Shown here: positions 1-64,000 of the stretch, piece after piece
Layout of the letters: each line of letters starts with the position of its first letter
Position numbering within the stretch: position 1 is the stretch's first letter
NCBI GenBank assembly: GCA_004194705.1
Contig: SADC01001246.1
Coordinates: 319,086 to 383,085, forward strand
Direction: 5' to 3'
From: Ditylenchus dipsaci
Lineage: Eukaryota; Nematoda; Chromadorea; Rhabditida; Anguinidae
DNA: 64,000 nt
Program-made: the position numbers and the translations under genes
Notes under the pieces: generated by a model
Databases searched by the model: none
What the model was told of the DNA's origin: nothing
The model's input: the letters and a program-made list of their open reading frames with translations, nothing else

Positions 1-360
1 TAACTTCTTGAAACCACCAAAGAAAATTCAAAAACAATCAAAAACCACCCGACAGCTCCCGAAACCATCTAAATCACCTAAAACCATTGGAAAGCACCCA
101 AAAACCACCCAAAACCGCTGAAAAACATACGAAACCGCCTAAAACAACCTAAAACCTTCCAAGAACCACCCAAGCTTCTTAAAGCAATCCTGAACCACCC
201 TAAACTATCTGAAACCACCCGAAACAACTCAAAACAACACAAAACTAGCCGAGGCCTCCCAAAATCACATAAAACCTCTCAAAACCCACCCATAACATCT
301 CGGACCCTCCCAAAACCACCCGAACCCGCCGAAACCTACTAACACAAGCCAAATCCACCT
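1..360. repeat. Degenerate CCACC/AAAACC low-complexity tract
   Basis: This stretch is built from loosely repeated units of about 9-11 bases of the form AAAACCACC / GAAACCACC, with many substitutions. No reading frame or RNA structure is visible. It looks like an old simple-sequence array that has drifted. Confidence 0.7.
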
Positions 361-519
361 TGATCGTGAGGCCCTATCATATTTAGTTATTTGAAGCCCC
401 TATCATATCCAGTTATTCGAAGCCCGAAGCCAATAAATAAAAGTAGAACAGAAGACAAAAACAGCGTGATATCAATTAAGGATATCACCAAAAAAGCAGT
501 ATATAGAAATTATTCAAGT

Positions 520-810
520 TAAATTTGAATCACAGGAAAGCTTTTAGTCATTCGATTATCAGTGATTCAAATTAGCTGTGATTCAAATTACACAAAAAGC
601 CGTGATTCCAATTAGCCGTGATTCAAATTAGACAAATAAATTTGAATCACTAGAAGCAATGATTCAAATAAGCTGTGATTCGAATTACACAAATAAATTT
701 GAATCACCAAAATGACAATGATTCAAATCAGCACTGATTCAAATTTATTTCGACCAAATAAATTTGAACGTAATTTAAATCACAGCAATTTTTTCCCGTA
801 AAGATTCAAA
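520..810. repeat. Array of GTGATTCAAAT / ATTTGAATCAC words
   Basis: The word GTGATTCAAATTA and its complement TTTGAATCAC recur about a dozen times in both orientations, spaced by short AT-rich linkers. It resembles the subterminal word arrays of the transposable elements elsewhere in the window, but no second terminus with the same word was found, so it is a solo or truncated end. Confidence 0.6.
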
Positions 811-1154
811 TTACAAAAAGGCTGTAACTAATTTCACCCGCCAAATTACTGATTTACTCCGCCAAATTATTTTGGACCATCCAAACCAGTATCTAAATCC
901 CCTAAATCAGTGCTTAGCGTGGTTCAAGATAGTTGAGTATGGTTGAGGGTGGAATTTTGAGCAATTAAGCCTATCGGACCCGAAATCTGATCCGCTCAAT
1001 CGAATTTTCGCAAAAAGTTTACTCCCCCATCAGTAAACCCCCAAGAAACCAACTTTCAGGGGCTTCTGGCCATTCGGGCTGGGTTTCTGGGCGATCCAAG
1101 TTATTTGTGACTATAAAATTCGAATTCCCGCAAAATTTACTGCAATATTTGACT
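811..1154. other. Unassigned AT-rich spacer
   Basis: No gene is recognised. The phrase CCGCCAAATTA occurs twice near 840-890 and has counterparts of the form TTTGGCGGGGTAAA at 4175-4250, on the other side of the 1164-4145 element. The two flanks may therefore belong to one older element that was itself invaded. Confidence 0.4.
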
Positions 1155-1679
1155 GAAAATTTGGGCTGTACCGAAAAAGGTAAAGGAATATTTGGTAAAA
1201 GGCACATTTGGTAAAAAAACTTTTGGTAAAAAAAAATTTGGTAAAAGCACATTTGGTAAAGGCACATTTGGTAAAAAAATTTTTGGTAAAGGCACATTTG
1301 GTAAAATTTCTTTTGGTAAAGGCATATTTGGTAAAATTTTTTTTGGTAAAGGCATATTTGGTAAAATTTCTTTTGGTAAAAGGCATATTTGGTAAAAATT
1401 TTTGGTAAAGGCATATTTGGTAAAATTTCTTTTGGTAAAGGCACATGTGGTGAGAAAACTTTTCCGTGGATATTTTCGGGTGGTATATCTTTTTGGTCAT
1501 AAAGTTCTTGTTTTTGGCCATAGATCTTATTTCGACGCGGAATTGGCTGTTTGGTCACAGAGACACCGTTTTCGGAGGGCATAGACGTTTCCCCAATCAT
1601 CTAAAAGCACTTTATGCTCTCCGAGCCCCGTCAAGCACCTAGTGACCAGGACATGAATCGAGGTCCTCTACTCAGGACA

Positions 1680-1760
1680 ATTGCACTCAGAGGGGTTTGA
1701 ACCAGCGACCTTGGTGATGAGTGCATGGACTTCTACACCACTCAAATACTCAAATCATGA
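1680..1760 (-). repeat. tRNA-like fragment with B-box
   Basis: Read on the minus strand the segment has a B-box-like GGTTTGAA/TTCAAACC core followed by an acceptor-like run, but no complete cloverleaf. It is probably a tRNA-derived repeat fragment. Confidence 0.35.
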
Positions 1761-1767
1761 TAAAAAA

Positions 1768-2267
1768 AAATAAGGTATGCGCCTAGGTGGATTCGAACCA
1801 GCAAGCTCTACATCACCACTTATAATCGCTCAGAACTCCATCCAGAGGGACGAACCAAACCAAGTGGTTGTCCACTTGGATCGAAAATGCTTTTCACGTT
1901 TACGGGTTCTAAAACATTTTTTCTGCACTGATTCGAGTATGCTGAAGGTGGTTTGACAGTGGTAAAATCACGTTTTACCAAGAAATTTTTAAGTTATTGC
2001 TAATTGTTGATTTATCAAAATCAATCGTTAGCAATAACTCAAAAATTTCTCGGTAAAACGTAATTTTACCACTGTCAAACCATCTTCAGGATGCTCGAAT
2101 TAGTTCAGAAAAGTTGTTTTGGAACCCGAAAACGTGAAAAAAGAATTTTTGATCCAAGTGGACGACCACTTGGTTTGGTCACACTGCATGGTGGGGTTGT
2201 TAGTAATTCTAAGGGTTGATTTAGGTCGCTGGTTCGAATCCACCTGAGCGCATACCTTTTTTTTACC
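1768..2267. repeat. Palindromic repeat with tRNA-like ends
   Basis: This is a nearly 500-bp foldback. The outer arms contain a B-box-like GGTTCGAATCCACCT next to GCGCATACC (complement at 1781-1810, direct at 2230-2255). The inner arms include matching tracts around TTACCACTGTCAAACC and AAAATTTCTCGGTAAAACG. The hinge lies near 2005-2025. The tRNA-like boxes at both tips suggest a SINE-like or tRNA-derived origin. Confidence 0.6.
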
Positions 2268-2344
2268 ATAATGAAAGATATAAAAGCAGGCGTTTGACTT
2301 TTCAGGTCGTTTGGGTGAATTTACCCCTACTCTGGAGTTACCTG

Positions 2345-2625
2345 GATATCAACCTGTCCAGGTAGTAGCCACCCCAGGTTTGGAGTTGGGTAGGTAAAAT
2401 CGCACTTTTGGTCTTAACGAGCCGAATTCCTCACACAATTTTAAGTAATAAAAAATGGTTTATTTTTTATTCTAAAGAAATTTTAATTTTGTAGGCCATC
2501 CAGGTGGACATCCACCTGACCAGGAGGTAACCACCGCACGTTTTGGGTTTGCGTGGGTGAAATATTGATTTTGGTCCTAACAAACCTAATCTAACACATA
2601 ATTTTAAGTTAGAAAAAATGAGTAT
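2345..2625. repeat. Diverged direct tandem duplication (~155 bp unit)
   Basis: Two adjacent blocks (about 2355-2455 and 2510-2620) share an order of motifs: ACCTGnCCAGG, a CCACC-rich stretch, TTTTGGTCnTAAC and CACAnAATTTTAAGT. They differ by many substitutions, indicating an old duplication. No coding sequence is seen. Confidence 0.5.
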
Positions 2626-2656
2626 AATTAAGAAGAATTTTACTGGGAGAATATAG

Positions 2657-3821
2657 GGTAACACTTTACTTGGCCCCCCCACGGCTGACCCACTTTCGAG
2701 GTGAATTTTGAAAACCGATTGCATATTCGTGTTTCTCGACCCGGATTTTTACGGGAAATGATCATCAGATTCTGTGAAAGTGAAAAAAAATTTTTTGGGA
2801 TTTGCCTTGGTCCCCCAAGGTAAAATTTTAGAAAAATTTGAAAAAAAAATATTTTTTAAATTGGCGCCTTTTGAATTTTAAAGGGATTAAGGGCTGTATT
2901 GGGAGGGGAAGGGAATAAAAGGGGCCACTTTTATGGCAGAACAATAGAAAAGTAAATATATGTATTCTTCGACTGCCTCACCATGTTTTTCAACTGGGCT
3001 GTGGCAAAAAGAGACTCTATACGCATTTTTTGATCAAGAGTACTTCTCGGAATTATATCTAAGGTAAGTGAGTGCGCGCATCTCTAACTCTCAAGCCCCC
3101 TGCGCCCCCTTCGGGGCGCAGGGGGCTTGGGGCTTGGAGTTGAGATGCGCACACCCACATACCGTATTTCCTCTAATAAGCGCGCCGGCGCGCTTATTAT
3201 TCAAACCCCCAAAAATCTGAAAAATTTTGGGTCGATCTCGAAAATTTTGGGTGCTCAACCAAAATCTAAAAAGTGGAATCTGTAGAGCTCGTGGGAGTTA
3301 AGAAAATGCATTAAACAGCTTTGGAAAAAAAATTCTCTGAGCTGAGAAATAGGCCCTCAAAGTAGGGGGTGCGCGCTTATTAGAGCATGCGCGCTTATTA
3401 GAGGAAATACGGTACCTTAGACACAAATCACTCGAAAGTGACTCTGGATGCATGAAAAAGCATGCATACCAGAGTTTATTTATGCGGTAGGCCCCAGTAT
3501 TCAAAACTATGTTCAACATCTTCTTGTTAGGAGCCTTGTGTGATTAGTGGCCCCTTTTATTCCCTTCCCCTCCCAATACAGCCCTTAATCCCTTTAAAAT
3601 TCAAAAGGCGCCAATTTAAAAAATATTTTTTTTTCAAATTTTTTTAAAATTTTACCTTGGGGGACCAAGGCAAATCCCAAAAAATTTTTTTTCACTTTCA
3701 CAGAATCTGATGATCATTTCCCGTAAAAATCCGGGTCGAGAAACACGAATATGCAATCGGTTTTCAAAAATTCACCTCGAAAGTGGGTCAGCCGTGGGGG
3801 GGGGCCAAGTAAAGTCTAGCC
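2657..3821. mobile_element. Foldback element, hAT-like, perfect 8-bp TSD
   Basis: The element starts GGTAACACTTTACTTGG and ends CCAAGTAAAGTCTAGCC. It is flanked by the octamer GAATATAG at 2649-2656 and 3822-3829, a hAT-type duplication. The two halves are long inverted arms. The outer ~250 bp of each arm is specific to this copy (CACGGCTGACCCAC), while the hinge region at about 3040-3540 is the core shared with the other foldback elements of the window (CTAAGGTAAGTGAGTGCGCG, a GC-rich hairpin, then ACCTTAGACACAAATCACTC). A CCGTATTT element is inserted in the core at 3162-3412. Confidence 0.8.
3162..3412. mobile_element. CCGTATTT element, word GCGCGC, TA target
   Basis: The inverted ends CCGTATTTCC / GGAAATACGG are flanked by TA. 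The empty site CCCACATACCTTAGACAC is visible in sister copies of the host repeat, which proves insertion at TA. The internal word GCGCGC appears four times: twice head to head at the left end (GCGCGCCGGCGCGC) and twice in direct order before TTATTAGAG at the right end. Confidence 0.85.
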
Positions 3822-4154
3822 GAATATAGATATAGAAACCTGTAGAAAGAAAGGGAAAGAGAAGAAAACGTTGGAATAAGAAGGTCTTTGACACAAAAAC
3901 AACTACAAAGTGCCTTACTAAAAGAAAATTTACCAAATGTGCCTTTACCAAAAAAATTTTTACCAAATGTGCCTTTACCAAAAATTTTTTACCAAACGTG
4001 CCTTTACCAAAAAAAATTTTACCAAATGTGCCTTTACCAAAAAAATTGTTACCAAATGTGCTTTTACCAAAACTTTTTTTACCAAAAAGTTTTTTTACCA
4101 AATGTGCCTTTTACCAAATATTTCTTTACCTTTTTCGGTACAGCCGAAAATTTG

Positions 4155-4456
4155 AATTTGGTTGGGTAAATAAATAATTTGGCGGGGTAAACGAGTATTT
4201 TGCTCAAAAATTCAAATTTGGCGGGGTAAAAAATTCAAATTTGGCGGGGTAAAACAATTCGAGCCATTACAAAAATTATTCAAATTGCCAACACTGGTTG
4301 TTACATCCGTACCCAAACTTTTGAAAATCTAAATAAATCGTGTTCAAAAAGAAAAAGGGCTTCAAAATTATTGGCATTTTGTTTGTCTTTAACTGAACGA
4401 AAATTTGGTTTTTGAAACCCCGTGTTGCGTGTATTTATTAGTTCATTATATACATA
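4155..4456. other. Spacer with TTTGGCGGGG repeats
   Basis: Three copies of a TTTGGCGGGGTAAA unit lie at 4175-4250, followed by AT-rich sequence with no recognisable gene. Confidence 0.4.
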
Positions 4457-4694
4457 CCGTATTTCCTCTAATAAGCGGCCCCCCCCCCCTCGACTTTGAG
4501 GGTCTGGATCTCAGTATAGAAGCAATATTTTGCAAAGCTGTTTGATATGTTTTCTTAACTCCAACGAGCTCTACCGATTCCACTTTTTAGATTTGGATTG
4601 AGCACCCAAAAATCTCGAAATCAAATTCCAAATTTTCTGATTTTTAGGGGTTTGAAAAATAAGCGCCCCGAGACGCTTATTAGAGTAAATACGG
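4457..4694. mobile_element. CCGTATTT element, word GGGCGCTT
   Basis: The ends CCGTATTTCC and AATACGG are flanked by TA on both sides. Relative to the 3162 copy the interior is in reverse orientation, with the same conserved interior landmarks (AACGAGCTCTACCGATTCC, AAAATCTCGAAATC). The subterminal word here is GCGCCCC/GCGGCCCC. It lies about 50 bp upstream of the WDR18-like start. Confidence 0.8.
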
Positions 4695-4744
4695 TAAACA
4701 AATTAAAATCTATAATTTTTTGTTCAGCTTGAAAAGTACAGCTT

Positions 4745-7700
4745 ATGATGAGCAAGAAAGAAATATACGAGGTAAAAATTTGAGTTTTCGAAATAACTTC
4801 CCAATTTATATCTAAAGATATTAGGTTTTGATGGTTGGATGTTGCAGCGCTGATCCGTTTTCCACTATTTTGGTTGATCCACGTACTGGGGCTGCTTATT
4901 GGAGCTTTCGTGGCACAGAACTGCAGGGTGGAATTAGTGGAGCGGTTGAGCCATTAGGTAATTTCAAGCGGCCCTGCTAAATCGTGCTAAATCCTAGTGT
5001 AAACAATTTTTTTAGGTCGAAATCCTCACCACATGATGGTCTCTATTGCGGACAAGCCAATGTAAGATCCATCCTGCAAATTTTTTACGCCAGTAATCGT
5101 TAGTCACTAATTGTTCATTTAATTAGAGTTTATGCGATTTCTCTGAAGTCCAAGATGGGGTCTTCTGCAGTGCGCTCAATTTTGCCGGTTACATTAAAGC
5201 ATTTGGTATCTCATCCATCTGGAAGTTTTATCTTTGGTAGCGCTGAAAACAGAATTTATTGCTGGATGGTATTGCTATTTCCATTACAAAGAACTTTAGA
5301 CTAAAATTATTATTTTCGCTTTAGGTTGGAACAAGCGAGCTTGTTTCCATAGTGGAAGACAATTTCCAAGCGATAACAGCTCTGAAAATATCAAATTGTG
5401 GATCCTACCTTGTGTCGGGAACAGCTGATGGAACTATGAAAGCTTATTTGACTACTGGGTAATTTTTTATTTTTTGGCCTGCTATCGATTAAAGTTTTCA
5501 GCATAGTAAACCAGAAGGATCACAACGTCGAAAGAGTGAAGGCATTTACAAGTTGGTCGGCTCACAGTCTTTCCGTCCAGGACATCTACATTACGTTGGG
5601 AAGAAATGTTCGGGTTCTGTCTGTTTCACTGGACCAAACTGTAGGCTTAGCAACTCTCTAACTTATTTAAAGTGGACGTGCCTCAGGTGCTTCTCTACTC
5701 GATTTCTTCCAAGCAAGTGCTCTTGAAAGTCTCTGCAGATTGCCAGCTAACTTCAGCGTGCATGGATGCTGCGGAAACAAAGATTTTTCTCGGTTCATCT
5801 AGCGGGAAGCTGTGCGTTGTCGACATTTTTTCTCAGGTTTGTCTTGATTTTCATTAAGATTACTGACTTAAAAATCGGTGACTCACCGGTAAGTCACCAA
5901 AAACTCGGTGGCTTATAAATTCTGTGTGTAATATAAGATAACTTTTGTTATCTGCGTATTTGTATCATGTTGGGGCAGCCCTAGAGGGTGTAACACCGAT
6001 TAGCACTGAAGAGGGTGCACCGACTGACTGGATACACCGATTGGATATACCGGTGATTGGATACACTGGCTCGATACACCGATTGGATACACTAAATTAG
6101 TGAATCATGTCTAATGCTTTGCTCACGGTGCTTGGTCAAGGTCGATAGGAGTGTGGGCACGGTCTATGTCTAGGTAGATCTTGCTCACAGTCCTTAGTCG
6201 AGATCGTGGTCGAGGTCGATATCACATCGACCACGGTCGATATTCGATTTCTTCAAATCAAATCTTAAACGTGTACAATATATTCTGCACTACATAAAAT
6301 CACGAGAAATTAAAAAGTTGGCTATATGTGTTCTTGCCGACGCCGAAAAAATCGTGCCTTGGTCCCCCTGTTGATTTTTTCGCAATTTTTTTCTTTTTCT
6401 AATAACCTCGTAAACCATTTATTTGCAATGACGTATAATGATGAAAGTATTAATCTGTAAAGTTCGTCAATAAGACGGCAACCAGACGTAATTGTTGTGC
6501 GACATTTGCTATAATTTATCGAATTTGTCGCGTTATGAATCGGGCAGTGTAAACTCGCCGAAAAAAGCATGCCTTAGTGCCCCCTGTTGATTTTTTTCCC
6601 CAAATTTTTTTCTTCTTCTTCTAATAACCTCGAAAACTATATATTTGCAGACATTTTGGCTAGCGTCATTAAATTTAACAATTTTTTCTATCAACTTTTA
6701 AGTATCCTGATTCTTTTCAATGAGAAAGTGCTGTTTTTGGCAGTGCTGCAATAAATACATGGCCGACATAACCTGATGACCTCGACCGTGACATCGACCG
6801 CGACCACGACCTCGACCAAGGAGTGTAAGCACCAACGACCTCGACCGTGACCTCGACCAAGGACTGCAAGTCAGTGTCTCCGTTTCGTTGCTGCACCATA
6901 TCTTAACATTTTTTCTTCTCTTGATTTATTTTGCACCTAATGGGATTCGAACCAGGAACCTGGGCCATGATTCCATACATCTTCACAACAACACCCGAGA
7001 ACCAGGAATGACTGGTTTTTCGCGCATTGTCAAAAGATTTTAAACTTTTTGTTGAAATCAATTGAGCACATCGAAATTATAGCCCATTGGGCTCAAACGC
7101 CCAGTATTCCATACTCATTGTTTCTAAACCACCTTGAGCTAAATCAAACCACACAATTCAGAGCGATTTATCTTATCCCTGAAATTAGATTTTTGCAAAA
7201 AGTGTAACCCCTTCAGTAACCCCCTTCACCCTAAGTTCACCCTAAAAAAACTATTTTATTGGCTTTTGCCCACTCTGGAGTGGTATACTTAGCAATTCTC
7301 AAAGGGAGAGAGCTTTATGTATGAATTGCTCAGGTTGCTGGTTCAACCCCTTTGGGTGCACATTTTATTTATTTATTTTTATTTTCTAATTTGGTACAAC
7401 GAATTTGGTACAAAATTGTCCTAAGGAAGTTGAATATTTATTTATATTTATATATGTCCAAACGCTAAAGGTCAATTCACCGTTCAATTAATATTGTTTA
7501 CTGTCAATAAGAAACCGGTTAATTTTCTTCGCTATTTGCAAACTGTGCTACAGTTACCAGGGTTTCGTGATATGGATTTTGAAGCCGTGATATGATAATG
7601 ATATGACATAGGGTTGACATGATATCACCTCAGGTGATATGGTTTTAGCTAAAATTTCATGTCATATCATCTGATATGATGTCGAATTCAATAAATCTGT

Positions 7701-10412
7701 CTGATATGATATTTATATGATATCGCTGATGTGATATCCGCGTGATATGATATCATGTCGTGATGATATCACGATAGTATATGATATCAAGTGATGTCAG
7801 CAGTTTTACTTTTGACGCTGTGAAAATGATTATTCAGATCGATTCATTATAAGTTATTGAGAAATCGGACATTCAAATATGTGAAACGTTAAAGGACCCT
7901 GTTTCTTCCTTATCATGGCGATTTCGTAGGTTTGAATGCGCGCGGGACCACAAAGATTTTGTGAATAATGTTTTCAAATTATTTTTTTGTTTGCACTTTG
8001 AATTTCAAACGTTATGTTCTATTTGATATAAATCACACCATGACAGTGACAGTTATGGAGCAGTGAAAGGCGAATAATTTGTCCGATCTGGCACTGTCAA
8101 GCAACGTTGGGCTCGACTAGTGATTAATTCTAAATTTTGAACAGATTTACTGAATTTATTTTCTAGACAATAAGCAGAAATAAAAACAATTCGAAATTAT
8201 TATTGACAAAATGTGTGTGGTCCCGCGCGCATTCAAACCTTTCAAATTGCCATGATAAGGAAGAGACAGGTCCTTTAAGCATTTGAATAGTACGCATTTT
8301 TACACTGTTGTAAAACTGCTTTATGTCTCCAAACCTCGGGTGTGAACTTTATTGACTTAGGCCGAATTCGAACGAAGACCCTTCAGAGAGGTGCCTGCCA
8401 AAATTCTGGTCGCAGTAGACGAAAAGTAAGAAAATAATTGAGAAATTATCCTAGAAATTAATTAATTACTGCCATAAAACAGACGTTGAAATGCCTACCA
8501 TCAACAGATCCCCGGTGACTGGAACGTTTTCACTTCGGACTTGCTTGATTCACCGTAAAAATGCCTCATCCAGCTAGGTGCTGTTATATAGAGGGTCTTT
8601 TTCCTAGTAGTGAAGGTTCTAGGGTGCCGTTATATGGAGGGCTTCTTCTTAGGATTTTTCTTCTTGGCCGACCAAATCGGTCTCAGGGTGCCGTTATATA
8701 GGTGGTGCCGTTATACAGAGGTGCCGTTATATATAGGTTTGACTGTATGAGTTGATATCACCTGATATTTGTCATTTGATGTGATATGATAATGATATGA
8801 TATAGGCATTTGAAAAATCGAGTGATATGATACTGATATGACATGAAGTTTGAAAAAATGATGTGATACGTGATATCACCTTCATGATATCATGTCATAT
8901 CATGCTATATGATATCATACAAAAACCCTGACAGTTACCTATCGCAATGCAATCAACTATCTCCACAGGCATACCCAGGGGGGTCGCTGGCTGCGCTATA
9001 GCTCAAACCCCCACCCCCCATAATTTTTCAAAATTTAGCCCTTTAGCACTCCCCCTTCTGGTTCTTTAAGAACCCTTGTCAGAAAATCATGTACCATATT
9101 TCCTTAAATAAGCGCAATTTGCAAAATGTAGCGCAAAAAGGTAACAGTATGAATCAAATTATTTTTCTGACTTGATTCATACCGTATTCTCTCTAATAGT
9201 CCCACCCCTCTAATAAACCCACATCCCTCGTTTTTGATTAGGATTTCAGAGTTAAGGTCATTTCGATTGACAATTTTAAGATTTTTGGCGATCGAAAAAA
9301 TAATGCCATAGTGGGACTAGTAGATTTTACCTTCTTCTGCTATGTTTTGCAAAGATGATGCAACAAATGATACACCGTTAGAAACCAAAATCGCAGGTCT
9401 ACTAGATATTGTTTAAACTGTTTTTAAAGTAGACAAATTTATCCCTTTTTATTAAAAGAAAGAAAGGGGCACATTTTCTTAAATAAGGAGCACATTTTTG
9501 CCAAAAAGGGGCATTTTTCCGTATCGTCCAAAGTTTTTTAGTGTCACAAGAAGGAAGCTATAGTCAATCTCCATTCAGCCAATACTTCCGGTTCTACGGG
9601 CGTGGACCTCTTTGAACATCATAGCGCTGAAGTCTGCAAATTAAGCGGTAGGTCTAGGAAAAATTTCATTATTTTTAAAATTGATTTCTGAAAGAAATCA
9701 TTACAGTAAATATCGATGGGACTCGCCTCGCCTCCGCGGATAAGTGTGGTCATTACTGTATTTGGGATGTGTCTAATGGGCAATTGTTGGTATCAGCTAA
9801 AATGAAAGGTTTTTACATCTCGGTTTCTTGTATTAATAATTATAATTTGTCATCAATCTTAGGTCCCGTAACAGCGCTAAGGTTTGTTGAGCCCTGGCCT
9901 ATATTGTCAGATCAAAGTCCTCGTTCGTCGTGTAATGTCTCTTGTGCTGTGCTTAGTAAAGTTCCAGTGGTGGGGGAGTCAGTTATTGTTCGAAAGCAAA
10001 TACACTCAGCAGAGGTGAAGGAAAACAGTAATGTATGTTTTTTTGAATGATCATGCTTGTTTATGTAATGTAATTGCAGACTCTTCTGAAGTGCAGCCTG
10101 GACTCTTTGATCTCGGCGTCACCCTCGGAAGTTATCAAGGTAGCTGTTTTCTTTCCATTATTTTTCGTCACTGATCAGTTCACATCCGAGACATTTTTAG
10201 GATACGAGTGCACAGTCTGGAAAGAGGCCTAGGTTGGATTCATATGGTGCTACTGGGGATGATGTGATGGAGAATGCTGATGTGGTGGAGATAGAAGCTA
10301 AACAGAGTTCCGCAAAAGTACAAGAATTAGAGAGGGAGATAACGAGGTCCTCAAAATTAATTCTGAGCTCTACAATTTCTGCGCCAACATGTTGCTGGAT
10401 GATGACACTTGA
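4745..10412 (+). CDS. wdr18: WDR18/Ipi3-like WD-repeat protein, multi-exon
   Basis: Homologue of WDR18 (yeast Ipi3), a WD-repeat protein of the Rix1/PELP1-TEX10 complex in 60S ribosome maturation (family knowledge). About twelve exons can be traced: 4745-4771, 4848-4957, 5016-5061, 5127-5268, 5325-5458, 5502-5640, 5673-5836, 9542-9647, 9707-9808, 9863-10032, 10080-10139, 10201-10412. Recognisable blocks are the SLDQT / VLLKVSADCQLTSACMD propeller segment, GTRLASADKCGHYCIWDV, GPVTALRFV, and the C-terminal coiled coil VQELERE...NEVLKINSELYNF typical of WDR18. Most introns are 40-70 bp, but intron 7 (5837-9541) is full of repeats. Near 10350 the frame breaks by one base inside the coiled coil, and the exon 6/7 phase is also one base off; both look like missing bases. 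The first of two ATGs is taken as start. Confidence 0.82.
6100..6890. mobile_element. Putative TIR element with GGTCGAGGTC arrays in the WDR18 intron
   Basis: Arrays of GGTCGAGGTCG-type words occur at 6125-6245, and the complementary arrays CGACCTCGACC at 6775-6885 are in inverted orientation. Both ends share CTTGGTC(A/G)AGGTC. The middle is AT-rich with a repeated CCCCCTGTTGATTTTTT phrase (6365, 6581). No target duplication was found, so the borders are approximate. Confidence 0.5.
6930..7010 (-). repeat. tRNA-like fragment
   Basis: On the minus strand a B-box-like GGTTCGAATCCCATTAGG is preceded by a CCTGG-rich segment. No acceptor stem pairs, so it is a tRNA-derived fragment rather than a gene. 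Confidence 0.3.
7889..8278. mobile_element. TTAA-flanked palindromic element (piggyBac-like target)
   Basis: The ends TTAAAGGACC and GGTCCTTTAA carry long inverted arms (CTTATCATGGCGATTT, TGAATGCGCGCGGGACC and their complements). The TTAA target resembles piggyBac-type insertion. Relatives lie at 34457-34698, 38136-38333, 41459-41661 and 60131-60338. No coding capacity. Confidence 0.65.
8570..8752. repeat. Partial pogo-like repeat with GTGCCGTTATAT words
   Basis: GTGCCGTTATATNGAGG recurs five times, ending in GGTTTGACTGTA, which matches the terminus of the pogo-like MITEs (CAGTCGAAC...). Only one end is present. Confidence 0.45.
9182..9330. mobile_element. Decayed CCGTATTT element, word GTCCCAC
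   Basis: The left end TACCGTATTCTCTCTAATA is followed by GTCCCAC and AACCCAC words. The right end keeps GTGGGACTA but its terminus has decayed to GATTTTACC. The interior landmarks (AAGGTCATTTCGATTGACAA) match the 48900 copy. Confidence 0.55.
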
Positions 10413-11227
10413 TCTTAGTTAATTTTCAATCCTTTTGTTACTGTTGTTATTTTGGTTGAGTTGAATCCAATAAAACTAAATGTACCATTTATTTTGGAAA
10501 TTTGTAAACTTCGGAAGACAGTAGCAATAGTTCGTTAATTGCGATTTGTAGGCTTTATTTTCAATCAGGAGAGGGCGCTGCGGAGATGCCGCAGTGTGTT
10601 GAGTGCCGAAAGCGTGTCGGCAACGCTGTCTTTTTGATTTCGCAAAACTTTCGTTTTCTCGATATATACATGTCCTTATATATATATAAAATTTTCGAAA
10701 AATCTTTTTTCTGAGTTGGAAACAGAAAACAAAAATCCCCGTCAAGATAAACATTTTGGCGTGTACAGAAATTCGAAAAACGCTCTAGAAAAAAGTTATG
10801 ACCATTTCAAATCCAGGGAATTTCTTGGACCACCCTGTATATTCAAATTATGGACTTAGTACGATACGCCTATGAACTTAGTCTGATACTACTCTGAAGA
10901 TAATTTGAATCAAATTTCAATTAATGGATCGCTGACTTGGACTGATCTGCCCTTCAAGAAGGTCTGATTGACTCGTAACTGGCCCGAAATCTGATCGTAA
11001 ATGGTTTGATGGTTGCCTACGCTTGAAACTCCTTTTTCAACGAACCACACCACTCAGGTATTTTTCTATTAGCATTACAATGCTTCCATACTGTCATTTC
11101 TAGACTATACTCTAAAAATGCCATATCTCACCATTCTAAGTTTTACACTACCATTGTATGCTCGTGAAATGATATTGAAATTCACGAAATAGCATTGAAA
11201 TTATGCGCTATTGTAATACTATTTAAA
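10413..11227. other. Gene-free spacer with a solo mariner-like end
   Basis: After the WDR18 stop there is an AATAAA-like signal near 10470, AT-rich DNA, and at 10735-10845 a stretch ending GGACCACCCTGTA. That resembles the terminus of the mariner-type elements at 36427 and 37161. No second end and no coding sequence were found. Confidence 0.45.
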
Positions 11228-11574
11228 GGAGGGGGAAAAGCCATTTAGGTTTGAAAAGGTGGCTTCCATAGCGCAGTGCGTAAGCGTTTGCGTTTTTCGG
11301 CCCGAAATGGTGCTGCAGGTTCGATCCCACGTGGTGGCATGCTATTTATTTTGGTTTGTTTGGCCAGTTTTAGAGGTAATTAGACTTTTTTGACGCCAGA
11401 TTCGGAATCAGCGACCCAAATTACCACTAGATTTAGTCAAACAAGCCAAAAAAAAAAGCATGCCACCACGCGGGATCGAACCTGCAACACCATTTTGGGC
11501 AAAAATCGCAAACGCTTACGCACTGCGCTATGGAAGCCACTTTTTCAAACCTAAATGGCTTTTCCCCTCCTTTA
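11228..11574. repeat. Palindrome carrying a tRNA-like sequence in each arm
   Basis: Each arm contains TGGCTTCCATAGCGCAGTGC (A-box-like TAGCGCAGTGCGTAAG) and a B-box GGTTCGATCCC, about 80 bp long, in opposite orientation (11265-11342 plus; 11460-11540 minus). The acceptor ends do not pair convincingly, so these are tRNA-like repeats, possibly a SINE inverted dimer, rather than tRNA genes. Confidence 0.55.
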
Positions 11575-11642
11575 ACTAGCATAACAATGGTAGTGCCCTA
11601 CCATCGTGATCATTGCAACAACATTTAAGCCTCTTAATCATA

Positions 11643-12413
11643 CAGGGTGGGCCAATTTTTCGACCACATTTGTTTTGGCCATAACTTTTGAAATTTGCGA
11701 TCTTTTTTTTTGACTGACCATTTATTCGAAAGCCCTTTCTTTGCCATTTCGTTAAAAAAAAAGAACGCGTCGATGTCATTAAAAATCACCGACATATGGC
11801 TGTTTTTTTGTGAAGGCATCGATTTTTGACTGTTTATCTATCACTTTCATAGCTTCATACACTTTCATCGAAAACAATTCTGAAGCACATTTTTATTCGT
11901 AACAAATCATAACATCCAAAACAACACAATGACAAATACTCAATTAACATTTGCAAAAGTTTGCTCCACACTTCTGCCACCAACTGCAATGCACCGGTTG
12001 AGACGCTGTTCATAGGCTTGAACTAATCGGTCAATCAGCTGCTGAGGCAAATCTCGAAAGGCATTTTGAATTCTTCTCGTCAGTTCATTCAAGTCGTTGA
12101 TAGGAGTTCGGTACACTTGACTCTTGATCCAGCCCCACAGAAAGAAGTCACAGGGAGTCATTGGAATAAGTGATTGAAATAAGTCATTGTGATTGGAATA
12201 AGGCATCTAAAAATTGACAAAATGGTGAAAATCTATGCCTTCACAAAAAACAGCTATATGTCGGTGATTTTTAATGATTATAATTTTTAATCTTTTTTTA
12301 AACGAAATGGCAAAGAAAGGGCTTTCGAATAAATGGTCAGTCGAAAAAAAAAGACCGCAAATTTCAAAAGTTATGGCCAAAACAAATGTGGTCGAAAAAA
12401 TTGGCCCACCCTG
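11643..12413. mobile_element. Internally deleted mariner-like element, TA target
   Basis: The perfect-looking ends CAGGGTGGGCCAATTTTT and its complement are both flanked by TA. The ends extend through CGACCACATTTGTTTTGGCC. The 771-bp length is shorter than a full mariner (about 1.3 kb), and only the 3' part of a transposase is retained (11940-12206). Confidence 0.82.
11940..12206 (-). pseudogene. Mariner transposase C-terminal fragment
   Basis: The frame contains PCDFFLWGWIKSQVY followed by a helical tail (LNELTRRIQNAFRDLP, AYEQRLNRCIAVGG). This is the classic C-terminal end of mariner transposases, including the last catalytic Asp of the DDD triad in PCDFF. The N-terminal helix-turn-helix and the first two catalytic residues are gone. 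The 33 nt at 12144-12176 are identical to a piece of the neighbouring MULE gene (13365-13397), an unexpected sharing between unrelated transposases. Confidence 0.75.
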
Positions 12414-12707
12414 TATTTTGAGATGTTCAACGATATTTAATGACAATTGTAATATCATTTAAAGTCTTGATATACTCTTGTCTTATGATTGTACGATTGT
12501 ATAAGACTTTCGTGTATTTAGACCGAAATTTTTTAAAGAAAATTATACTAATTATAAAAACTTTGTTACAATCGAAACTTAAGGTCAACTTAGTTACGTG
12601 CCGAATTTCATTATACCAACCTCTTCCAAAAAAACAGTTAAACCATTTTTCGTGTCTTTTAGATCCTTAAAAGTTTGGAAAACTATAGTTTGCAAAAGCA
12701 TCAAATT

Positions 12708-15249
12708 GGCAACCGGACAAAATCGGTTTTTAAAAGTATTTGTCGCGCGACAAAACATTTTTAAAAAGTATTTGTCGCGCGACAAAAACGACTTTTTTCC
12801 GAATTTGTCGCGCGACAATAAAGACTTTTTCCCGAATTCGTCGCGCGACAAAAACGACTTTTTTTCGTCATTGTCGCGCGACAAAAATGGTTTTTTCACG
12901 GTTTTATCGCACGCCACAAAGGGTTTTCCACTATTTAATTCTTCATATTTTGCTCAAACTTAGTTATCAAGTCGAAATTTCTTAAAATCAGCCCTTTCGG
13001 TAATAATTAGCGATAAAGGATTAAAATGCCTAATTACGCTTTTCAACTTTATTTTTCTAACCATCTGGTAACAACAATGAGCTAAACATTTTACGTAACA
13101 TAAATCGAATTATTCCTGATCTTCCTCCTCTTTATCATCACTCCACACATCCACGTCTGGATTTTGGCCGTTCGCAAAGAAAAGCGCATCTTGGATTGAT
13201 TTGAGGAAGTCGATCACATCTTCGTAAAAGGGCTCTTCTATTTCGAATTTTCTTCTCTCATTCCAAGCTCTGACCAGACCATGGACTTGCTCCTCTGACT
13301 CTAACTAGAAGTGGCCCTTGTACTGCTTATTCCACGATTCAACTGCGTTGTTGGAGACAGGCCTGAAGTCACAGGGAGTCATTGGAATAAGTGATTGGAA
13401 TTTGTCGCGAATGTGATCGTGTATGTTCCACTCATTGAAAGGAAAGCGCGCTGGCCTTGGATTGTTTATAGACCCTTGGTAAATGTAATTCTTTTAAACA
13501 TAATCTAGGAAGGCTAGAAAAATGGTTATTGCAATAAACCTCAAATTATTTAAGCTAACCTGAAACCTTTTCTCCATCATTCTCATGAGCTATCTGCAGC
13601 ATTAAAAGTCCTTCATATTCTTTGATCAAAGCGACGAAACCCATAGGAACATCCTGAGCTGGCAAGTAAGCAAGTTTTGAGAACAATATGATCCACTCTT
13701 TTAATTCCACATTGCCGTAGAAATGGGCAAGTCCATGTCTTCTGGCCCATTTCTGGATAGATTGCGATAGATGAAAGATGCACTTGATAGCCGAAGCTTG
13801 AGGAGAAATCGACTTTATTGCAGAGCTTGGAGCCTTCTCGAAATCTAGATATTATTAGCTGATAAAGTAATAAATGCTTATTGATTGAAAACAAAACCTG
13901 ACACGAAAGCCTGCAGACTATAAGAAATTTCAGGATAGCAAAACAGTTCTCTGAAGACGCGATCATACGTCTCCTCATCTTTCTTGACCATCCAAGCAAA
14001 CCCCACAACAAGAAAGCGATCATCAATAAAGGCATGGACAGTAAACATCTGAAAATGAACCATAAAATACGGTTCTATTATTAGTAATTACCTGGTAAAA
14101 ACCCCTTGGAGCTTTTGTGTATTGAGCATCAAATCCGACTAGTCGTGTGCGTCTTAGCAAGTTATGCCCATATTCAGACATCCAGACAACGATCCATGGC
14201 AGATCTAAAAGATACTACTTTCACACTCTTTACTGTAATTTAAACTACCTGGCTCAGATCTTCTTGAGTCGTATCGAAGAAATTGATGTCCATCATAAGT
14301 GAGCTGTACTTCAGCAGGGATGACCATTTCTTTTAACTTCTTCGTATCAACAGTGCTCATATTAATCTTGTACTTTTTTCACTGTAGCTGTCGCTTGACA
14401 CTAGAGTCCTTTGGCAAAACTGCAAGAAGATCCCTTCCAGCCCCTCTTTTGACCACGCGTAAAGCAGACTTTGTTTTTGTAGTGGGCGATGCTTCAACAA
14501 TATTCATACCTCTTGCTAGTCGTTGTTTTTTCTGAAGCAGCAATAAATGTGAGAAGTAGATTAGAGTAATAAGATGAATCATCAAACCTCGAATTCAAGC
14601 ACCTTACTATTGTGAAAATGGTCCTTCGTGACATAGAAGTATCTGTCTGAATTTCTGGCAAACCCCTTGCCCTTGCAATCCTTCTTTTGCCCATTAACAA
14701 CGGTCCTCTTACGGTTGCAGCAGAAATACTTCAAACCTTCGATTTTCGCACTGACTTAAAAAAAAGAATGGAATAAATCCATGAATTACTAAGAAATACC
14801 GACCGATCTGAAAGTGTATGAAAAATCATTGACCCAGATAACGCGTTTGCCTGTTCTGCTGACTTCTTCATGATCTATTGGGTGTCTTGCCATATAGCTT
14901 ACTTCTTCGTTTTCCGAATTACTAGACATCTTTGCTAACTATAAAATTATCACATAAGCTACGCAGTAAGAGATAAATAGCAATCAGGACGAAGAGCGAA
15001 GAAAATCAAGTAAGAACAAAAAACCGTCTGTGTTGTGCGACAAATTCGAAAAGAAAACGTTTGTGTCGTGCGACATATTCGGAAAAAACCGCTTTTGTCG
15101 CGCGACAAATCCGGAAAAAACCGTTTTTGTCGCGCGACAAAATGTGTAAAACCGTTTTTGTCGCGCGACATAACATGAACGACAAAAACGGAAAAAACCG
15201 TTTTTGTCGCGCGACGAATACTTTTAAAAACCGATTTTGTCCGGTTGCC
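12708..15249. mobile_element. Mutator-like (MULE) transposon with TCGCGCGA arrays
   Basis: The inverted ends GGCAACCGGACAAAATCGG / complement are flanked by ATCAAATT at 12700-12707 and 15250-15257 (8 bp seen; a ninth T may have been lost). Inside each end are arrays of the palindromic word TCGCGCGA set in units such as TTTGTCGCGCGACAAAAACG (12735-12900 and 15035-15220). The element carries one minus-strand transposase gene (13110-14929) with an N-terminal FLYWCH-like finger. At 2,542 bp it is close to a complete autonomous element. Confidence 0.88.
13110..14929 (-). pseudogene. MULE transposase with FLYWCH finger, one in-frame stop
   Basis: Spliced minus-strand gene starting at the ATG at 14927-14929. 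The N-terminal region (MSSNSENEEVSY) leads into a FLYWCH-like zinc finger (LKYFCCNRKRT ... CKGKGFARN ... KDHFHN), the usual DNA-binding module of animal MULEs. The MULE core follows: GFDAQYTKAP with the first catalytic Asp, FTVHAFIDDRFLVVGFAWM, SDFEKAP with the second Asp created across a splice junction, CIFHLSQSIQKWARRHGL, LPAQDVPMGF, and VSNNAVESWN with the catalytic Glu. Introns are 45-70 bp. An in-frame TAG at 13303-13305 (HF-stop-LES) interrupts the tail before the final 80 residues. The acidic C-terminus ends at 13110. Confidence 0.85.
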
Positions 15250-15257
15250 ATCAAATT

Positions 15258-15465
15258 TTATGCTGAGCATAAAAGTAATTTTTTTAACCACCCGTTAAAA
15301 AATTTATAAAGTAATTTTTAACCACCCGTTAAAAATTTATAAATGTGGAATTACGATGTGGAATTATAAAAAATTTAAATTAAAAATTTATAAGTTCATT
15401 TCAGAATTTTAGAATTTTTTTGCTCTTAATTGAATTTTTAAAAAAAACATGTTCAATTCACACAA
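15258..15465. other. AT-rich spacer with short tandem repeats
   Basis: TTTTTAACCACCCGTTAAAA is repeated twice at 15275-15340, followed by AT-rich sequence. No gene is seen. Confidence 0.4.
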
Positions 15466-15910
15466 GACAGGGTGTCCCACTAATTTTTCGTATTTTAAGA
15501 AGCCACTTAGATTACTTATTTTTGAGATAATTAATGAGACTCAACATGTCGACTTTAACAATCCAACGGAGACGAAGTTCATAGCTGTCGATGTTCTTGG
15601 TGACCATTTCTCAAGGCATTTATCGAAAGGTAGCCTCGATTCTTCTTCGGAGCTCAGTAAATTCGGCACAGGGCTCGTGTAGACTTAAGCCTTGACGTAG
15701 CTTCAAAGGAAGAAGTCGCAGAAAGCCAGATCGGGAGAATGAGGTGGCCAGACCCACACCATTGGCAATGCTATGTAGATTTGGAGCTGTTGCATGCCTT
15801 CCAAAGTTTTCATCTTTGTGTAATAGCAGCCTTGGGAGAAATTCCATGTGCGATTAGGGATACTCAGGAGAGAGGCGCCAAGGTGTTGATACCCGAAATT
15901 GGTCATAAGG
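15466..15910 (-). pseudogene. Second mariner-like remnant
   Basis: The segment opens with CAGGGTGTCCCACTAATTTT, a mariner-like end. On the minus strand it contains PPHSPDLAFCDFFL followed, in another frame, by a helical tail with ELRRRIEATFR. This is a frame-shifted C-terminal mariner transposase distinct from the 11.9 kb copy. The other end is missing. Confidence 0.65.
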
Positions 15911-16084
15911 AAAACGTACCCAAGTGGGGAAACTCAAAAAGGGGTACCCAGATGGATGGGTCTTTTGATGATCTTTGTCGCGTCCCAGTCATTGAACGCT
16001 TAATGTCCTTCTAGAGGTCTTTAGCATCTCCAATTTCACGGAGGCTCGCTTCTTTCGCTTTGCTTTGGTACTCATTGGCATTCA

Positions 16085-17200
16085 GTTTCGCAGCATAGCT
16101 AAATTTGGGTACATTTTCAGACTTTGGGGAGGGCTCAAATTAGAAAAAATACGGTACCTTACACACAAATCACTTGAAAGTGACTCTGGATGCATGAAAA
16201 AACATGCATACCAGAGTTTCTATATGCAGTAGGTCCCAGTATTCAAAACTATGTTCAACACCTTCCTTTTTGCCGAAAACCATTTCTTTTCGGCTTGAGT
16301 TCAGAATCCCCCCACGGGGAGTGATCAGACGGAAGAGATAACATCATAATCGTGTTTTTCGACCCTGATTTCCTGAGAAAGCCGGCTGTTTTTTTATTTC
16401 TGATGGTTTTTTAGTCAAAATTTCGAAAATTTGAATTGGCGCCTTTTGCATTTTAAAGGGATTAAGGGCTGTATTGGGGGGAAGGGAAAAAAGGGGCCAC
16501 TAATCATAAAGGGCCCACTAACAAGAAGATGTTGAACATAGTTTTGAATACTGGGGCCTATCGCATAAATAAACTCTGGTATGCATGCTTTTTCATGCAT
16601 CCAGAGTCACTTTCGAGTGATTTGTGTCTAAGGTATGTGGGTGTGCGCATCTCAACTCCAAGCCCCCAAGCCCCCTGCGCCCCCGAAGGGGCGCAGGGGG
16701 CTTGAGAGTTAGAGATGCGCGCACTCACTTACCTTAGACATGATTCGAGAAGTACTCTTGACCATAAAATGCATATAGAGTCTATTTTGCCACGGCCCAA
16801 GTTGAAAAACATGGTAAAGCAGCCAAAAAACACAATTTCTTTTTTTAATTATTTTTGATTTTCGCATAAAAGTGGCCCCCTTTTATTCCCTTCCCTCCCA
16901 ATACAGCCCTTAATCCCTTTAAAATACAAAAGGCGCAATTCAAATTTTCGAAATTTTGACTAAAAAACCATGATACCCCCCTGTGGATCGAAAAAATTTT
17001 TTTTTTTTCAGAAATAAAAAAACAGCCGGCTTTCTCAGGAAATCGGGGTCGAAAAACACGAATATGATGTTATCTCCTCCGTTTGATCACTCCCGTGGGG
17101 GGGGATTCGAACTGCAACCTTCTTTTCTGTTGAAGGCGTCATGATTCCGAGAAGTACTCTGACCATAAAATGCATATAGAGTCTATTTTTAAAGAAAGTC
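16085..17200. mobile_element. Foldback family, rearranged copy
   Basis: Two partial arms surround the shared core: ACCTTACACACAAATCACTTG at 16155, TTGAATACTGGGGCC at 16545, the GC-rich hairpin near 16665-16700 and CTTACCTTAGACATGATTC at 16727. The arms carry CCCCCCACGGGGAGTG at 16310 and the CCCGTGGGGGGGGAT complement near 17090. No clean target duplication could be found. Confidence 0.6.
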
Positions 17201-17457
17201 GTTGTGTAAATCAATTGCATTTACAAATTTCATTTTTCCGACTTCAAAAACGGGAAAAGGATGGCGCTGGCGTTCAACCTGGCGTTCATTAAACGCCTTG
17301 GAACAACGTAAAATCTAAACGACGGTGTAAAGCTTCGCGTTTGTAAAAGCTGACGTAAGAATAATCCTGCTTCCTATTCAAAAATTTTGAGAATCTTTAT
17401 CGCTTCCTTGATTGTCGAAGGGTAAATTTCATTAAATTTAGTTCTTCTCTTATATTA

Positions 17458-17693
17458 CCGTATTTTCTCTAATAAGCGCCCCGGGGCGCTTATTAGAGAG
17501 TGGCAATTTTTTCAAACTTTAAGTGGTCTGAAACTTCGGTTTTCATTAACTTTTTGAGCTCTGTAAAAAGTGCCTGTTAGATTTTTAAAATTCCTCGCAG
17601 GAACTTTTTACAGAGCTTAAAAAGTTAACGAAAACAGAAGTTTCAGAGCACTTGAAGTTAGGGGGGGGGGCGCTAATTAGAGAAAATACGGTA
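17458..17693. mobile_element. CCGTATTT element, word GGGGCGCTT
   Basis: Ends CCGTATTTTCTC / GAGAAAATACGG are flanked by TA. The left word forms a long palindrome around GCGCCCCGGGGCGC, and the right end has GGGGGCGCTAATTAGAG. The interior (GTTAACGAAAACAGAAG and its complement) is itself a hairpin and differs from the other copies. Confidence 0.8.
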
Positions 17694-17699
17694 TTACTA

Positions 17700-17979
17700 C
17701 ATCAGCCTTACTTTCTTCCTCATTCACGTGAGTTATCACACCTTCTGCAGTTATTTGTAATTAGAGTAATTGCTGAGTTCTGCGAAATTTTTTCTTGTTT
17801 ATCTGCCACAAAGCCGTTATTCGAAGTAATCGATTAAATGACATAACAGTCAGAACAGAAAATCGATGGACATAAAAATTGCAAAAACAATAGCGCACAC
17901 AGTTTCGCGACAAAACCAAGAATAAAATTTCTTTTAATTTCGTAAGACACAAAAAAAGTTGTATCCCATCCAGAACGTG
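17700..17979. other. Unassigned spacer
   Basis: Short open frames are present on both strands but none resembles a known protein, and no repeat structure was noticed. Confidence 0.3.
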
Positions 17980-18611
17980 TTTAAAAAAACGTACTAGGTT
18001 AACCGAAACTCGGCCAACATAGCCCTGCTTTACATTATATCAAGTATCAATTTGTTAGTCGGAACAATCTTCGAGTACACTTTCTTCATTTTTATTTAGT
18101 TCAAATCAACGAACTACTGCTCATATCTGCACTGAATCGATATACACTAAGTTTGTGTGTGTGAGTAAAACCACCCAACTTTTTTACAAAATAGAATAAG
18201 TTTTCACTTAGTTTTCGATCATTCTGAGTAAGATAGGAGAAAAAAACCAGTCAAAATAAACATTTTGCATTTCTCAAAATTTTTAGTTTTCGGATTTTTC
18301 GGGGTTTGCGAAAATTTTGCAATAACATTGTAATAGCATTACCTTATTATTACAATGACATTTTATGGCTATTTTCGAACATTTCAAGCAAAAATTGTAT
18401 TTTTATGCTCATTATATAACATTACTATGCCATTGCCAAAAAAAATTGCAAAACCCAAAAAATCCGAAAACCGAAAATTTTGAGAAATGCAAAATGTTTA
18501 TTTTGACTGGTTTTTTCTCCTATCTTACTCAGAATGATCGAAAATAAGTGAAAACTTATTTTATTTTGTAGAACGTTGGTTGGTTTTTCTTGCGCACACA
18601 AAGTCAGTGTA

Positions 18612-18854
18612 CCGTAATACCTCTATTAAACGGACACCCTCTAATAAACGGGCACCCTCAAGGACCTATATCTCAGCGCAAAAAAAAATTTTTTGCAAAT
18701 CTGTTTTTCGCGTTTCTTGATCACCTCGATCTTAGTTGATTCCGCTTTTTAGATTTTTTTGAGTACCCAAAAATCTCAAAATCAAAATATTTTTTTTTCG
18801 ATTTTTTAGGGTTGAAAATTAAACGGGCATGCCCGTTTAATAGAGGTTATACGG
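18612..18854. mobile_element. CCGTATTT-type element, word ACGGGC
   Basis: Ends CCGTAATACCTCTATTAA / complement, TA-flanked. The word ACGGGC(A) is found twice in direct order at the left (AAACGGACACC, AAACGGGCACC) and as the palindrome ACGGGCATGCCCGT at the right, i.e. the same four-word plan in reverse orientation. Confidence 0.8.
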
Positions 18855-18884
18855 TATATCAATTCAGTGCAGACCTGAACAGCA

Positions 18885-18954
18885 CAGTCCAACCCCGATA
18901 AGCCGACACCCTGAGTTCGGTTCCTTGGGGTGTCGGCTTATCGAGGTTCGACTG
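18885..18954. mobile_element. Short pogo-like MITE
   Basis: A hairpin: CAGTCCAACCCCGATAAGCC at the left pairs with the complement ending CGAGGTTCGACTG, followed by TA. The CAGTCGA...TCGACTG ends and TA target match pogo/Tigger-type elements. The left TA has decayed. Confidence 0.6.
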
Positions 18955-19129
18955 TAGTTAGTTGGTTTGAACTAAATAAAAATACACAAAGTGTACTCGA
19001 AGATTATTCCGACTAACAAATTGACACTTGATATAATGTAAAGCAGGGCTATGTTGGCCGAATTTCGACTAACCTAGTAAGTTTTTTTTCAAACTCGTTC
19101 CGGATAGGATAAAATATCTCTTACATCGA

Positions 19130-19560
19130 CTGCAAAAACGAAATGCTTATTCAACTGAGTGGAAAATGGAGGTTGTGAAGCATGCAAAATTGGTCTCCGT
19201 CCATTCGGCCAGCAAAAAAAATTCAATGTGGATCGAGCGACTTTCAGGGATTGGATCAAGAATGAAAATTCTTTAAGATCAAATAAATCTTTTTTCTGGC
19301 TTCGTTTAATTGTTTTCACTTAGCCGTCATCCCAGGAGGATGTACCAACTTCATACAAGTTTGTCATTCTATTTTAATTCGTTAAATCGATCATATTTAA
19401 ACTCTTCATTAGGCCCCGGATGTGGTGTGGGACCCTCCCATCAAGGTCAAGATTCAAGAGCTGTACAACAACTGGATGCTCAATTATGCTGACAAGAAGT
19501 GGACTGCCAATGGAAATCTACCACCGACATCAATGAACATCTGGTTGTAGGGGATTTGGC
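19130..19560 (+). pseudogene. Possible pogo/Tigger-type transposase remnant
   Basis: Broken frames read FNVDRATFRDWIKNENSLR (a helix-turn-helix-like segment) and, after a gap, KIQELYNNWMLNYADKKWT followed by NGNLPPTSMNIWL-stop. The order, an HTH then a W-rich segment, resembles the N-terminal half of pogo/jerky-type transposases. No catalytic domain follows. The assignment is tentative. Confidence 0.35.
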
Positions 19561-19619
19561 AGGTAATGCAGAGTTGCAAATGATCTGAGGCTCTGAGGCT
19601 GTTGGATGAGAAGTTTGTT

Positions 19620-19860
19620 GTCGAATATGAAAAGAATTCCATTTTGCAATAGGTTAATCATTTTTTCTGTGGCAAATTTACTTTTTTTTTGTAGCAAAAA
19701 TGTTTTTTTTTGTGGCAAATTTTTTCTGTAGCAAATTTACTTTTTGTGGCAAATTCATTTTGTAGCAAATTTACTTTTTTTTTGGCAAAATTATTTTCTA
19801 GGAAATTTACTTTTTTTCGTGGCAAATTTACTTTTTTGTGGCAAACCCGATTTTAGTCCG
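19620..19860. repeat. Solo array of TGGCAAATTTAC words
   Basis: TTTTTGTGGCAAATTTACTT and variants (GTAGCAAATTTACTT) repeat about nine times in one orientation with units of about 20-22 bp. It is of the same type as the subterminal arrays of the TIR elements, but no partner end was seen. Confidence 0.6.
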
Positions 19861-20099
19861 TCGCACATATACTTGAGGTAGTGTGCTCAATTATTCATCC
19901 TGAATTATCAAAACTTGTATTCTGAGTCTATGAAAGACTTGGACTTCATAAAAGAGAGGGGGATTAATTGCTGGTAAAGCTGCTGGGCTCTAGGTCTAAT
20001 CTAACACACACCCTGGCACTCTCTCGGTTGCTTCATTACTCAACAACCTCTGATGGATAAGTAATGAAATTGCGCAAGCTTACCGAATTTACTATCAAT

Positions 20100-20884
20100 C
20101 AGGGCTGGGCACGGGCCGGCCCGAGACCGGGCCGGCGCGGCCCGGGCGGGCCGAAGCTTGCGGCGGCCGGGCCTAAAAAAGCTCCGGCCCGGTTAGGCCC
20201 GGGTTAACTTCCAGACAACTGAAAGTTTCACTATTTCAAAGGAATTTTTTCACCGTTTAACATTTTTTGCATTCAAGCGCCCATTTATTATACATTTATT
20301 GCAATTGAATATTTCGAACTCCCAGGTTCGAATCCCAGTGGGTGCAAACCTTGTTTATCTTTCTTTTTTATTCCTTTAGATCCAACTTTTGGTGTCAAAA
20401 TGATCCTCAGGCTCTTGGCTATCTAAAAAGGTTATCATTGCAGCGTTTCACACCACTACAGCTCTTAGCTAAAAACTGTTAACGAATAAAAAAAGTTAAT
20501 TAATGACATTAAATGAAGCTTAAAGCACTAAATTATTTGATAATAAGGAGCGCACAAATTATTTCAATGGGTAGAAAAGCCATAAGAAACCAAGATGGCC
20601 CTAAGATAAGTAATAAAAAAAGTAAAGGAAAGTACTTCTGTAAAACAATGTAAGGAAGGCGCATAAAAAAATTTTCTAAGGCGAAAAGTTTTTTAAAAAG
20701 GCTTAAAATTTTAAAATATTGGTAAAAATTTTGAATTAAAATTTTTCGAAAATTTCGAATGAGAAAATTTTTCCGGGCTTTTCCGGGCCGGCCGGGCTGG
20801 GCCGGGCCTGACCCCTGTCCGGCCGGGCTTTTGAAAACGAGATCCGGGCCGGGCCTGCAAAATCAAGGCCCGTGCCCAGCCCTG
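20100..20884. mobile_element. hAT-like element with GGCCGGCCC words, 8-bp TSD
   Basis: The element runs from CAGGGCTGGGCACGGGCC to GGCCCGTGCCCAGCCCTG, with CTATCAAT duplicated at 20092-20099 and 20885-20892. The subterminal DNA is filled with CGGGCCGG/GGCCCGG words in both orientations. Only about 600 bp of AT-rich interior lies between, without transposase. Confidence 0.88.
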
Positions 20885-21049
20885 CTATCAATACAATGCA
20901 TGATGATAATTCTCTCAATCTTAGTCATATTTTGCTCCACCACTTTGAAAAGAGCAACACTTCAGTCCGCACGCTTTTGGATCTTAACGGGCTTTCTCTT
21001 GTGAAGAAAAGAGTGTTGGCCGAAATAGCCGGGTAGAAGTGGGATCTTC

Positions 21050-21145
21050 GGCTCAATTGCAGTTTAGGCATCCATAGAAAGTTTAGGCATCCATAAAAAG
21101 TTTAGGCATCCAATCAATACTTTAGGCATCCATAAAAAATTCGAC
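21050..21145. repeat. TTTAGGCATCCATAAAAAG tandem units
   Basis: Four units of about 19-20 bp begin TTTAGGCATCCAT. Another solo subterminal-type array. Confidence 0.6.
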
Positions 21146-21294
21146 CTTTTAGAAGAAGTCGAAAACCATTTTAAACCATTATTTTGCTATGAGAAACTAA
21201 AAAAGCAATTTCTATTGAGCTTTGAGCTGTAATGGGGTGGGAAGAAAATAATAAAAAGCCAATTATTTGAACCACTCTCTACCTAGTTTTTGGC

Positions 21295-21680
21295 TGTTTT
21301 ACCATGTTTTTTCAACTCGGGCCGTGGCAAAATAGACTTTATACGCATTATATGACAAGAGTGATTCTCGGAAGCATGTCTAAGGTAAGTGAGTGCGCGC
21401 ATCTCTACCTCTCAAGCCCCCTGCGCCCCTTCGGGGGCGCAGGGGGCTTGGGGGCTTGGAGTTGAGATGCGCACACCCACATACCTTAGACACAAATCAC
21501 TCGAAAGTGACTCTGGATGCATGAAAAGCATGCATACCAGAGTTTGTTTATGCGGTAGACCCCAGTATTCAGAACTATGTTCAACATCTCCATTTTTTTT
21601 GCAAGTTGGCCTCTTATTTAAGTGGCCCCTCTTTTGTCCCTTCCCCTCCCAATACAGCCCTTTGTCCCTTGTTGAATTAC
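21295..21680. mobile_element. Foldback core, solo copy
   Basis: The conserved core (CTAAGGTAAGTGAGTGCGCG, GC-rich hairpin, ACCTTAGACACAAATCACTC, TTCAACATCTCC) is present with little of the outer arms. Open frames across it are shadows that recur in every copy. Confidence 0.65.
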
Positions 21681-21771
21681 TTTTCTAGACTCTTTATGAC
21701 AAAAATATTACTTGAAATGGTTTCTGGACACTTTAAAAATTGTTAAACCGAAGTGAGTTTCCATGTGATTA

Positions 21772-21864
21772 CAGTCGACGCTCGATTCAAGCCTATTCAA
21801 GCCTAACCGTATGTTAAATCGAGCGTATGTTAAATTGGGCTTATGTTGAATCGAGCGTCGACTG
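21772..21864. mobile_element. Pogo-like MITE, TA target
   Basis: CAGTCGACGCTCGATTCAAG ... GAATCGAGCGTCGACTG forms a near-perfect inverted repeat of 93 bp flanked by TA. Internal words of GTATGTTAAATCGAGC are repeated. Confidence 0.78.
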
Positions 21865-22849
21865 TATTTGCTAATTGATTCCCAAGCTTAACATTTTTCA
21901 GTTCCTCCAAAACTCAGAGTGGTGGGGATTCAAAATACGAAGATCTAATTGGTTCATTTTTAGACAAAACGCTTAGATTTTTGAAAGATTCTTTTTCAAA
22001 ATTTCTGGATTTTTTTATTTTCGTGAAGTTTTCGACGGAATTTTTGTGCGAAAAATAAATTTTTAACAATAAACTCCATTTCAGCGGCTATTACACCGTA
22101 GCACGAAAAAGGATGCAGCATCAGATTGCACTATAAATATTTTTTCAACTTTTCAGTGTAAAATACAAACAATTATTAAGAAAAAAAACCCAATTCAGTA
22201 GTCAAACAAAAGTTTTATTAAAGATCCAAACAACATTCTCGACATCAAAACAGAATACTTCATCATCATACGAAAAATTACGCAAATAAGAGTTCTTATC
22301 AGAGCAGAGTGAGTGCGAAGTGACAAAACATACCGGGGGACGAATGGTCGAGCTGACAAGGTGCCAACTGACGAAAAATGAAATTTCGAGCTGACGAGGT
22401 TCTGGGGGTATAGTACAAGTGCTCCTTTTTTAGTCATTTTTTATTATTATTTGTTGGTCATAGTTGGACCCCGTACACAGTGTTTCAAAATTGTGTTTTA
22501 TTTTTGCCAACTTGAAAAAATCTAATTGGGGCGCGGTGAAATAACGGCCGCGGCGAAGTATGGTCCGGCGAAATCCTGTCACATACCGTACAAACCGGGT
22601 AGAAAATTTGAATACTAATTGCGATCAAATTTTTGCGGTCAAATTTGCTGAGAATCTCACTAGACTGGTCATTTCAGATTTTGGTTCTGATATTTTTTAG
22701 TTTCTATTTTTCGGTTGTTTTTTACTGTTTTGTTTGTGTTTTATTTTTGTCTATAGGTATGTTAGAAAGCGAGTAGATTTGTTCAGATAGCAAGTGGGTG
22801 GGTGAGAGGGTATCAGTAGAGTGGACAAGCGAGTCAGGTATGTATGGTA

Positions 22850-23570
22850 TGCCAGGAGAGGCTTGAGTTTACAATCCCCCCACGGGGAGTGGTCAGATGG
22901 AGAAGATAACTTCATATACGTGTTTCTCGACGCCGATTTCATGAGAAAGCCGGCTGTTTTTTTTGGTTCTAAGAAAAAAAAATTCGATCCAAGGGGGGTA
23001 TCATGGTTTTTTAGTCAAAATTTAAAATGGCGCCTTTTGAATTTAAAAGGGATTAAGGGGGGCCACTAACAACAGGGCCCACTAACAAGAAGATGTTGAA
23101 CATAGTTTTGAATACCGGGGCCTACCGCATAAATAAACTTTGGTATGCATGCTTTTTCATGCATCCAGAGTCACTTTCGAGTGATTTGTGTCTAAGGTAC
23201 GTGTGTGTGCGCATCTCAACTTGAAGCCCCACGCCCTCTGCGCCCTCGAAGGAGGCGCAGGGGGCTTGAGAGTTAAAGATGCGCGCACTCATTTACCTTA
23301 GACATGATTCCGAGAAGTACTCTTGATCAAAAAATGCATATAGAGTCTCTTTTTGCCACGGCCCAGTTGAAAAACATGGTCAGTTCGTCGAAGAATTTCT
23401 AACGTTCTTCCATAAAAGCGGTCCGCTTTTATTCCCTTCCTCCCAATACAGCCCTTAATCCCTTTTAAATTCAAAAGGCGCCAATTTAAATTTTTGAAAT
23501 TTTGACTAAAAACCATGATACCCCTGTGGTTCGAAATTTTTTTTCTTCTCAGAACCAAAAAACCATTTTT
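22850..23570. mobile_element. Foldback element (arms CCCCCCACGGGGAGTG), copy 1
   Basis: Left arm: GAGTTTACAATCCCCCCACG, then ACGTGTTTCTCGACGCCG and GAGAAAGCCGGCTG. The shared core is at about 23075-23380, and part of the right arm follows (AAGGCGCCAATTTAAA). The duplicate is at 28880-29590. Confidence 0.7.
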
Positions 23571-23807
23571 TTTCTCCTTTTATTTACAAGTTTAGTGTCA
23601 AAATGATCCTCTCACTCCTGGCTAACCAATAAGACTATCAGCACAGACTTTTATATCTACCGGAGCTTGTAACCAGGCTAAAATAGGCCAAATTTCTGAA
23701 AATCGATGGTTTCGAGGATTTTCTTTGACTGGCTTCACTGAAAATTTCTGACTTTTTTCTACAAGTCACAAGTTTCATACACCAAAATGTAGCTAAAGCC
23801 TCTTTCA

Positions 23808-23965
23808 CAATGACGAGAAATCCTCATCTCAATCTTCAATCGCCAACCTTCAATCTCAACCTTCAATCCTCAACTTCGATCGTTTACAATGGAAGTTGAG
23901 GATTGAAGTTGAAGATGAGGTTGAAGATTGGCGATTGAGGATTTACCGTCATTGTGAACGTTCAT
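23808..23965. mobile_element. TTCACAATGACG palindrome with TCAATC/GATTGA words
   Basis: TTCACAATGACG and CGTCATTGTGAA are the ends. Between them TCCTCAATC/TTCAATC words run in one direction and GATTGAGG/GATTGAAG words in the other. The duplicate is at 29832-29990. A related, longer copy lies near 26340-26585 (and 32360-32603), ending CAATCCTTCATTGTGAA. Confidence 0.65.
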
Positions 23966-24008
23966 AGTTGAGAATTGAGGTTGAAAAGTGACGGTCAAGT
24001 GTACATTC

Positions 24009-24914
24009 GGTAACACTATAGAATGCCCCCCCAGCTAGCGAAAAATTTACTTTTCCTGAAGGGGAAAGGACCCGTCCCATTTTGATTCTCGTGCTCTGAA
24101 TAGGCACGGAAACACTTTGGTTTCCGAAAAATCGAAAAAAAAAATTTTTCGATTTGCCTTGGTCCCCCAAGGTAAAAAATTTAAGAAAATTCAAAAAAAA
24201 AAATTTTTTTGAATTCCCGCCAAAACATTTTTAAAGGGAATTAGGGCTGTATTGGGAGGGGAAGGGAAAAAAGGGGCCACTTTCATGTCAAAATTATAAA
24301 AAAGTGAATTCTGGACTATTTCGGATGTCCTGCTATGTTTTTCAACTGGGCCGTTGCAAAAAGAGACTCTATATGCATTTTATGGTCAAGAGTACTTCTC
24401 GGAATCATGTCTAAGGTAAGTGTGTGCGCGCATCTCTAACTCTCAAGCCCCTGCGCCCCTTCGGGGGCGCAGGGGGCTTGGGGCTTGGAGTTGAGATGCG
24501 CACACCCACATACCTTAGACACAAATCACTCGAAAGTGACTCTGGATGCATGAAAAAGCATGCATACCAGAGTTTATTTATGCGGTAGGCCAGTATTCAA
24601 AACTATGTTCAACATCTTCTTGTTAGTGGGCTCTGTGTGCTTAGTGGCCCTCTTTTGTCCCTTCCCTCCCAATACAGCCCTAAATCCCTTAAAAAATGTT
24701 TTGGCGGGAATTCAAAAAAATATTTTTTTTGAATTTTCCTAAATTTTTCACCTTGGGGGACCAAGGCATATCGAAAAATTTTTTTTTCGATTTTTCAGAA
24801 ACCAAAGTGTTTCCGTGCCTATTCAGAGCACGAGAATCAAAATGGGACGGGTCCTTTCCCCTTCAGGAAAAGTAAATTTTTCGCTAGCTGGGGGGGGCAT
24901 TCTATAGTATAGCC
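24009..24914. mobile_element. Foldback element (arms GCTAGCGAAAAATTTAC), 8-bp TSD, copy 1
   Basis: The element begins GGTAACACTATAGAATGCC and ends GGCATTCTATAGTATAGCC. GTACATTC is duplicated at 24001-24008 and 24915-24922. Its arms differ completely from those of the 2657 element over the first ~100 bp, yet match each other, and the core (24310-24640) is the shared one. The duplicate is at 30035-30932. Confidence 0.85.
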
Positions 24915-25079
24915 GTACATTCTCCACATTTCTTCACCTAATAAGATTCTATACGTTTATTCTTGTGACTCTGTCTTTCGAGAATTATGCCAAATGGAGG
25001 ATAACTCTTATAACAGCCGAAAAGTTAACATTGAGCCTATAGCAACTTTGTCGATTTTCTTACAATCTTTTCTCTGAAT

Positions 25080-25680
25080 CTATCTCAATTTATTTTTTGT
25101 TACTATCTTTCAGCCTGCTATATTTGCCAATTAAGTTACTGGACAGATAATGGTCGTCAAGTTCTAAAAAAACAGTGTTTTCAGCAAATTACGAGAAGGT
25201 GCGCAATTCTCAACTTATCGAATCCATTCGTCAACATCTGAAGCTCTATAACAAGGCCAGCAAGAATACATGAATCAGATGGAAAGTCAGATGTCTGGGA
25301 TAAAATCTGTGTGCAAGTCAATGCTCCTTCCTTCCTCAGAACTCGTGTGACTGGTTACGTTTTTGTGTTTGGTTAAGTCGCAGCTTATTTTAATTTATTC
25401 AGAACTGTTTCGGACCCTCGTTCATCTCGTTTCAAAGAAGTGCTCTCTTCAGTTCACAGCACCCCAGTAATGGGCGCAAGCAATGATGGAGATTCGAAAG
25501 TATTGGAAAAGTAATCCTTTCCATTGATGTTAGTGCGTCAGTTTTGTCGAATTTCGTGGATACAGTTTTCGTTGAATAAATTACTGGACTCGAATTTTTG
25601 TGATGGCCTGAAAGTAGACAACCATTTAGTTTAGTTGGTTTGTGACTGAGCACAAATTGTATTGACATTCACTATCCTAA
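25080..25680 (+). pseudogene. MADF-like domain remnant (copy 1)
   Basis: A broken frame reads VRNSQLIESIRQHLKLYNKA, then after a one-base slip YMNQMES and, after another, VWDKICVQVNAPSFLRTR. The spacing LI..IR....LY then W..I resembles a MADF domain. There is a stop soon after and no second domain. It may be a real spliced gene damaged by indels or a Harbinger-derived relic. The duplicate is at 31120-31690. Confidence 0.35.
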
Positions 25681-25904
25681 GGGGATATCCTCTTTTTCAT
25701 TCAAGTGTCCACATCATGAATTTTTTCAGTGATAAAAACCACAGAAATTTTAAATATGTCATGTAACTCACGGAGTTATTTAACGCATCTGAGATTCAGG
25801 TCGTTGTGATTAGGGAGTTTTTACTCACGCAGTATACACCTAAATGAGCCAGAATGACGCAAGAAAAATTTCCTGACCACCGTGTGTAGACATAGACTAC
25901 TGAG

Positions 25905-26100
25905 GGTGGATTAGAAAAATTGAAGGTTGGTCATGACCAGAGAGGGTAAATCAAGATTATTGAGGATAAATCAGGAGCATTGAAAGTGAATCACGACCCT
26001 CGAGGGTATGTCATGAACATTGTGGGCGAATCAGGACCATAAGGGCGGGTCAAAACACTGGAGGCTGGGTCACGACCGTTGAGGGTTAATCAAGAACAAA
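25905..26100. repeat. GGGTNAATCA(G/C)GACCATTGA tandem array (copy 1)
   Basis: About nine units of about 19-21 bp with a GAGGGT...TCA(N)GACCAT theme. The duplicate is at 31912-32110. It belongs to the same class as the other solo word arrays. Confidence 0.6.
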
Positions 26101-27106
26101 CTAGGCAAAATAAATTATATCCTATGAAAGGAAGAGGATTTGCGTTAATTTATTTCGAAAAAAAAAAAAAAAAAATGTGTCTAAAAATCAGAAGATGCTG
26201 AAACCAGGTAAACCCACTTAACCGGAAACCGAGTAAGGCAAAAAAGCCGACAGTATCACCTCTGACAGAATACTGACAAACAAATCCTAACCTTGATCTC
26301 CAATAATTTTTTTTAAAAATTGCCTTACTCCCCCTATGGGTTGAGGATTGAAGATCATGTTCAGCTTGAGGAAATATTGTGAAAATGTTGTCGTCGAACA
26401 TTTTCTTCAAGCTAAAGCTGAAGCTCAATCTTCAAAAAAAGCGTTCATTAGGTTGCGGATTGAAATTGAAGATTGAGGATTGAAGTTGAGGTTGAAGATT
26501 GACGATTGAAGAATTTTTAATGAAAGGTCTCATGAAAATCCTCAATCCTCAACTTCAACCTCAATCCTTCATTGTGAATGAGGCTTAAGACTCTAGGCTT
26601 TCGTTTGAGCTATCAAACAGAGAAAAAGTTAGTGTAAAGTTGGATCTAGAATTCTAAAAACATCCACCTGTGTCTTTATAAGCGATGCGTGTAAAAAGCC
26701 CCCCCCCCTCCTTTTTAAGGACACAAATTAGCCGATCCCAATCCACAAATGTCTGCTCGATATAAGGACAGCAAGCAATTTTCAGCCAAATGCGAAAAAT
26801 GCGATTTTCAGCCAAATTTTTGTTGTCACAAATTTGGCAGTATATAAGGATGCAGCGGAAATCTTCGGGCGCATTTTTTGCAGTTCAAATCTCACAGTTT
26901 TTTGAATTGTTAAATCATATCATCACAAGTCTTGCCATGTTGTTTTTTAATAGACTGCCCAAACTAAGAAAGGTAAGTATTTTTTTCTGAAATCACTTCA
27001 ACCGTCTAAAAAATATCAGATTCCATGGAAAATAGTCACTTCGTTAAGCTGTTTATTTTAACTGCGCTTCTAACCGCTGTTTATTTTTCGGGCTTGTCGG
27101 AAATAA

Positions 27107-28085
27107 ATGGAGACCAAAGAAAAAGGCAAATCCATCAGAAGTGAAGATCAGAAACAGACAGCGAAACTCAGGGCAGAAATTACAAAAACAGGGTACATAA
27201 TTGAATATCCATATTTCCTCTTTCGAAATATGTTATCTTGTGCGGTTTCAGAGAATCGCTCGCCTTCAGTCAATTGTGGATCGTTTAATGAAAGAGTGGA
27301 CTCCGGAAAGTGTCAGATGCTCTTCACTGATAAGGAATTGGTTGAGTTAAGCTATCGTGCCCGTGAAGCCTTCTGGTCTCAGCCTCCTCTTATCGAGCTT
27401 GAAGCGACCGACCAATTGATCAATATCGTCGGTGACATTCACGGCCAATTCATGGACCTGAGAGCTATCTTTCGCCAAATTGGACTGCCGCCTACTGCTA
27501 AGTATTTGTTTCTTGGAGGTGAAATACCCTTCTTCATAGCAAAAACAATAGTAGCAATAATAGCACGGTACACTTTCCAGATCTTGTCGACAGAGGGCCT
27601 TTCCAGCTGGAAGTTGTGGTGCTGCTGTTTGCACTAAAGTGCTCTATCCCAACCATATGACAATAATTCGCGGCAATCATGAATCTTTGGGTGTAAACTA
27701 TGGTATGTCTTTCTCGAAAGTTGACTGTATAATAAGAATGCGATTATCAAGAAGCTACAAAAATTCCTGAATGACCATGTTTTTAACAATTTCATTATCT
27801 GATGATTTAGGCTATGGATTTCATCACGAGTGCGAGAGTCGTTATCCAGGCAGCAAGGTGTATCAGGAAATCAACAATACGTTCTACACAATGCCATTCG
27901 TAGCTAGGATTGACCAAAGTATCATGTGTATGCACGGGGAATTGCCGAAGAGTTGACCAGCTTTGAACAGGTTTTGTTAATTAATTACATTATTGTTTTT
28001 CCTACATTCGTTTAAGTTCCAACTGCTTGAGCGACCTTGCGACATCCCTGATGTGGGAATTCTTGCTGATCTCACCTGGGCCGAT
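27107..28085 (+). pseudogene. PP1-like phosphatase, copy 1, truncated at the duplication junction
   Basis: Same gene as 33128-34459 but cut after the exon segment [19 protein letters not shown], so the last third is missing. It keeps GDIHGQ and GNHE. Compared with copy 2 it lacks single bases in four homopolymers (ACAAAAACAGG near 27185, GGAAAG near 27307, CACTAAAG near 27635, CACGGGGAA near 27937), each of which would shift the frame. These may be real mutations in a dead copy or base-calling errors. Confidence 0.85.
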
Positions 28086-28106
28086 ATTACATTGGGCCGA
28101 TATTAT

Positions 28107-31100
28107 ATTACACCGTAGCACGAAAAAGGATGCAGCATCAGATTGCACTATAAATATTTTTTTCAACTTTTCAGTGTAAAATACAAACAATTATTAAGAA
28201 AAAAACCCAATTCAGTAGTCAAAACAAAAGTTTTATTAAAGATCCAAAACAAACATTCTCGACATCAAAACAGAATACTTCATCATCATACGAAAAATTA
28301 CGCAAATAAGAGTTCTTATCAGAGCAGAGTGAGTGCGAAGTGACAAAACATACCGGGGGACGAATGGTCGAGCTGACAAGGTGCCAACTGACGAAAAATG
28401 AAATTTCGAGCTGACGAGGTTCTGGGGTATAGTACAAGTGCTCCTTTTTTAGTCATTTTTTATTATTATTTGTTGGTCATAGTTGGACCCCGTACACAGT
28501 GTTTCAAAATTGTGTTTTATTTTTGCCAACTTGAAAAAATCTAATTGGGGCCGCGGTGAAATAACGGCCGCGGCGAAGTATGGTCCGGCGAAATCCTGTC
28601 ACATACCGTACAAACCGGGTAGAAAATTTGAATACTAATTGCGATCAAATTTTTGCGGTCAAATTTTGCTGAGAATCTCACTAGACTGGTCATTTCAGAT
28701 TTTGGTTCTGATATTTTTTTAGTTTCTATTTTTCGGTTGTTTTTTACTGTTTTTGTTTGTGTTTTATTTTTGTCTATAGGTATGTTAGAAAGCGAGTAGA
28801 TTTGTTCAGATAGCAAGTGGGTGGGTGAGAGGGTATCAGTAGAGTGGACAAGCGAGTCAGGTATGTATGGTATGCCAGGAGAGGCTTGAGTTTACAATCC
28901 CCCCACGGGGAGTGGTCAGATGGAGAAGATAACTTCATATACGTGTTTCTCGACGCCGATTTCATGAGAAAGCCGGCTGTTTTTTTGGTTCTAAGAAAAA
29001 AAATTCGATCCAAGGGGGTATCATGGTTTTTAGTCAAATTTAAAATGGCGCCTTTTGAATTTAAAAGGGATTAAGGGGGGCCACTAACAACACAGGGCCC
29101 ACTAACAAGAAGATGTTGAACATAGTTTTGAATACCGGGGCCTACCGCATAAATAAACTTTGGTATGCATGCTTTTTCATGCATCCAGAGTCACTTTCGA
29201 GTGATTTGTGTCTAAGGTACGTGTGTGTGCGCATCTCAACTTGAAGCCCCCACGCCCTCTGCGCCCTCGAAGGAGGCGCAGGGGGCTTGAGAGTTAAAGA
29301 TGCGCGCACTCATTTACCTTAGACATGATTCCGAGAAGTACTCTTGATCAAAAAATGCATATAGAGTCTCTTTTTGCCACGGCCCAGTTGAAAAACATGG
29401 TCAGTTCGTCGAAGAATTTCTAACGTTCTTCCATAAAAGCGGTCCGCTTTTATTCCCTTCTCCTCCCAATACAGCCCTTAATCCCTTTTAAATTCAAAAG
29501 GCGCCAATTTAAATTTTTGAAATTTTGACTAAAAAACCATGATACCCCTGTGGTTCGAAATTTTTTTCTTCTCAGAACCAAAAAACCATTTTTTTTCTCC
29601 TTTTATTTACAAGTTTAGTGTCAAAATGATCCTCTCACTCCTGGCTAACCAATAAGACTATCAGCACAGACTTTTATATCTACCGGAGCTTGTAACCAGG
29701 CTAAAATAGGCCAAATTTCTGAAAATCGATGGTTTTCGAGGATTTTCTTTGACTGGCTTCACTGAAAATTTCTGACTTTTTTCTACAAGTCACAAGTTTC
29801 ATACACCAAAATGTAGCTAAAGCCTCTTTCACAATGACGAGAAATCCTCAATCCTCAATCTTCAATCGCCAACCTTCAATCTCAACCTTCAATCCTCAAC
29901 TTCGATCGTTTACAATGGAAGTTGAGGATTGAAGTTGAAGATGAGGTTGAAGATTGGCGATTGAGGATTTACCGTCATTGTGAACGTTCATAGTTGAGAA
30001 TTGAGGTTGAAAAGTGACGGTCAAGTGTACATTCGGTAACACTATAGAATGCCCCCCCAGCTAGCGAAAAATTTACTTTTCCTGAAGGGGAAAGGACCCG
30101 TCCCATTTTGATTCTCGTGCTCTGAATAGGCACGGAAACACTTTGGTTTCCGAAAAATCGAAAAAAAAATTTTTCGATTTGCCTTGGTCCCCAAGGTAAA
30201 AAATTTAAGAAAATTCAAAAAAAAAAATTTTTTGAATTCCCGCCAAAACATTTTAAAGGGAATTAGGGCTGTATTGGGAGGGGAAGGGAAAAAAGGGGCC
30301 ACTTTCATGTCAAAATTATAAAAGTGAATTCTGGACTATTTCGGATGTCCTGCTATGTTTTTCAACTGGGCCGTTGCAAAAAGAGACTCTATATGCATTT
30401 ATGGTCAAGAGTACTTCTCGGAATCATGTCTAAGGTAAGTGTGTGCGCGCATCTCTAACTCTCAAGCCCCTGCGCCCCCTTCGGGGCGCAGGGGGCTTGG
30501 GGGCTTGGAGTTGAGATGCGCACACCCACATACCTTAGACACAAATCACTCGAAAGTGACTCTGGATGCATGAAAAAGCATGCATACCAGAGTTTATTTA
30601 TGCGTAGGCCCCAGTATTCAAAACTATGTTCAACATCTTCTTGTTAGTGGGCTCTGTGTGCTTAGTGGCCCTCTTTTGTCCCTTCCCCTCCCAATACAGC
30701 CCTAAATCCCTTAAAAATGTTTTGGCGGGAATTCAAAAAAATATTTTTTTTGAATTTTCCTAAATTTTTCACCTTGGGGGACCAAGGCATATCGAAAAAT
30801 TTTTTTTCGATTTTTCAGAAACCAAAGTGTTTCCGTGCCTATTCAGAGCACGAGAATCAAAATGGACGGGTCCTTTCCCTTCAGGAAAAGTAAATTTTTC
30901 GCTAGCTGGGGGGGGCATTCTATAGTATAGCCGTACATTCTCCACATTTCTTCACCTAATAAGATTCTATACGTTTATTCTTGTGACTCTGTCTTTCGAG
31001 AATTATGCCAAATGGAGGATAACTCTTATAACAGCCGAAAAGTTAACATTGAGCCTATAGCAACTTTGTCGATTTTCTTACAATCTTTTCTCTGAATCTA

Positions 31101-34100
31101 TCTCAATTTATTTTTTGTTACTATCTTTCAGCCTGCTATATTTGCCAATTAAGTTACTGGACAGATAATGGTCGTCAAGTTCTAAAAAAACAGTGTTTTC
31201 AGCAAATTACGAGAAGGTGCGCAATTCTCAACTTATCGAATCCATTCGTCAACATCTGAAGCTCTATAACAAGGCCAGCAAGAATACATGAATCAGATGG
31301 AAAGTCAGATGTCTGGGATAAAATCTGTGTGCAAGTCAATGCTCCTTCCTTCCTCAGAACTCGTGTGACTGGTTACGTTTTTGTGTTTGGTTAAGTCGCA
31401 GCTTATTTTAATTTATTCAGAACTGTTTCGGACCCTCGTTCATCTCGTTTCAAAGAAGTGCTCTCTTCAGTTCACAGCACCCCAGTAATGGGCGCAAGCA
31501 ATGATGGAGATTCGAAAAGTATTGGAAAAGTAATCCTTTCCATTGATGTTAGTGCGTCAGTTTTGTCGAATTTCGTGGATACAGTTTTCGTTGAATAAAT
31601 TACTGGACTCGAATTTTTGTGATGGCCTGAAAGTAGACAACCATTTAGTTTAGTTGGTTTGTGACTGAGCACAAATTGTATTGACATTCACTATCCTAAG
31701 GGGATATCCTCTTTTTCATTCAAGTGTCCACATCATGAATTTTTTCAGTGATAAAAACCACAGAAATTTTAAATATGTCATGTAACTCACGGAGTTATTT
31801 AACGCATCTGAGATTCAGGTCGTTGTGATTAGGGAGTTTTTACTCACGCAGTATACACCTAAATGAGCCAGAATGACGCAAGAAAAAATTTCCTGACCAC
31901 CGTGTGTAGACATAGACTACTGAGGGTGGATTAGAAAAATTGAAGGTTGGTCATGACCAGAGAGGGTAAATCAAGATTATTGAGGATAAATCAGGAGCAT
32001 TGAAAGTGAATCACGACCCTCGAGGGTATGTCATGAACATTGTGGGCGAATCAGGACCATAAGGGCGGGTCAAAACACTGGAGGCTGGGTCACGACCGTT
32101 GAGGGTTAATCAAGAACAAACTAGGCAAAATAAATTATATCCTATGAAAGGAAGAGGATTTGCGTTAATTTATTTCGAAAAAAAACAAAAAAAATGTGTC
32201 TAAAAATCAGAAGATGCTGAAACCAGGTAACCCCACTTAACCGGAAACCGAGTAAGGCAAAAAAAGCCGACAGTATCACCTCTGACAGAATACTGACAAA
32301 CAAATCCTAACCTTGATCTCCAATAATTTTTTTTAAAAAATTGCCTTACTCCCCCCTATGGGTTGAGGATTGAAGATCATGTTCAGCTTGAGGAAATATT
32401 GTGAAAATGTTGTCGTCGAACATTTTCTTCAAGCTAAAGCTGAAGCTCAATCTTCAAAAAAAGCGTTCATTAGGTTGCGGATTGAAATTGAAGATTGAGG
32501 ATTGAAGTTGAGGTTGAAGATTGACGATTGAAGAATTTTTAATGAAAGGTCTCATGAAAATCCTCAATCCTCAACTTCAACCTCAATCCTTCATTGTGAA
32601 TGAGGCTTAAGACTCTAGGCTTTCGTTTGAGCTATCAAACAGAGAAAAGTTAGTGTAAAGTTGGATCTAGAATTCTAAAACATCCACCTGTGTCTTTATA
32701 AGCGATGCGTGTAAAAAGCCCCCCCCCCCCTCCTTTTTAAGGACACAAATTAGCCGATCCCAATCCACAAATGTCTGCTCGATATAAGGACAGCAAGCAA
32801 TTTTCAGCCAAAATGCGAAAAATGCGATTTTCAGCCAAATTTTTGTTGTCACAAATTTGGCAGTATATAAGGATGCAGCGGAAATCTTCGGGCGCATTTT
32901 TTGCAGTTCAATCTCACAGTTTTTTGAATTGTTAAATCATATCATCACAAGTCTTGCCATGTTGTTTTTTAATAGACTGCCCAAACTAAGAAAGGTAAGT
33001 ATTTTTTTCTGAAATCACTTCAACCGTCTAAAAAATATCAGATTCCATGGAAATAGTCACTTCGTTAAGCTGTTTATTTTAACTGCGCTTCTAACCGCTG
33101 TTTATTTTTCGGGCTTGTCGGAAATAAATGGAGACCAAAGAAAAAGGCAAATCCATCAGAAGTGAAGATCAGAAACAGACAGCGAAACTCAGGGCAGAAA
33201 TTACAAAAAACAGGGTACATAATTGAATATCCATATTTCCTCTTTCGAAATATGTTATCTTGTGCGGTTTCAGAGAATCGCTCGCCTTCAGTCAATTGTG
33301 GATCGTTTAATGAAAGAGTGGACTCCGGAAAAGTGTCAGATGCTCTTCACTGATAAGGAATTGGTTGAGTTAAGCTATCGTGCCCGTGAAGCCTTCTGGT
33401 CTCAGCCTCCTCTTATCGAGCTTGAAGCGACCGACCAATTGATCAATATCGTCGGTGACATTCACGGCCAATTCATGGACCTGAGAGCTATCTTTCGCCA
33501 AATTGGACTGCCGCCTACTGCTAAGTATTTGTTTCTTGGAGGTGAAATACCCTTCTTCATAGCAAAACAATAGTAGCAATAATAGCACGGTTACACTTTC
33601 CAGATCTTGTCGACAGAGGGCCTTTCCAGCTGGAAGTTGTGGTGCTGCTGTTTGCACTAAAAGTGCTCTATCCCAACCATATGACAATAATTCGCGGCAA
33701 TCATGAATCTTTGGGTGTAAACTATGGTATGTCTTTCTCGAAAGTTGACTGTATAATAAGAATGCGATTATCAAGAAGCTACAAAAATTCCTGAATGACC
33801 ATGTTTTTAACAATTTCATTATCTGATGATTTAGGCTATGGATTTCATCACGAGTGCGAGAGTCGTTATCCAGGCAGCAAGGTGTATCAGGAAATCAACA
33901 ATACGTTCTACACAATGCCATTCGTAGCTAGGATTGACCAAAGTATCATGTGTATGCACGGGGGAATTGCCGAAGAGTTGACCAGCTTTGAACAGGTTTT
34001 GTTAATTAATTACATTATTGTTTTTCCTACATTCGTTTAAGTTCCAACTGCTTGAGCGACCTTGCGACATCCCTGATGTGGGAATTCTTGCTGATCTCAC

Positions 34101-34110
34101 CTGGGCCGAT
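28107..34110. repeat. Tandem duplication, copy 2 (~6.0 kb)
   Basis: Direct repeat of 22090-28085. After 34110 the sequence continues uninterrupted into the end of the phosphatase gene, so this copy has the native right border. It contains duplicates of the foldback elements (28880-29590 and 30035-30932), the word array and the MADF-like remnant. Confidence 0.92.
30035..30932. mobile_element. Foldback element, copy 2
   Basis: Duplicate of 24009-24914, with the same GGTAACACT...AGTATAGCC ends and flanking GTACATTC. Differences from copy 1 are mainly homopolymer lengths. Confidence 0.82.
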
Positions 34111-34459
34111 CCCGATGAATCAGTTGTCAAATATATGGAAAACCCACGTGGTGCTGGACATCTCTTTGGACCGCCTCAGTTGCAGGAGTTTATGAATCAG
34201 TTGGGAGTCAGTCTTATAGTTCGAGCTCATCAGGTCTGTTTGAATAATACTCTGCTTGACTAACCCATTGTATTGGCAATCCTTTTTCATCGCTTGCTTT
34301 TATAGGTTCCCTTAGCCGGCTACTGTTTCTTTGACAATCGTCGCCTGATCACCATATTTCTGCGCCTCGTTATAATGGTCAATTCGACAATGACGGCTGT
34401 GTGATGCATGTCAAGCGTGAAAACGATAAACTGGTTCGTCATACTTTCAAAATCGTTTA
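33128..34459 (+). CDS. PP1-like serine/threonine phosphatase catalytic subunit
   Basis: Metallophosphatase of the PPP family, PP1 type, which dephosphorylates Ser/Thr in proteins. Exons: 33128-33214, 33274-33541, 33604-33726, 33835-33995, 34042-34233, 34306-34459. Motifs in order: [17 protein letters not shown], spliced across an intron, where PP1 normally has [47 protein letters not shown]. The metal ligands and catalytic His are all present. The N-terminal exon is Lys/Glu-rich and specific to this protein. Within the last exon one T is missing before SAPRYNGQ (near 34360), a likely sequencing indel. Divergent PP1-like paralogues, often germline-expressed, are typical of nematodes (general knowledge). 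The TAA stop coincides with the TTAA target of an inserted element. Confidence 0.88.
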
Positions 34460-34698
34460 AAGGGCCATTGCCGTCTACGACAACGGTTTTCCTCCGCCAA
34501 TGCAAATTTTTTTTCTTTATGGTTGGATTCACGTAAAAATTTTTCAACTTGGTTTCTGATACAACTATACCTAAGACTAAATTCTAGGCCTTGTTTTGTG
34601 AGAAACCAAGCTGAAAAATACGTACAGAACTTGAATGATTAGGCAAAAAAAATTTAATTGGCGGGGACAATTCAAAACAGGTGGCAATGGCCCTTTAA
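34457..34698. mobile_element. TTAA-flanked palindromic element at the phosphatase stop
   Basis: TTAAAGGGCCATTGCC ... GGCAATGGCCCTTTAA, with inner arms around CTTGGTTTCTGATACAAC / AGAAACCAAGC. A close relative of its right half lies at 55255-55430. Insertion into GTTTAA keeps the gene's stop codon. Confidence 0.75.
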
Positions 34699-34729
34699 GC
34701 CTTAAACTTTCCTTGTTTTTCAGAAGTGC

Positions 34730-35261
34730 TCGTTGACAATCTTCCGACTACCAGCTCGAAGCCAACATCAGAAGTGAACTACCTGAAGCAATAAATTGTG
34801 CCATTCAGGAGTGCCATGTAATTTAGAAAAATTATTTGTATTGCTAAGTAAATGTGTATAGATGTTCAATAAATATTCTTTCGGTTGTTTTTTCAACAAT
34901 TCTTACAACAACTGCCACAGCCTGAGTAAAATTCCAATTTCATAAGATCAGGTCTTTGCCTTTATGATTTAACGAGAGAAGGTGACGAAATACTCTCATA
35001 AGATCGAAAGCTGAGAAGATAAGATTTTGCAACATCGGCTATCTGGTACTCCAATCACAAAAAATAAGCTGTCTCGTAGAATTCTTTTTATAAAAATTGG
35101 TAACCATTTCTATTTTTCCTTGATCAAGAAAGCGCTCATAAGAGAAAATGCAGTAATCATATCTTTCGAAACATCACAGAATGTTATTATATACAGCTCA
35201 CTTGGTCTCACTAATATTTGGAGTGGTGTCATCATTGCTAAAAATACCTTTTCCATCTTGG
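34730..35261. other. Downstream region without clear gene
   Basis: A TTTTTCAG-preceded segment at 34722 could be a further 3' exon or UTR of the phosphatase, followed by AATAAATATTC near 34868, a plausible poly(A) signal. No other gene is seen up to 35261. Confidence 0.4.
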
Positions 35262-35657
35262 TTAACTCATGAAGTATTTATGATCAAAAACTAACATTGT
35301 CGACAAATTATTTGAGCGATTCATCTCATAATCAATCTGTTGCTTGTAATACATGCAATTGCGTAGCTTTTCGTGAATCCTTTCAAAAGCTGGTGTAGTT
35401 GCTTTCATTTGCTCAATTGTGCTGAAATAAATAGATGTCAATCGTTGAATTCGGTGTCTTTTTGAGAAATGTAACTCACTGGATGGCATTATCCAAGTCA
35501 AAACATGCCCCTTGCAGGTTGGAGTTCAACTGGAGTGTTTGATACTTCCGATTCACCAACACTGGCATAGTCTTGTTGATGTGCTCCTGCAGTCTGTACA
35601 GAGCCATAGATGGGTCATGGTCGAGAATGTGCACACTTTCAGACAAGCGCTCTCCAA
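35262..35657 (-). CDS. borcs8: BORCS8-like BORC complex subunit (first exon not found)
   Basis: Homologue of BORCS8 (MEF2BNB), a subunit of BORC, the lysosome-associated complex that recruits Arl8 and drives lysosome positioning (family knowledge). Two exons are clear: 35657-35480 (GERLSESVHILDHDPSMALY, then RLQEHINKTMPVLV ... GACFDLDNAI) and 35421-35262 (TIEQMKATTPAFERIHEKLR ... stop). The ALYRLQEH signature and following helix match the family. The N-terminal 10-20 residues must lie in an upstream exon that was not identified. The intron is 58 bp. Confidence 0.72.
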
Positions 35658-36426
35658 CTATAAAATTTTTTGATGGCGTAGAATTTATTTTTTATAACGG
35701 AACATGAAAGCAACTTTTTTAATAGTGTCTAAAGAACAATTCAGCTAATGAGAGTGGTGTTAGCGGCGGAACAGGAAGACGGACTTATGGGTTCGATGCT
35801 TGGTGAGAAAAGAAAATTGAGTAAGATATTCTATTTTTCCGCCAGAATCCAATTTCTATTTCGAGCTCGGTCTCGTAGATGACAACACTGACAAAGGGAA
35901 GGACATTCTCAATTTTCGGACATTCTCAATCTTTTATAAACAATACCTGCAACATGGTCAGTTGCCCCTACTTAGGAATCGCCATCTACCGCTACCCAAG
36001 AACCGCTACCTATCTGAGTACCACCAACTTGAGTACGCTTGCCTGGTCAGTATCTTGGTACTACCACCTGGGTACTATTTTATCAATACTACCATCTGGT
36101 CAAAACTGGGGTTCCTGTGAATCAATTCGCCGTTTTACCATTATCAAATCATGTTGAGGACACGATTTTAGAGAGAATACAATGATTTTAATCACCCGTT
36201 TTCAATTCTGGGGGTGGATATCTGTTTAGAAAAAGTACCGAGTGTCTGCAAACCATCCTGAGACTTCCTAATCGCTTGAGCGTATTTTAGTTAAGAAAAA
36301 ATAATTTCCCCCACTACCGGGATTCGAACCTGTAGTCTTCAAAAATTAAAAAATCCAAAAATTTTTGAGTACTAATTTAGTGGAGAATCGATTTTCCGGA
36401 AGATCCATTTACCGGGGATCAATCTA
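35658..36426. other. Spacer with CTACC/GAGTACC words
   Basis: At 35955-36110 the phrases CCGCTACC, GAGTACCACC and GGTACTACC recur, matching the word array at 50290-50790. A B-box-like GGGATTCGAACC is at 36320. No gene was found apart from the possible first BORCS8 exon. Confidence 0.4.
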
Positions 36427-36679
36427 CAGGGTGGCCCGAAAAAAAACGAGGACACTTGAAATAAAATTGCGTAGGTAGCTCCTCGCCACATCGATTTCCC
36501 CAGGAAAATCGCTGGCAGTGGTTAAGCTACCTAGGAGCTTTGTGGTGTTTCTCTTTATCACAGCCGGCATTGTTGAGGAGGTTTCCGAGGGCTTGCCACC
36601 CGAAAATCGGAAACCGACCGGGCAAGAGGTCACGTACTTCAATTTTTTTATGGTGGCCGAATTTTTATGGGCCACCCTG
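36427..36679. mobile_element. Mariner-type MITE, TA target
   Basis: CAGGGTGGCCCGAAAAAAAA at the left and GGGCCACCCTG at the right, flanked by TA. The 253-bp interior has no coding potential. It is a sister of the 37161 copy (shared AAAATCGCTGGCAGTGGTTA). Confidence 0.82.
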
Positions 36680-36892
36680 TATAGAGGACCATTTTACCTT
36701 GAGCCTTGTTATATAAGACAAACGTTGAAAAAAATGCTGAGGACGAAAAGGCCGAGGACGAGCCGGCCCCGAGGACGAATTTTCGCGTACCCTACGTAAA
36801 TATATATCGCACTGGCTTTATTTGGCATACAGATTATTATATTTAAATTTTAAAATACACATATAAGTATTCTTTCACCGTATTTGTTTTTA

Positions 36893-37018
36893 TCAAATTT
36901 GTTTACTTTGCTTGGAACGTAATTGCAGATCCTTGGCACTCATTGCAGGCATCCTTTTAGGGTCTTTTTTAAGATCATTTAGCTCACTAAACCAAATCAT
37001 TTTAGAATCATACATCTG
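36893..37018 (-). CDS. Possible separate 3' exon (uncertain)
   Basis: After an acceptor-like CTACAG the minus strand reads MYDSKMIWFSELNDLKKDPK, then a basic tail ending SKQSKQI-stop. It lies downstream of the mS27-like gene, separated by a MITE. It could be its true C-terminal exon if the stop at 37468 is an indel artefact, or part of another transcript. No family was recognised. Confidence 0.35.
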   Translation of the reverse strand, partial: QMYDSKMIWFSELNDLKKDPKRMPAMSAKDLQLRSKQSKQI

Positions 37019-37160
37019 TAGAGCTGCTTGCGAATGATATAAGAAAAGTAAAAGAAAGCATTCATTAATCTAATCAGTGAACGAAAATAAACATATCCAA
37101 TCACAAGTCAGTGCCTTAAATGCACAACTTTATTGATAAGAACACACAATAATGCAAGTA

Positions 37161-37410
37161 CAGGGTGGCCCAAAAAAACGCGGTCACTTGAAAAAAATTG
37201 CGTAGATAGCTACCTGCCACATCGATTTTTCCCAGGAAAATCGCTGGCAGTGGTTAAGCTACCTAGGAGCTTTGTGGTGTTTCTCTTTTTCACAGCCGGC
37301 ATTGTCGAGGAGGTTTCCGAGGGCTTGCCACCAAAAATCGGAAACCGACCTGGCAAGGTGTCACGTACTTCAATTTTTTTTAGGTGGCGGAATCTTTTTG
37401 GGCCACCCTG
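37161..37410. mobile_element. Mariner-type MITE, second copy, TA target
   Basis: CAGGGTGGCCCAAAAAAACG ... GGGCCACCCTG with TA on both sides. It is about as long as the 36427 copy and shares its interior. Confidence 0.82.
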
Positions 37411-37467
37411 TAGACCAGGTAACTACTTGGTTCAACAATAACAACAAGCATAAATACATGAACATTT

Positions 37468-40400
37468 CTATTTTCTCATAGTTGGAATAAGAGTTTCTAC
37501 CGCCGTTTTACGCTGCGTCTCAAAGATACTAGTCGCATACTCCCTTTCCAATTCTTCCTTGGTCTTGGTTTCGTTGTCACGACCTTGCAGGAGATTGTCC
37601 TTTGCTATAGCTTCCTCTTCATACTTACTGCGATTCTCAAAGAAGAATAGGACCTTGTGTTCATATTGTAGAGACTTTTGCTGAGCTGCGATTTCATCCA
37701 GACGAAGCCGTAACTCAAGACGCTCGGCCTGAAAAGCAACTTTATAAATGACTTTCATAAACAGACGTAGAGTAAAAGACAGATTGCAATCTTATGCATT
37801 ATATTTTTTTTAGCTTTTTCATGGACCATTTAACATACTCAACAAATTCTTGACTGATGTCCTTCAGGTTAACTTTTATGCCAAAAAATTAGATTCCCTA
37901 AGGGTGAACATCTTAGAAAAATATTTAACGCCAGGCACATTCTTATTCTCCCTTTTATAAAATCTAGCTAATTTTCAGTCGAGCCTAAAACAAGAAGGGT
38001 CAAGTATTTTTCAGTCGCAGCATTCGAAAAACTGAAACTGATTAGACTAAGAATTGGTCTACGAAATGAGTGGCGATCCAAAAGTACCGCAAGAAATTTT
38101 AAAGCCCAACTAGAATCTGTGCGAGATAAACTTAGTTAAAGGACCATGGTTTCTGCGAGCAGTGGCATGTGCAAAATTTGAATTGGCGGAAGACAATTCT
38201 CTTTCGTCTCAAACTTTACTCTTTGGAGTCTTCCACCGTAATTTCAAAGAGTACAGTTCGAGACGAAAGAGAAGTATACCCGCCAATTCAAATTTTGTAC
38301 ATGCCACTGCGCGCAATAACCATGTCCCTTTAAACACAAAAAAATACCTGCACTTCAATAAACTTGTATCTGGCGTCATTCCATTCTGAAAATTGCTTCT
38401 TCTGAAAATTCATCAACTTCTGCTCTTCCTCAGCAAGAATTGGAGAAAACATCTTGTGAAGCATCTTGGCAGTTGGAATTTCCGACGAAGGTTCCTCGGG
38501 AATTTCTAGCGATGGTTCCTTAAGAGTCTCTGGCGATGCTTGTGGAACGGCACTCTCTTCTTTCCCTGACTCAGCATCAAATTCAGCTGCATCATTAGAC
38601 TGTTCGCCTATTGACTGAGATTTCTGCAGAGATACACCAAAGGAGATCAGACTTTTACACATATCTTTAAATGATTCACCCAGCTTTGCTTGAAGCTGCC
38701 GATCCTCGCTCAGACTTCGTGTGAACCATTCAATAGATTTTCCAACAAGCACTGTAAATGAATTTATTGGAAGTGGATTGTGTTATGAAAATTCTCACTA
38801 TTGGCTTCCAGTAGATCAAAATGACCATCGTTCCACTCGTTTTTCAAATAAGGAAACTTCATAGTTTTCTGCAAAAATGACACTTTAGCTGTTGCCTGAT
38901 TATTACACCTTCTCAGTAAGAAAATTATGAAGTTCTTATGAAGCTCTAACTCTCATAAAAGTTTCTACAAATGTCATTGAAATGAGGATTAGAAGAAGGC
39001 AGGTTTGATAAAAGACTTGGAAAGCTTGCAAGGGTCATTACAGTCGAAGCTCTATATGGTGTGCACATAAACGCACCCAGAATTTTCTGACGGACAGGGG
39101 GGGGGGCTAAAATGGCAAAAAAGCCGAATAAGGCTGAAAAAACTGAAAAAGGATAAAAATCTTGACGGGGGTGGGGCTATAGCCCGGCTAGATCCACCAC
39201 CCCCCCCTCCCGGGTACGCCTATGAGTGTACACCCAAGGGACCGGCCTTTTTTTGTAGACCGAATTTTTGAATTATGTAAACGCAGATCGACTCAGGACC
39301 CGTACTAAAAACAGAAAAAATTAGAATAATGCTAATTAGACCAAATCTCGCCGATTAGTCAACTTCACGAAAAAAAAGGTTTTTAGGGGTCGAAAGAGAA
39401 ACTCAGTGGCTTTCAGATGAGATATAAATTTCTTTAATAATATATTAGCATGGCTAAGATATATGGATTTTCATAATTAAACTCCGAATTAGACTTTTAA
39501 AAATCAACCTTTTTAGTTGGGATGCTAATTGGTTGATTGCGTGGAAAAAAAGTTTGCACTCATTCTCGTGGTTACTTTTATCACGTAAAGGATATGTTTC
39601 GGCGCATTTTGGTATAGGACAGTCAAAGCACGGAAAAACGGAAAAAATTTTACGGGCAAAAGTTTGCTAAAAAATGAAAATTTAGACTTTAGACACCTCT
39701 AGGGCAGTCTAAAGTCTAAATTTTCATTTTTCAGCAAACTTTTGTCCGTAAAATTTTTATCCGTTTTCCAGTGCTTTGACTGTCATATACCAAAATGCCC
39801 AGTAACATATTGTTAACCCGATAAAAGAAGCCACAAGAATGAGTGCAAACTTTTTTTCCACGCAATCAACCAATTACCGTATTTCCTCTAATATACCGAC
39901 ATGTCGGTTTATTTTTCAACCCCTCAAAAATCGTGAAAATTTTGGGTCGATCTCGACAATTTTGGATGAAGATCCAAAATCGAAAAAGCGGAATCGATAG
40001 AGCTCGTGGGAGCTAAGAAAACGCAAAAAAAGCGATGTAAATTTCTTTCTTTGGACTGAGATACGGACCCTCGAAGTAGGGGTGTCGGTTTATTAGAGGG
40101 TGTCGGTATATTAGAGGAAATACGGTAGCATCCCAACTAAAAAAGTGGATTTCTAAAAGTCTAATTAGGAGTCTAATTATGAAAATCCATAAATCTTAGC
40201 CATGCTAATATATTACGAAAGAAACTTATATGTCATCTGAAAGCCACTGAGTTTCTCTTTCGACCCCTAAAACCTTTTTTTCGTGAAGTTGACTAATCGG
40301 CGAGATATGGTCTAATTAGCATTAGTCTAATTTTTTCTGTTTTTAATACGGGTCCAGAACTGAAAAGCGACTTTTTTGGCATATGAAGTCAAAAACACGA

Positions 40401-41980
40401 TTTTCGCTTGTTACACCCTGTATATTGCAATCATGCAAAAGTTACAGAACTCACTAATGTTGAAAAAATCGAAGAACGAAAATTTTGATCAGATTTGATC
40501 AGATCAAAACGCAAAATATTTCAATTAAACTGTGTTTATTTTTTCGACTGTACACTCAATAGAGTGCCGATTTGACGATCGGGACCGGCTTCAGGTGAAC
40601 ACTATATGGTAGTACACACTATATAGAGGGTGACTTTGCCTTGATTCAGTTAAGGCCAACCAACTCTTCTTCAACTGAACACTATCCAGAGGTGAACACT
40701 ATGTAGAGTGCACACTAAATAGAGGTTCGACCGCAAACGGAAATTCGACAGGACATCTAGTCAGATTTAATCTCTCACCACTTCTTCCTCGTTGTACTCT
40801 TCTTCTGGCTCTGGTATCATGTGGATGTTGGCTGCAAAGATGCGGTCAGCTGACGGCAGTTCATTCCATCTCAGTAAACTATAGATGGCCATAAAATTGA
40901 GTAGGTTGAAGTCGAACATCTCCTGTTGCATAGCAACCGTCGCGATTTTGGCGGCACCTGAAAATTAATAAACATTTCTATGCCAATAATCGAAATTTTA
41001 AAAAATCGCAGCCTACCTTGAATATTTCCATTGCTCAAGAGTTGGTCCATCGCCCAGCAGCTCAAGTGCTCGTTCATGAATAGTCCATAGTTGATCTGAA
41101 ACAGTTGATTGAAGAAGCTGCAAAAAACGAAATAAGTAATTTACCGGGTCATTGATGAGAGCAAATATCTGGTGAAATAACTGATAAATATTTGATGAGA
41201 TTAAATATCAAATACCTGGTCCCACTCTTCATATTTCATGAGCAGTCGAAAGAAGGCATATTCTGTTGAAGGTAGTAAACTTCCCGCATGCTCTGTGTGC
41301 CGCAACTGTAGGCCAATTCAATAAGATCTTTGATCTGATCTGATTCTCTCGATAGCATGACCGCCACATCCAAGTCAATAGCACTAAAAGGTTAAAGCTT
41401 CAGGGTTTAGAAGGATAACAAGGCATAGGCGCATTTCAGGAACTTCCGTGGATTTTTTTTAAAGGACCATACTTGTTGATGACAATGAGAATTTCGCAAA
41501 TTCAAATGCGCGCGGGACATTTCTCTTTCGTCTCTCACTGTACTCTTTTGAGTCGCTCGAAATAACTCCAAAGAGCAGAGTGCGAGACGAAAGAGAAGTG
41601 TCCCGCGCGCATCTGAATTTGCCAAATTTTTATTTGCACCAACAAGTATGGTCCTCTAAAGTGAAGTCACAGTGCAACAACGAACACTATCATGCCCAAA
41701 CATTATTTCAGAAAAAATATTTACCTAGCCAATCCACCTCCGAGTACTTTTTCTGTACCATGGTGATCCACTCGTAGCTGCCTTGAAGTCCCTGTTTGTT
41801 CATGTGTTGAATGCGATCCTTCCAAAACGGTTTCAAAGCGAACTCGGATGTCAAAACTTTGGCTTCCTGCGCCTGCTGATACCTGCACTGATGGAGACTA
41901 AACATTTTGGTTTGAGCAAACGAACCACAGAGCACCAACTTCTGACTTCTTAGTAGAATCACTTTCTTTGCACAATTCAT
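37468..41980 (-). CDS. mrps27: Mitochondrial ribosomal protein mS27-like (MRPS27)
   Basis: Homologue of mS27, a pentatricopeptide-like protein of the mitochondrial small ribosomal subunit (family knowledge). Exons on the minus strand: 41980-41725, 41383-41216, 41168-41145, 41095-41017, 40957-40779, 38868-38799, 38751-38347, 37728-37468. The best landmarks are INYGLFMNEHLSCWAMDQLL with GAAKIATVAMQQEMFDFNLL (the helical-repeat part), then KFPYLKNEWNDGHFDL and a long acidic linker followed by a coiled coil (EEEQKLMNFQKKQFSEWNDA, AERLELRLRLDEIAAQQKSL). Several junctions keep phase exactly, notably across the 1.9 kb repeat-filled intron 40778-38869. Exon 2 needs one extra base to join LQ to TEYAFFRLLMKYEEWDQ, a likely indel. 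The N-terminus is basic, as expected for import. The family call rests on remembered similarity. Confidence 0.62.
38136..38333. mobile_element. TTAA-flanked palindromic element in an mS27 intron
   Basis: TTAAAGGACCATGGTTTCTG ... AACCATGTCCCTTTAA; inner arms CAAAATTTGAATTGGCGG and complement, with CTCTTTCGTCTC near the hinge, also found in the 41459 copy. Confidence 0.7.
39041..40732. mobile_element. Pogo-like element with three nested palindromes in the mS27 intron
   Basis: The outer ends CAGTCGAAGCTCTATATGG and the complement AGAGGTTCGACCG enclose a nested set. An inverted repeat has arms at about 39295-39521 and 40133-40355 (TCTAATTAGCAT, CTCAGTGGCTTTCAGATGA). Within it are a second palindrome, 39535-39876 (GCACTCATTCTCGTGG / complement), and a CCGTATTT element (39877-40125). 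The right outer zone repeats AACACTATATNGAGG-type words, the copy-specific motif of this element. Confidence 0.65.
39877..40125. mobile_element. CCGTATTT element, word TGTCGG
   Basis: Ends CCGTATTTCC / GGAAATACGG, TA-flanked. The palindrome CCGACATGTCGG sits at the left end, and GTGTCGGTTTATTAGAG plus GTGTCGGTATATTAGAG at the right. The interior landmarks GATCTCGACAATTTTGG and ATAGAGCTCGTGGGAG match the 3162 copy. Confidence 0.85.
41459..41661. mobile_element. TTAA-type palindromic element in mS27 intron 1
   Basis: TTAAAGGACCATACTTGTTG ... CAACAAGTATGGTCCTCTAA, with CAAATGCGCGCGGGACA inner arms and CTCTTTCGTCTC near the hinge. Confidence 0.7.
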
Positions 41981-41989
41981 ATTGAGCAA

Positions 41990-42540
41990 TCGACTAAAAG
42001 TGGTAATTAATAGTAAGGCAAATTTTGTTGGTTCAAGATAAAATCAGCATGTTGAACTTCATAAAAAACTTAATAATAACGAAAGTTGGACAATTTTTTA
42101 TTAGTAAACATACAACGGGCAAATTTACAACAATGGATTGATGAAATATCAGAGGTATGCAGGGGCGTACCCAGGGGGTGGGGTGCGCAGGTGGTCACGT
42201 GCATTCCCCCCTGCCACCCCCGTCAGATTTTTCTTAAAACGGTGTAGGTAAAATGGCCTGGTGCCCCTCCGTCAGAAATTCCTGCGTTTGCCACTGGAGG
42301 TATGTGACGCGGAACTTGCAGCAACAATGGCGATCAGCATGCTTAGGCATAACTATTACATCACACGATTGCCTAACTACAAGATGGTCTAAGAAAGTCC
42401 TCCTTTTGAAATGACCATAGCTTTTATGGGGCAATTTTAGGAAGTCTGTTTTTTTCGTGTATTGACGTTATGTTAACTGCGTCTAAATGTGGACGCAGTT
42501 AACATAACGTATATGCCCCGTTTTTTCTGTTTTTTTTAAA
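41990..42540. other. Spacer upstream of mS27
   Basis: No gene is recognised. A 40-bp perfect-type hairpin with stem GTTAACTGCGTC and its complement lies at 42468-42507. Confidence 0.4.
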
Positions 42541-42930
42541 TTTTTCGCTAAAACATTTTTTGTATAATGTGAGAAACTTGATTTTTGCGGGAGGAGAAGA
42601 ATGCGCCATTTCAAATTGGGCCAAGTTCAAATTGGGCCATTTTCAAATTGGTCCAATGCAAATTGGGCCAATTTAAAAATGGGCAACGATTTTGAATCAA
42701 ACAACAGTTAAAAAATTGCCAATAAGTTGGAGCAATTTGAATTGACCCAATTTGAAATTGGCCCAATTTGAAATGGCGCATTTTGCATTGGCGCAATTTG
42801 AAATGGCCCAATTTGAAAATGGCCCAAATTGAATTGGCCCAGTTTGAAATGGCCCATTCTTCTCCTCCCCGCAAAAATCAAGTTTCTCACATTATACAAA
42901 AAAATGTTTTAGCGAAAAAATTTAAACCTC
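42541..42930. mobile_element. TIR element with AATTGGCCCAATTTG word arrays
   Basis: Inverted ends: TTCGCTAAAACATTTTTTG, then CACATTATAC / GTATAATGTG and GAGGAGAAGAATG / CATTCTTCTCC. The interior is almost entirely AAATTGGCCCA / TGGGCCAATTT words in both orientations. The same word occurs in a solo array at 59986-60056. Confidence 0.72.
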
Positions 42931-43026
42931 ACTGTAGTTTGGGTCTCGCCTATGTAGACGCTGTTCACAGACCAGGTTTCAAATTACAAAAAAGTCCAAT
43001 CGGAAATCGTGTTTTTACATTATACA

Positions 43027-43855
43027 TAGGGTTGGCGGTTCGGGTACCCGTTTTCGGGTAATTGGAACCGAAACCTGGTTTTTTCGGGTATCGGTTCGGT
43101 TCGGATACCCGAAAATTTCGGGTTTCGGTTCGGGTATCCGAAAGTCGGAGACACGATTTCAAATAGTGGGATCAAACATTTACAACAATTTGTTTGTTTG
43201 TGTCAGACTGAAAATGTTTTATGCCTTTCTATTTTATTTAATTTACTGTCGCACTTTCAAAAAGTTTTAACACCATTACGTAGACCTGCGACTCTAGTTT
43301 CTAATGAGATATCATTTGTTGCATCATCTCTGAAAAATGAAATACAAGAATGTGAAAGTATGAAGCAAATAAGAACAACAATTTGGTTGATACTTCTACA
43401 TTAATTTGTTGCATTTTTTGATGATACCTCAATAGAAACCATAATCTCAGGGCTACATTATGGAGTTAAAACTTTTTGAAAAGGTGAAAATTTTTAATCT
43501 AATTATGCAAAAGAACTGTTTGCGCCAAAAAGTATACTCGCGCCAAAAAAAAGTATTGTCCTTCCAGATGTGGTTAAAAAGAATGTTGAAAAGTGGGGTA
43601 ACCGATTTCATACTTGACAGCGTGTATGCAGGAAGCCTGTTTCTGTAAATTCGATTTTTCGGATATCGGTTCGGGTACCCGAAATTTCGGGTTTCGGGTA
43701 TCGGTTCGGGTACCCGAAAGTTTTGTGTTTCGGGTATCGGTTCAGGTACCCGAAAGTTTCGGGTTTCGGCTATCGGTTCGGGTACCCGAAAATTTCGGTT
43801 CCGGTTCGGTTCCTCGGTTCGGGTACCCGAAAATTTCGGGTATCCGCCAACCCTA
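43027..43855. mobile_element. hAT-like element with GGGTACCC arrays, perfect 8-bp TSD
   Basis: TAGGGTTGGCGGTTCGGG ... TATCCGCCAACCCTA with ATTATACA at 43019-43026 and 43856-43863. Both ends are arrays of CGGGTACCCGAAA / TTTCGGGTATCGGTTCGG, built on the palindrome GGGTACCC. The ~450-bp interior has short open frames with no convincing transposase. Confidence 0.88.
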
Positions 43856-44254
43856 ATTATACACCAAAAATTTTCCAGCGAGAAAAATTGATTGGCAAAA
43901 AAGAATTTCGAAAATCGCCTTAGAAAAAAATTATGGCCATTTAAAACGGGTTAAGTTCCTGGACCAGCCTGTGCCTTTATTTAAAAGGCTTTGTCTTTAT
44001 TTTGACCACCACCCTTTTTTATTTGACAAAACCACAGGCTTTTAGAATTTTTTTTATCTCATCAAAAAAGACTACACCCAGCGTGAACTTCTCGGTATTT
44101 CAAGGTTTCTGCTGTTAGTGGAGCAATACATTGATGACCGCAGCATCGACCCGGAGAGAAGGGTTGGTAGAAATTTTTAATTGTTGGGATTCTATAAATG
44201 AGTATCTGTAATGTCGCTCAAGTTCCGTTGATTCTACGAAGTCTATCCGGGTTA

Positions 44255-45210
44255 ATTGCACTTTAGTAGTCCAATGGAATTTTACTAGTCCAATGAGAGT
44301 TTACTAGTCCAAAAATATTTCGGTAGTCCAAAAATATTTGAGTAGTCCAAAAATATTTCGGGAGTCCAAAAAAAATCAGTGTTCTAACATATATGGTTTT
44401 AGCCAAGAAAGATTTTCAAAGCAAAAAAAATTTTTTTTTGAAAGCTGGAAAAAACTTTTGAAGGGAACAAGGGCTGTATTGGGTATGGGAAGGGACAAAA
44501 AGGAGGCCACTTTTCTGTCAGCTATTTTGTGTGTTTCACCATGTTTTTCAACTGGGCCGTGGCAAAAAGAGACTCTATATGCATTTTTTGATCAAGAGTA
44601 CTTCTCGGAATCATGTCTAAGGTAAGTGAGTGCGCGCATCTCAACTCCAAGCCCTCTGCGCCCCCTTCGGGGGCGCAGGGGGCTTGGAGTTGAGATGCGC
44701 ACACCCACATACCTTAGACACAAATCACTCGAAAACGACTCTGGATGCATGAAAAACATGCATACCAGAGTTTATTTATGCGGTAGGCCCAGTATTCAAA
44801 ACTATGTTCAACATCTTCTTGTTAATGGGCTCTGTGTGATTAGTGGCCTTCTTTTGTCCCTTCCCTCCGAATACAGCCCTAATTCCCTTTAAAAATATCT
44901 TAGTGCCCTCCTAATACAGCCCTGTGTCCCTCTAAAATAGTCAAGTATAATCTCATGAATAGAAATAAATTATTTTTGAGGAGTGAAGGCGTTACATTCT
45001 ATCAAAATCTCAATAACGCTGCAAATTATAGGACTCCTAAAATGCATAGGACTACTTAAGTGCAGGCTGGACTATTAAAGTGCAGGATGGACTACTAAAG
45101 TGCAGGCTGGACTATTAAAGTGCAGGCTGGACTACTAAAGTGCGGGCTGGACTAGTAAAATATTTTCGGACCCTTGAATTTCCATAGGACTACTAAAGTG
45201 CAATAGTACC
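44255..45210. mobile_element. TIR element with ACTAGTCCA word arrays, carrying a foldback copy
   Basis: TTGCACTTTAGTAGTCC at the left and GGACTACTAAAGTGCAA at the right are inverted ends. Arrays follow: TAGTCCAAAAATATTTCGG units at 44260-44375 and GGACTACTAAAGTGCAGGCT units at 45045-45200. Between them a foldback-family copy is inserted (about 44455-44890). No target duplication is apparent. Confidence 0.65.
44455..44890. mobile_element. Foldback family, short copy
   Basis: AAGGGAACAAGGGCTGTATT and CCGAATACAGCCCTAATTCCC bound the shared core (CTAAGGTAAGTGAGTGCGCG, GC-rich hairpin, ACCTTAGACACAAATCACTC). The outer arms are mostly missing. Confidence 0.65.
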
Positions 45211-46076
45211 GTCTACCTTCAATGTTCGCAAAAGTATGGAAAGATCTTAATTTTTGTTGAAAGTTGTTATTGTCCGACAGTGTTGTTGAAATGAAAAAAG
45301 ATTTTTGTTGTTGAAGATGAATTGAGTATGAAAATTTCGAAATAGGAAAATTAGATCCTGGTAGCGAATTAAAACCCCTCCCCATAAATGTTTCCTTTTA
45401 AAACTTAAGTGAAGAGTACCAAGTATATGTTCCAGACAGACCCGGAAGATGTGAGTAAGACATTGTTCTGTCACAACTTCCATACGCTGGTCAACCCCGA
45501 GCCTAAATTTGTTATTACAAAGGTACTTACAGCGGTTTTAAGAAGGTCAGGTTTATGGGGAGGGAGAGAGATTTGCTACTAGCGACGAAAATTATATTTC
45601 AGCGAAAATGCGGCATACATAGTGTCAAGTTTGTGACCTACGACATCAATTTCTCTTAATTTTCCTAAAAACACTCTGAATAAAAGGATGTCTGTGAAAA
45701 TTTGCTTTTGTAAAAATTTAGTGGGAAATTAAAAAATTTATTAGGGAAATTCATTGTATTGAGGGAAATTTGAATTTAGTTGGGAAATTAATTAAATTAG
45801 TGGGGAAATTCAGAAATTTAGTGGGTAATTTCAGGTACAGCAATCTTATACAGAAAACGTCTTGTGCTATCCAATAAAAACTGCCTTCTCGCCTCTTATA
45901 TTTTGTATCTCTTGATACCTGTATGCCTGATTGGAGACCTCACAAACAGCTGGTTAGCCCATGGCACTTGATTTCAAATTTTTTAATCCATATTGTGAGG
46001 AAGTTTCGAAATCAAACCTATTTACGGTAATCTTTTGCAGCTTGCGTGAATGAAAATATTTACAAAAAAACAGGAT
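45211..46076. other. Spacer with GGGAAATT(T)AG(T)GG array
   Basis: At 45715-45835, AAATTTAGTGGGAAATTNA units repeat about six times. The rest is AT-rich without a recognisable gene, and open frames at 45250-45480 have no familiar motif. Confidence 0.45.
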
Positions 46077-49000
46077 TTAAATTTGTATAAAGAGAGCGCC
46101 GTCTCCAGTAGTTCCCTCAGCCAAACCGATTGTATGTTCTACAACCAAATTTCTGCCTAAACATCTTTTAGTCTGCAGTCTATACAGCCCATCAGAACAT
46201 TTTTTGTACTGAAACGAGAGAAGCCATCTGGAATGTCCAGTTGGTGGTTAGCAAGGAAGTGTTTAGAAAGAGCTGATCCGCGACGATACTTCAGTCCACA
46301 CAAGTGACAGAGGTAGGGTGACACGATGTGATCCTAGAATAAAGATTTCATGATCTTTTTTTCGACAACTACCAACCTTATCATGTGCCTTTTCATGCTG
46401 TCTCAACTGCTTTTCCCACCTGTATTTTTGCCCACAAGTTGAGCATTCAAATGATTCTTCATTTGAGTGGACAGCCATGTGCTTATTAAGGTCAGACCTT
46501 TGAAAAAATCTGAAAATGACTTTGTAAAAATGTTGGATAACGTTGAAGGTAAATTAATTAATTCATAACGCTAGGAATATTGCATTTTTTTCAAAGTCTA
46601 GGTTATAGGGATTGAAAAGTAATTAAAGTCGGTGAGAGTCGTAAAACAAACAAAGCAAGACCGTTAAAAAAAATTTGCACTGACCAAGAATCGAACTCGG
46701 GACGCCCGCGTGGCAGGCGAGCATTCTACCACTGAACCATCAGTGCCTATTGGTGTTCTTTATAGAAATTAAGACTCATAGAAATTTAAACTCTTTGTTT
46801 ATTTGAGCCTAATCTATAACTGATGACATCTGAAGCAGATTGATAAGTTATGCTTAATTTTTATTCTGATACTTCACATGCAGTGATGATTTTGTCGTAG
46901 AATGATCGCTTGCCACGCGGGCGGGTGCCATGACATTTCGTCCAAAAGTCAGTTCGTCCAAAGCCAATTCGTCCACAGACAATTCGTCCAAAATTCAGTT
47001 CGTCCAAAGTTAATCCGTCCAAAATTCAGTTCGTCCAAAAATTAATTCGTCCGAAATTCAATTCGTCAAAAATGCAATTCGTCCAAATTTTAATTTCAAG
47101 TCAAAATTTTGCGGGAAAACTATTTTTACGGTCACAAATTTAATTTCAACCGCTCAGACCCGTGCCCACCCGTTCTCCATAAATTAGTCTCCTAATAGGT
47201 TTGAGTCCCAATGGTGGCGAAATATTTTTTCCTGACTAAAATAGCTTTTAACGGAACATCAAGCCTTAGGGTGGATAGTAAAACCATCTGCAACGTGCTC
47301 AAACGGGTGTCCACCTTCATAATCCGAAACTTTGGATTTAGCCTTAATTAAATACAAAACGTTGTATCCTAGCCACAATCGTGTCCTGAGTATATTTTGT
47401 TAATACAGAAACATCCATTTGGATTGAAGGAACCCTTGTTCTCAGTAGTATTAGACCGCATCGTACTTAGGTGGTTGTCCAAAACACGTGGCGTTTAGGT
47501 GACTGTATTTAAGGAGAAACATTCAGGTGATGTATTTGGCCGTGCCTACATATTGGTACGCAGGTGAAAGTGGATCAATGGAAATTTTGACGGACTTCAT
47601 TTTGCTCAAATTTGGACGAATTGCAATTTAGACGAATTAACTTTTGGACGAATTGTCTTTGGTCGAATCGAACTTTGGACGAACTGCATTTTGGACGAAT
47701 TGTCTTTGGACGAATCGAATTTTGGACGAACTGCATTTTGGACGAATTGACTTTGAACGAACTGACTTTTGGACGAAATGCGATGGCAACCGCTGGCGAC
47801 CCGAGTTCGATTCTAGGTCAGCGCAAACTTTTTTTAACACGGGAAAGGCTGTACGTCCTGATGGTATGTCTTTGTGCAGAATTTCACGCTGAACACGATG
47901 GTGAAAAAAAATTTGAAAAAGGCACTCTATGGTGGTCAGCTGCCTTTGTGAACCATTAATGTCATGATTTTTGCCTATGCAGCTTCAAAGAGGTATAACA
48001 TGCCAATTTTTGTAATGAATAAAAAAAATCAATTTGCAAAAGAAATAGCAAATTGCGAGCTTTCAAATGACGTATCGTTCAGAGCTGACGACTTTCGATC
48101 AATCGGAGTTGCGATTAATTGCAAATCGCACCAAATTTGGCATAAAATAATCGCATAAAATAATTTTGGAATAATCGCAAATCGCATTTTGAGAAATTGC
48201 ACGATTGATCGCAAATTTGCCAGACTGAAAAATTTAGCCAGCAAAATTGCTTTTAATAATGAATGGTACTTTTTTCTCAACGCAAAACACTTGGAAATTA
48301 CCGAAAAATAAATTTTTTCTCACCGCAATGTGATATTCCCGCAAAATACTCTTTTATCGCCGCAGAATACTTTTTCTCACCGCAAAATTACTTTTTTCTT
48401 ACCACACATTTGGCGCTACTGTGATATACCCCCCCCCCACCAAAAGCGCTACTGTAATATACCCCCCCCCCCCCAAAATCGACCTACTGTCATATACCCC
48501 CCCCCCCCCAAAACCGACTTTTTTAGGGATGGTCAAAAACCATTTTTACACAATAATTTCGCCATAAAAGGACCAGAAAAGCAATTTAAATGGGATTGCG
48601 GGCTGTATTGGGAGGGGAAGGGAATAATACAGGGGCCACTTCTCGAGATGGTTGGGATCCTTAGAGTACTAATTCTCTAAGCGTCTAAGGGTACTTTCAA
48701 ACCCAGGAACTTGTGGTGCAGGCATAAGTATAAGTACTTTTCATGGACCAAGCCCATCAGCGGGGTGGACCTCGCGGGTTTACTCATAGGCCTAGCACTT
48801 TTTGAGTGTAGGCTGAATTTTTGGATGCTGGGCCTCTGGCCCGGCCTTGTAGAACGAAGGGAAATGCTCTTCGGCGAAAAAATAAAGATGTTGAACATAC
48901 CGTATTTTCTCTATTAATGAACCCGGGTTCATTATTTTTCAACCCCCGAAAAATCTCAAATTGTCAATCAAAAATGGCCTTAACTCTAAAATCCTAGTCA

Positions 49001-52000
49001 AAAATAGGAGGGGGGTTCATTATTAGAGAGGGGTTCATTAATAGAGAAAATACGGTAGTTTTGAATACTTGGGCCTACCGCATAAATAACTCTGGTATGC
49101 ATGCTTTTTCATGCATCCAGAGTCACTTTCGAGTGATTTGTGTCTAAGGTATGTGGGTGTGCGCTTCTCAACTCCAAGCCCCTGCGCCCCCGAAGGGAGC
49201 ACAGGGGGCTTGAGAGTTAGAGTTGCGCGCACTCACTTACCTTAGACATGATTCCGAGAAGTACTCTTGACCATAAAATGCATATAGAGTCTATTTTTGC
49301 CACGGCCCAAGTTGAAAAACATGGTAAAGCAGCTAAAAAAAAGTGGCCATTGTATTATTCCCTTCCTCTCCCAATACAGCCCATAATCCCCTTTAAACTG
49401 CTTTTCTGGTCCCTTTATGGCAAAATTATTGCATAAAAATGGTTTTTAGACACTCCCCAAAAGTCGGTTTTGGGGGGGGGGGTTATATGACAGTAGGTCC
49501 GATTTTGAGCGGGGGGTATATTACAGTAGCTTTTTTGGGGGGGGGGGGTATATGACAGTAGCGTCACACATTTTTTTAGTCAAAAAATAACTTATATCGC
49601 TAGTAATCCTACCTAGAGTGGTCAGAAGCACCTGAAAGATGGTTTTTTATGGCTTATTTATAAACGTTGTCGTTGGAATATTTTTTTATGAAACCGTTTT
49701 TTTCGCCAACGAAGACGACAACGATGACCTATTTATAAAAAATCCAACGACAACAACGACGCCAAGGACAACGAAATTTTTCATTCAAAATTGGACAAAT
49801 TTGGCATTTTCAGTCGAGATTTCAAGGGAAAACATTTTGAGAATATAGTAAATTCTCAAAATTCTGACTTAAAATCATGGTTCGCAAAAACAGCAAATTT
49901 GCTGAAATGCAGCAAAAATAATTGGCGTTGTGTGTTTATTGAAAACAGCAAAATTGCAGCAAAAATGCAGCAAAATTTTTGCTGCATTTCAGCAAAATTT
50001 TGCTGCATTTCTCCGTCTCCCACATATTACGCGTTTTGCATTTTTCCAACTATATTTTTTGCTTTCTTTCTTTCTGTAGTCAGAAAATATATGAAACATC
50101 CGTATAACAGCAATACCTAGGCTATATGCAGCCCGTAAAAGTCACTCTGAAAGGGGAGGAGGGATTTTCATATAAGCATCGGCTAGGTCACAGGTTCAAA
50201 TCCACCTGGATGCATGACCTATTTTTCACACCATTTTTCATATTTTATTTTCAAGTTTGGTATGAAAATAATGCTCATTCTAATGTCTATCCGACAAGAG
50301 GGACTGCTGGGTACCCAAACTGGGATCCCCACCTGAGTACCCCTCCCGTGTACAGGATGGTTTGGAAAAATTCGGAAAATCATAAAAAAGTTTAAGTTTG
50401 AATTTTATTTGTCTGCAACTCATTCATATTTGTTTAAGTATAATATATTTTGTGTTTCGTATAGAAGAGCTTACAGGTAGCTTAAATTCTGTCACCGATT
50501 TTCCTGGGTAAGTCGATGGGGCAAGAAGCTACCTACGCGAAATTTTCAATATTTTCCGAATCTTTTTGGATTACTCGATACTACTCCACCTTGGTACCTC
50601 TTTTCTGCGTAGCTCTATCCTGTGTACTCCCCCACCTGGGTACCACCACTGAGTACTACCTCATGGTTATTCCCGTCCTAGGTACTCCTCATATTGGTAT
50701 CCCTCACCTGAGTAACACCAGCTGGGTACCCCACCTGGGTCCACCAACTACTCAACTACGAAGATCGGGCCACCTGAGTACTGATCGTGAGTGATGGTAA
50801 ACTTATAATTTTTTAAAGATTTTCGCCATTTAGATTGGCGATTTACAGCATTTTTTCGTTTGATAGACCAAACCTAAGTCAATCCTAGAAGCTTTTAGGG
50901 CTCAAGAGGTGTCTGAAAAGTTCTGAATCCCTTCTTCGTCTTCGCTGTCATCCTTCTAATCTGTCCTTATCTCTTTCTTTTGTTCCTTTTTTAGAGTCAG
51001 AGTTGCACGAGGAATAATATATAAATGCTTTCACATTAAAATTACTATAAAAAGTTGGTAGCTCGCGAAGGTTTGATCAAGAAAAAAGAGAGTATGTTCG
51101 ACGAATAGGATGGCCTAGATTGGACGATTTTAAATTTTATTTATTACTAAATTCCGATTTTCAACTTTATTATAGCTTAGATATAAGCCATAGCCTAGAA
51201 TCATGGCTACACATTGGTATAAAAAATGTGTAATTGTAAAGAAGATACAAAACATCAATCAAGGAAAAACACAAAATGAGGCAGCTGATTCAAGTAGGCT
51301 TCAGCCTTCAACTCAGCTGTTATAGTTGTTTAACCATGCACTGATAGTCTCGCCGGATAGCCATGAGGATGAGCATTATTTTCATACCAAACTTGAAAAT
51401 AAAATATGAAAAATGGTGTGAAAAATAGGTCATGCATCCAGGTGGATTTGAACCTGTGACCTAGCCGATGCTTATATGAAAATCCCTCCCTCCCCTTTCA
51501 GAGTGACTTTTACGGGCTGCATATAGCCTAGGTATTGCTGTTATACGGATGTTTCATATATTTTCTGACTACAGAAAGAAAGAAAGCAAAAAATATAGTT
51601 GGAAAAATGCAAAACGCGTAATATGTGGGAGACGGAGAAATGCAGCAAAATTTTGCTGAAATGCAGCAAAAATTTTGCTGCATTTTTGCTGCAATTTTGC
51701 TGTTTTCAATAAACACACAACGCCAATTATTTTTGCTGCATTTCAGCAAATTTGCTGTTTTTGCGAACCATGCTTAAAATGCAAAATTTGTCTAATTTAT
51801 AAGAAAAATTTTCGTTGTCTTTGGCGTTTGATTGTTTATAAATAGGTCGTCGTTGTCGTCGTCGTTGGCGTTGTTGTTAGCGTAAAAGCGCCTTTATAAA
51901 ACATTTTATCTAACGACAACGAAAATGTTTATAAATGAGCCATTGGGGTTTGCTAAAAAAAGAGCAACGTTTTGGCAAAAACTCGATTTCCCGCATCAGA

Positions 52001-55000
52001 ATCCGACTTTAAGTGGCTCAACCGCTGAGAATCTCACTTTGAACCATTCTCAACCACCTTAAACTCAACTTTTTTTAGTTGATTTTCATGTTGAAACTCA
52101 ATCATTTTCTTAAAGCATCCTAAACTGCTCCAAACCAGAATTTAAGTATTCATGCATCTAAAACCCTCCAGAAATCTATCCCTCATAATTTATTATCCAG
52201 ATATAAAATGGTCAAATTTCCTGCAATAAGACCTACCCCCTATCACATTGAGTGCAGAAGTGGTTGCGTATTTTGGCGTGAACATTAGCCACATGCCTTC
52301 TCAGATCAAAAGTGTTGTCGAGCACTATGGAGCACAGTGAACACTTGTAATTTCGCACATGTCTTTGACAGTGGGCTTTCAGTAATCTGGCTGTTTTGAA
52401 GTTTTTTTGGCAGAAGAAGCAGAAAAACTCTGTCTCACCTGTAAAATATGGTTAACTATGATAATTTCGGATTCTTTAACACTGTCAAGGCCGAGCGTGT
52501 CAATTGTTTATCTAGACTCAGAATTTCACGAGGAACACGATGGTGCAAAAATCCAAGAAAAAAACGTGGTTTTTCGCTCTCAACCAGGCATTTTAAAATA
52601 AATAATTTTCGTCTTTCCCTACCACATGAAATTTGAGCAAAAGATGAACGGTACATGCTCAAATTCATGTACCACATATGCGTGTGATATCTTAAATTGC
52701 AAAGCGTTATCAGAGCTACCTATTACGCACAAAGTTGTATCTGAGTGATCACAATTTCACGGAACATTTTCGAATTTATTTTTGTGATTCAGTTTTCACA
52801 AAATCTCAATTTTAACCCGCAAATGGCCATAACCAGGGGTGGACACGGGCCGGCCCAGCCCGGGCTTGGCCCGGCCCGCCGGGCCAAGCCGAACTATCAC
52901 GGCCCTGGGCCGGGCCGCCAAAATTCGGCCCGTGTCCATGCCTGGTCATAACTTTGTGTAGAAGTGACTTCTATCCAAATTTTTATAACACAAAGAGAGA
53001 TCTGATTTTCTAATTTAAATATTTATTGTCTTGAGCGAAATTTAAAAATTGGACAGTGCCTTCTCGATTCCAATAGCAGTTTCATAAGCAAATCGACCAT
53101 GCTGAACACGAATTCGGTGTCCGAACTTGTAGTCTGGCTAGTAGAAAAAAAGTTAGAAAAGTTTGTGTTGCAACTTGTATACTTTTTTTGAGGGTTTTGT
53201 GACAATCTGTTACCAAATTTAGTGTTGAAATAACCGAAACATTCTGCTCTCTCTTTGTGTTATAAAAATTTGGAAAGAAGTCACTTCTACACAAAGTTAT
53301 GGCCATTTGCGGGTTAAAATTGAGATTTTGTGAAAACTGAATCACAAAAATAAATTCGAAAATGTTCCGTGAAATTGTCATCACTCAGATACAACTTTGT
53401 GCGTAATAGGTAGCTCTGATAACGCTTTGCAATTTAAGATATCACACGCATATGTGGTACATGAATTTGAGCATGTACCGTTCATCTTTTGCTCAAATTT
53501 CATGTGGTAGGGAAAGACGAAAATTATTTATTTTAAAATGCCTGGTTGAGAGCGAAAAACCACGTTTTTGGCTTGGATTTTTGCACCATCGTGTTCCTCG
53601 TGAAATTCTGAGTCTAGATAAACACTTGGCACGCTCGGCCTTGACAGTGTTGAAATAATACTCGCCCTCCTGTCTTCTGGCCACATGGTCCAGTAGCTTT
53701 GTGTTGTTAGCAAAGAAAACTCCGCAAAAAGGGCAAGCACACATTTTGTCGCCCGAATGATGTTGAACATGGACTCGGAGAGAAGTTTTGCTCTTCATGG
53801 TCATTTCACAGTCTGCAAAGAAAGGTTTGTTAATCAGCTAATATTTGATTTCTTATCCAACCAACAGCCCTGACCATTTCCCACAAACAGCAGTAGAGGT
53901 CCTCTTCATTTCTATGAGATGAGTCCATCAAATCAATGTGCTTGTTCAAATGGCCAATGTATTGGTTAATGTCCACAAAGCTCTGCATGCAACCATCCCA
54001 CTCGCATATTAGAGCATCCCTTGGTAAACCAGTCGGGAAGAGCTTGGGAAATTGCAACTGAAAATCGATATTGAACACAAAGGGCACAAAGACATCCGAT
54101 ATAGAAAGCCCTGTAAAGCTTCAGTAACTTTTGTTAGATTAGACAGCCAGTTAGCGACGGCTTTACACAAATATTTCCATTATCTTGATTTTTTATTTAT
54201 TTAAAAACGGGTAAGTTAGCGCTGTGAGAAAGGACTGAAAACTACCGTATTTTCTCTAATTATAGACACAGGTCTATAATTATCAACCAACCGAAAATCG
54301 GAAAAATTCGAGGTCGATCTATAAATTTTCGGTCGCTCAACCAAAATCTAAAAACCGGCATCGGCAGAGCTCCTGGGAGCTAAGAAACCGAGAAAAATAT
54401 ATTTGCAAAATTTTTACTCTGCGCCGAGATACAGACCCTCAAAGTCAAGAGGGGTCTGTAATTAGAGACGGGTCTATAACTAGAGAAAATATGGTATGTT
54501 AAAACTGTTGCTAACTGGCTTTGTTACTAACTGCCTGGTCGCTTTCGCCACTTTCTCAAAGAGCAACACTATAGACAAACAAAATTGTTCGCGTTCAGTT
54601 TAGATAGCCATCACAATTCGTCTATTCTCGGATATCCGACACTCCAGTTATCGTACACGTGATTATCCAATACCCTAAATATCATAGTGGGGCGGCCGTC
54701 CGACGGGGACGGGCAGTTTTCGTCCCCGTCCAGTCCGGACGGTCTAGCTATTGGCCCAACAAATATGGACGGTCTTCTTTCTAGAACACAGTACAGTCGA
54801 CTCTCGATATAAGATACCCCCCTAAAGTTCGTTCCCATCTTGGGTCCGACGCTTTTTTTAACCTCATTTCAAAATGTTTTGCCAAATGTGATTCGTCAGT
54901 GTGGTCGGAAATATCGCAAGGATTCTGATTTTGCCGATCGTTTCTCAAAAAGTCGAATCTTTCACCAGTAAGACCCGCGGCTCTTTATATAAGATGCCCT

Positions 55001-58000
55001 AAATCTTAAAAAATGTATCTTATATCGAGAGCCGAGGGTCTTACTGGTGAAAGATTCGACTTTTTGAGAAACGATCGGCAAAATCAGAATCCTTGCGATA
55101 TTTCCGACTACACTGACGAATCACATTTGGCAAAACATTTTGAAATGAGGTTAAAAAAAGCGTCGGACCCAAGATGGGAATGAACTTTAGGAGGGTGAAT
55201 TATATCAAGAGTCGACTGTACATAGAACAGAGTGCCAAAAATACAGCGACCGTGGTGTTCTGTACTGATTTTTTAACTTTGTTTCTAATACAACTTTACC
55301 TAAAATTAAATTCTGAGCCTTGTTTTGTTAGAAACCAAGCTGAAAAATCCGTACAGAAGTTCCATGATTAGGCGAAATTTTTTAAATTAGCGGTGGACGA
55401 TCCAAAACACATGGCCATGTCCCTTTAAAGAGTAGACCATCCAGATTTGATGGGCCAATTGTTAGACCGTTCGAACAGGACGGCGACGGGACGGGCCGGA
55501 GGATGGGCGCCCCACTACGCTGAATATACTTAAGGAGGGGGAGTCTTCTACGGCTAATTTTTGACATCGACTTCACGGGGTGTCAAACACGTCGAAAGTC
55601 ACAATCGAATTTGGCGTTCTGTCATTAACCATTTTGAATGTAACCCGATTGTCTGCTGTTTTTTTCTTTGAAACGACACCTTAAAAAGTTCATTCCCGCC
55701 GAGCGTTCGACACTTTTTTATTCCAAAATTTGAAATTGTTTTGGTCTTTCGTTAATTTTTTTATCAATCTGGTCTAAAAAGTTGCAAGGATTCCGATTTC
55801 GTAATTTATTTTTCCAAATTACACTATATACCGTATACCTTCTAATAAGGCCCGATGGAGCCTTATTAGAAGATTTCCGGAAATTTTTCACTTGTGGCAT
55901 TGTGTTTTTAGCCATAAAAATCGCGACATTCTTGGGCGTACAGCCACTCAAAAAATAGCGCTGTTCCTTAGCTACATTTTAAGGGGTTCAATGCCTAAAA
56001 TGATGTATTTTTCTTAGCTTTAAACACATTTCCACAAGTCACTTTGGGGGGTCACGTCTTCTAATATTGCCCCATGGGGCCTTATTAGAAGATATACGGT
56101 AAGCGGAGATATGAGGTCCATTGGCTTATTTAAACATGTCAATTTTCATAAAACCACTAGGTTAATTCAAAAATTGACGGCGAATTGAAAAACCAAAGAC
56201 ACCATAAGAAAGCTGAAGAAAAATGCTTCATTATGGCTAGCCAGAATATTTTTTAAACACGAAATATTGGAGAAAAAGCCATTTGAAGTTGGGGGTTTGA
56301 CTACGACAGACGTTAATTCAAACTTCTTTTTGTTCAACTTTTTAAATTTCTCATGCCATTCGGTAAAGTTTGTTTCAATCGATAGAGCAAGTCCTGGTCA
56401 ACCCAGTGATGTAAAAATTTCTTATATATGACAAACATGAGCATAGGTTACAAACAAGGATACAAGGTTGAGAAAATATGGGGAAAAAGCAAAAATTCAC
56501 TAAAACTTAGGAGGGTGCAGGCCAATTTGCGATTTTTATGGCGGTTTTTTCGCTGAAAATTGGTGTTCGAAAAATGCTGACTTTTTGAAAAAAAAAACAC
56601 ACCTTTACGCCAAAATTCATTACAGACTATGGTGTTTTTGTACTCGTTAGAAAGAACTAGAGATGATGACGGGACGGGATCCCGTCGGGATCCCGATCCC
56701 GCCCGACCCGATTTCGGTCGAAAATCCCGTCCCGAAATCCCGCCCGATCAGTTACAAGAATCCCGATCCCGAAATTCGTTGAATCCCGAGCTCCAATTTT
56801 GTTTTAAAAAACACCATTTTTGCTCTAAAAAACCACCGATTTTTAACTTTTTTTCTATTTTTTTCAGTTTTTTTCATGAAAATCTGAATTTTTTATTTAA
56901 ATTTCTTTGTTATTTATGCTTTTTTAAGGGAGAAGAAACTTTATATTTACATCGCCGAAGTCACAGGTTAGACTACCATTGGGCAAAACATTCATTTTTA
57001 CTTTCTTTTCTTCTCCAACTGGTAGTATTGATTCAAATGGGTGTATTGATCTAACTGGCTGGATCTACCAAACTGACTGGATCAAAAATCGAAATTAATC
57101 AAAATCGATTTAGGTCGATCTTGTTTATTTGATCGATACAATTAGCCCAATAAAGTTGATTGGATCGATTTAAGTGGTTAATGGAAGTGATAAAAGCTCA
57201 GCAATTTTAGCCTCGAATTGTACACAACCTTTCAAAAACCAAGCTCTAATCATGCTACGCCATTTAACAAAATATTGTCAAAGCATAGACAATCAAATCG
57301 ATCTATACAAAACGAGTGAAGTAGTAATCGAGCTAAACAGAATCAAACAATTGCAAGAGTCGATCCAAACAATAACAGTGAAAAATAGTTTTGCAAATTT
57401 TAGATAGTTCACAATTGATACGAAAAGCAGACGCAGCGATTTAAAAATAGTCGATACATTTAGAAATCGACGTAGAAAACGACAGAATTACACAAATCAA
57501 TCAAATTAAAAAAAACTACGAAAAAAAGCAACGGCGAAAATATAGCGACTACAAAATGAAAACGAAAAAAAAAGAAGGTGCGCGCAGCGCGCCCGGCTCT
57601 GGAAACTAGTAAATAACTAAAACAGGATAAAAAATAAAAAGCAGCTAATTTCACAGATTAGGCAGTACTTTTCAATATATATCTGTTTTCATTACACATA
57701 TTTGGTTTTTAAAATAGTCAATAGTTTGAAAATATGGCAAAAACATGTGAATTTCGCCCTGTTCTTCTCTCTACTTGAAAAATCCCGAAATTTGTTCGGG
57801 ATCCTGTCGGGATCCCGATTTTTTTTTCCGAAATCCCGTTCCCGAAATTTTTTTGGCCGAAAATCCTGTCCCGAAATCCCGCCCGAATCGGTTTCATCAT
57901 CTCTAGAAAGAACAGCTCATTCTTCGTTGAAAAAGTTTTTAAACGAGTGTACATCATTATATTTTCACTAAGTATAAATCGTTACAAGAAATTTACTGAT

Positions 58001-58689
58001 TTTTCTGATCATCAAATTTCGAAAGACCACAGCTAGGCCAAATAGTGACAAAAGTGGTCGAATTTGGTGTTGTCGTACTCAGCACATCGTAGGCTTTCAT
58101 TTGAGCCCGAACACTCAAATTTCAATTTTCTGCGGGGTCCCACCAAACTACAAAATTACAGAACTTCTCTTTTAAAGTCACTCACTTGACAAGGTCGGAA
58201 AACCTGTTGTGAACGGCCACCATTCCATTGTACTGCTTTTGGGCATGAAAAATATGCATTTTGAGGTGACGACCGAGCTCATCTTCAGAGCTGACAGCTA
58301 TTCCACAACCACGAATGATACACACCCATTCCATAGAGTTACCTAAACAAAAAAAAGAGTTGAGAGCAATCAACACATTTTAGTACCTCCAAAAACCATT
58401 GACAATTACCTCGTTGAAGAAGGGCATTAGCAAACCAAGTAAGGTGTTGACTCATGTGCTCTTCAAGAGCGTTAACGTCATAGCAGCTCTGGGAGCAGGT
58501 GTCCCACAAGCATCTGTATCGAATGTAGCTTGCCTCTTCCTCATTATCATTTTGCTCACTTTGCGTTTTTTCAACCCACATACCGTTTGGAATCGAAAGA
58601 TTTTGTTCATTTTGATTATAAGAACTGGATATTTCATGTTTGGAAGACCATTGAACTGTGCTGGTGCTTGGAGGACCAAGTGAATCCAT
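46077..58689 (-). CDS. hinfp: HINFP-like histone H4 transcription factor, C2H2 zinc-finger gene
   Basis: Homologue of HINFP (MIZF), which activates histone H4 genes at the G1/S transition (family knowledge). Exons, minus strand: 58689-58410 (CLWDTCSQSCYDVNALEEHM), 58342-58186 (C-x4-C finger ending HLKMHIFHAQKQYN, the HINFP finger-2 signature), 54110-53866 (LICEWDGCMQSF...HLNKH), 53812 to about 53640 (CPFCGVFFANNTKLLDHV, nearly identical to HINFP), 52438-52237 (two fingers plus the start of a third), 46509-46377, and 46333 to the end. The third finger is rebuilt perfectly across the 5.7 kb intron: CTQCDRG joins FFQRSDLNKHMAVH. The C-terminus has DGFSRF then, one base out of frame near 46183, YKKCSDGLYRLQTKRC, the HINFP tail. 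Without that indel the read frame stops at 46157. Some junction phases are one base off. The start ATG is the first in frame. Confidence 0.8.
46676..46746 (-). tRNA. tRNA-Gly (GCC)
   Basis: On the minus strand a 71-nt sequence folds as a glycine tRNA: acceptor GCACTGA/TCAGTGC plus discriminator A, D-arm TGGTTCAGTGGTAGAA, anticodon loop CTGCCAC with anticodon GCC, T-arm GAGTTCGATTCTTG. It is followed by TTTTTTTT, a pol III terminator. It lies on the same strand as the HINFP-like gene, inside its 5.7 kb intron. Confidence 0.95.
46880..47824 (+). pseudogene. tRNA-Gly pseudogene split by a transposon
   Basis: The 5' half (46880-46923) carries the D-arm remnant TCGTAGAATGATCGC and the anticodon arm TTGCCACGCGGGCG with GCC. 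The 3' half (about 47798-47824) carries the T-arm CCCGAGTTCGATTCTAGG and AGCGC. Between them lies the 46924-47789 element. The acceptor stem no longer pairs fully. It points away from the intact tRNA-Gly 133 bp to its left. Confidence 0.8.
46924..47789. mobile_element. Mutator-like non-autonomous element with TTCGTCCAAA arrays
   Basis: Inverted ends GGTGCCATGACATTTCGTCC / complement of GGACGAAATGCGATGGCAA. Flanks ACGCGGGCG and CCGCTGGCG match at 7 of 9 positions, consistent with a 9-bp duplication. Subterminal units of 16-18 bp, TTCGTCCAAAATTCAG and GGACGAATTGNCTTT, fill 46935-47100 and 47605-47780. No transposase. Confidence 0.78.
47960..48300. other. AT-rich spacer with AAATTGC/GCAAAT words
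   Basis: Repeated AATTGCAAATCGCA and TTGCGATT-type words in both orientations around 48045-48250 suggest another decayed word array. No coding sequence was identified. Confidence 0.4.
48412..49564. mobile_element. Element with poly-C CTACTGTNATATACCCC arrays, perfect 9-bp TSD
   Basis: GGCGCTACTGTGATATACC at the left and the complement GGTATATGACAGTAGCGT at the right, with CACACATTT exactly duplicated at 48403-48411 and 49565-49573, a Mutator-type 9-bp target. Each end has three units of CTACTGTNATATA followed by 9-13 C and AAAANCG. The interior was invaded by a foldback-family copy (about 48595-49395), which in turn carries the 48900-49055 CCGTATTT element. Confidence 0.85.
48900..49055. mobile_element. 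CCGTATTT element, word GGGTTCAT
   Basis: It is inserted at the TA of GTTGAACATAGTTTTGAATA, and the uninterrupted version is present at several other foldback copies. The left palindrome is ATGAACCCGGGTTCAT; the right end has GGGTTCATTATTAGAG and GGGTTCATTAATAGAG. At 156 bp this is the shortest copy. Confidence 0.9.
49648..51947. mobile_element. Long palindromic element with CGTTGTCGTTG and GCAGCAAAA words
   Basis: Ends GGCTTATTTATAAACGTTG / complement near 51935. Arms of about 570 bp contain ACGACAACGACG words, then a GCAGCAAAATTTTGCTGC block (49895-50010; 51630-51765), then a tRNA-like segment with B-box GGTTCAAATCCACCTGG (50185; complement 51440). The middle (50280-50790) has GGGTACC/CACCTGAGTACC words. 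No transposase is recognised. Confidence 0.65.
51948..52236. other. Spacer inside the HINFP-like intron
   Basis: AAACCNCCNNAAAC-type low-complexity sequence at 52040-52170. No other feature. Confidence 0.4.
52478..53660. repeat. Inverted repeat (~500-bp arms) between two HINFP exons
   Basis: The left arm from TTTAACACTGTCAAGGCC and the right arm ending GGCCTTGACAGTGTTGAA pair almost perfectly through GTGGTACATGAATTTGAGC and GCAAATGGCCATAAC to ACACAAAGAGAGA. The left arm alone is interrupted by a 111-bp hAT MITE (52834-52944). The right arm starts right at the presumed 3' edge of the exon ending EGEYYF, so the element may have been inserted at or near the splice donor. Confidence 0.75.
52834..52944. 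mobile_element. Short hAT MITE with GGCCGGCCC words
   Basis: CAGGGGTGGACACGGGCC ... GGCCCGTGTCCATGCCTG. Flanks GCCATAAC and GTCATAAC (7 of 8). The unoccupied site is visible in the opposite arm of the host palindrome (GCAAATGGCCATAACTTTG). It has the same type of ends as the 20100 element. Confidence 0.88.
54245..54494. mobile_element. CCGTATTT element, word GGTCTATA
   Basis: CCGTATTTTCTC / GAGAAAATATGG, TA-flanked. TATAGACACAGGTCTATA at the left; GGTCTGTAATTAGAG and GGTCTATAACTAGAG at the right. The interior GAGGTCGATCTATAAATTT shows the word intruding even further (other copies read GGGTCGATCTCG). Confidence 0.82.
54683..55519. mobile_element. hAT-like element with GTCCGGAC/GACGGG words, 8-bp TSD
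   Basis: CATAGTGGGGCGGCCGTCC ... GGATGGGCGCCCCACTACG. Flanks CTAAATAT and CTGAATAT (7 of 8). Subterminal words are GACGGGGACGGG and TCCGGACGG. A pogo-like MITE (54794-55218) and half of a TTAA-type element (about 55255-55430) are nested inside. Confidence 0.75.
54794..55218. mobile_element. Pogo-like foldback MITE, TA target
   Basis: CAGTCGACTCTCGATATAAG / complement ending AAGAGTCGACTG, TA on both sides. The arms pair over about 200 bp (TTGGGTCCGACGCTTTTTTT; CGCAAGGATTCTGATTTTGC). Confidence 0.85.
55831..56099. mobile_element. CCGTATTT-type element, word GGGGCCTT
   Basis: CCGTATACCTTCTAATAAGG / complement, TA-flanked. GGCCC...GGAGCCTTATTAGAAG at the left and GCCCCATGGGGCCTTATTAG at the right. 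The interior differs from the other copies. Confidence 0.78.
56100..56657. other. Intronic spacer
   Basis: AT-rich, no gene motif and no repeat recognised. It lies in the HINFP-like intron. Confidence 0.35.
56658..57905. mobile_element. hAT-like element with CGGGATCCCG arrays, perfect 8-bp TSD
   Basis: TAGAGATGATGACGGGACGG ... TTTCATCATCTCTA with GAAAGAAC at 56650-56657 and 57906-57913. The word CGGGATCCCGA and variants (CCCGATCCCG, GAAATCCCG) is repeated at both ends. The ~1 kb interior (56940-57680) has CGAT-rich, AATCGAT-type repetition but no transposase. Confidence 0.88.
57914..58185. other. Intronic spacer before HINFP-like exon 2 donor
   Basis: No recognisable feature beyond ordinary intron sequence. 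Confidence 0.35.
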
Positions 58690-58699
58690 GTTTGAAAAT

Positions 58700-59980
58700 G
58701 GGTTGTATTACAGCTGTATGTAATTACCTCTTCATTACAATTACTTGCTTCAAAAGAACATGGCAATTTTGAAAGGTAAATCGGTAAATCTTCTATTTAT
58801 TGAACACTACCTACTTTCTTCAATTGGAGTCCACTCCCCTATATTTTGACTAATATTTCAGACTTTAACCCATTTTTAATCCACAATTTTAAGATTTGTA
58901 GGGGATGGAAATATATAAGCCCGTAGGCTTTACCCATTTCTGCCGGAATTAATTTTCGAAAAAATTTAAATTTTTCTTAGATTTGAAATGGTCATTTCCA
59001 GGTGTAAAATGGTTGGTTTTATTATGAAAATGCGGTCAAAAATGAGTTAGGATGATAAAAATCTCGAGATCTTGACAATTTTTAGAAAGTTTGTTTTTTA
59101 GCACTCTGTCAACCAAAATTGCATTTTTCACCTACTTTTTATGAATAATATTTAACTAAGCTACCCCTCAAAATTTAGCTTATTGTCCGAGCTCTCTTTT
59201 GAGAAAATGTTTTCCTTGAGATTGTTAGAAAAAATAAGTAAAAACAGAATGCCAAGAAAACGAATTTGAATTTTTATGTTTTCTTAAATTTTTTACTATT
59301 TAGAAATTTAAAGAAAATGCTATATCTTGGTATTTTTTCATTATAAAATTTCCGAAAAATGAGTTCTGTAGCTCTTAGTCTTCTCTACAACATATTTTTG
59401 AAATTCTATAGCATTGATATACACAAAATGAAAATTTGAACTGAAATGCTTGTAAACCTGTCAAAATTTACCGATTTTTTCAGTCGAATTTTCACAATTA
59501 AAATAAAGCGATTTTGAAAAATCGAAAAGTATTTTTGATATTGAACTCAGGGCTTCCAAACAAGCATACATTTTGTTTATGTGGGCACTGTGATAAAGTT
59601 ACTAACTAGTCTCCGAAAAGTTGATCAAAAACACAAGGCCAAGAACACGACTTTGAAATAGGGGTGAGGGGGCTTTACATGGTAACGTAAAAATGTCGAA
59701 ATCTCATGTTTTCACTGATCAAACACTGTTTTTGACAACATTTTATTAATAAAACCGACCATTTTACCCCTATATACAACCTTGGCACAAAACGAAAAAA
59801 AATCAAAATTTTACGTATGATCTCATACGCTTTTTACTCTTTTTGGGGCAAATTTTTTTTGACTGATTTCATTATGTTTTCTCATCTTTTTTAGAAGTGA
59901 GTACACCATTATGTAGCCCTGCGCTTCTAGTTTCTAATGAGATATTAACGCATAGGCAGAAAAGGGTTTTTGATCATGCT
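58700..59980. other. Gene-free AT-rich region upstream of the HINFP-like gene
   Basis: Both strands were read for motifs and none was found. The first few hundred bases upstream of 58689 should contain the promoter, but no clear element can be named. Confidence 0.4.
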
Positions 59981-59985
59981 AATTT

Positions 59986-60056
59986 TTGATCATGCATAAA
60001 TTGGCCCAATTTGACTGGGCCCAATTTAAATTGGCCAAATTTGAAATGGCGCAATC
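59986..60056. repeat. Solo AATTGGCCCAATTTG array
   Basis: Four or five AATTGGCCCAATTTGA-type words; the same word as the 42541-42930 element, with only one end present. Confidence 0.55.
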
Positions 60057-60104
60057 TTTGGCGTGCCAAAACCACGGTGAAAATGTTAGACTTGTTAATT
60101 TTGT

Positions 60105-60510
60105 TTATTTATTTTATTCAAGCTACATTTTTAAAGGGACGGTGGAAGCTGTTAAGGAGATAGTCTCGACACGAAAAGATTTATCCAAGTTTTGTATTTT
60201 TAATGTGGCGTTTTGAGCCATATTTTGTAGACAGCTCAGTCTTGCAATGTCAGTCAAAGTTGTGCAGAATTAAAAGTTAGATTGGCATTCAACTTTTGTG
60301 TCGAGACTATCTCCTTAATAGCTTTCACCGTCTCTTTAAAAATGTAGCTTGAATAAAATAAAAAAACAAAATTCGAGATCGAGATGAGCATATTCACATT
60401 TAATCACTCGTAATCGACTCAAAAAGCCACATTAAAAAATACAAAACTTGGATAAATCCTTTCGTGTCGAGACTATCTCCTTAACAGCTTTCACCATCCT
60501 TTAAAAATGG
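60105..60510. mobile_element. TTAA-type palindromes with GTCGAGACTATCTCC arms
   Basis: TTAAAGGGACGGTGGAAGC (60131) pairs with GCTTTCACCGTCTCTTTAA (60338). The pairing extends outside into TTCAAGCTACATTT. A further inverted copy of the arm ends at about 60506. No coding sequence. Confidence 0.55.
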
Positions 60511-60615
60511 ACAATACTTTTTTCTCCGACTAAAACACTTTTTTTTCCGACTAAAATATTTTTTTTCCGACTAATTTTATTTCCGACTAAAACACTTTTT
60601 TCTCCGACTAATGCG
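60510..60615. repeat. Solo TTTTTTTCCGACTAAAAC array
   Basis: Five units of about 20 bp containing CCGACTAA in one orientation, directly before the TTCACAATG palindrome. Confidence 0.6.
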
Positions 60616-60830
60616 TTGTTCACAATGGTGGACTGCAGTCGCCACCCCGGACTGCAGTCCTCATTGTGAACACACAACAATCCACAGTCCTCACTGTGGA
60701 GTTTAATCCGGAGTGGCGACTGTGGATCGTTGTGTGTTCACAATGAAGACTGCAGTCCGGGTGGCGACTGTGGACTGTTTCAATTTGAGTGCGGACTGCA
60801 GTCGCCACTCTCACCTGAAGCTATTAATGC
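60616..60830. mobile_element. TTCACAATG palindromes with GGACTGCAGTCC words
   Basis: TTCACAATGGTGGACTGCAG ... CTGCAGTCCTCATTGTGAA forms a 52-bp hairpin, followed by GGAGTGGCGACTGTGGATCG and a second TTCACAATGAAGACTGCAG. The ends match the 23808 element, while the internal word (built on the palindrome CTGCAG) is completely different. Confidence 0.65.
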
Positions 60831-61079
60831 TATCATTTTTTTATTTTTTCATCAGTTCCTGCCTTGCTCTTATAACCAAAATGAAGCTAAGATCCAGAGC
60901 AACATTTTGGTACCAAAACATTAAGTATTGGATAATAATTTGCTATCCGAAATTGCAAAAAAGATTACAATCCTCACTCACAATCCACACTCACAATCCA
61001 CACTCAGGATTGTTAAGTGTGATATGTGTATGTGGAATTTTTTATCGATCATTATGTTCTATTGTGACGCTGGTTTCTG

Positions 61080-61670
61080 AAAAATGAGAAAAAAATGACT
61101 AGAATCTACATGTAGGTGAAGGTACTATGACAACTCGCCTATGCTAAATTCGTATACGGCCAATAAGTCCAGCTGGACAATATGCGTACAGCCTGAAAAC
61201 TTGGCAACAGAAAACTAATTTTTTACCTTTCCTCACGTACTCAGGGGATCATTTTAGGCAAATAAGAATTGACTTTGTGCTAATTCAGAATAATTCTTCA
61301 ATATTTGGGGTCGAACACCTTGGAGTGGGTCCCAACCTGAGGCATTGAGATTCTACTTGGTTATAATAGTATCTTAGTCTCAGCAAGCCGTTTTCAGCAC
61401 ATGATTTCGGGACGAATAGAACAGTTTATTCTGCACTGAGGGATCATTGAAGTTTTGTGGACGAATTTACCGCACGCTGTAGGTAGACACTAAAGGAACA
61501 TCTGTCCAAGTTTAGCTAAATCACTATGCATCTATAAACTCATGTAAACAGTCTATTACTCTTTCAATCGACAAAATGTTTTATTTTGGCAAAACAGTTG
61601 CAACAATTCAAGAGAAAACATATCTTTGACAGTCTCGAAACAATAACAACAATAAGACTAAGAGTTTAAG
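61080..61670. other. Spacer downstream of the Harbinger transposase
   Basis: No gene or repeat was identified. The end of the Harbinger element should lie here, but its terminal repeat cannot be recognised without the partner end outside the window. Confidence 0.4.
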
Positions 61671-61677
61671 AGAATAT

Positions 61678-63175
61678 TTAAATTCCGCGCCATCCAATTT
61701 GTTCTTCTTGCCATCCAACAGATCCAGGACCATTAAAGTACTCCACAAGTTTTTGTTGAATGTCCTTACCGTCTGGAGTCACATAATTGCTCTCTGGCAC
61801 AGCGCTTAAAAGTCCTTCAGTTTGTTCTCTCCATCTTCCATCGGCTTGATCACTTGTATCGGCGAGACCTGTGAGGTAAAACAGTTTAGAAAAAAGAAAA
61901 AAGAAAAAACAAACTTTGCGGTGAACGAACTGTTGCATGCTAACATTAAAATTGTGAAGAGCGAGGCAGGCTTTTACGATGTGATCAGTGTTGGAAATTC
62001 CTGTCTCTAAGGTCTTGAGCAATACTCGGTAAGAACAGGCTAGAATGCCGAAGAAGTTTTCGATTAGACGACGAGCACGAGAAATTCTATAGTTTGATTC
62101 TTAAATTATTGCTCAAAATATATGAATAAGACAACCTGTAATTGTATATTTGCTTATGGTGAGAAAGTCGCTGGCCTGGAAATGGCTTCATCATCCGCCG
62201 GCTGAGTGGAAAAGCACCATCACCGACAAAGAAAAATGGAAGAGAACTGCGATCGCCGAAAGGAAGTGGAGAATCTGCTGGCAGATGCAAGCTCCCGTTT
62301 TCAATCGCTTTCTTGAAATCACCCTGTCGAATATTCCTAGAAGAAAAATTGTTCAAATAGCTTAGAAAAAAACAATCATACCAGCATCCCTTGGTGCCCG
62401 TAATGACCGTAGCTAGCATAGATACACCGATAGTCGGCATCACAAACGGCGAGAAGTACTGTGCTGAACGTCCCTTTGTAGTTGTAGTATAAACTTCCAG
62501 AATGAGGAGGTCTTTTGATAAGGATATGTTTTCCATCGATGGCTCCTAAGTTAAGGTTGATTACTGCAATAAAAATTTATGAGAAATCTACCTAGAGTGT
62601 TGGACAGTCCATCGAGAGAATAACTTGTCTGCAATATCAATCCATTCTTCTTCGGTAGAAGGCACTTGGAGATAATCTTTTTTGAGAGCACTGAAGATTG
62701 CACGACATGTTGAAGATACTATTTCGGAAACCGTAGAAACGCCAAGACGGAACTGAAAAGAAAGAGAGCGGAAAGCTTCCCCAGTTGCCAAGAAGAGAAG
62801 CGCTAACATTAATCTTTCTTCTGGGTTGATTGGAGTCCGAATAGAACGCCGAGCTAACCTATGATTTATCAATTCATTGAAATAATACTGGTTAACAGAA
62901 TTATACCAGGGAGTGACAAGTCCTAGCAGTCTGTTGAACTCAGACAAATTCATTCTCATGTAACTGTGGAACTTTTCTGGGTGCTGCTTGAGCTCTGGAA
63001 GAAGAATGCAGTATGACCCACTGAGATGCCTTTTCGCCCAGATTGGATGCACCCAGCATCGACGACTTGTGCCCACGCGCTTTTGAATTATGTACCAGAG
63101 CGCTAGCCCAATTTTCGTCGCACGAGTGATTTTAGCCATAAGTCTGTAAAAAAACTTGAAGTTTTTCTTCGACAT
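61678..63175 (-). CDS. PIF/Harbinger transposase (DDE_Tnp_4 type)
   Basis: Minus-strand spliced gene. Exon 1 (63175 to about 62592) gives a helical N-terminal domain ([38 protein letters not shown], then [17 protein letters not shown]), the standard Harbinger pre-catalytic region. Exon 2 (about 62560-62382) has [19 protein letters not shown] with the first catalytic Asp and [14 protein letters not shown] with the second. Exon 3 (about 62338-62137) has [20 protein letters not shown]. Exon 4 (62086 to about 61911) has [20 protein letters not shown] with the catalytic Glu. The last exon ends at 61678. Introns are about 35-50 bp. Two junctions are one base out of phase, as in host genes here. Apart from that no stop interrupts it, so it may be a recently active copy. 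Confidence 0.88.
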
Positions 63176-63320
63176 TAAATTAAATCAAACAATTCAGGAG
63201 CCAGTAGCTACCTATCTTCTCAACTAAGCAATTGACAATGTATTTTTATAAGACCATAACCGATGTTCATCAAACAAAAACAATTAAGTGATCGATAAAT
63301 TTTAATGTTGAATTATCTGA

Positions 63321-64000
63321 CTAGAAAATAGTCTTCAGCCTCATCCAAGCATCTGCGAACGCTCTCTTGAATTCAAGAATCACTCCCTTATTTCCGTCTT
63401 TCTCCAATTGGTTCAGCATACTGTCCACGTCTTGAGCAAGAGTCGAAATTTCCGGCTTATCCATGATTTCCACCAGTTTCGCCTCCAACGGACTGATCTT
63501 TGGTTTCTTAGCTCGCACAGGAGTGTCGTTGCTGAGATCAATTTGGACTAAAAGCTCTGAAATATAGCACTTTGCACATGTAAAATTGTTACCTGTTTCA
63601 TCATCGTCAATCGGTATTTCGCATGCCTGTGTCCCGCTCTTGGTCGACAAACTTGAAGATTGCTCTGGACGCTCTCTGATAAAATTGTCCAAGAAGCTCA
63701 TCTCATCTGCATGTGCCCACTTCTTGACTTGTTCTGCTTGACTACCACTCGGTTTCTTCTTTTTTGTAGCCATATAGTAGGCACGCAAACCTTTCCAAAT
63801 TCCACTGGCTTCTTTCGCATCTAACACACAAAAAACTTGAAGTTTCAGACAAAAGTAATGAATTTTTTTACCAGATAATCCAAGGTTTTCAGCGATCGAA
63901 GCCCACACATTCGATTTCTTCACGTTATTCTTATAATCTTCGTGAGCGAGGTCATAAAGCCATACATTTTCTCGAACTTTCTGAATGATGGCAGAATTGC
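63321..64000 (-). CDS. MADF-domain partner protein of the Harbinger element (5' end beyond window)
   Basis: Exons, minus strand: 64000 (edge) to 63872, 63820-63593, 63556-63321. The window edge begins inside a MADF domain (VRENVWLYDLAHEDYKNN, then VKKSNVWASIAENLGLS), and the splice to DAKEASGIWKGLRAYYMATK completes it in phase. A second splice rebuilds DDDETELLVQIDLS. A Lys/Ser-rich linker and a helical C-terminus (FKRAFADAWMRLKTIF) follow. PIF/Harbinger transposons encode a MADF/Myb-like DNA-binding protein next to the transposase that is needed for nuclear import and end binding (family knowledge). The two genes here are in the same orientation, about 150 bp apart. Confidence 0.82.
   Translation of the reverse strand, partial: NSAIIQKVRENVWLYDLAHEDYKNNVKKSNVWASIAENLGLSGKKIHYFCLKLQVFCVLDAKEASGIWKGLRAYYMATKKKKPSGSQAEQVKKWAHADEMSFLDNFIRERPEQSSSLSTKSGTQACEIPIDDDETGNNFTCAKCYISELLVQIDLSNDTPVRAKKPKISPLEAKLVEIMDKPEISTLAQDVDSMLNQLEKDGNKGVILEFKRAFADAWMRLKTIF

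Follow-up and report, generated by a model that had tools for sequence, protein, structure and literature searches.

The window, by which we mean the whole analysed stretch of 64,000 nucleotides of Ditylenchus dipsaci DNA, contains eight short non-autonomous elements with common ends. All eight coordinates given by an earlier, sequence-only reading were verified as real elements, each extending from TA to TA, and the ends of the eight copies read TACCGTATTT-N-CTCTAATAA followed by a short word. The word was present three to four times per copy. That reading had described, for the best copies, a fourfold word that faces head to head at one end and is repeated in direct order at the other. The layout was seen in five of the eight copies, whereas some copies had three sites and copy 55831 showed head-to-head pairs at both ends, without a tandem end.

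Four matching word sites, with at most one mismatch of 7, were found in copies 3162, 39877, 48900 and 18612. The first of these (3160..3414, forward strand) carries GCGCGC(A/C) four times, with a head-to-head pair at its left end and a tandem pair at its right end, and its word is that of L108, an HTH1-bearing family. The element at 39875..40127 (forward strand) has four ACCGACA sites, the word of the HTH1-bearing family L103, and the 160-bp element at 48898..49057 (forward strand) has four TGAACCC sites. The element at 18610..18856 (reverse strand) carries ACGGGCA, with one site reading ACGGACA, and its interior showed 84–85% identity to elements with the words CTCCCCC and TTACCCC. Three word sites each passed the parser in copies 4457 and 17458. 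The former (4455..4696, reverse strand) has the word GCGCCCC with GCGGCCC, GCGTCTC and GCGCCCC as accepted sites; the latter (17456..17693, forward strand) has GCGCCCC as in the L024 type, yet its interior is unrelated to that of the L024 type. In the element at 54243..54496 (forward strand), one to two differences were present among the four sites of the word TAGACCC. The word had been thought to intrude into the interior of this copy, but the interior string GATCTATA differs by one base from the word GGTCTATA, GATCTCGA stands at the same place in the related copy 3162, and the interior contains no true copy of the word. Copy 55831 (55829..56101, forward strand) has the word GGCCCCA, also that of L092 and L107, with the sites GGCCCGA, GGCTCCA, GGCCCCA and TGCCCCA.

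The decayed ninth copy announced at 9182 corresponded to a left end (9180..9240, forward strand) with the units CTCTAATAG-TCCCACC and CTCTAATAA-ACCCACA; its right end was not found. A solitary end, TACCGTATTTTTTCTAATTTGAGCCC, lies at approximately 16097..16156 on the reverse strand, and its mate was not found. Between 19130 and 19560 on the forward strand, a transposase-gene relic of the same kind shows a frame-shifted HTH1 with the recognition helix DRATFRDW, followed by the pieces PGGCTNFIQ and PDVVWDPPIK, which are DDE-like when read by eye; the relic's own ends were not found. CCGTATTT occurred 14 times in the window for 2.07 expected (maximum over 100 shuffles, 6), and CTCTAATAA with at most one mismatch occurred 53 times for 19.9 expected. 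TA stood directly before CCGTATTT in 12 of the 14 occurrences and, as seen at these occupied sites, may be a target duplication.

The end motif was also sought genome-wide, as the sequence-only reading had proposed. The pattern TACCGTATTTN{1,4}TCTAATAA gave 3,923 matches (1944 + 1979), and the reversed control gave 0. Two units at an 18-bp pitch were found 582 + 826 times (control 0). At adjacent sites, GCGCCCC was paired with itself 110 times and CTCACCC with itself 106 times; either mixture was absent. The words at opposite ends of an element differed on average by 0.87 mismatches of 7 (47 elements, 175 comparisons), against 3.85 between elements (4,126 comparisons). When each of the 15 word groups was represented by a single element, the mean was 1.32 mismatches as compared to 4.10 under permuted pairing, and 0 of 20,000 permutations were as low. 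Left out of this count were nine of 57 candidate pairs (false pairings or unparsed) and the decayed, discordant element L073:2344. Within one word group, descent accounts for part of the concordance.

One of the two ends was near-palindromic in 40 of the 48 parsed elements, as expected if the word were matched for hairpin or cruciform folding of the end and not for reading by a protein. The arms of a hairpin need to match only each other, so the same word would not be required at the tandem end, and we consider this explanation extremely improbable. The high within-copy agreement could also come from copying in cis, by hairpin-templated repair, slippage of tandem units or end-to-end conversion, each of which would spread a mutated word. 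A palindromic and tandem layout favours template switching. However, mismatches averaged 0.96 between adjacent sites of one end, 0.87 between the outermost sites of opposite ends and 0.63 between the inner sites of opposite ends (30 elements). In addition, the outermost and inner words are unlike in several families, for example TCGGCCA outside and ACGGCCA inside, so the word sites are not all alike; local copying would erase this difference, which several families keep at both ends. Copying in cis appears rather unlikely, and it is not needed if the sites co-evolve with a protein.

Word and interior were decoupled. Global alignment of the interiors with cheap gaps inflated the identities (0.73 in the shuffled control), and a local alignment judged against shuffled sequences took its place. 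At interior divergences of 0–8%, 8–16%, 16–22% and 22–35%, the words diverged by 4%, 42%, 55% and 53%, respectively (29, 29, 120 and 95 pairs). L078 was left out of these bins; with it, the first two values become 9% and 44%. This element had been considered as a word switch relative to its own family and was rejected, the differences corresponding to a one-base shift. In 33 best-aligned pairs with interiors 79–88% identical, the consensus words differed at three or more of the 7 bases. Conversely, GCGCCCC was common to three interiors without detectable homology (local scores of 18–20; maximum of 400 shuffles, 22). Diverging words on similar interiors and one word on unrelated interiors indicate that the word is linked to a factor beyond the copy's own body.

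The words might simply be diagnostic bases of old subfamilies, inherited from their founders without functional coupling. Same-word copies do cluster in the tree, and 49 well-aligning same-word pairs had a median interior identity of 93% (range 72–98%). The sequence-only reading had named independent variation, or a few old subfamilies, as the outcomes that would speak against it; the words do mark subfamilies, but they are not independent, and between homologous interiors the word is seen to have switched at several sites. The founders of subfamilies would still need several sites changed alike, as in the 33 pairs above, word divergence outruns interior divergence, and a single word is found on unrelated interiors. 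Simple inheritance of diagnostic bases is in our opinion very unlikely.

Transposase coding pieces were found between such ends in nine of ten loci from a protein search, with the words GCGCCCC and AACCACA. Two long elements, L092 (322–2395, 2,074 bp, word GGCCCCA) and L094 (292–3159, 2,868 bp, word AGCGGCA), showed the same order: end B, HTH1, HTH2, DDE and end A. BrkDBD (PF09607) was above its cut-off of 23.4 in the four HTH1 tested (L094 24.6, L108 37.7, L107 27.9 and L103 31.2). CENP-B_N, which characterises pogoR and Tigger, was also above cut-off in three of these four, and the L094 HTH1 scored higher with it (26.4) than with BrkDBD. Among solved structures, HTH1 was closest in sequence to 2glo, the Brinker DNA-binding domain (E 3.4e-6). 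Two families yielded a readable HTH2. The L094 fragment matched HTH_Tnp_Tc5 with 24.8 bits (cut-off 22.2), its continuation remaining below at 18.1, and L092, represented by a 40-aa fragment, had no match. DDE_1 was matched by the middle piece with 31.5 bits (cut-off 22) and by the last piece with 20.7, below cut-off. In L094, 35 residues separate the second and third D by hand count once a GT..AG intron is excluded, corresponding to DD35D. Judged by their domains, the elements with window-type ends encode a predicted pogo-type DDE_1 transposase, most like Passer. The DDE_1 loci at large (PF03184, 181 matches) were rejected as a source: the best 30 (L031–L060) belong to another family, which we take to be Tigger-like, and had no CCGTATTT ends around the gene within 1.5 kb on each side. 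No HTH1 relative passed the search criteria in viral contigs.

The HTH1 search gave 463 candidates. Thirteen regions, picked by hand from 150 matches so as to be diverse and to have open frames, were fetched outward from HTH1, and units with a readable word were present in eleven of them, with none in L099 and L105. The comparison of word and helix used nine HTH1-bearing families with one row each, a small and hand-chosen set; L91x (L014 and L091, word AAGCGCA) was left out for its broken HTH1. Word distance was correlated with the distance between predicted HTH1 recognition helices (Mantel r = 0.59, p = 0.00055). The remainder of HTH1 showed a weaker correlation with the word (r = 0.38, p = 0.047), and its correlation with the helix was r = 0.10. 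The partial Mantel correlation of word and helix beyond the rest of HTH1 was again 0.59, reached in 23 of 50,000 permutations. The total mutual information between word and helix was reached by 0 of 2,000 permutations, and that between word and rest by 258 of 2,000. The association kept p < 0.02 whichever single family was removed. The seven helix columns also vary more, with 1.60 bits against 0.95 bits for the remaining columns, and 223 of 20,000 random column sets reach the helix value.

The predicted recognition helix thus varies with the word, as the sequence-only reading had anticipated for source transposases whose DNA-binding domain would vary in step. Of the two causes it offered, a selected switch of specificity is supported by this covariation, and the copying process received no positive support, though it may be how a new word is carried to the other sites. 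Hairpin folding predicts no link with HTH1, copying in cis leaves unexplained both the helix–word match and the word shared by unrelated interiors, and words inherited as diagnostic bases should not track the helix more closely than they track the remainder of HTH1. Alternatively, the reader of the word could be a protein other than the transposase, for example an anti-silencing factor or a repressor of the host, the helix covarying since both follow the family. There is a precedent in VANC/VANDAL, where a non-transposase protein can drive motif change (PMC5735166). The helix–word covariation goes beyond that of the remaining HTH1 residues, and we regard a separate reader as highly improbable.

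The window copies are most probably short non-autonomous members of a Passer-like pogo family, and the word would make up the variable half of a site, repeated at both ends, to which the transposase binds. The word probably serves the transposase of its own family as an address, because it changes with the part of the enzyme predicted to touch DNA. We infer transposase–site co-evolution as the mechanism. In this model the site would be bipartite, with HTH1 reading the word and HTH2 the constant TCTAATAA part, and each transposase would multiply only copies with matching sites. Transposase lineages that change their helix would drop old copies and keep the matching ones, and by this selective survival the sites of a surviving lineage would seem to change in concert. 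A new word might reach all sites stepwise via half-matching words, or through recombination with a matching element. More tentatively, one genome may be a natural library of at least a dozen mutually exclusive transposase–site pairs on one scaffold. In a recognition code readable from sequence, HTH1 helix residues 1, 2, 4 and 6 might each set one word base (Arg4-G3 or Thr4-C3; Gln6-G5 or Ile6-A5; Arg2-C6 or Gln2-T6; Asp or His1-C4). Copies of the non-autonomous kind might leave or join lineages by switching all their sites. With 336 residue–base associations tested, none remained significant after correction (best p 0.0085), and out-of-sample triple prediction from the apparent residue-by-base code failed.

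In the usual view, transposons separate into families that no longer interact as enzyme and ends drift apart. To our knowledge, the intermediate steps of such splits are seldom preserved. Many words on one architecture, accompanied in one genome by their likely cognate enzymes, would be a record of family splits. It becomes directly testable how all the sites of a protein keep pace with a change in its DNA specificity, and how non-autonomous copies, parasites of a parasite, keep up. If the helix–word association holds in the full set, the recognition code of this DNA-binding fold could be read from its evolution, and the transposase–end pairs would form an orthogonal set.

In the partial accounts of Passer, the elements have, as here, BrkDBD and HTH_Tnp_Tc5 motifs, a DDE_1 with DD35D and short terminal repeats, their TA target being a probable further likeness, and the lengths of L092 and L094 (2.1 and 2.9 kb) fall inside the reported range of 1.6–4.0 kb; repeated CTCTAATAA-plus-word units at both ends and many words per genome are not mentioned in these portions (PMC7386202, PMC9976928). 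Among titles on Passer and pogo ends, drawn largely from outside the subscription journals, none describing word switching was found. In the VANC/VANDAL system of Arabidopsis, short tandem-repeat motifs of the transposons co-evolve and follow the specificity of the encoded protein, as here, but VANC is an anti-silencing protein of the Mutator-like VANDAL elements that binds internal non-coding regions, whereas the proposed reader here is the transposase itself with its sites at the ends (PMC5735166). The coding pieces found are DDE_1 of pogo type and do not place the elements in VANC/VANDAL. Bacterial RAYT/REP systems combine a transposase and abundant short palindromes that co-evolve, several pairs per genome being possible; RAYTs are unrelated tyrosine transposases, unlike the DDE_1 enzymes here, and the likeness is only in the co-evolution of enzyme and repeat (PMC2817692). 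Brinker is a host transcription factor with a single specificity, unlike the many-word families described here. Its helix HRRQIQKW is close to HRKRVQDW of L108, and the L108 word GCGCGC resembles the Brinker binding site, given as GGCGYY (PMC3738585).

The eight copies noted in the window at positions 3162, 4457, 17458, 18612, 39877, 48900, 54245 and 55831 were confirmed as complete TA-flanked elements, 160–273 bp long. An element end began with TACCGTATTT or a near form, followed by one or two free bases and then by CTCTAATAA and a copy-specific 7-base string, the word, which adjoins the constant part of the repeated end unit. In a typical copy, end A carried a head-to-head pair of units, the word and its complement forming a palindrome of approximately 14 bp followed by TTATTTTTCAACCCC or a similar sequence, and end B carried two or three tandem units at a pitch of 18 bp. 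This layout, described in the sequence-only reading, was recovered by the parser for only part of the copies: five of the eight in the window and 29 of 48 parsed elements. Across the 227-Mb genome (1,359 contigs), TACCGTATTTN{1,4}TCTAATAA gave 1,944 + 1,979 matches (reversed control, 0), with 582 + 826 unit pairs at the 18-bp pitch (control, 0). An element of approximately 61 bp, in region L062 (118–178), consisted of barely more than its two ends.

The sampled elements came mainly from the first contigs, the transposase matches and the window. From 57 candidate end pairs in the window and sampled loci, 48 were parsed and 47 kept after one decayed, discordant element was dropped. The words were concordant within a copy, as had been claimed, with a mean of 0.87 mismatches out of 7 (175 end-to-end comparisons, 47 elements) compared to 3.85 between elements (n = 4,126). 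With each of 15 word groups represented by one element, the mean was 1.32, whereas permuted pairing gave 4.10 and did not reach so low a value in any of 20,000 permutations. Among 26 tandem pairs whose sequences were listed, a hand count gave 15 identical pairs, six with one difference, two with two and three with three or four. A whole-genome neighbour count covering two words found GCGCCCC next to itself 61 + 49 times and CTCACCC next to itself 56 + 50 times, and no mixed neighbours in either order (0 and 0). The copying of the word between positions, one of the processes put forward from the sequence, found no support as a local event, since neighbouring sites were no more alike (0.96 mismatches) than sites at opposite ends (0.87 for the outermost, 0.63 for the inner; 30 elements). 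In some elements the outer word differed from the inner word in the same manner at both ends (TCGGCCA/ACGGCCA, GAGCACC/GCGCACC, AACCACC/ACCCACC and GCGGGCA/ACGGGCA, with small deviations in each). The split was present in regions L005, L009, L031, L067, L082 (position 595), L015, L013 and L064 (position 2099), in some with single-base deviations. These families may be intermediates, or may reflect differing demands on outer and inner sites.

The agreement within a copy is in part a matter of descent. The words mark subfamilies: in the 49 same-word pairs that aligned well, the interiors were 93% identical at the median (range 72–98%). Among pairs with words at least three bases apart, 278 of 366 aligned above the best of 400 shuffles (31 elements, 200–280 bp). 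Over 144 bases, the 18612 copy (ACGGGCA) shared 85% identity with L065:3061 (TTACCCC) and, over a stretch of equal length, 84% with L068:78 (CTCCCCC); its consensus word differed from that of either at six of the seven bases. Word divergence was 4% at an interior divergence of 0–8% (29 pairs), 42% at 8–16% (29 pairs), 55% at 16–22% (120 pairs) and 53% at 22–35% (95 pairs), L078 being left out of these bins because its word was shifted by one base. The same pattern was seen with a second, shorter interior, which was 85–98% identical over 50–69 bases among L001 and L016 (GGCGGCC), L012 (TGACCCC) and the 48900 copy (TGAACCC). Conversely, GCGCCCC was common to three interiors without detectable homology (the 17458, L024 and L082:1390 types). 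Hence the word evolves more quickly than the element body, and different bodies carry the same one.

Elements of 700–1,100 bp with these ends contained reading frames similar to the C-terminal portion of pogo transposases. A genome search with these frames listed at least 155 matches (150 of 915 candidates scored); the match lay between CCGTATTT ends in nine of ten fetched loci, one end only being seen in L087. The long elements L092 (2,074 bp) and L094 (2,868 bp), the latter closely resembled by L093, had the order end B, HTH1, HTH2, DDE, end A, where HTH1 and HTH2 are the first and second predicted DNA-binding motifs. BrkDBD was above its cut-off in all four HTH1 tested; CENP-B_N also exceeded its own cut-off in three of them, and beat BrkDBD in L094. 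The HTH2 of L094 matched HTH_Tnp_Tc5 and the middle catalytic piece DDE_1, with 35 residues between the second and third D once a GT..AG intron was excluded. BrkDBD with HTH_Tnp_Tc5, and DD35D, are given as marks of the Passer family in PMC7386202.

Searching the genome with HTH1, irrespective of ends, listed at least 150 matches (150 of 463 candidates scored). Thirteen regions, hand-picked for diversity and open frames, were followed outward from HTH1; a word could be read in the units of 11 of them, but not in L099 or L105. Eight hand-chosen families from these regions, with L094 as a ninth, were used to compare the word (that of the majority unit) with the predicted recognition helix of HTH1. 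The pairs were AAGGACA with GRTQIIN, AGCGGCA with SRSTVQD, ACGCACA with DRARVIE, ACGGGCA with SRSRIQK, ACGGGTC with TQSRIQE, AGCCAGA with DWSTVND, ACCGACA (also window copy 39877) with SRTTVID, GGCCCCA (also 55831) with DRKCVRK, and GCGCGCA (also 3162) with HRKRVQD. The middle unit of end B was AACGGCA in L093 and L094. Beyond L092, L094 and, in part, L093, an end and HTH1 alone were seen, and the families concerned are presumed autonomous.

Over the nine families, the correlation of word distance was stronger with distance in the helix (r = 0.59, p = 0.00055) than with that in the remainder of HTH1 (r = 0.38, p = 0.047), helix and remainder being unrelated (r = 0.10). The partial correlation of word and helix was 0.59 (23 of 50,000 permutations). 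Their total mutual information was reached by none of 2,000 permutations, compared to 258 of 2,000 for the word and the rest of HTH1. With any single family left out, p stayed at or below 0.0184. The helix columns were the more variable part of HTH1, whose best solved-structure match was Brinker (2glo, E 3.4e-6), with a site given as GGCGYY in PMC3738585. Perfect associations linked helix residue 4 to base 3, 6 to 5, 2 to 6 and 1 to 4; such a fit comes more easily because several of the residues are present in a single family, and as the associations were post hoc (336 pairs tested, best p 0.0085) none is established singly. A prediction fixed beforehand, Trp2, Arg4 and Ile or Asn6 for the ACGGAGA family on contig C2, failed as a triple: the pattern had one genome match, away from the ACGGAGA places on that contig (reversed control, 6).

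We propose that HTH2 would hold the constant TCTAATAA and HTH1 would read the word, by analogy with the bipartite sites of pogo proteins such as that of CENP-B. Having several units, each end would recruit several molecules of transposase. A mismatch in a unit would lower the mobility of its copy, so that the surviving copies of a lineage would match one enzyme at all sites. A helix change in an enzyme lineage would then free it from being titrated by the many old non-autonomous copies, after which only copies changing along would persist. Co-evolution of transposon motifs and protein is already known, as described in PMC5735166 for VANDAL motifs and the transposon-encoded VANC and in PMC2817692 for the RAYT transposase and REP palindromes. 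Passer ends, in the excerpts of PMC7386202 and PMC9976928, were compared between different fish (two consensus ends three bases apart in PMC9976928); switched words inside a single genome were not among the comparisons.

Within the window, a frame-shifted relic of a transposase of the kind encoded by the long elements, with an HTH1 (helix DRATFRDW) and DDE-like pieces, was located at 19130–19560; no ends belonging to it were found. The 18612 copy lies approximately 270 bp away. Between the two, at 18885–18957, an inverted repeat of the form AACCYCGATAAGCCGACACC is perhaps another TA-type element, presumably Tigger-like. At 12600–15310 lay a series of GTCGCGCGACAAA palindromes with either CCGAATTT or CCGTTTTT linking them. 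Transposase-like frames at 61678–63184 are presumably of Harbinger type. A tandem duplication of approximately 6.0 kb (22089–28085 and 28106–34110, 98.9% identical) had one reading frame per copy, resembling that of a protein phosphatase. A tRNA-Gly gene (anticodon gcc) was present on the minus strand at 46676–46746.
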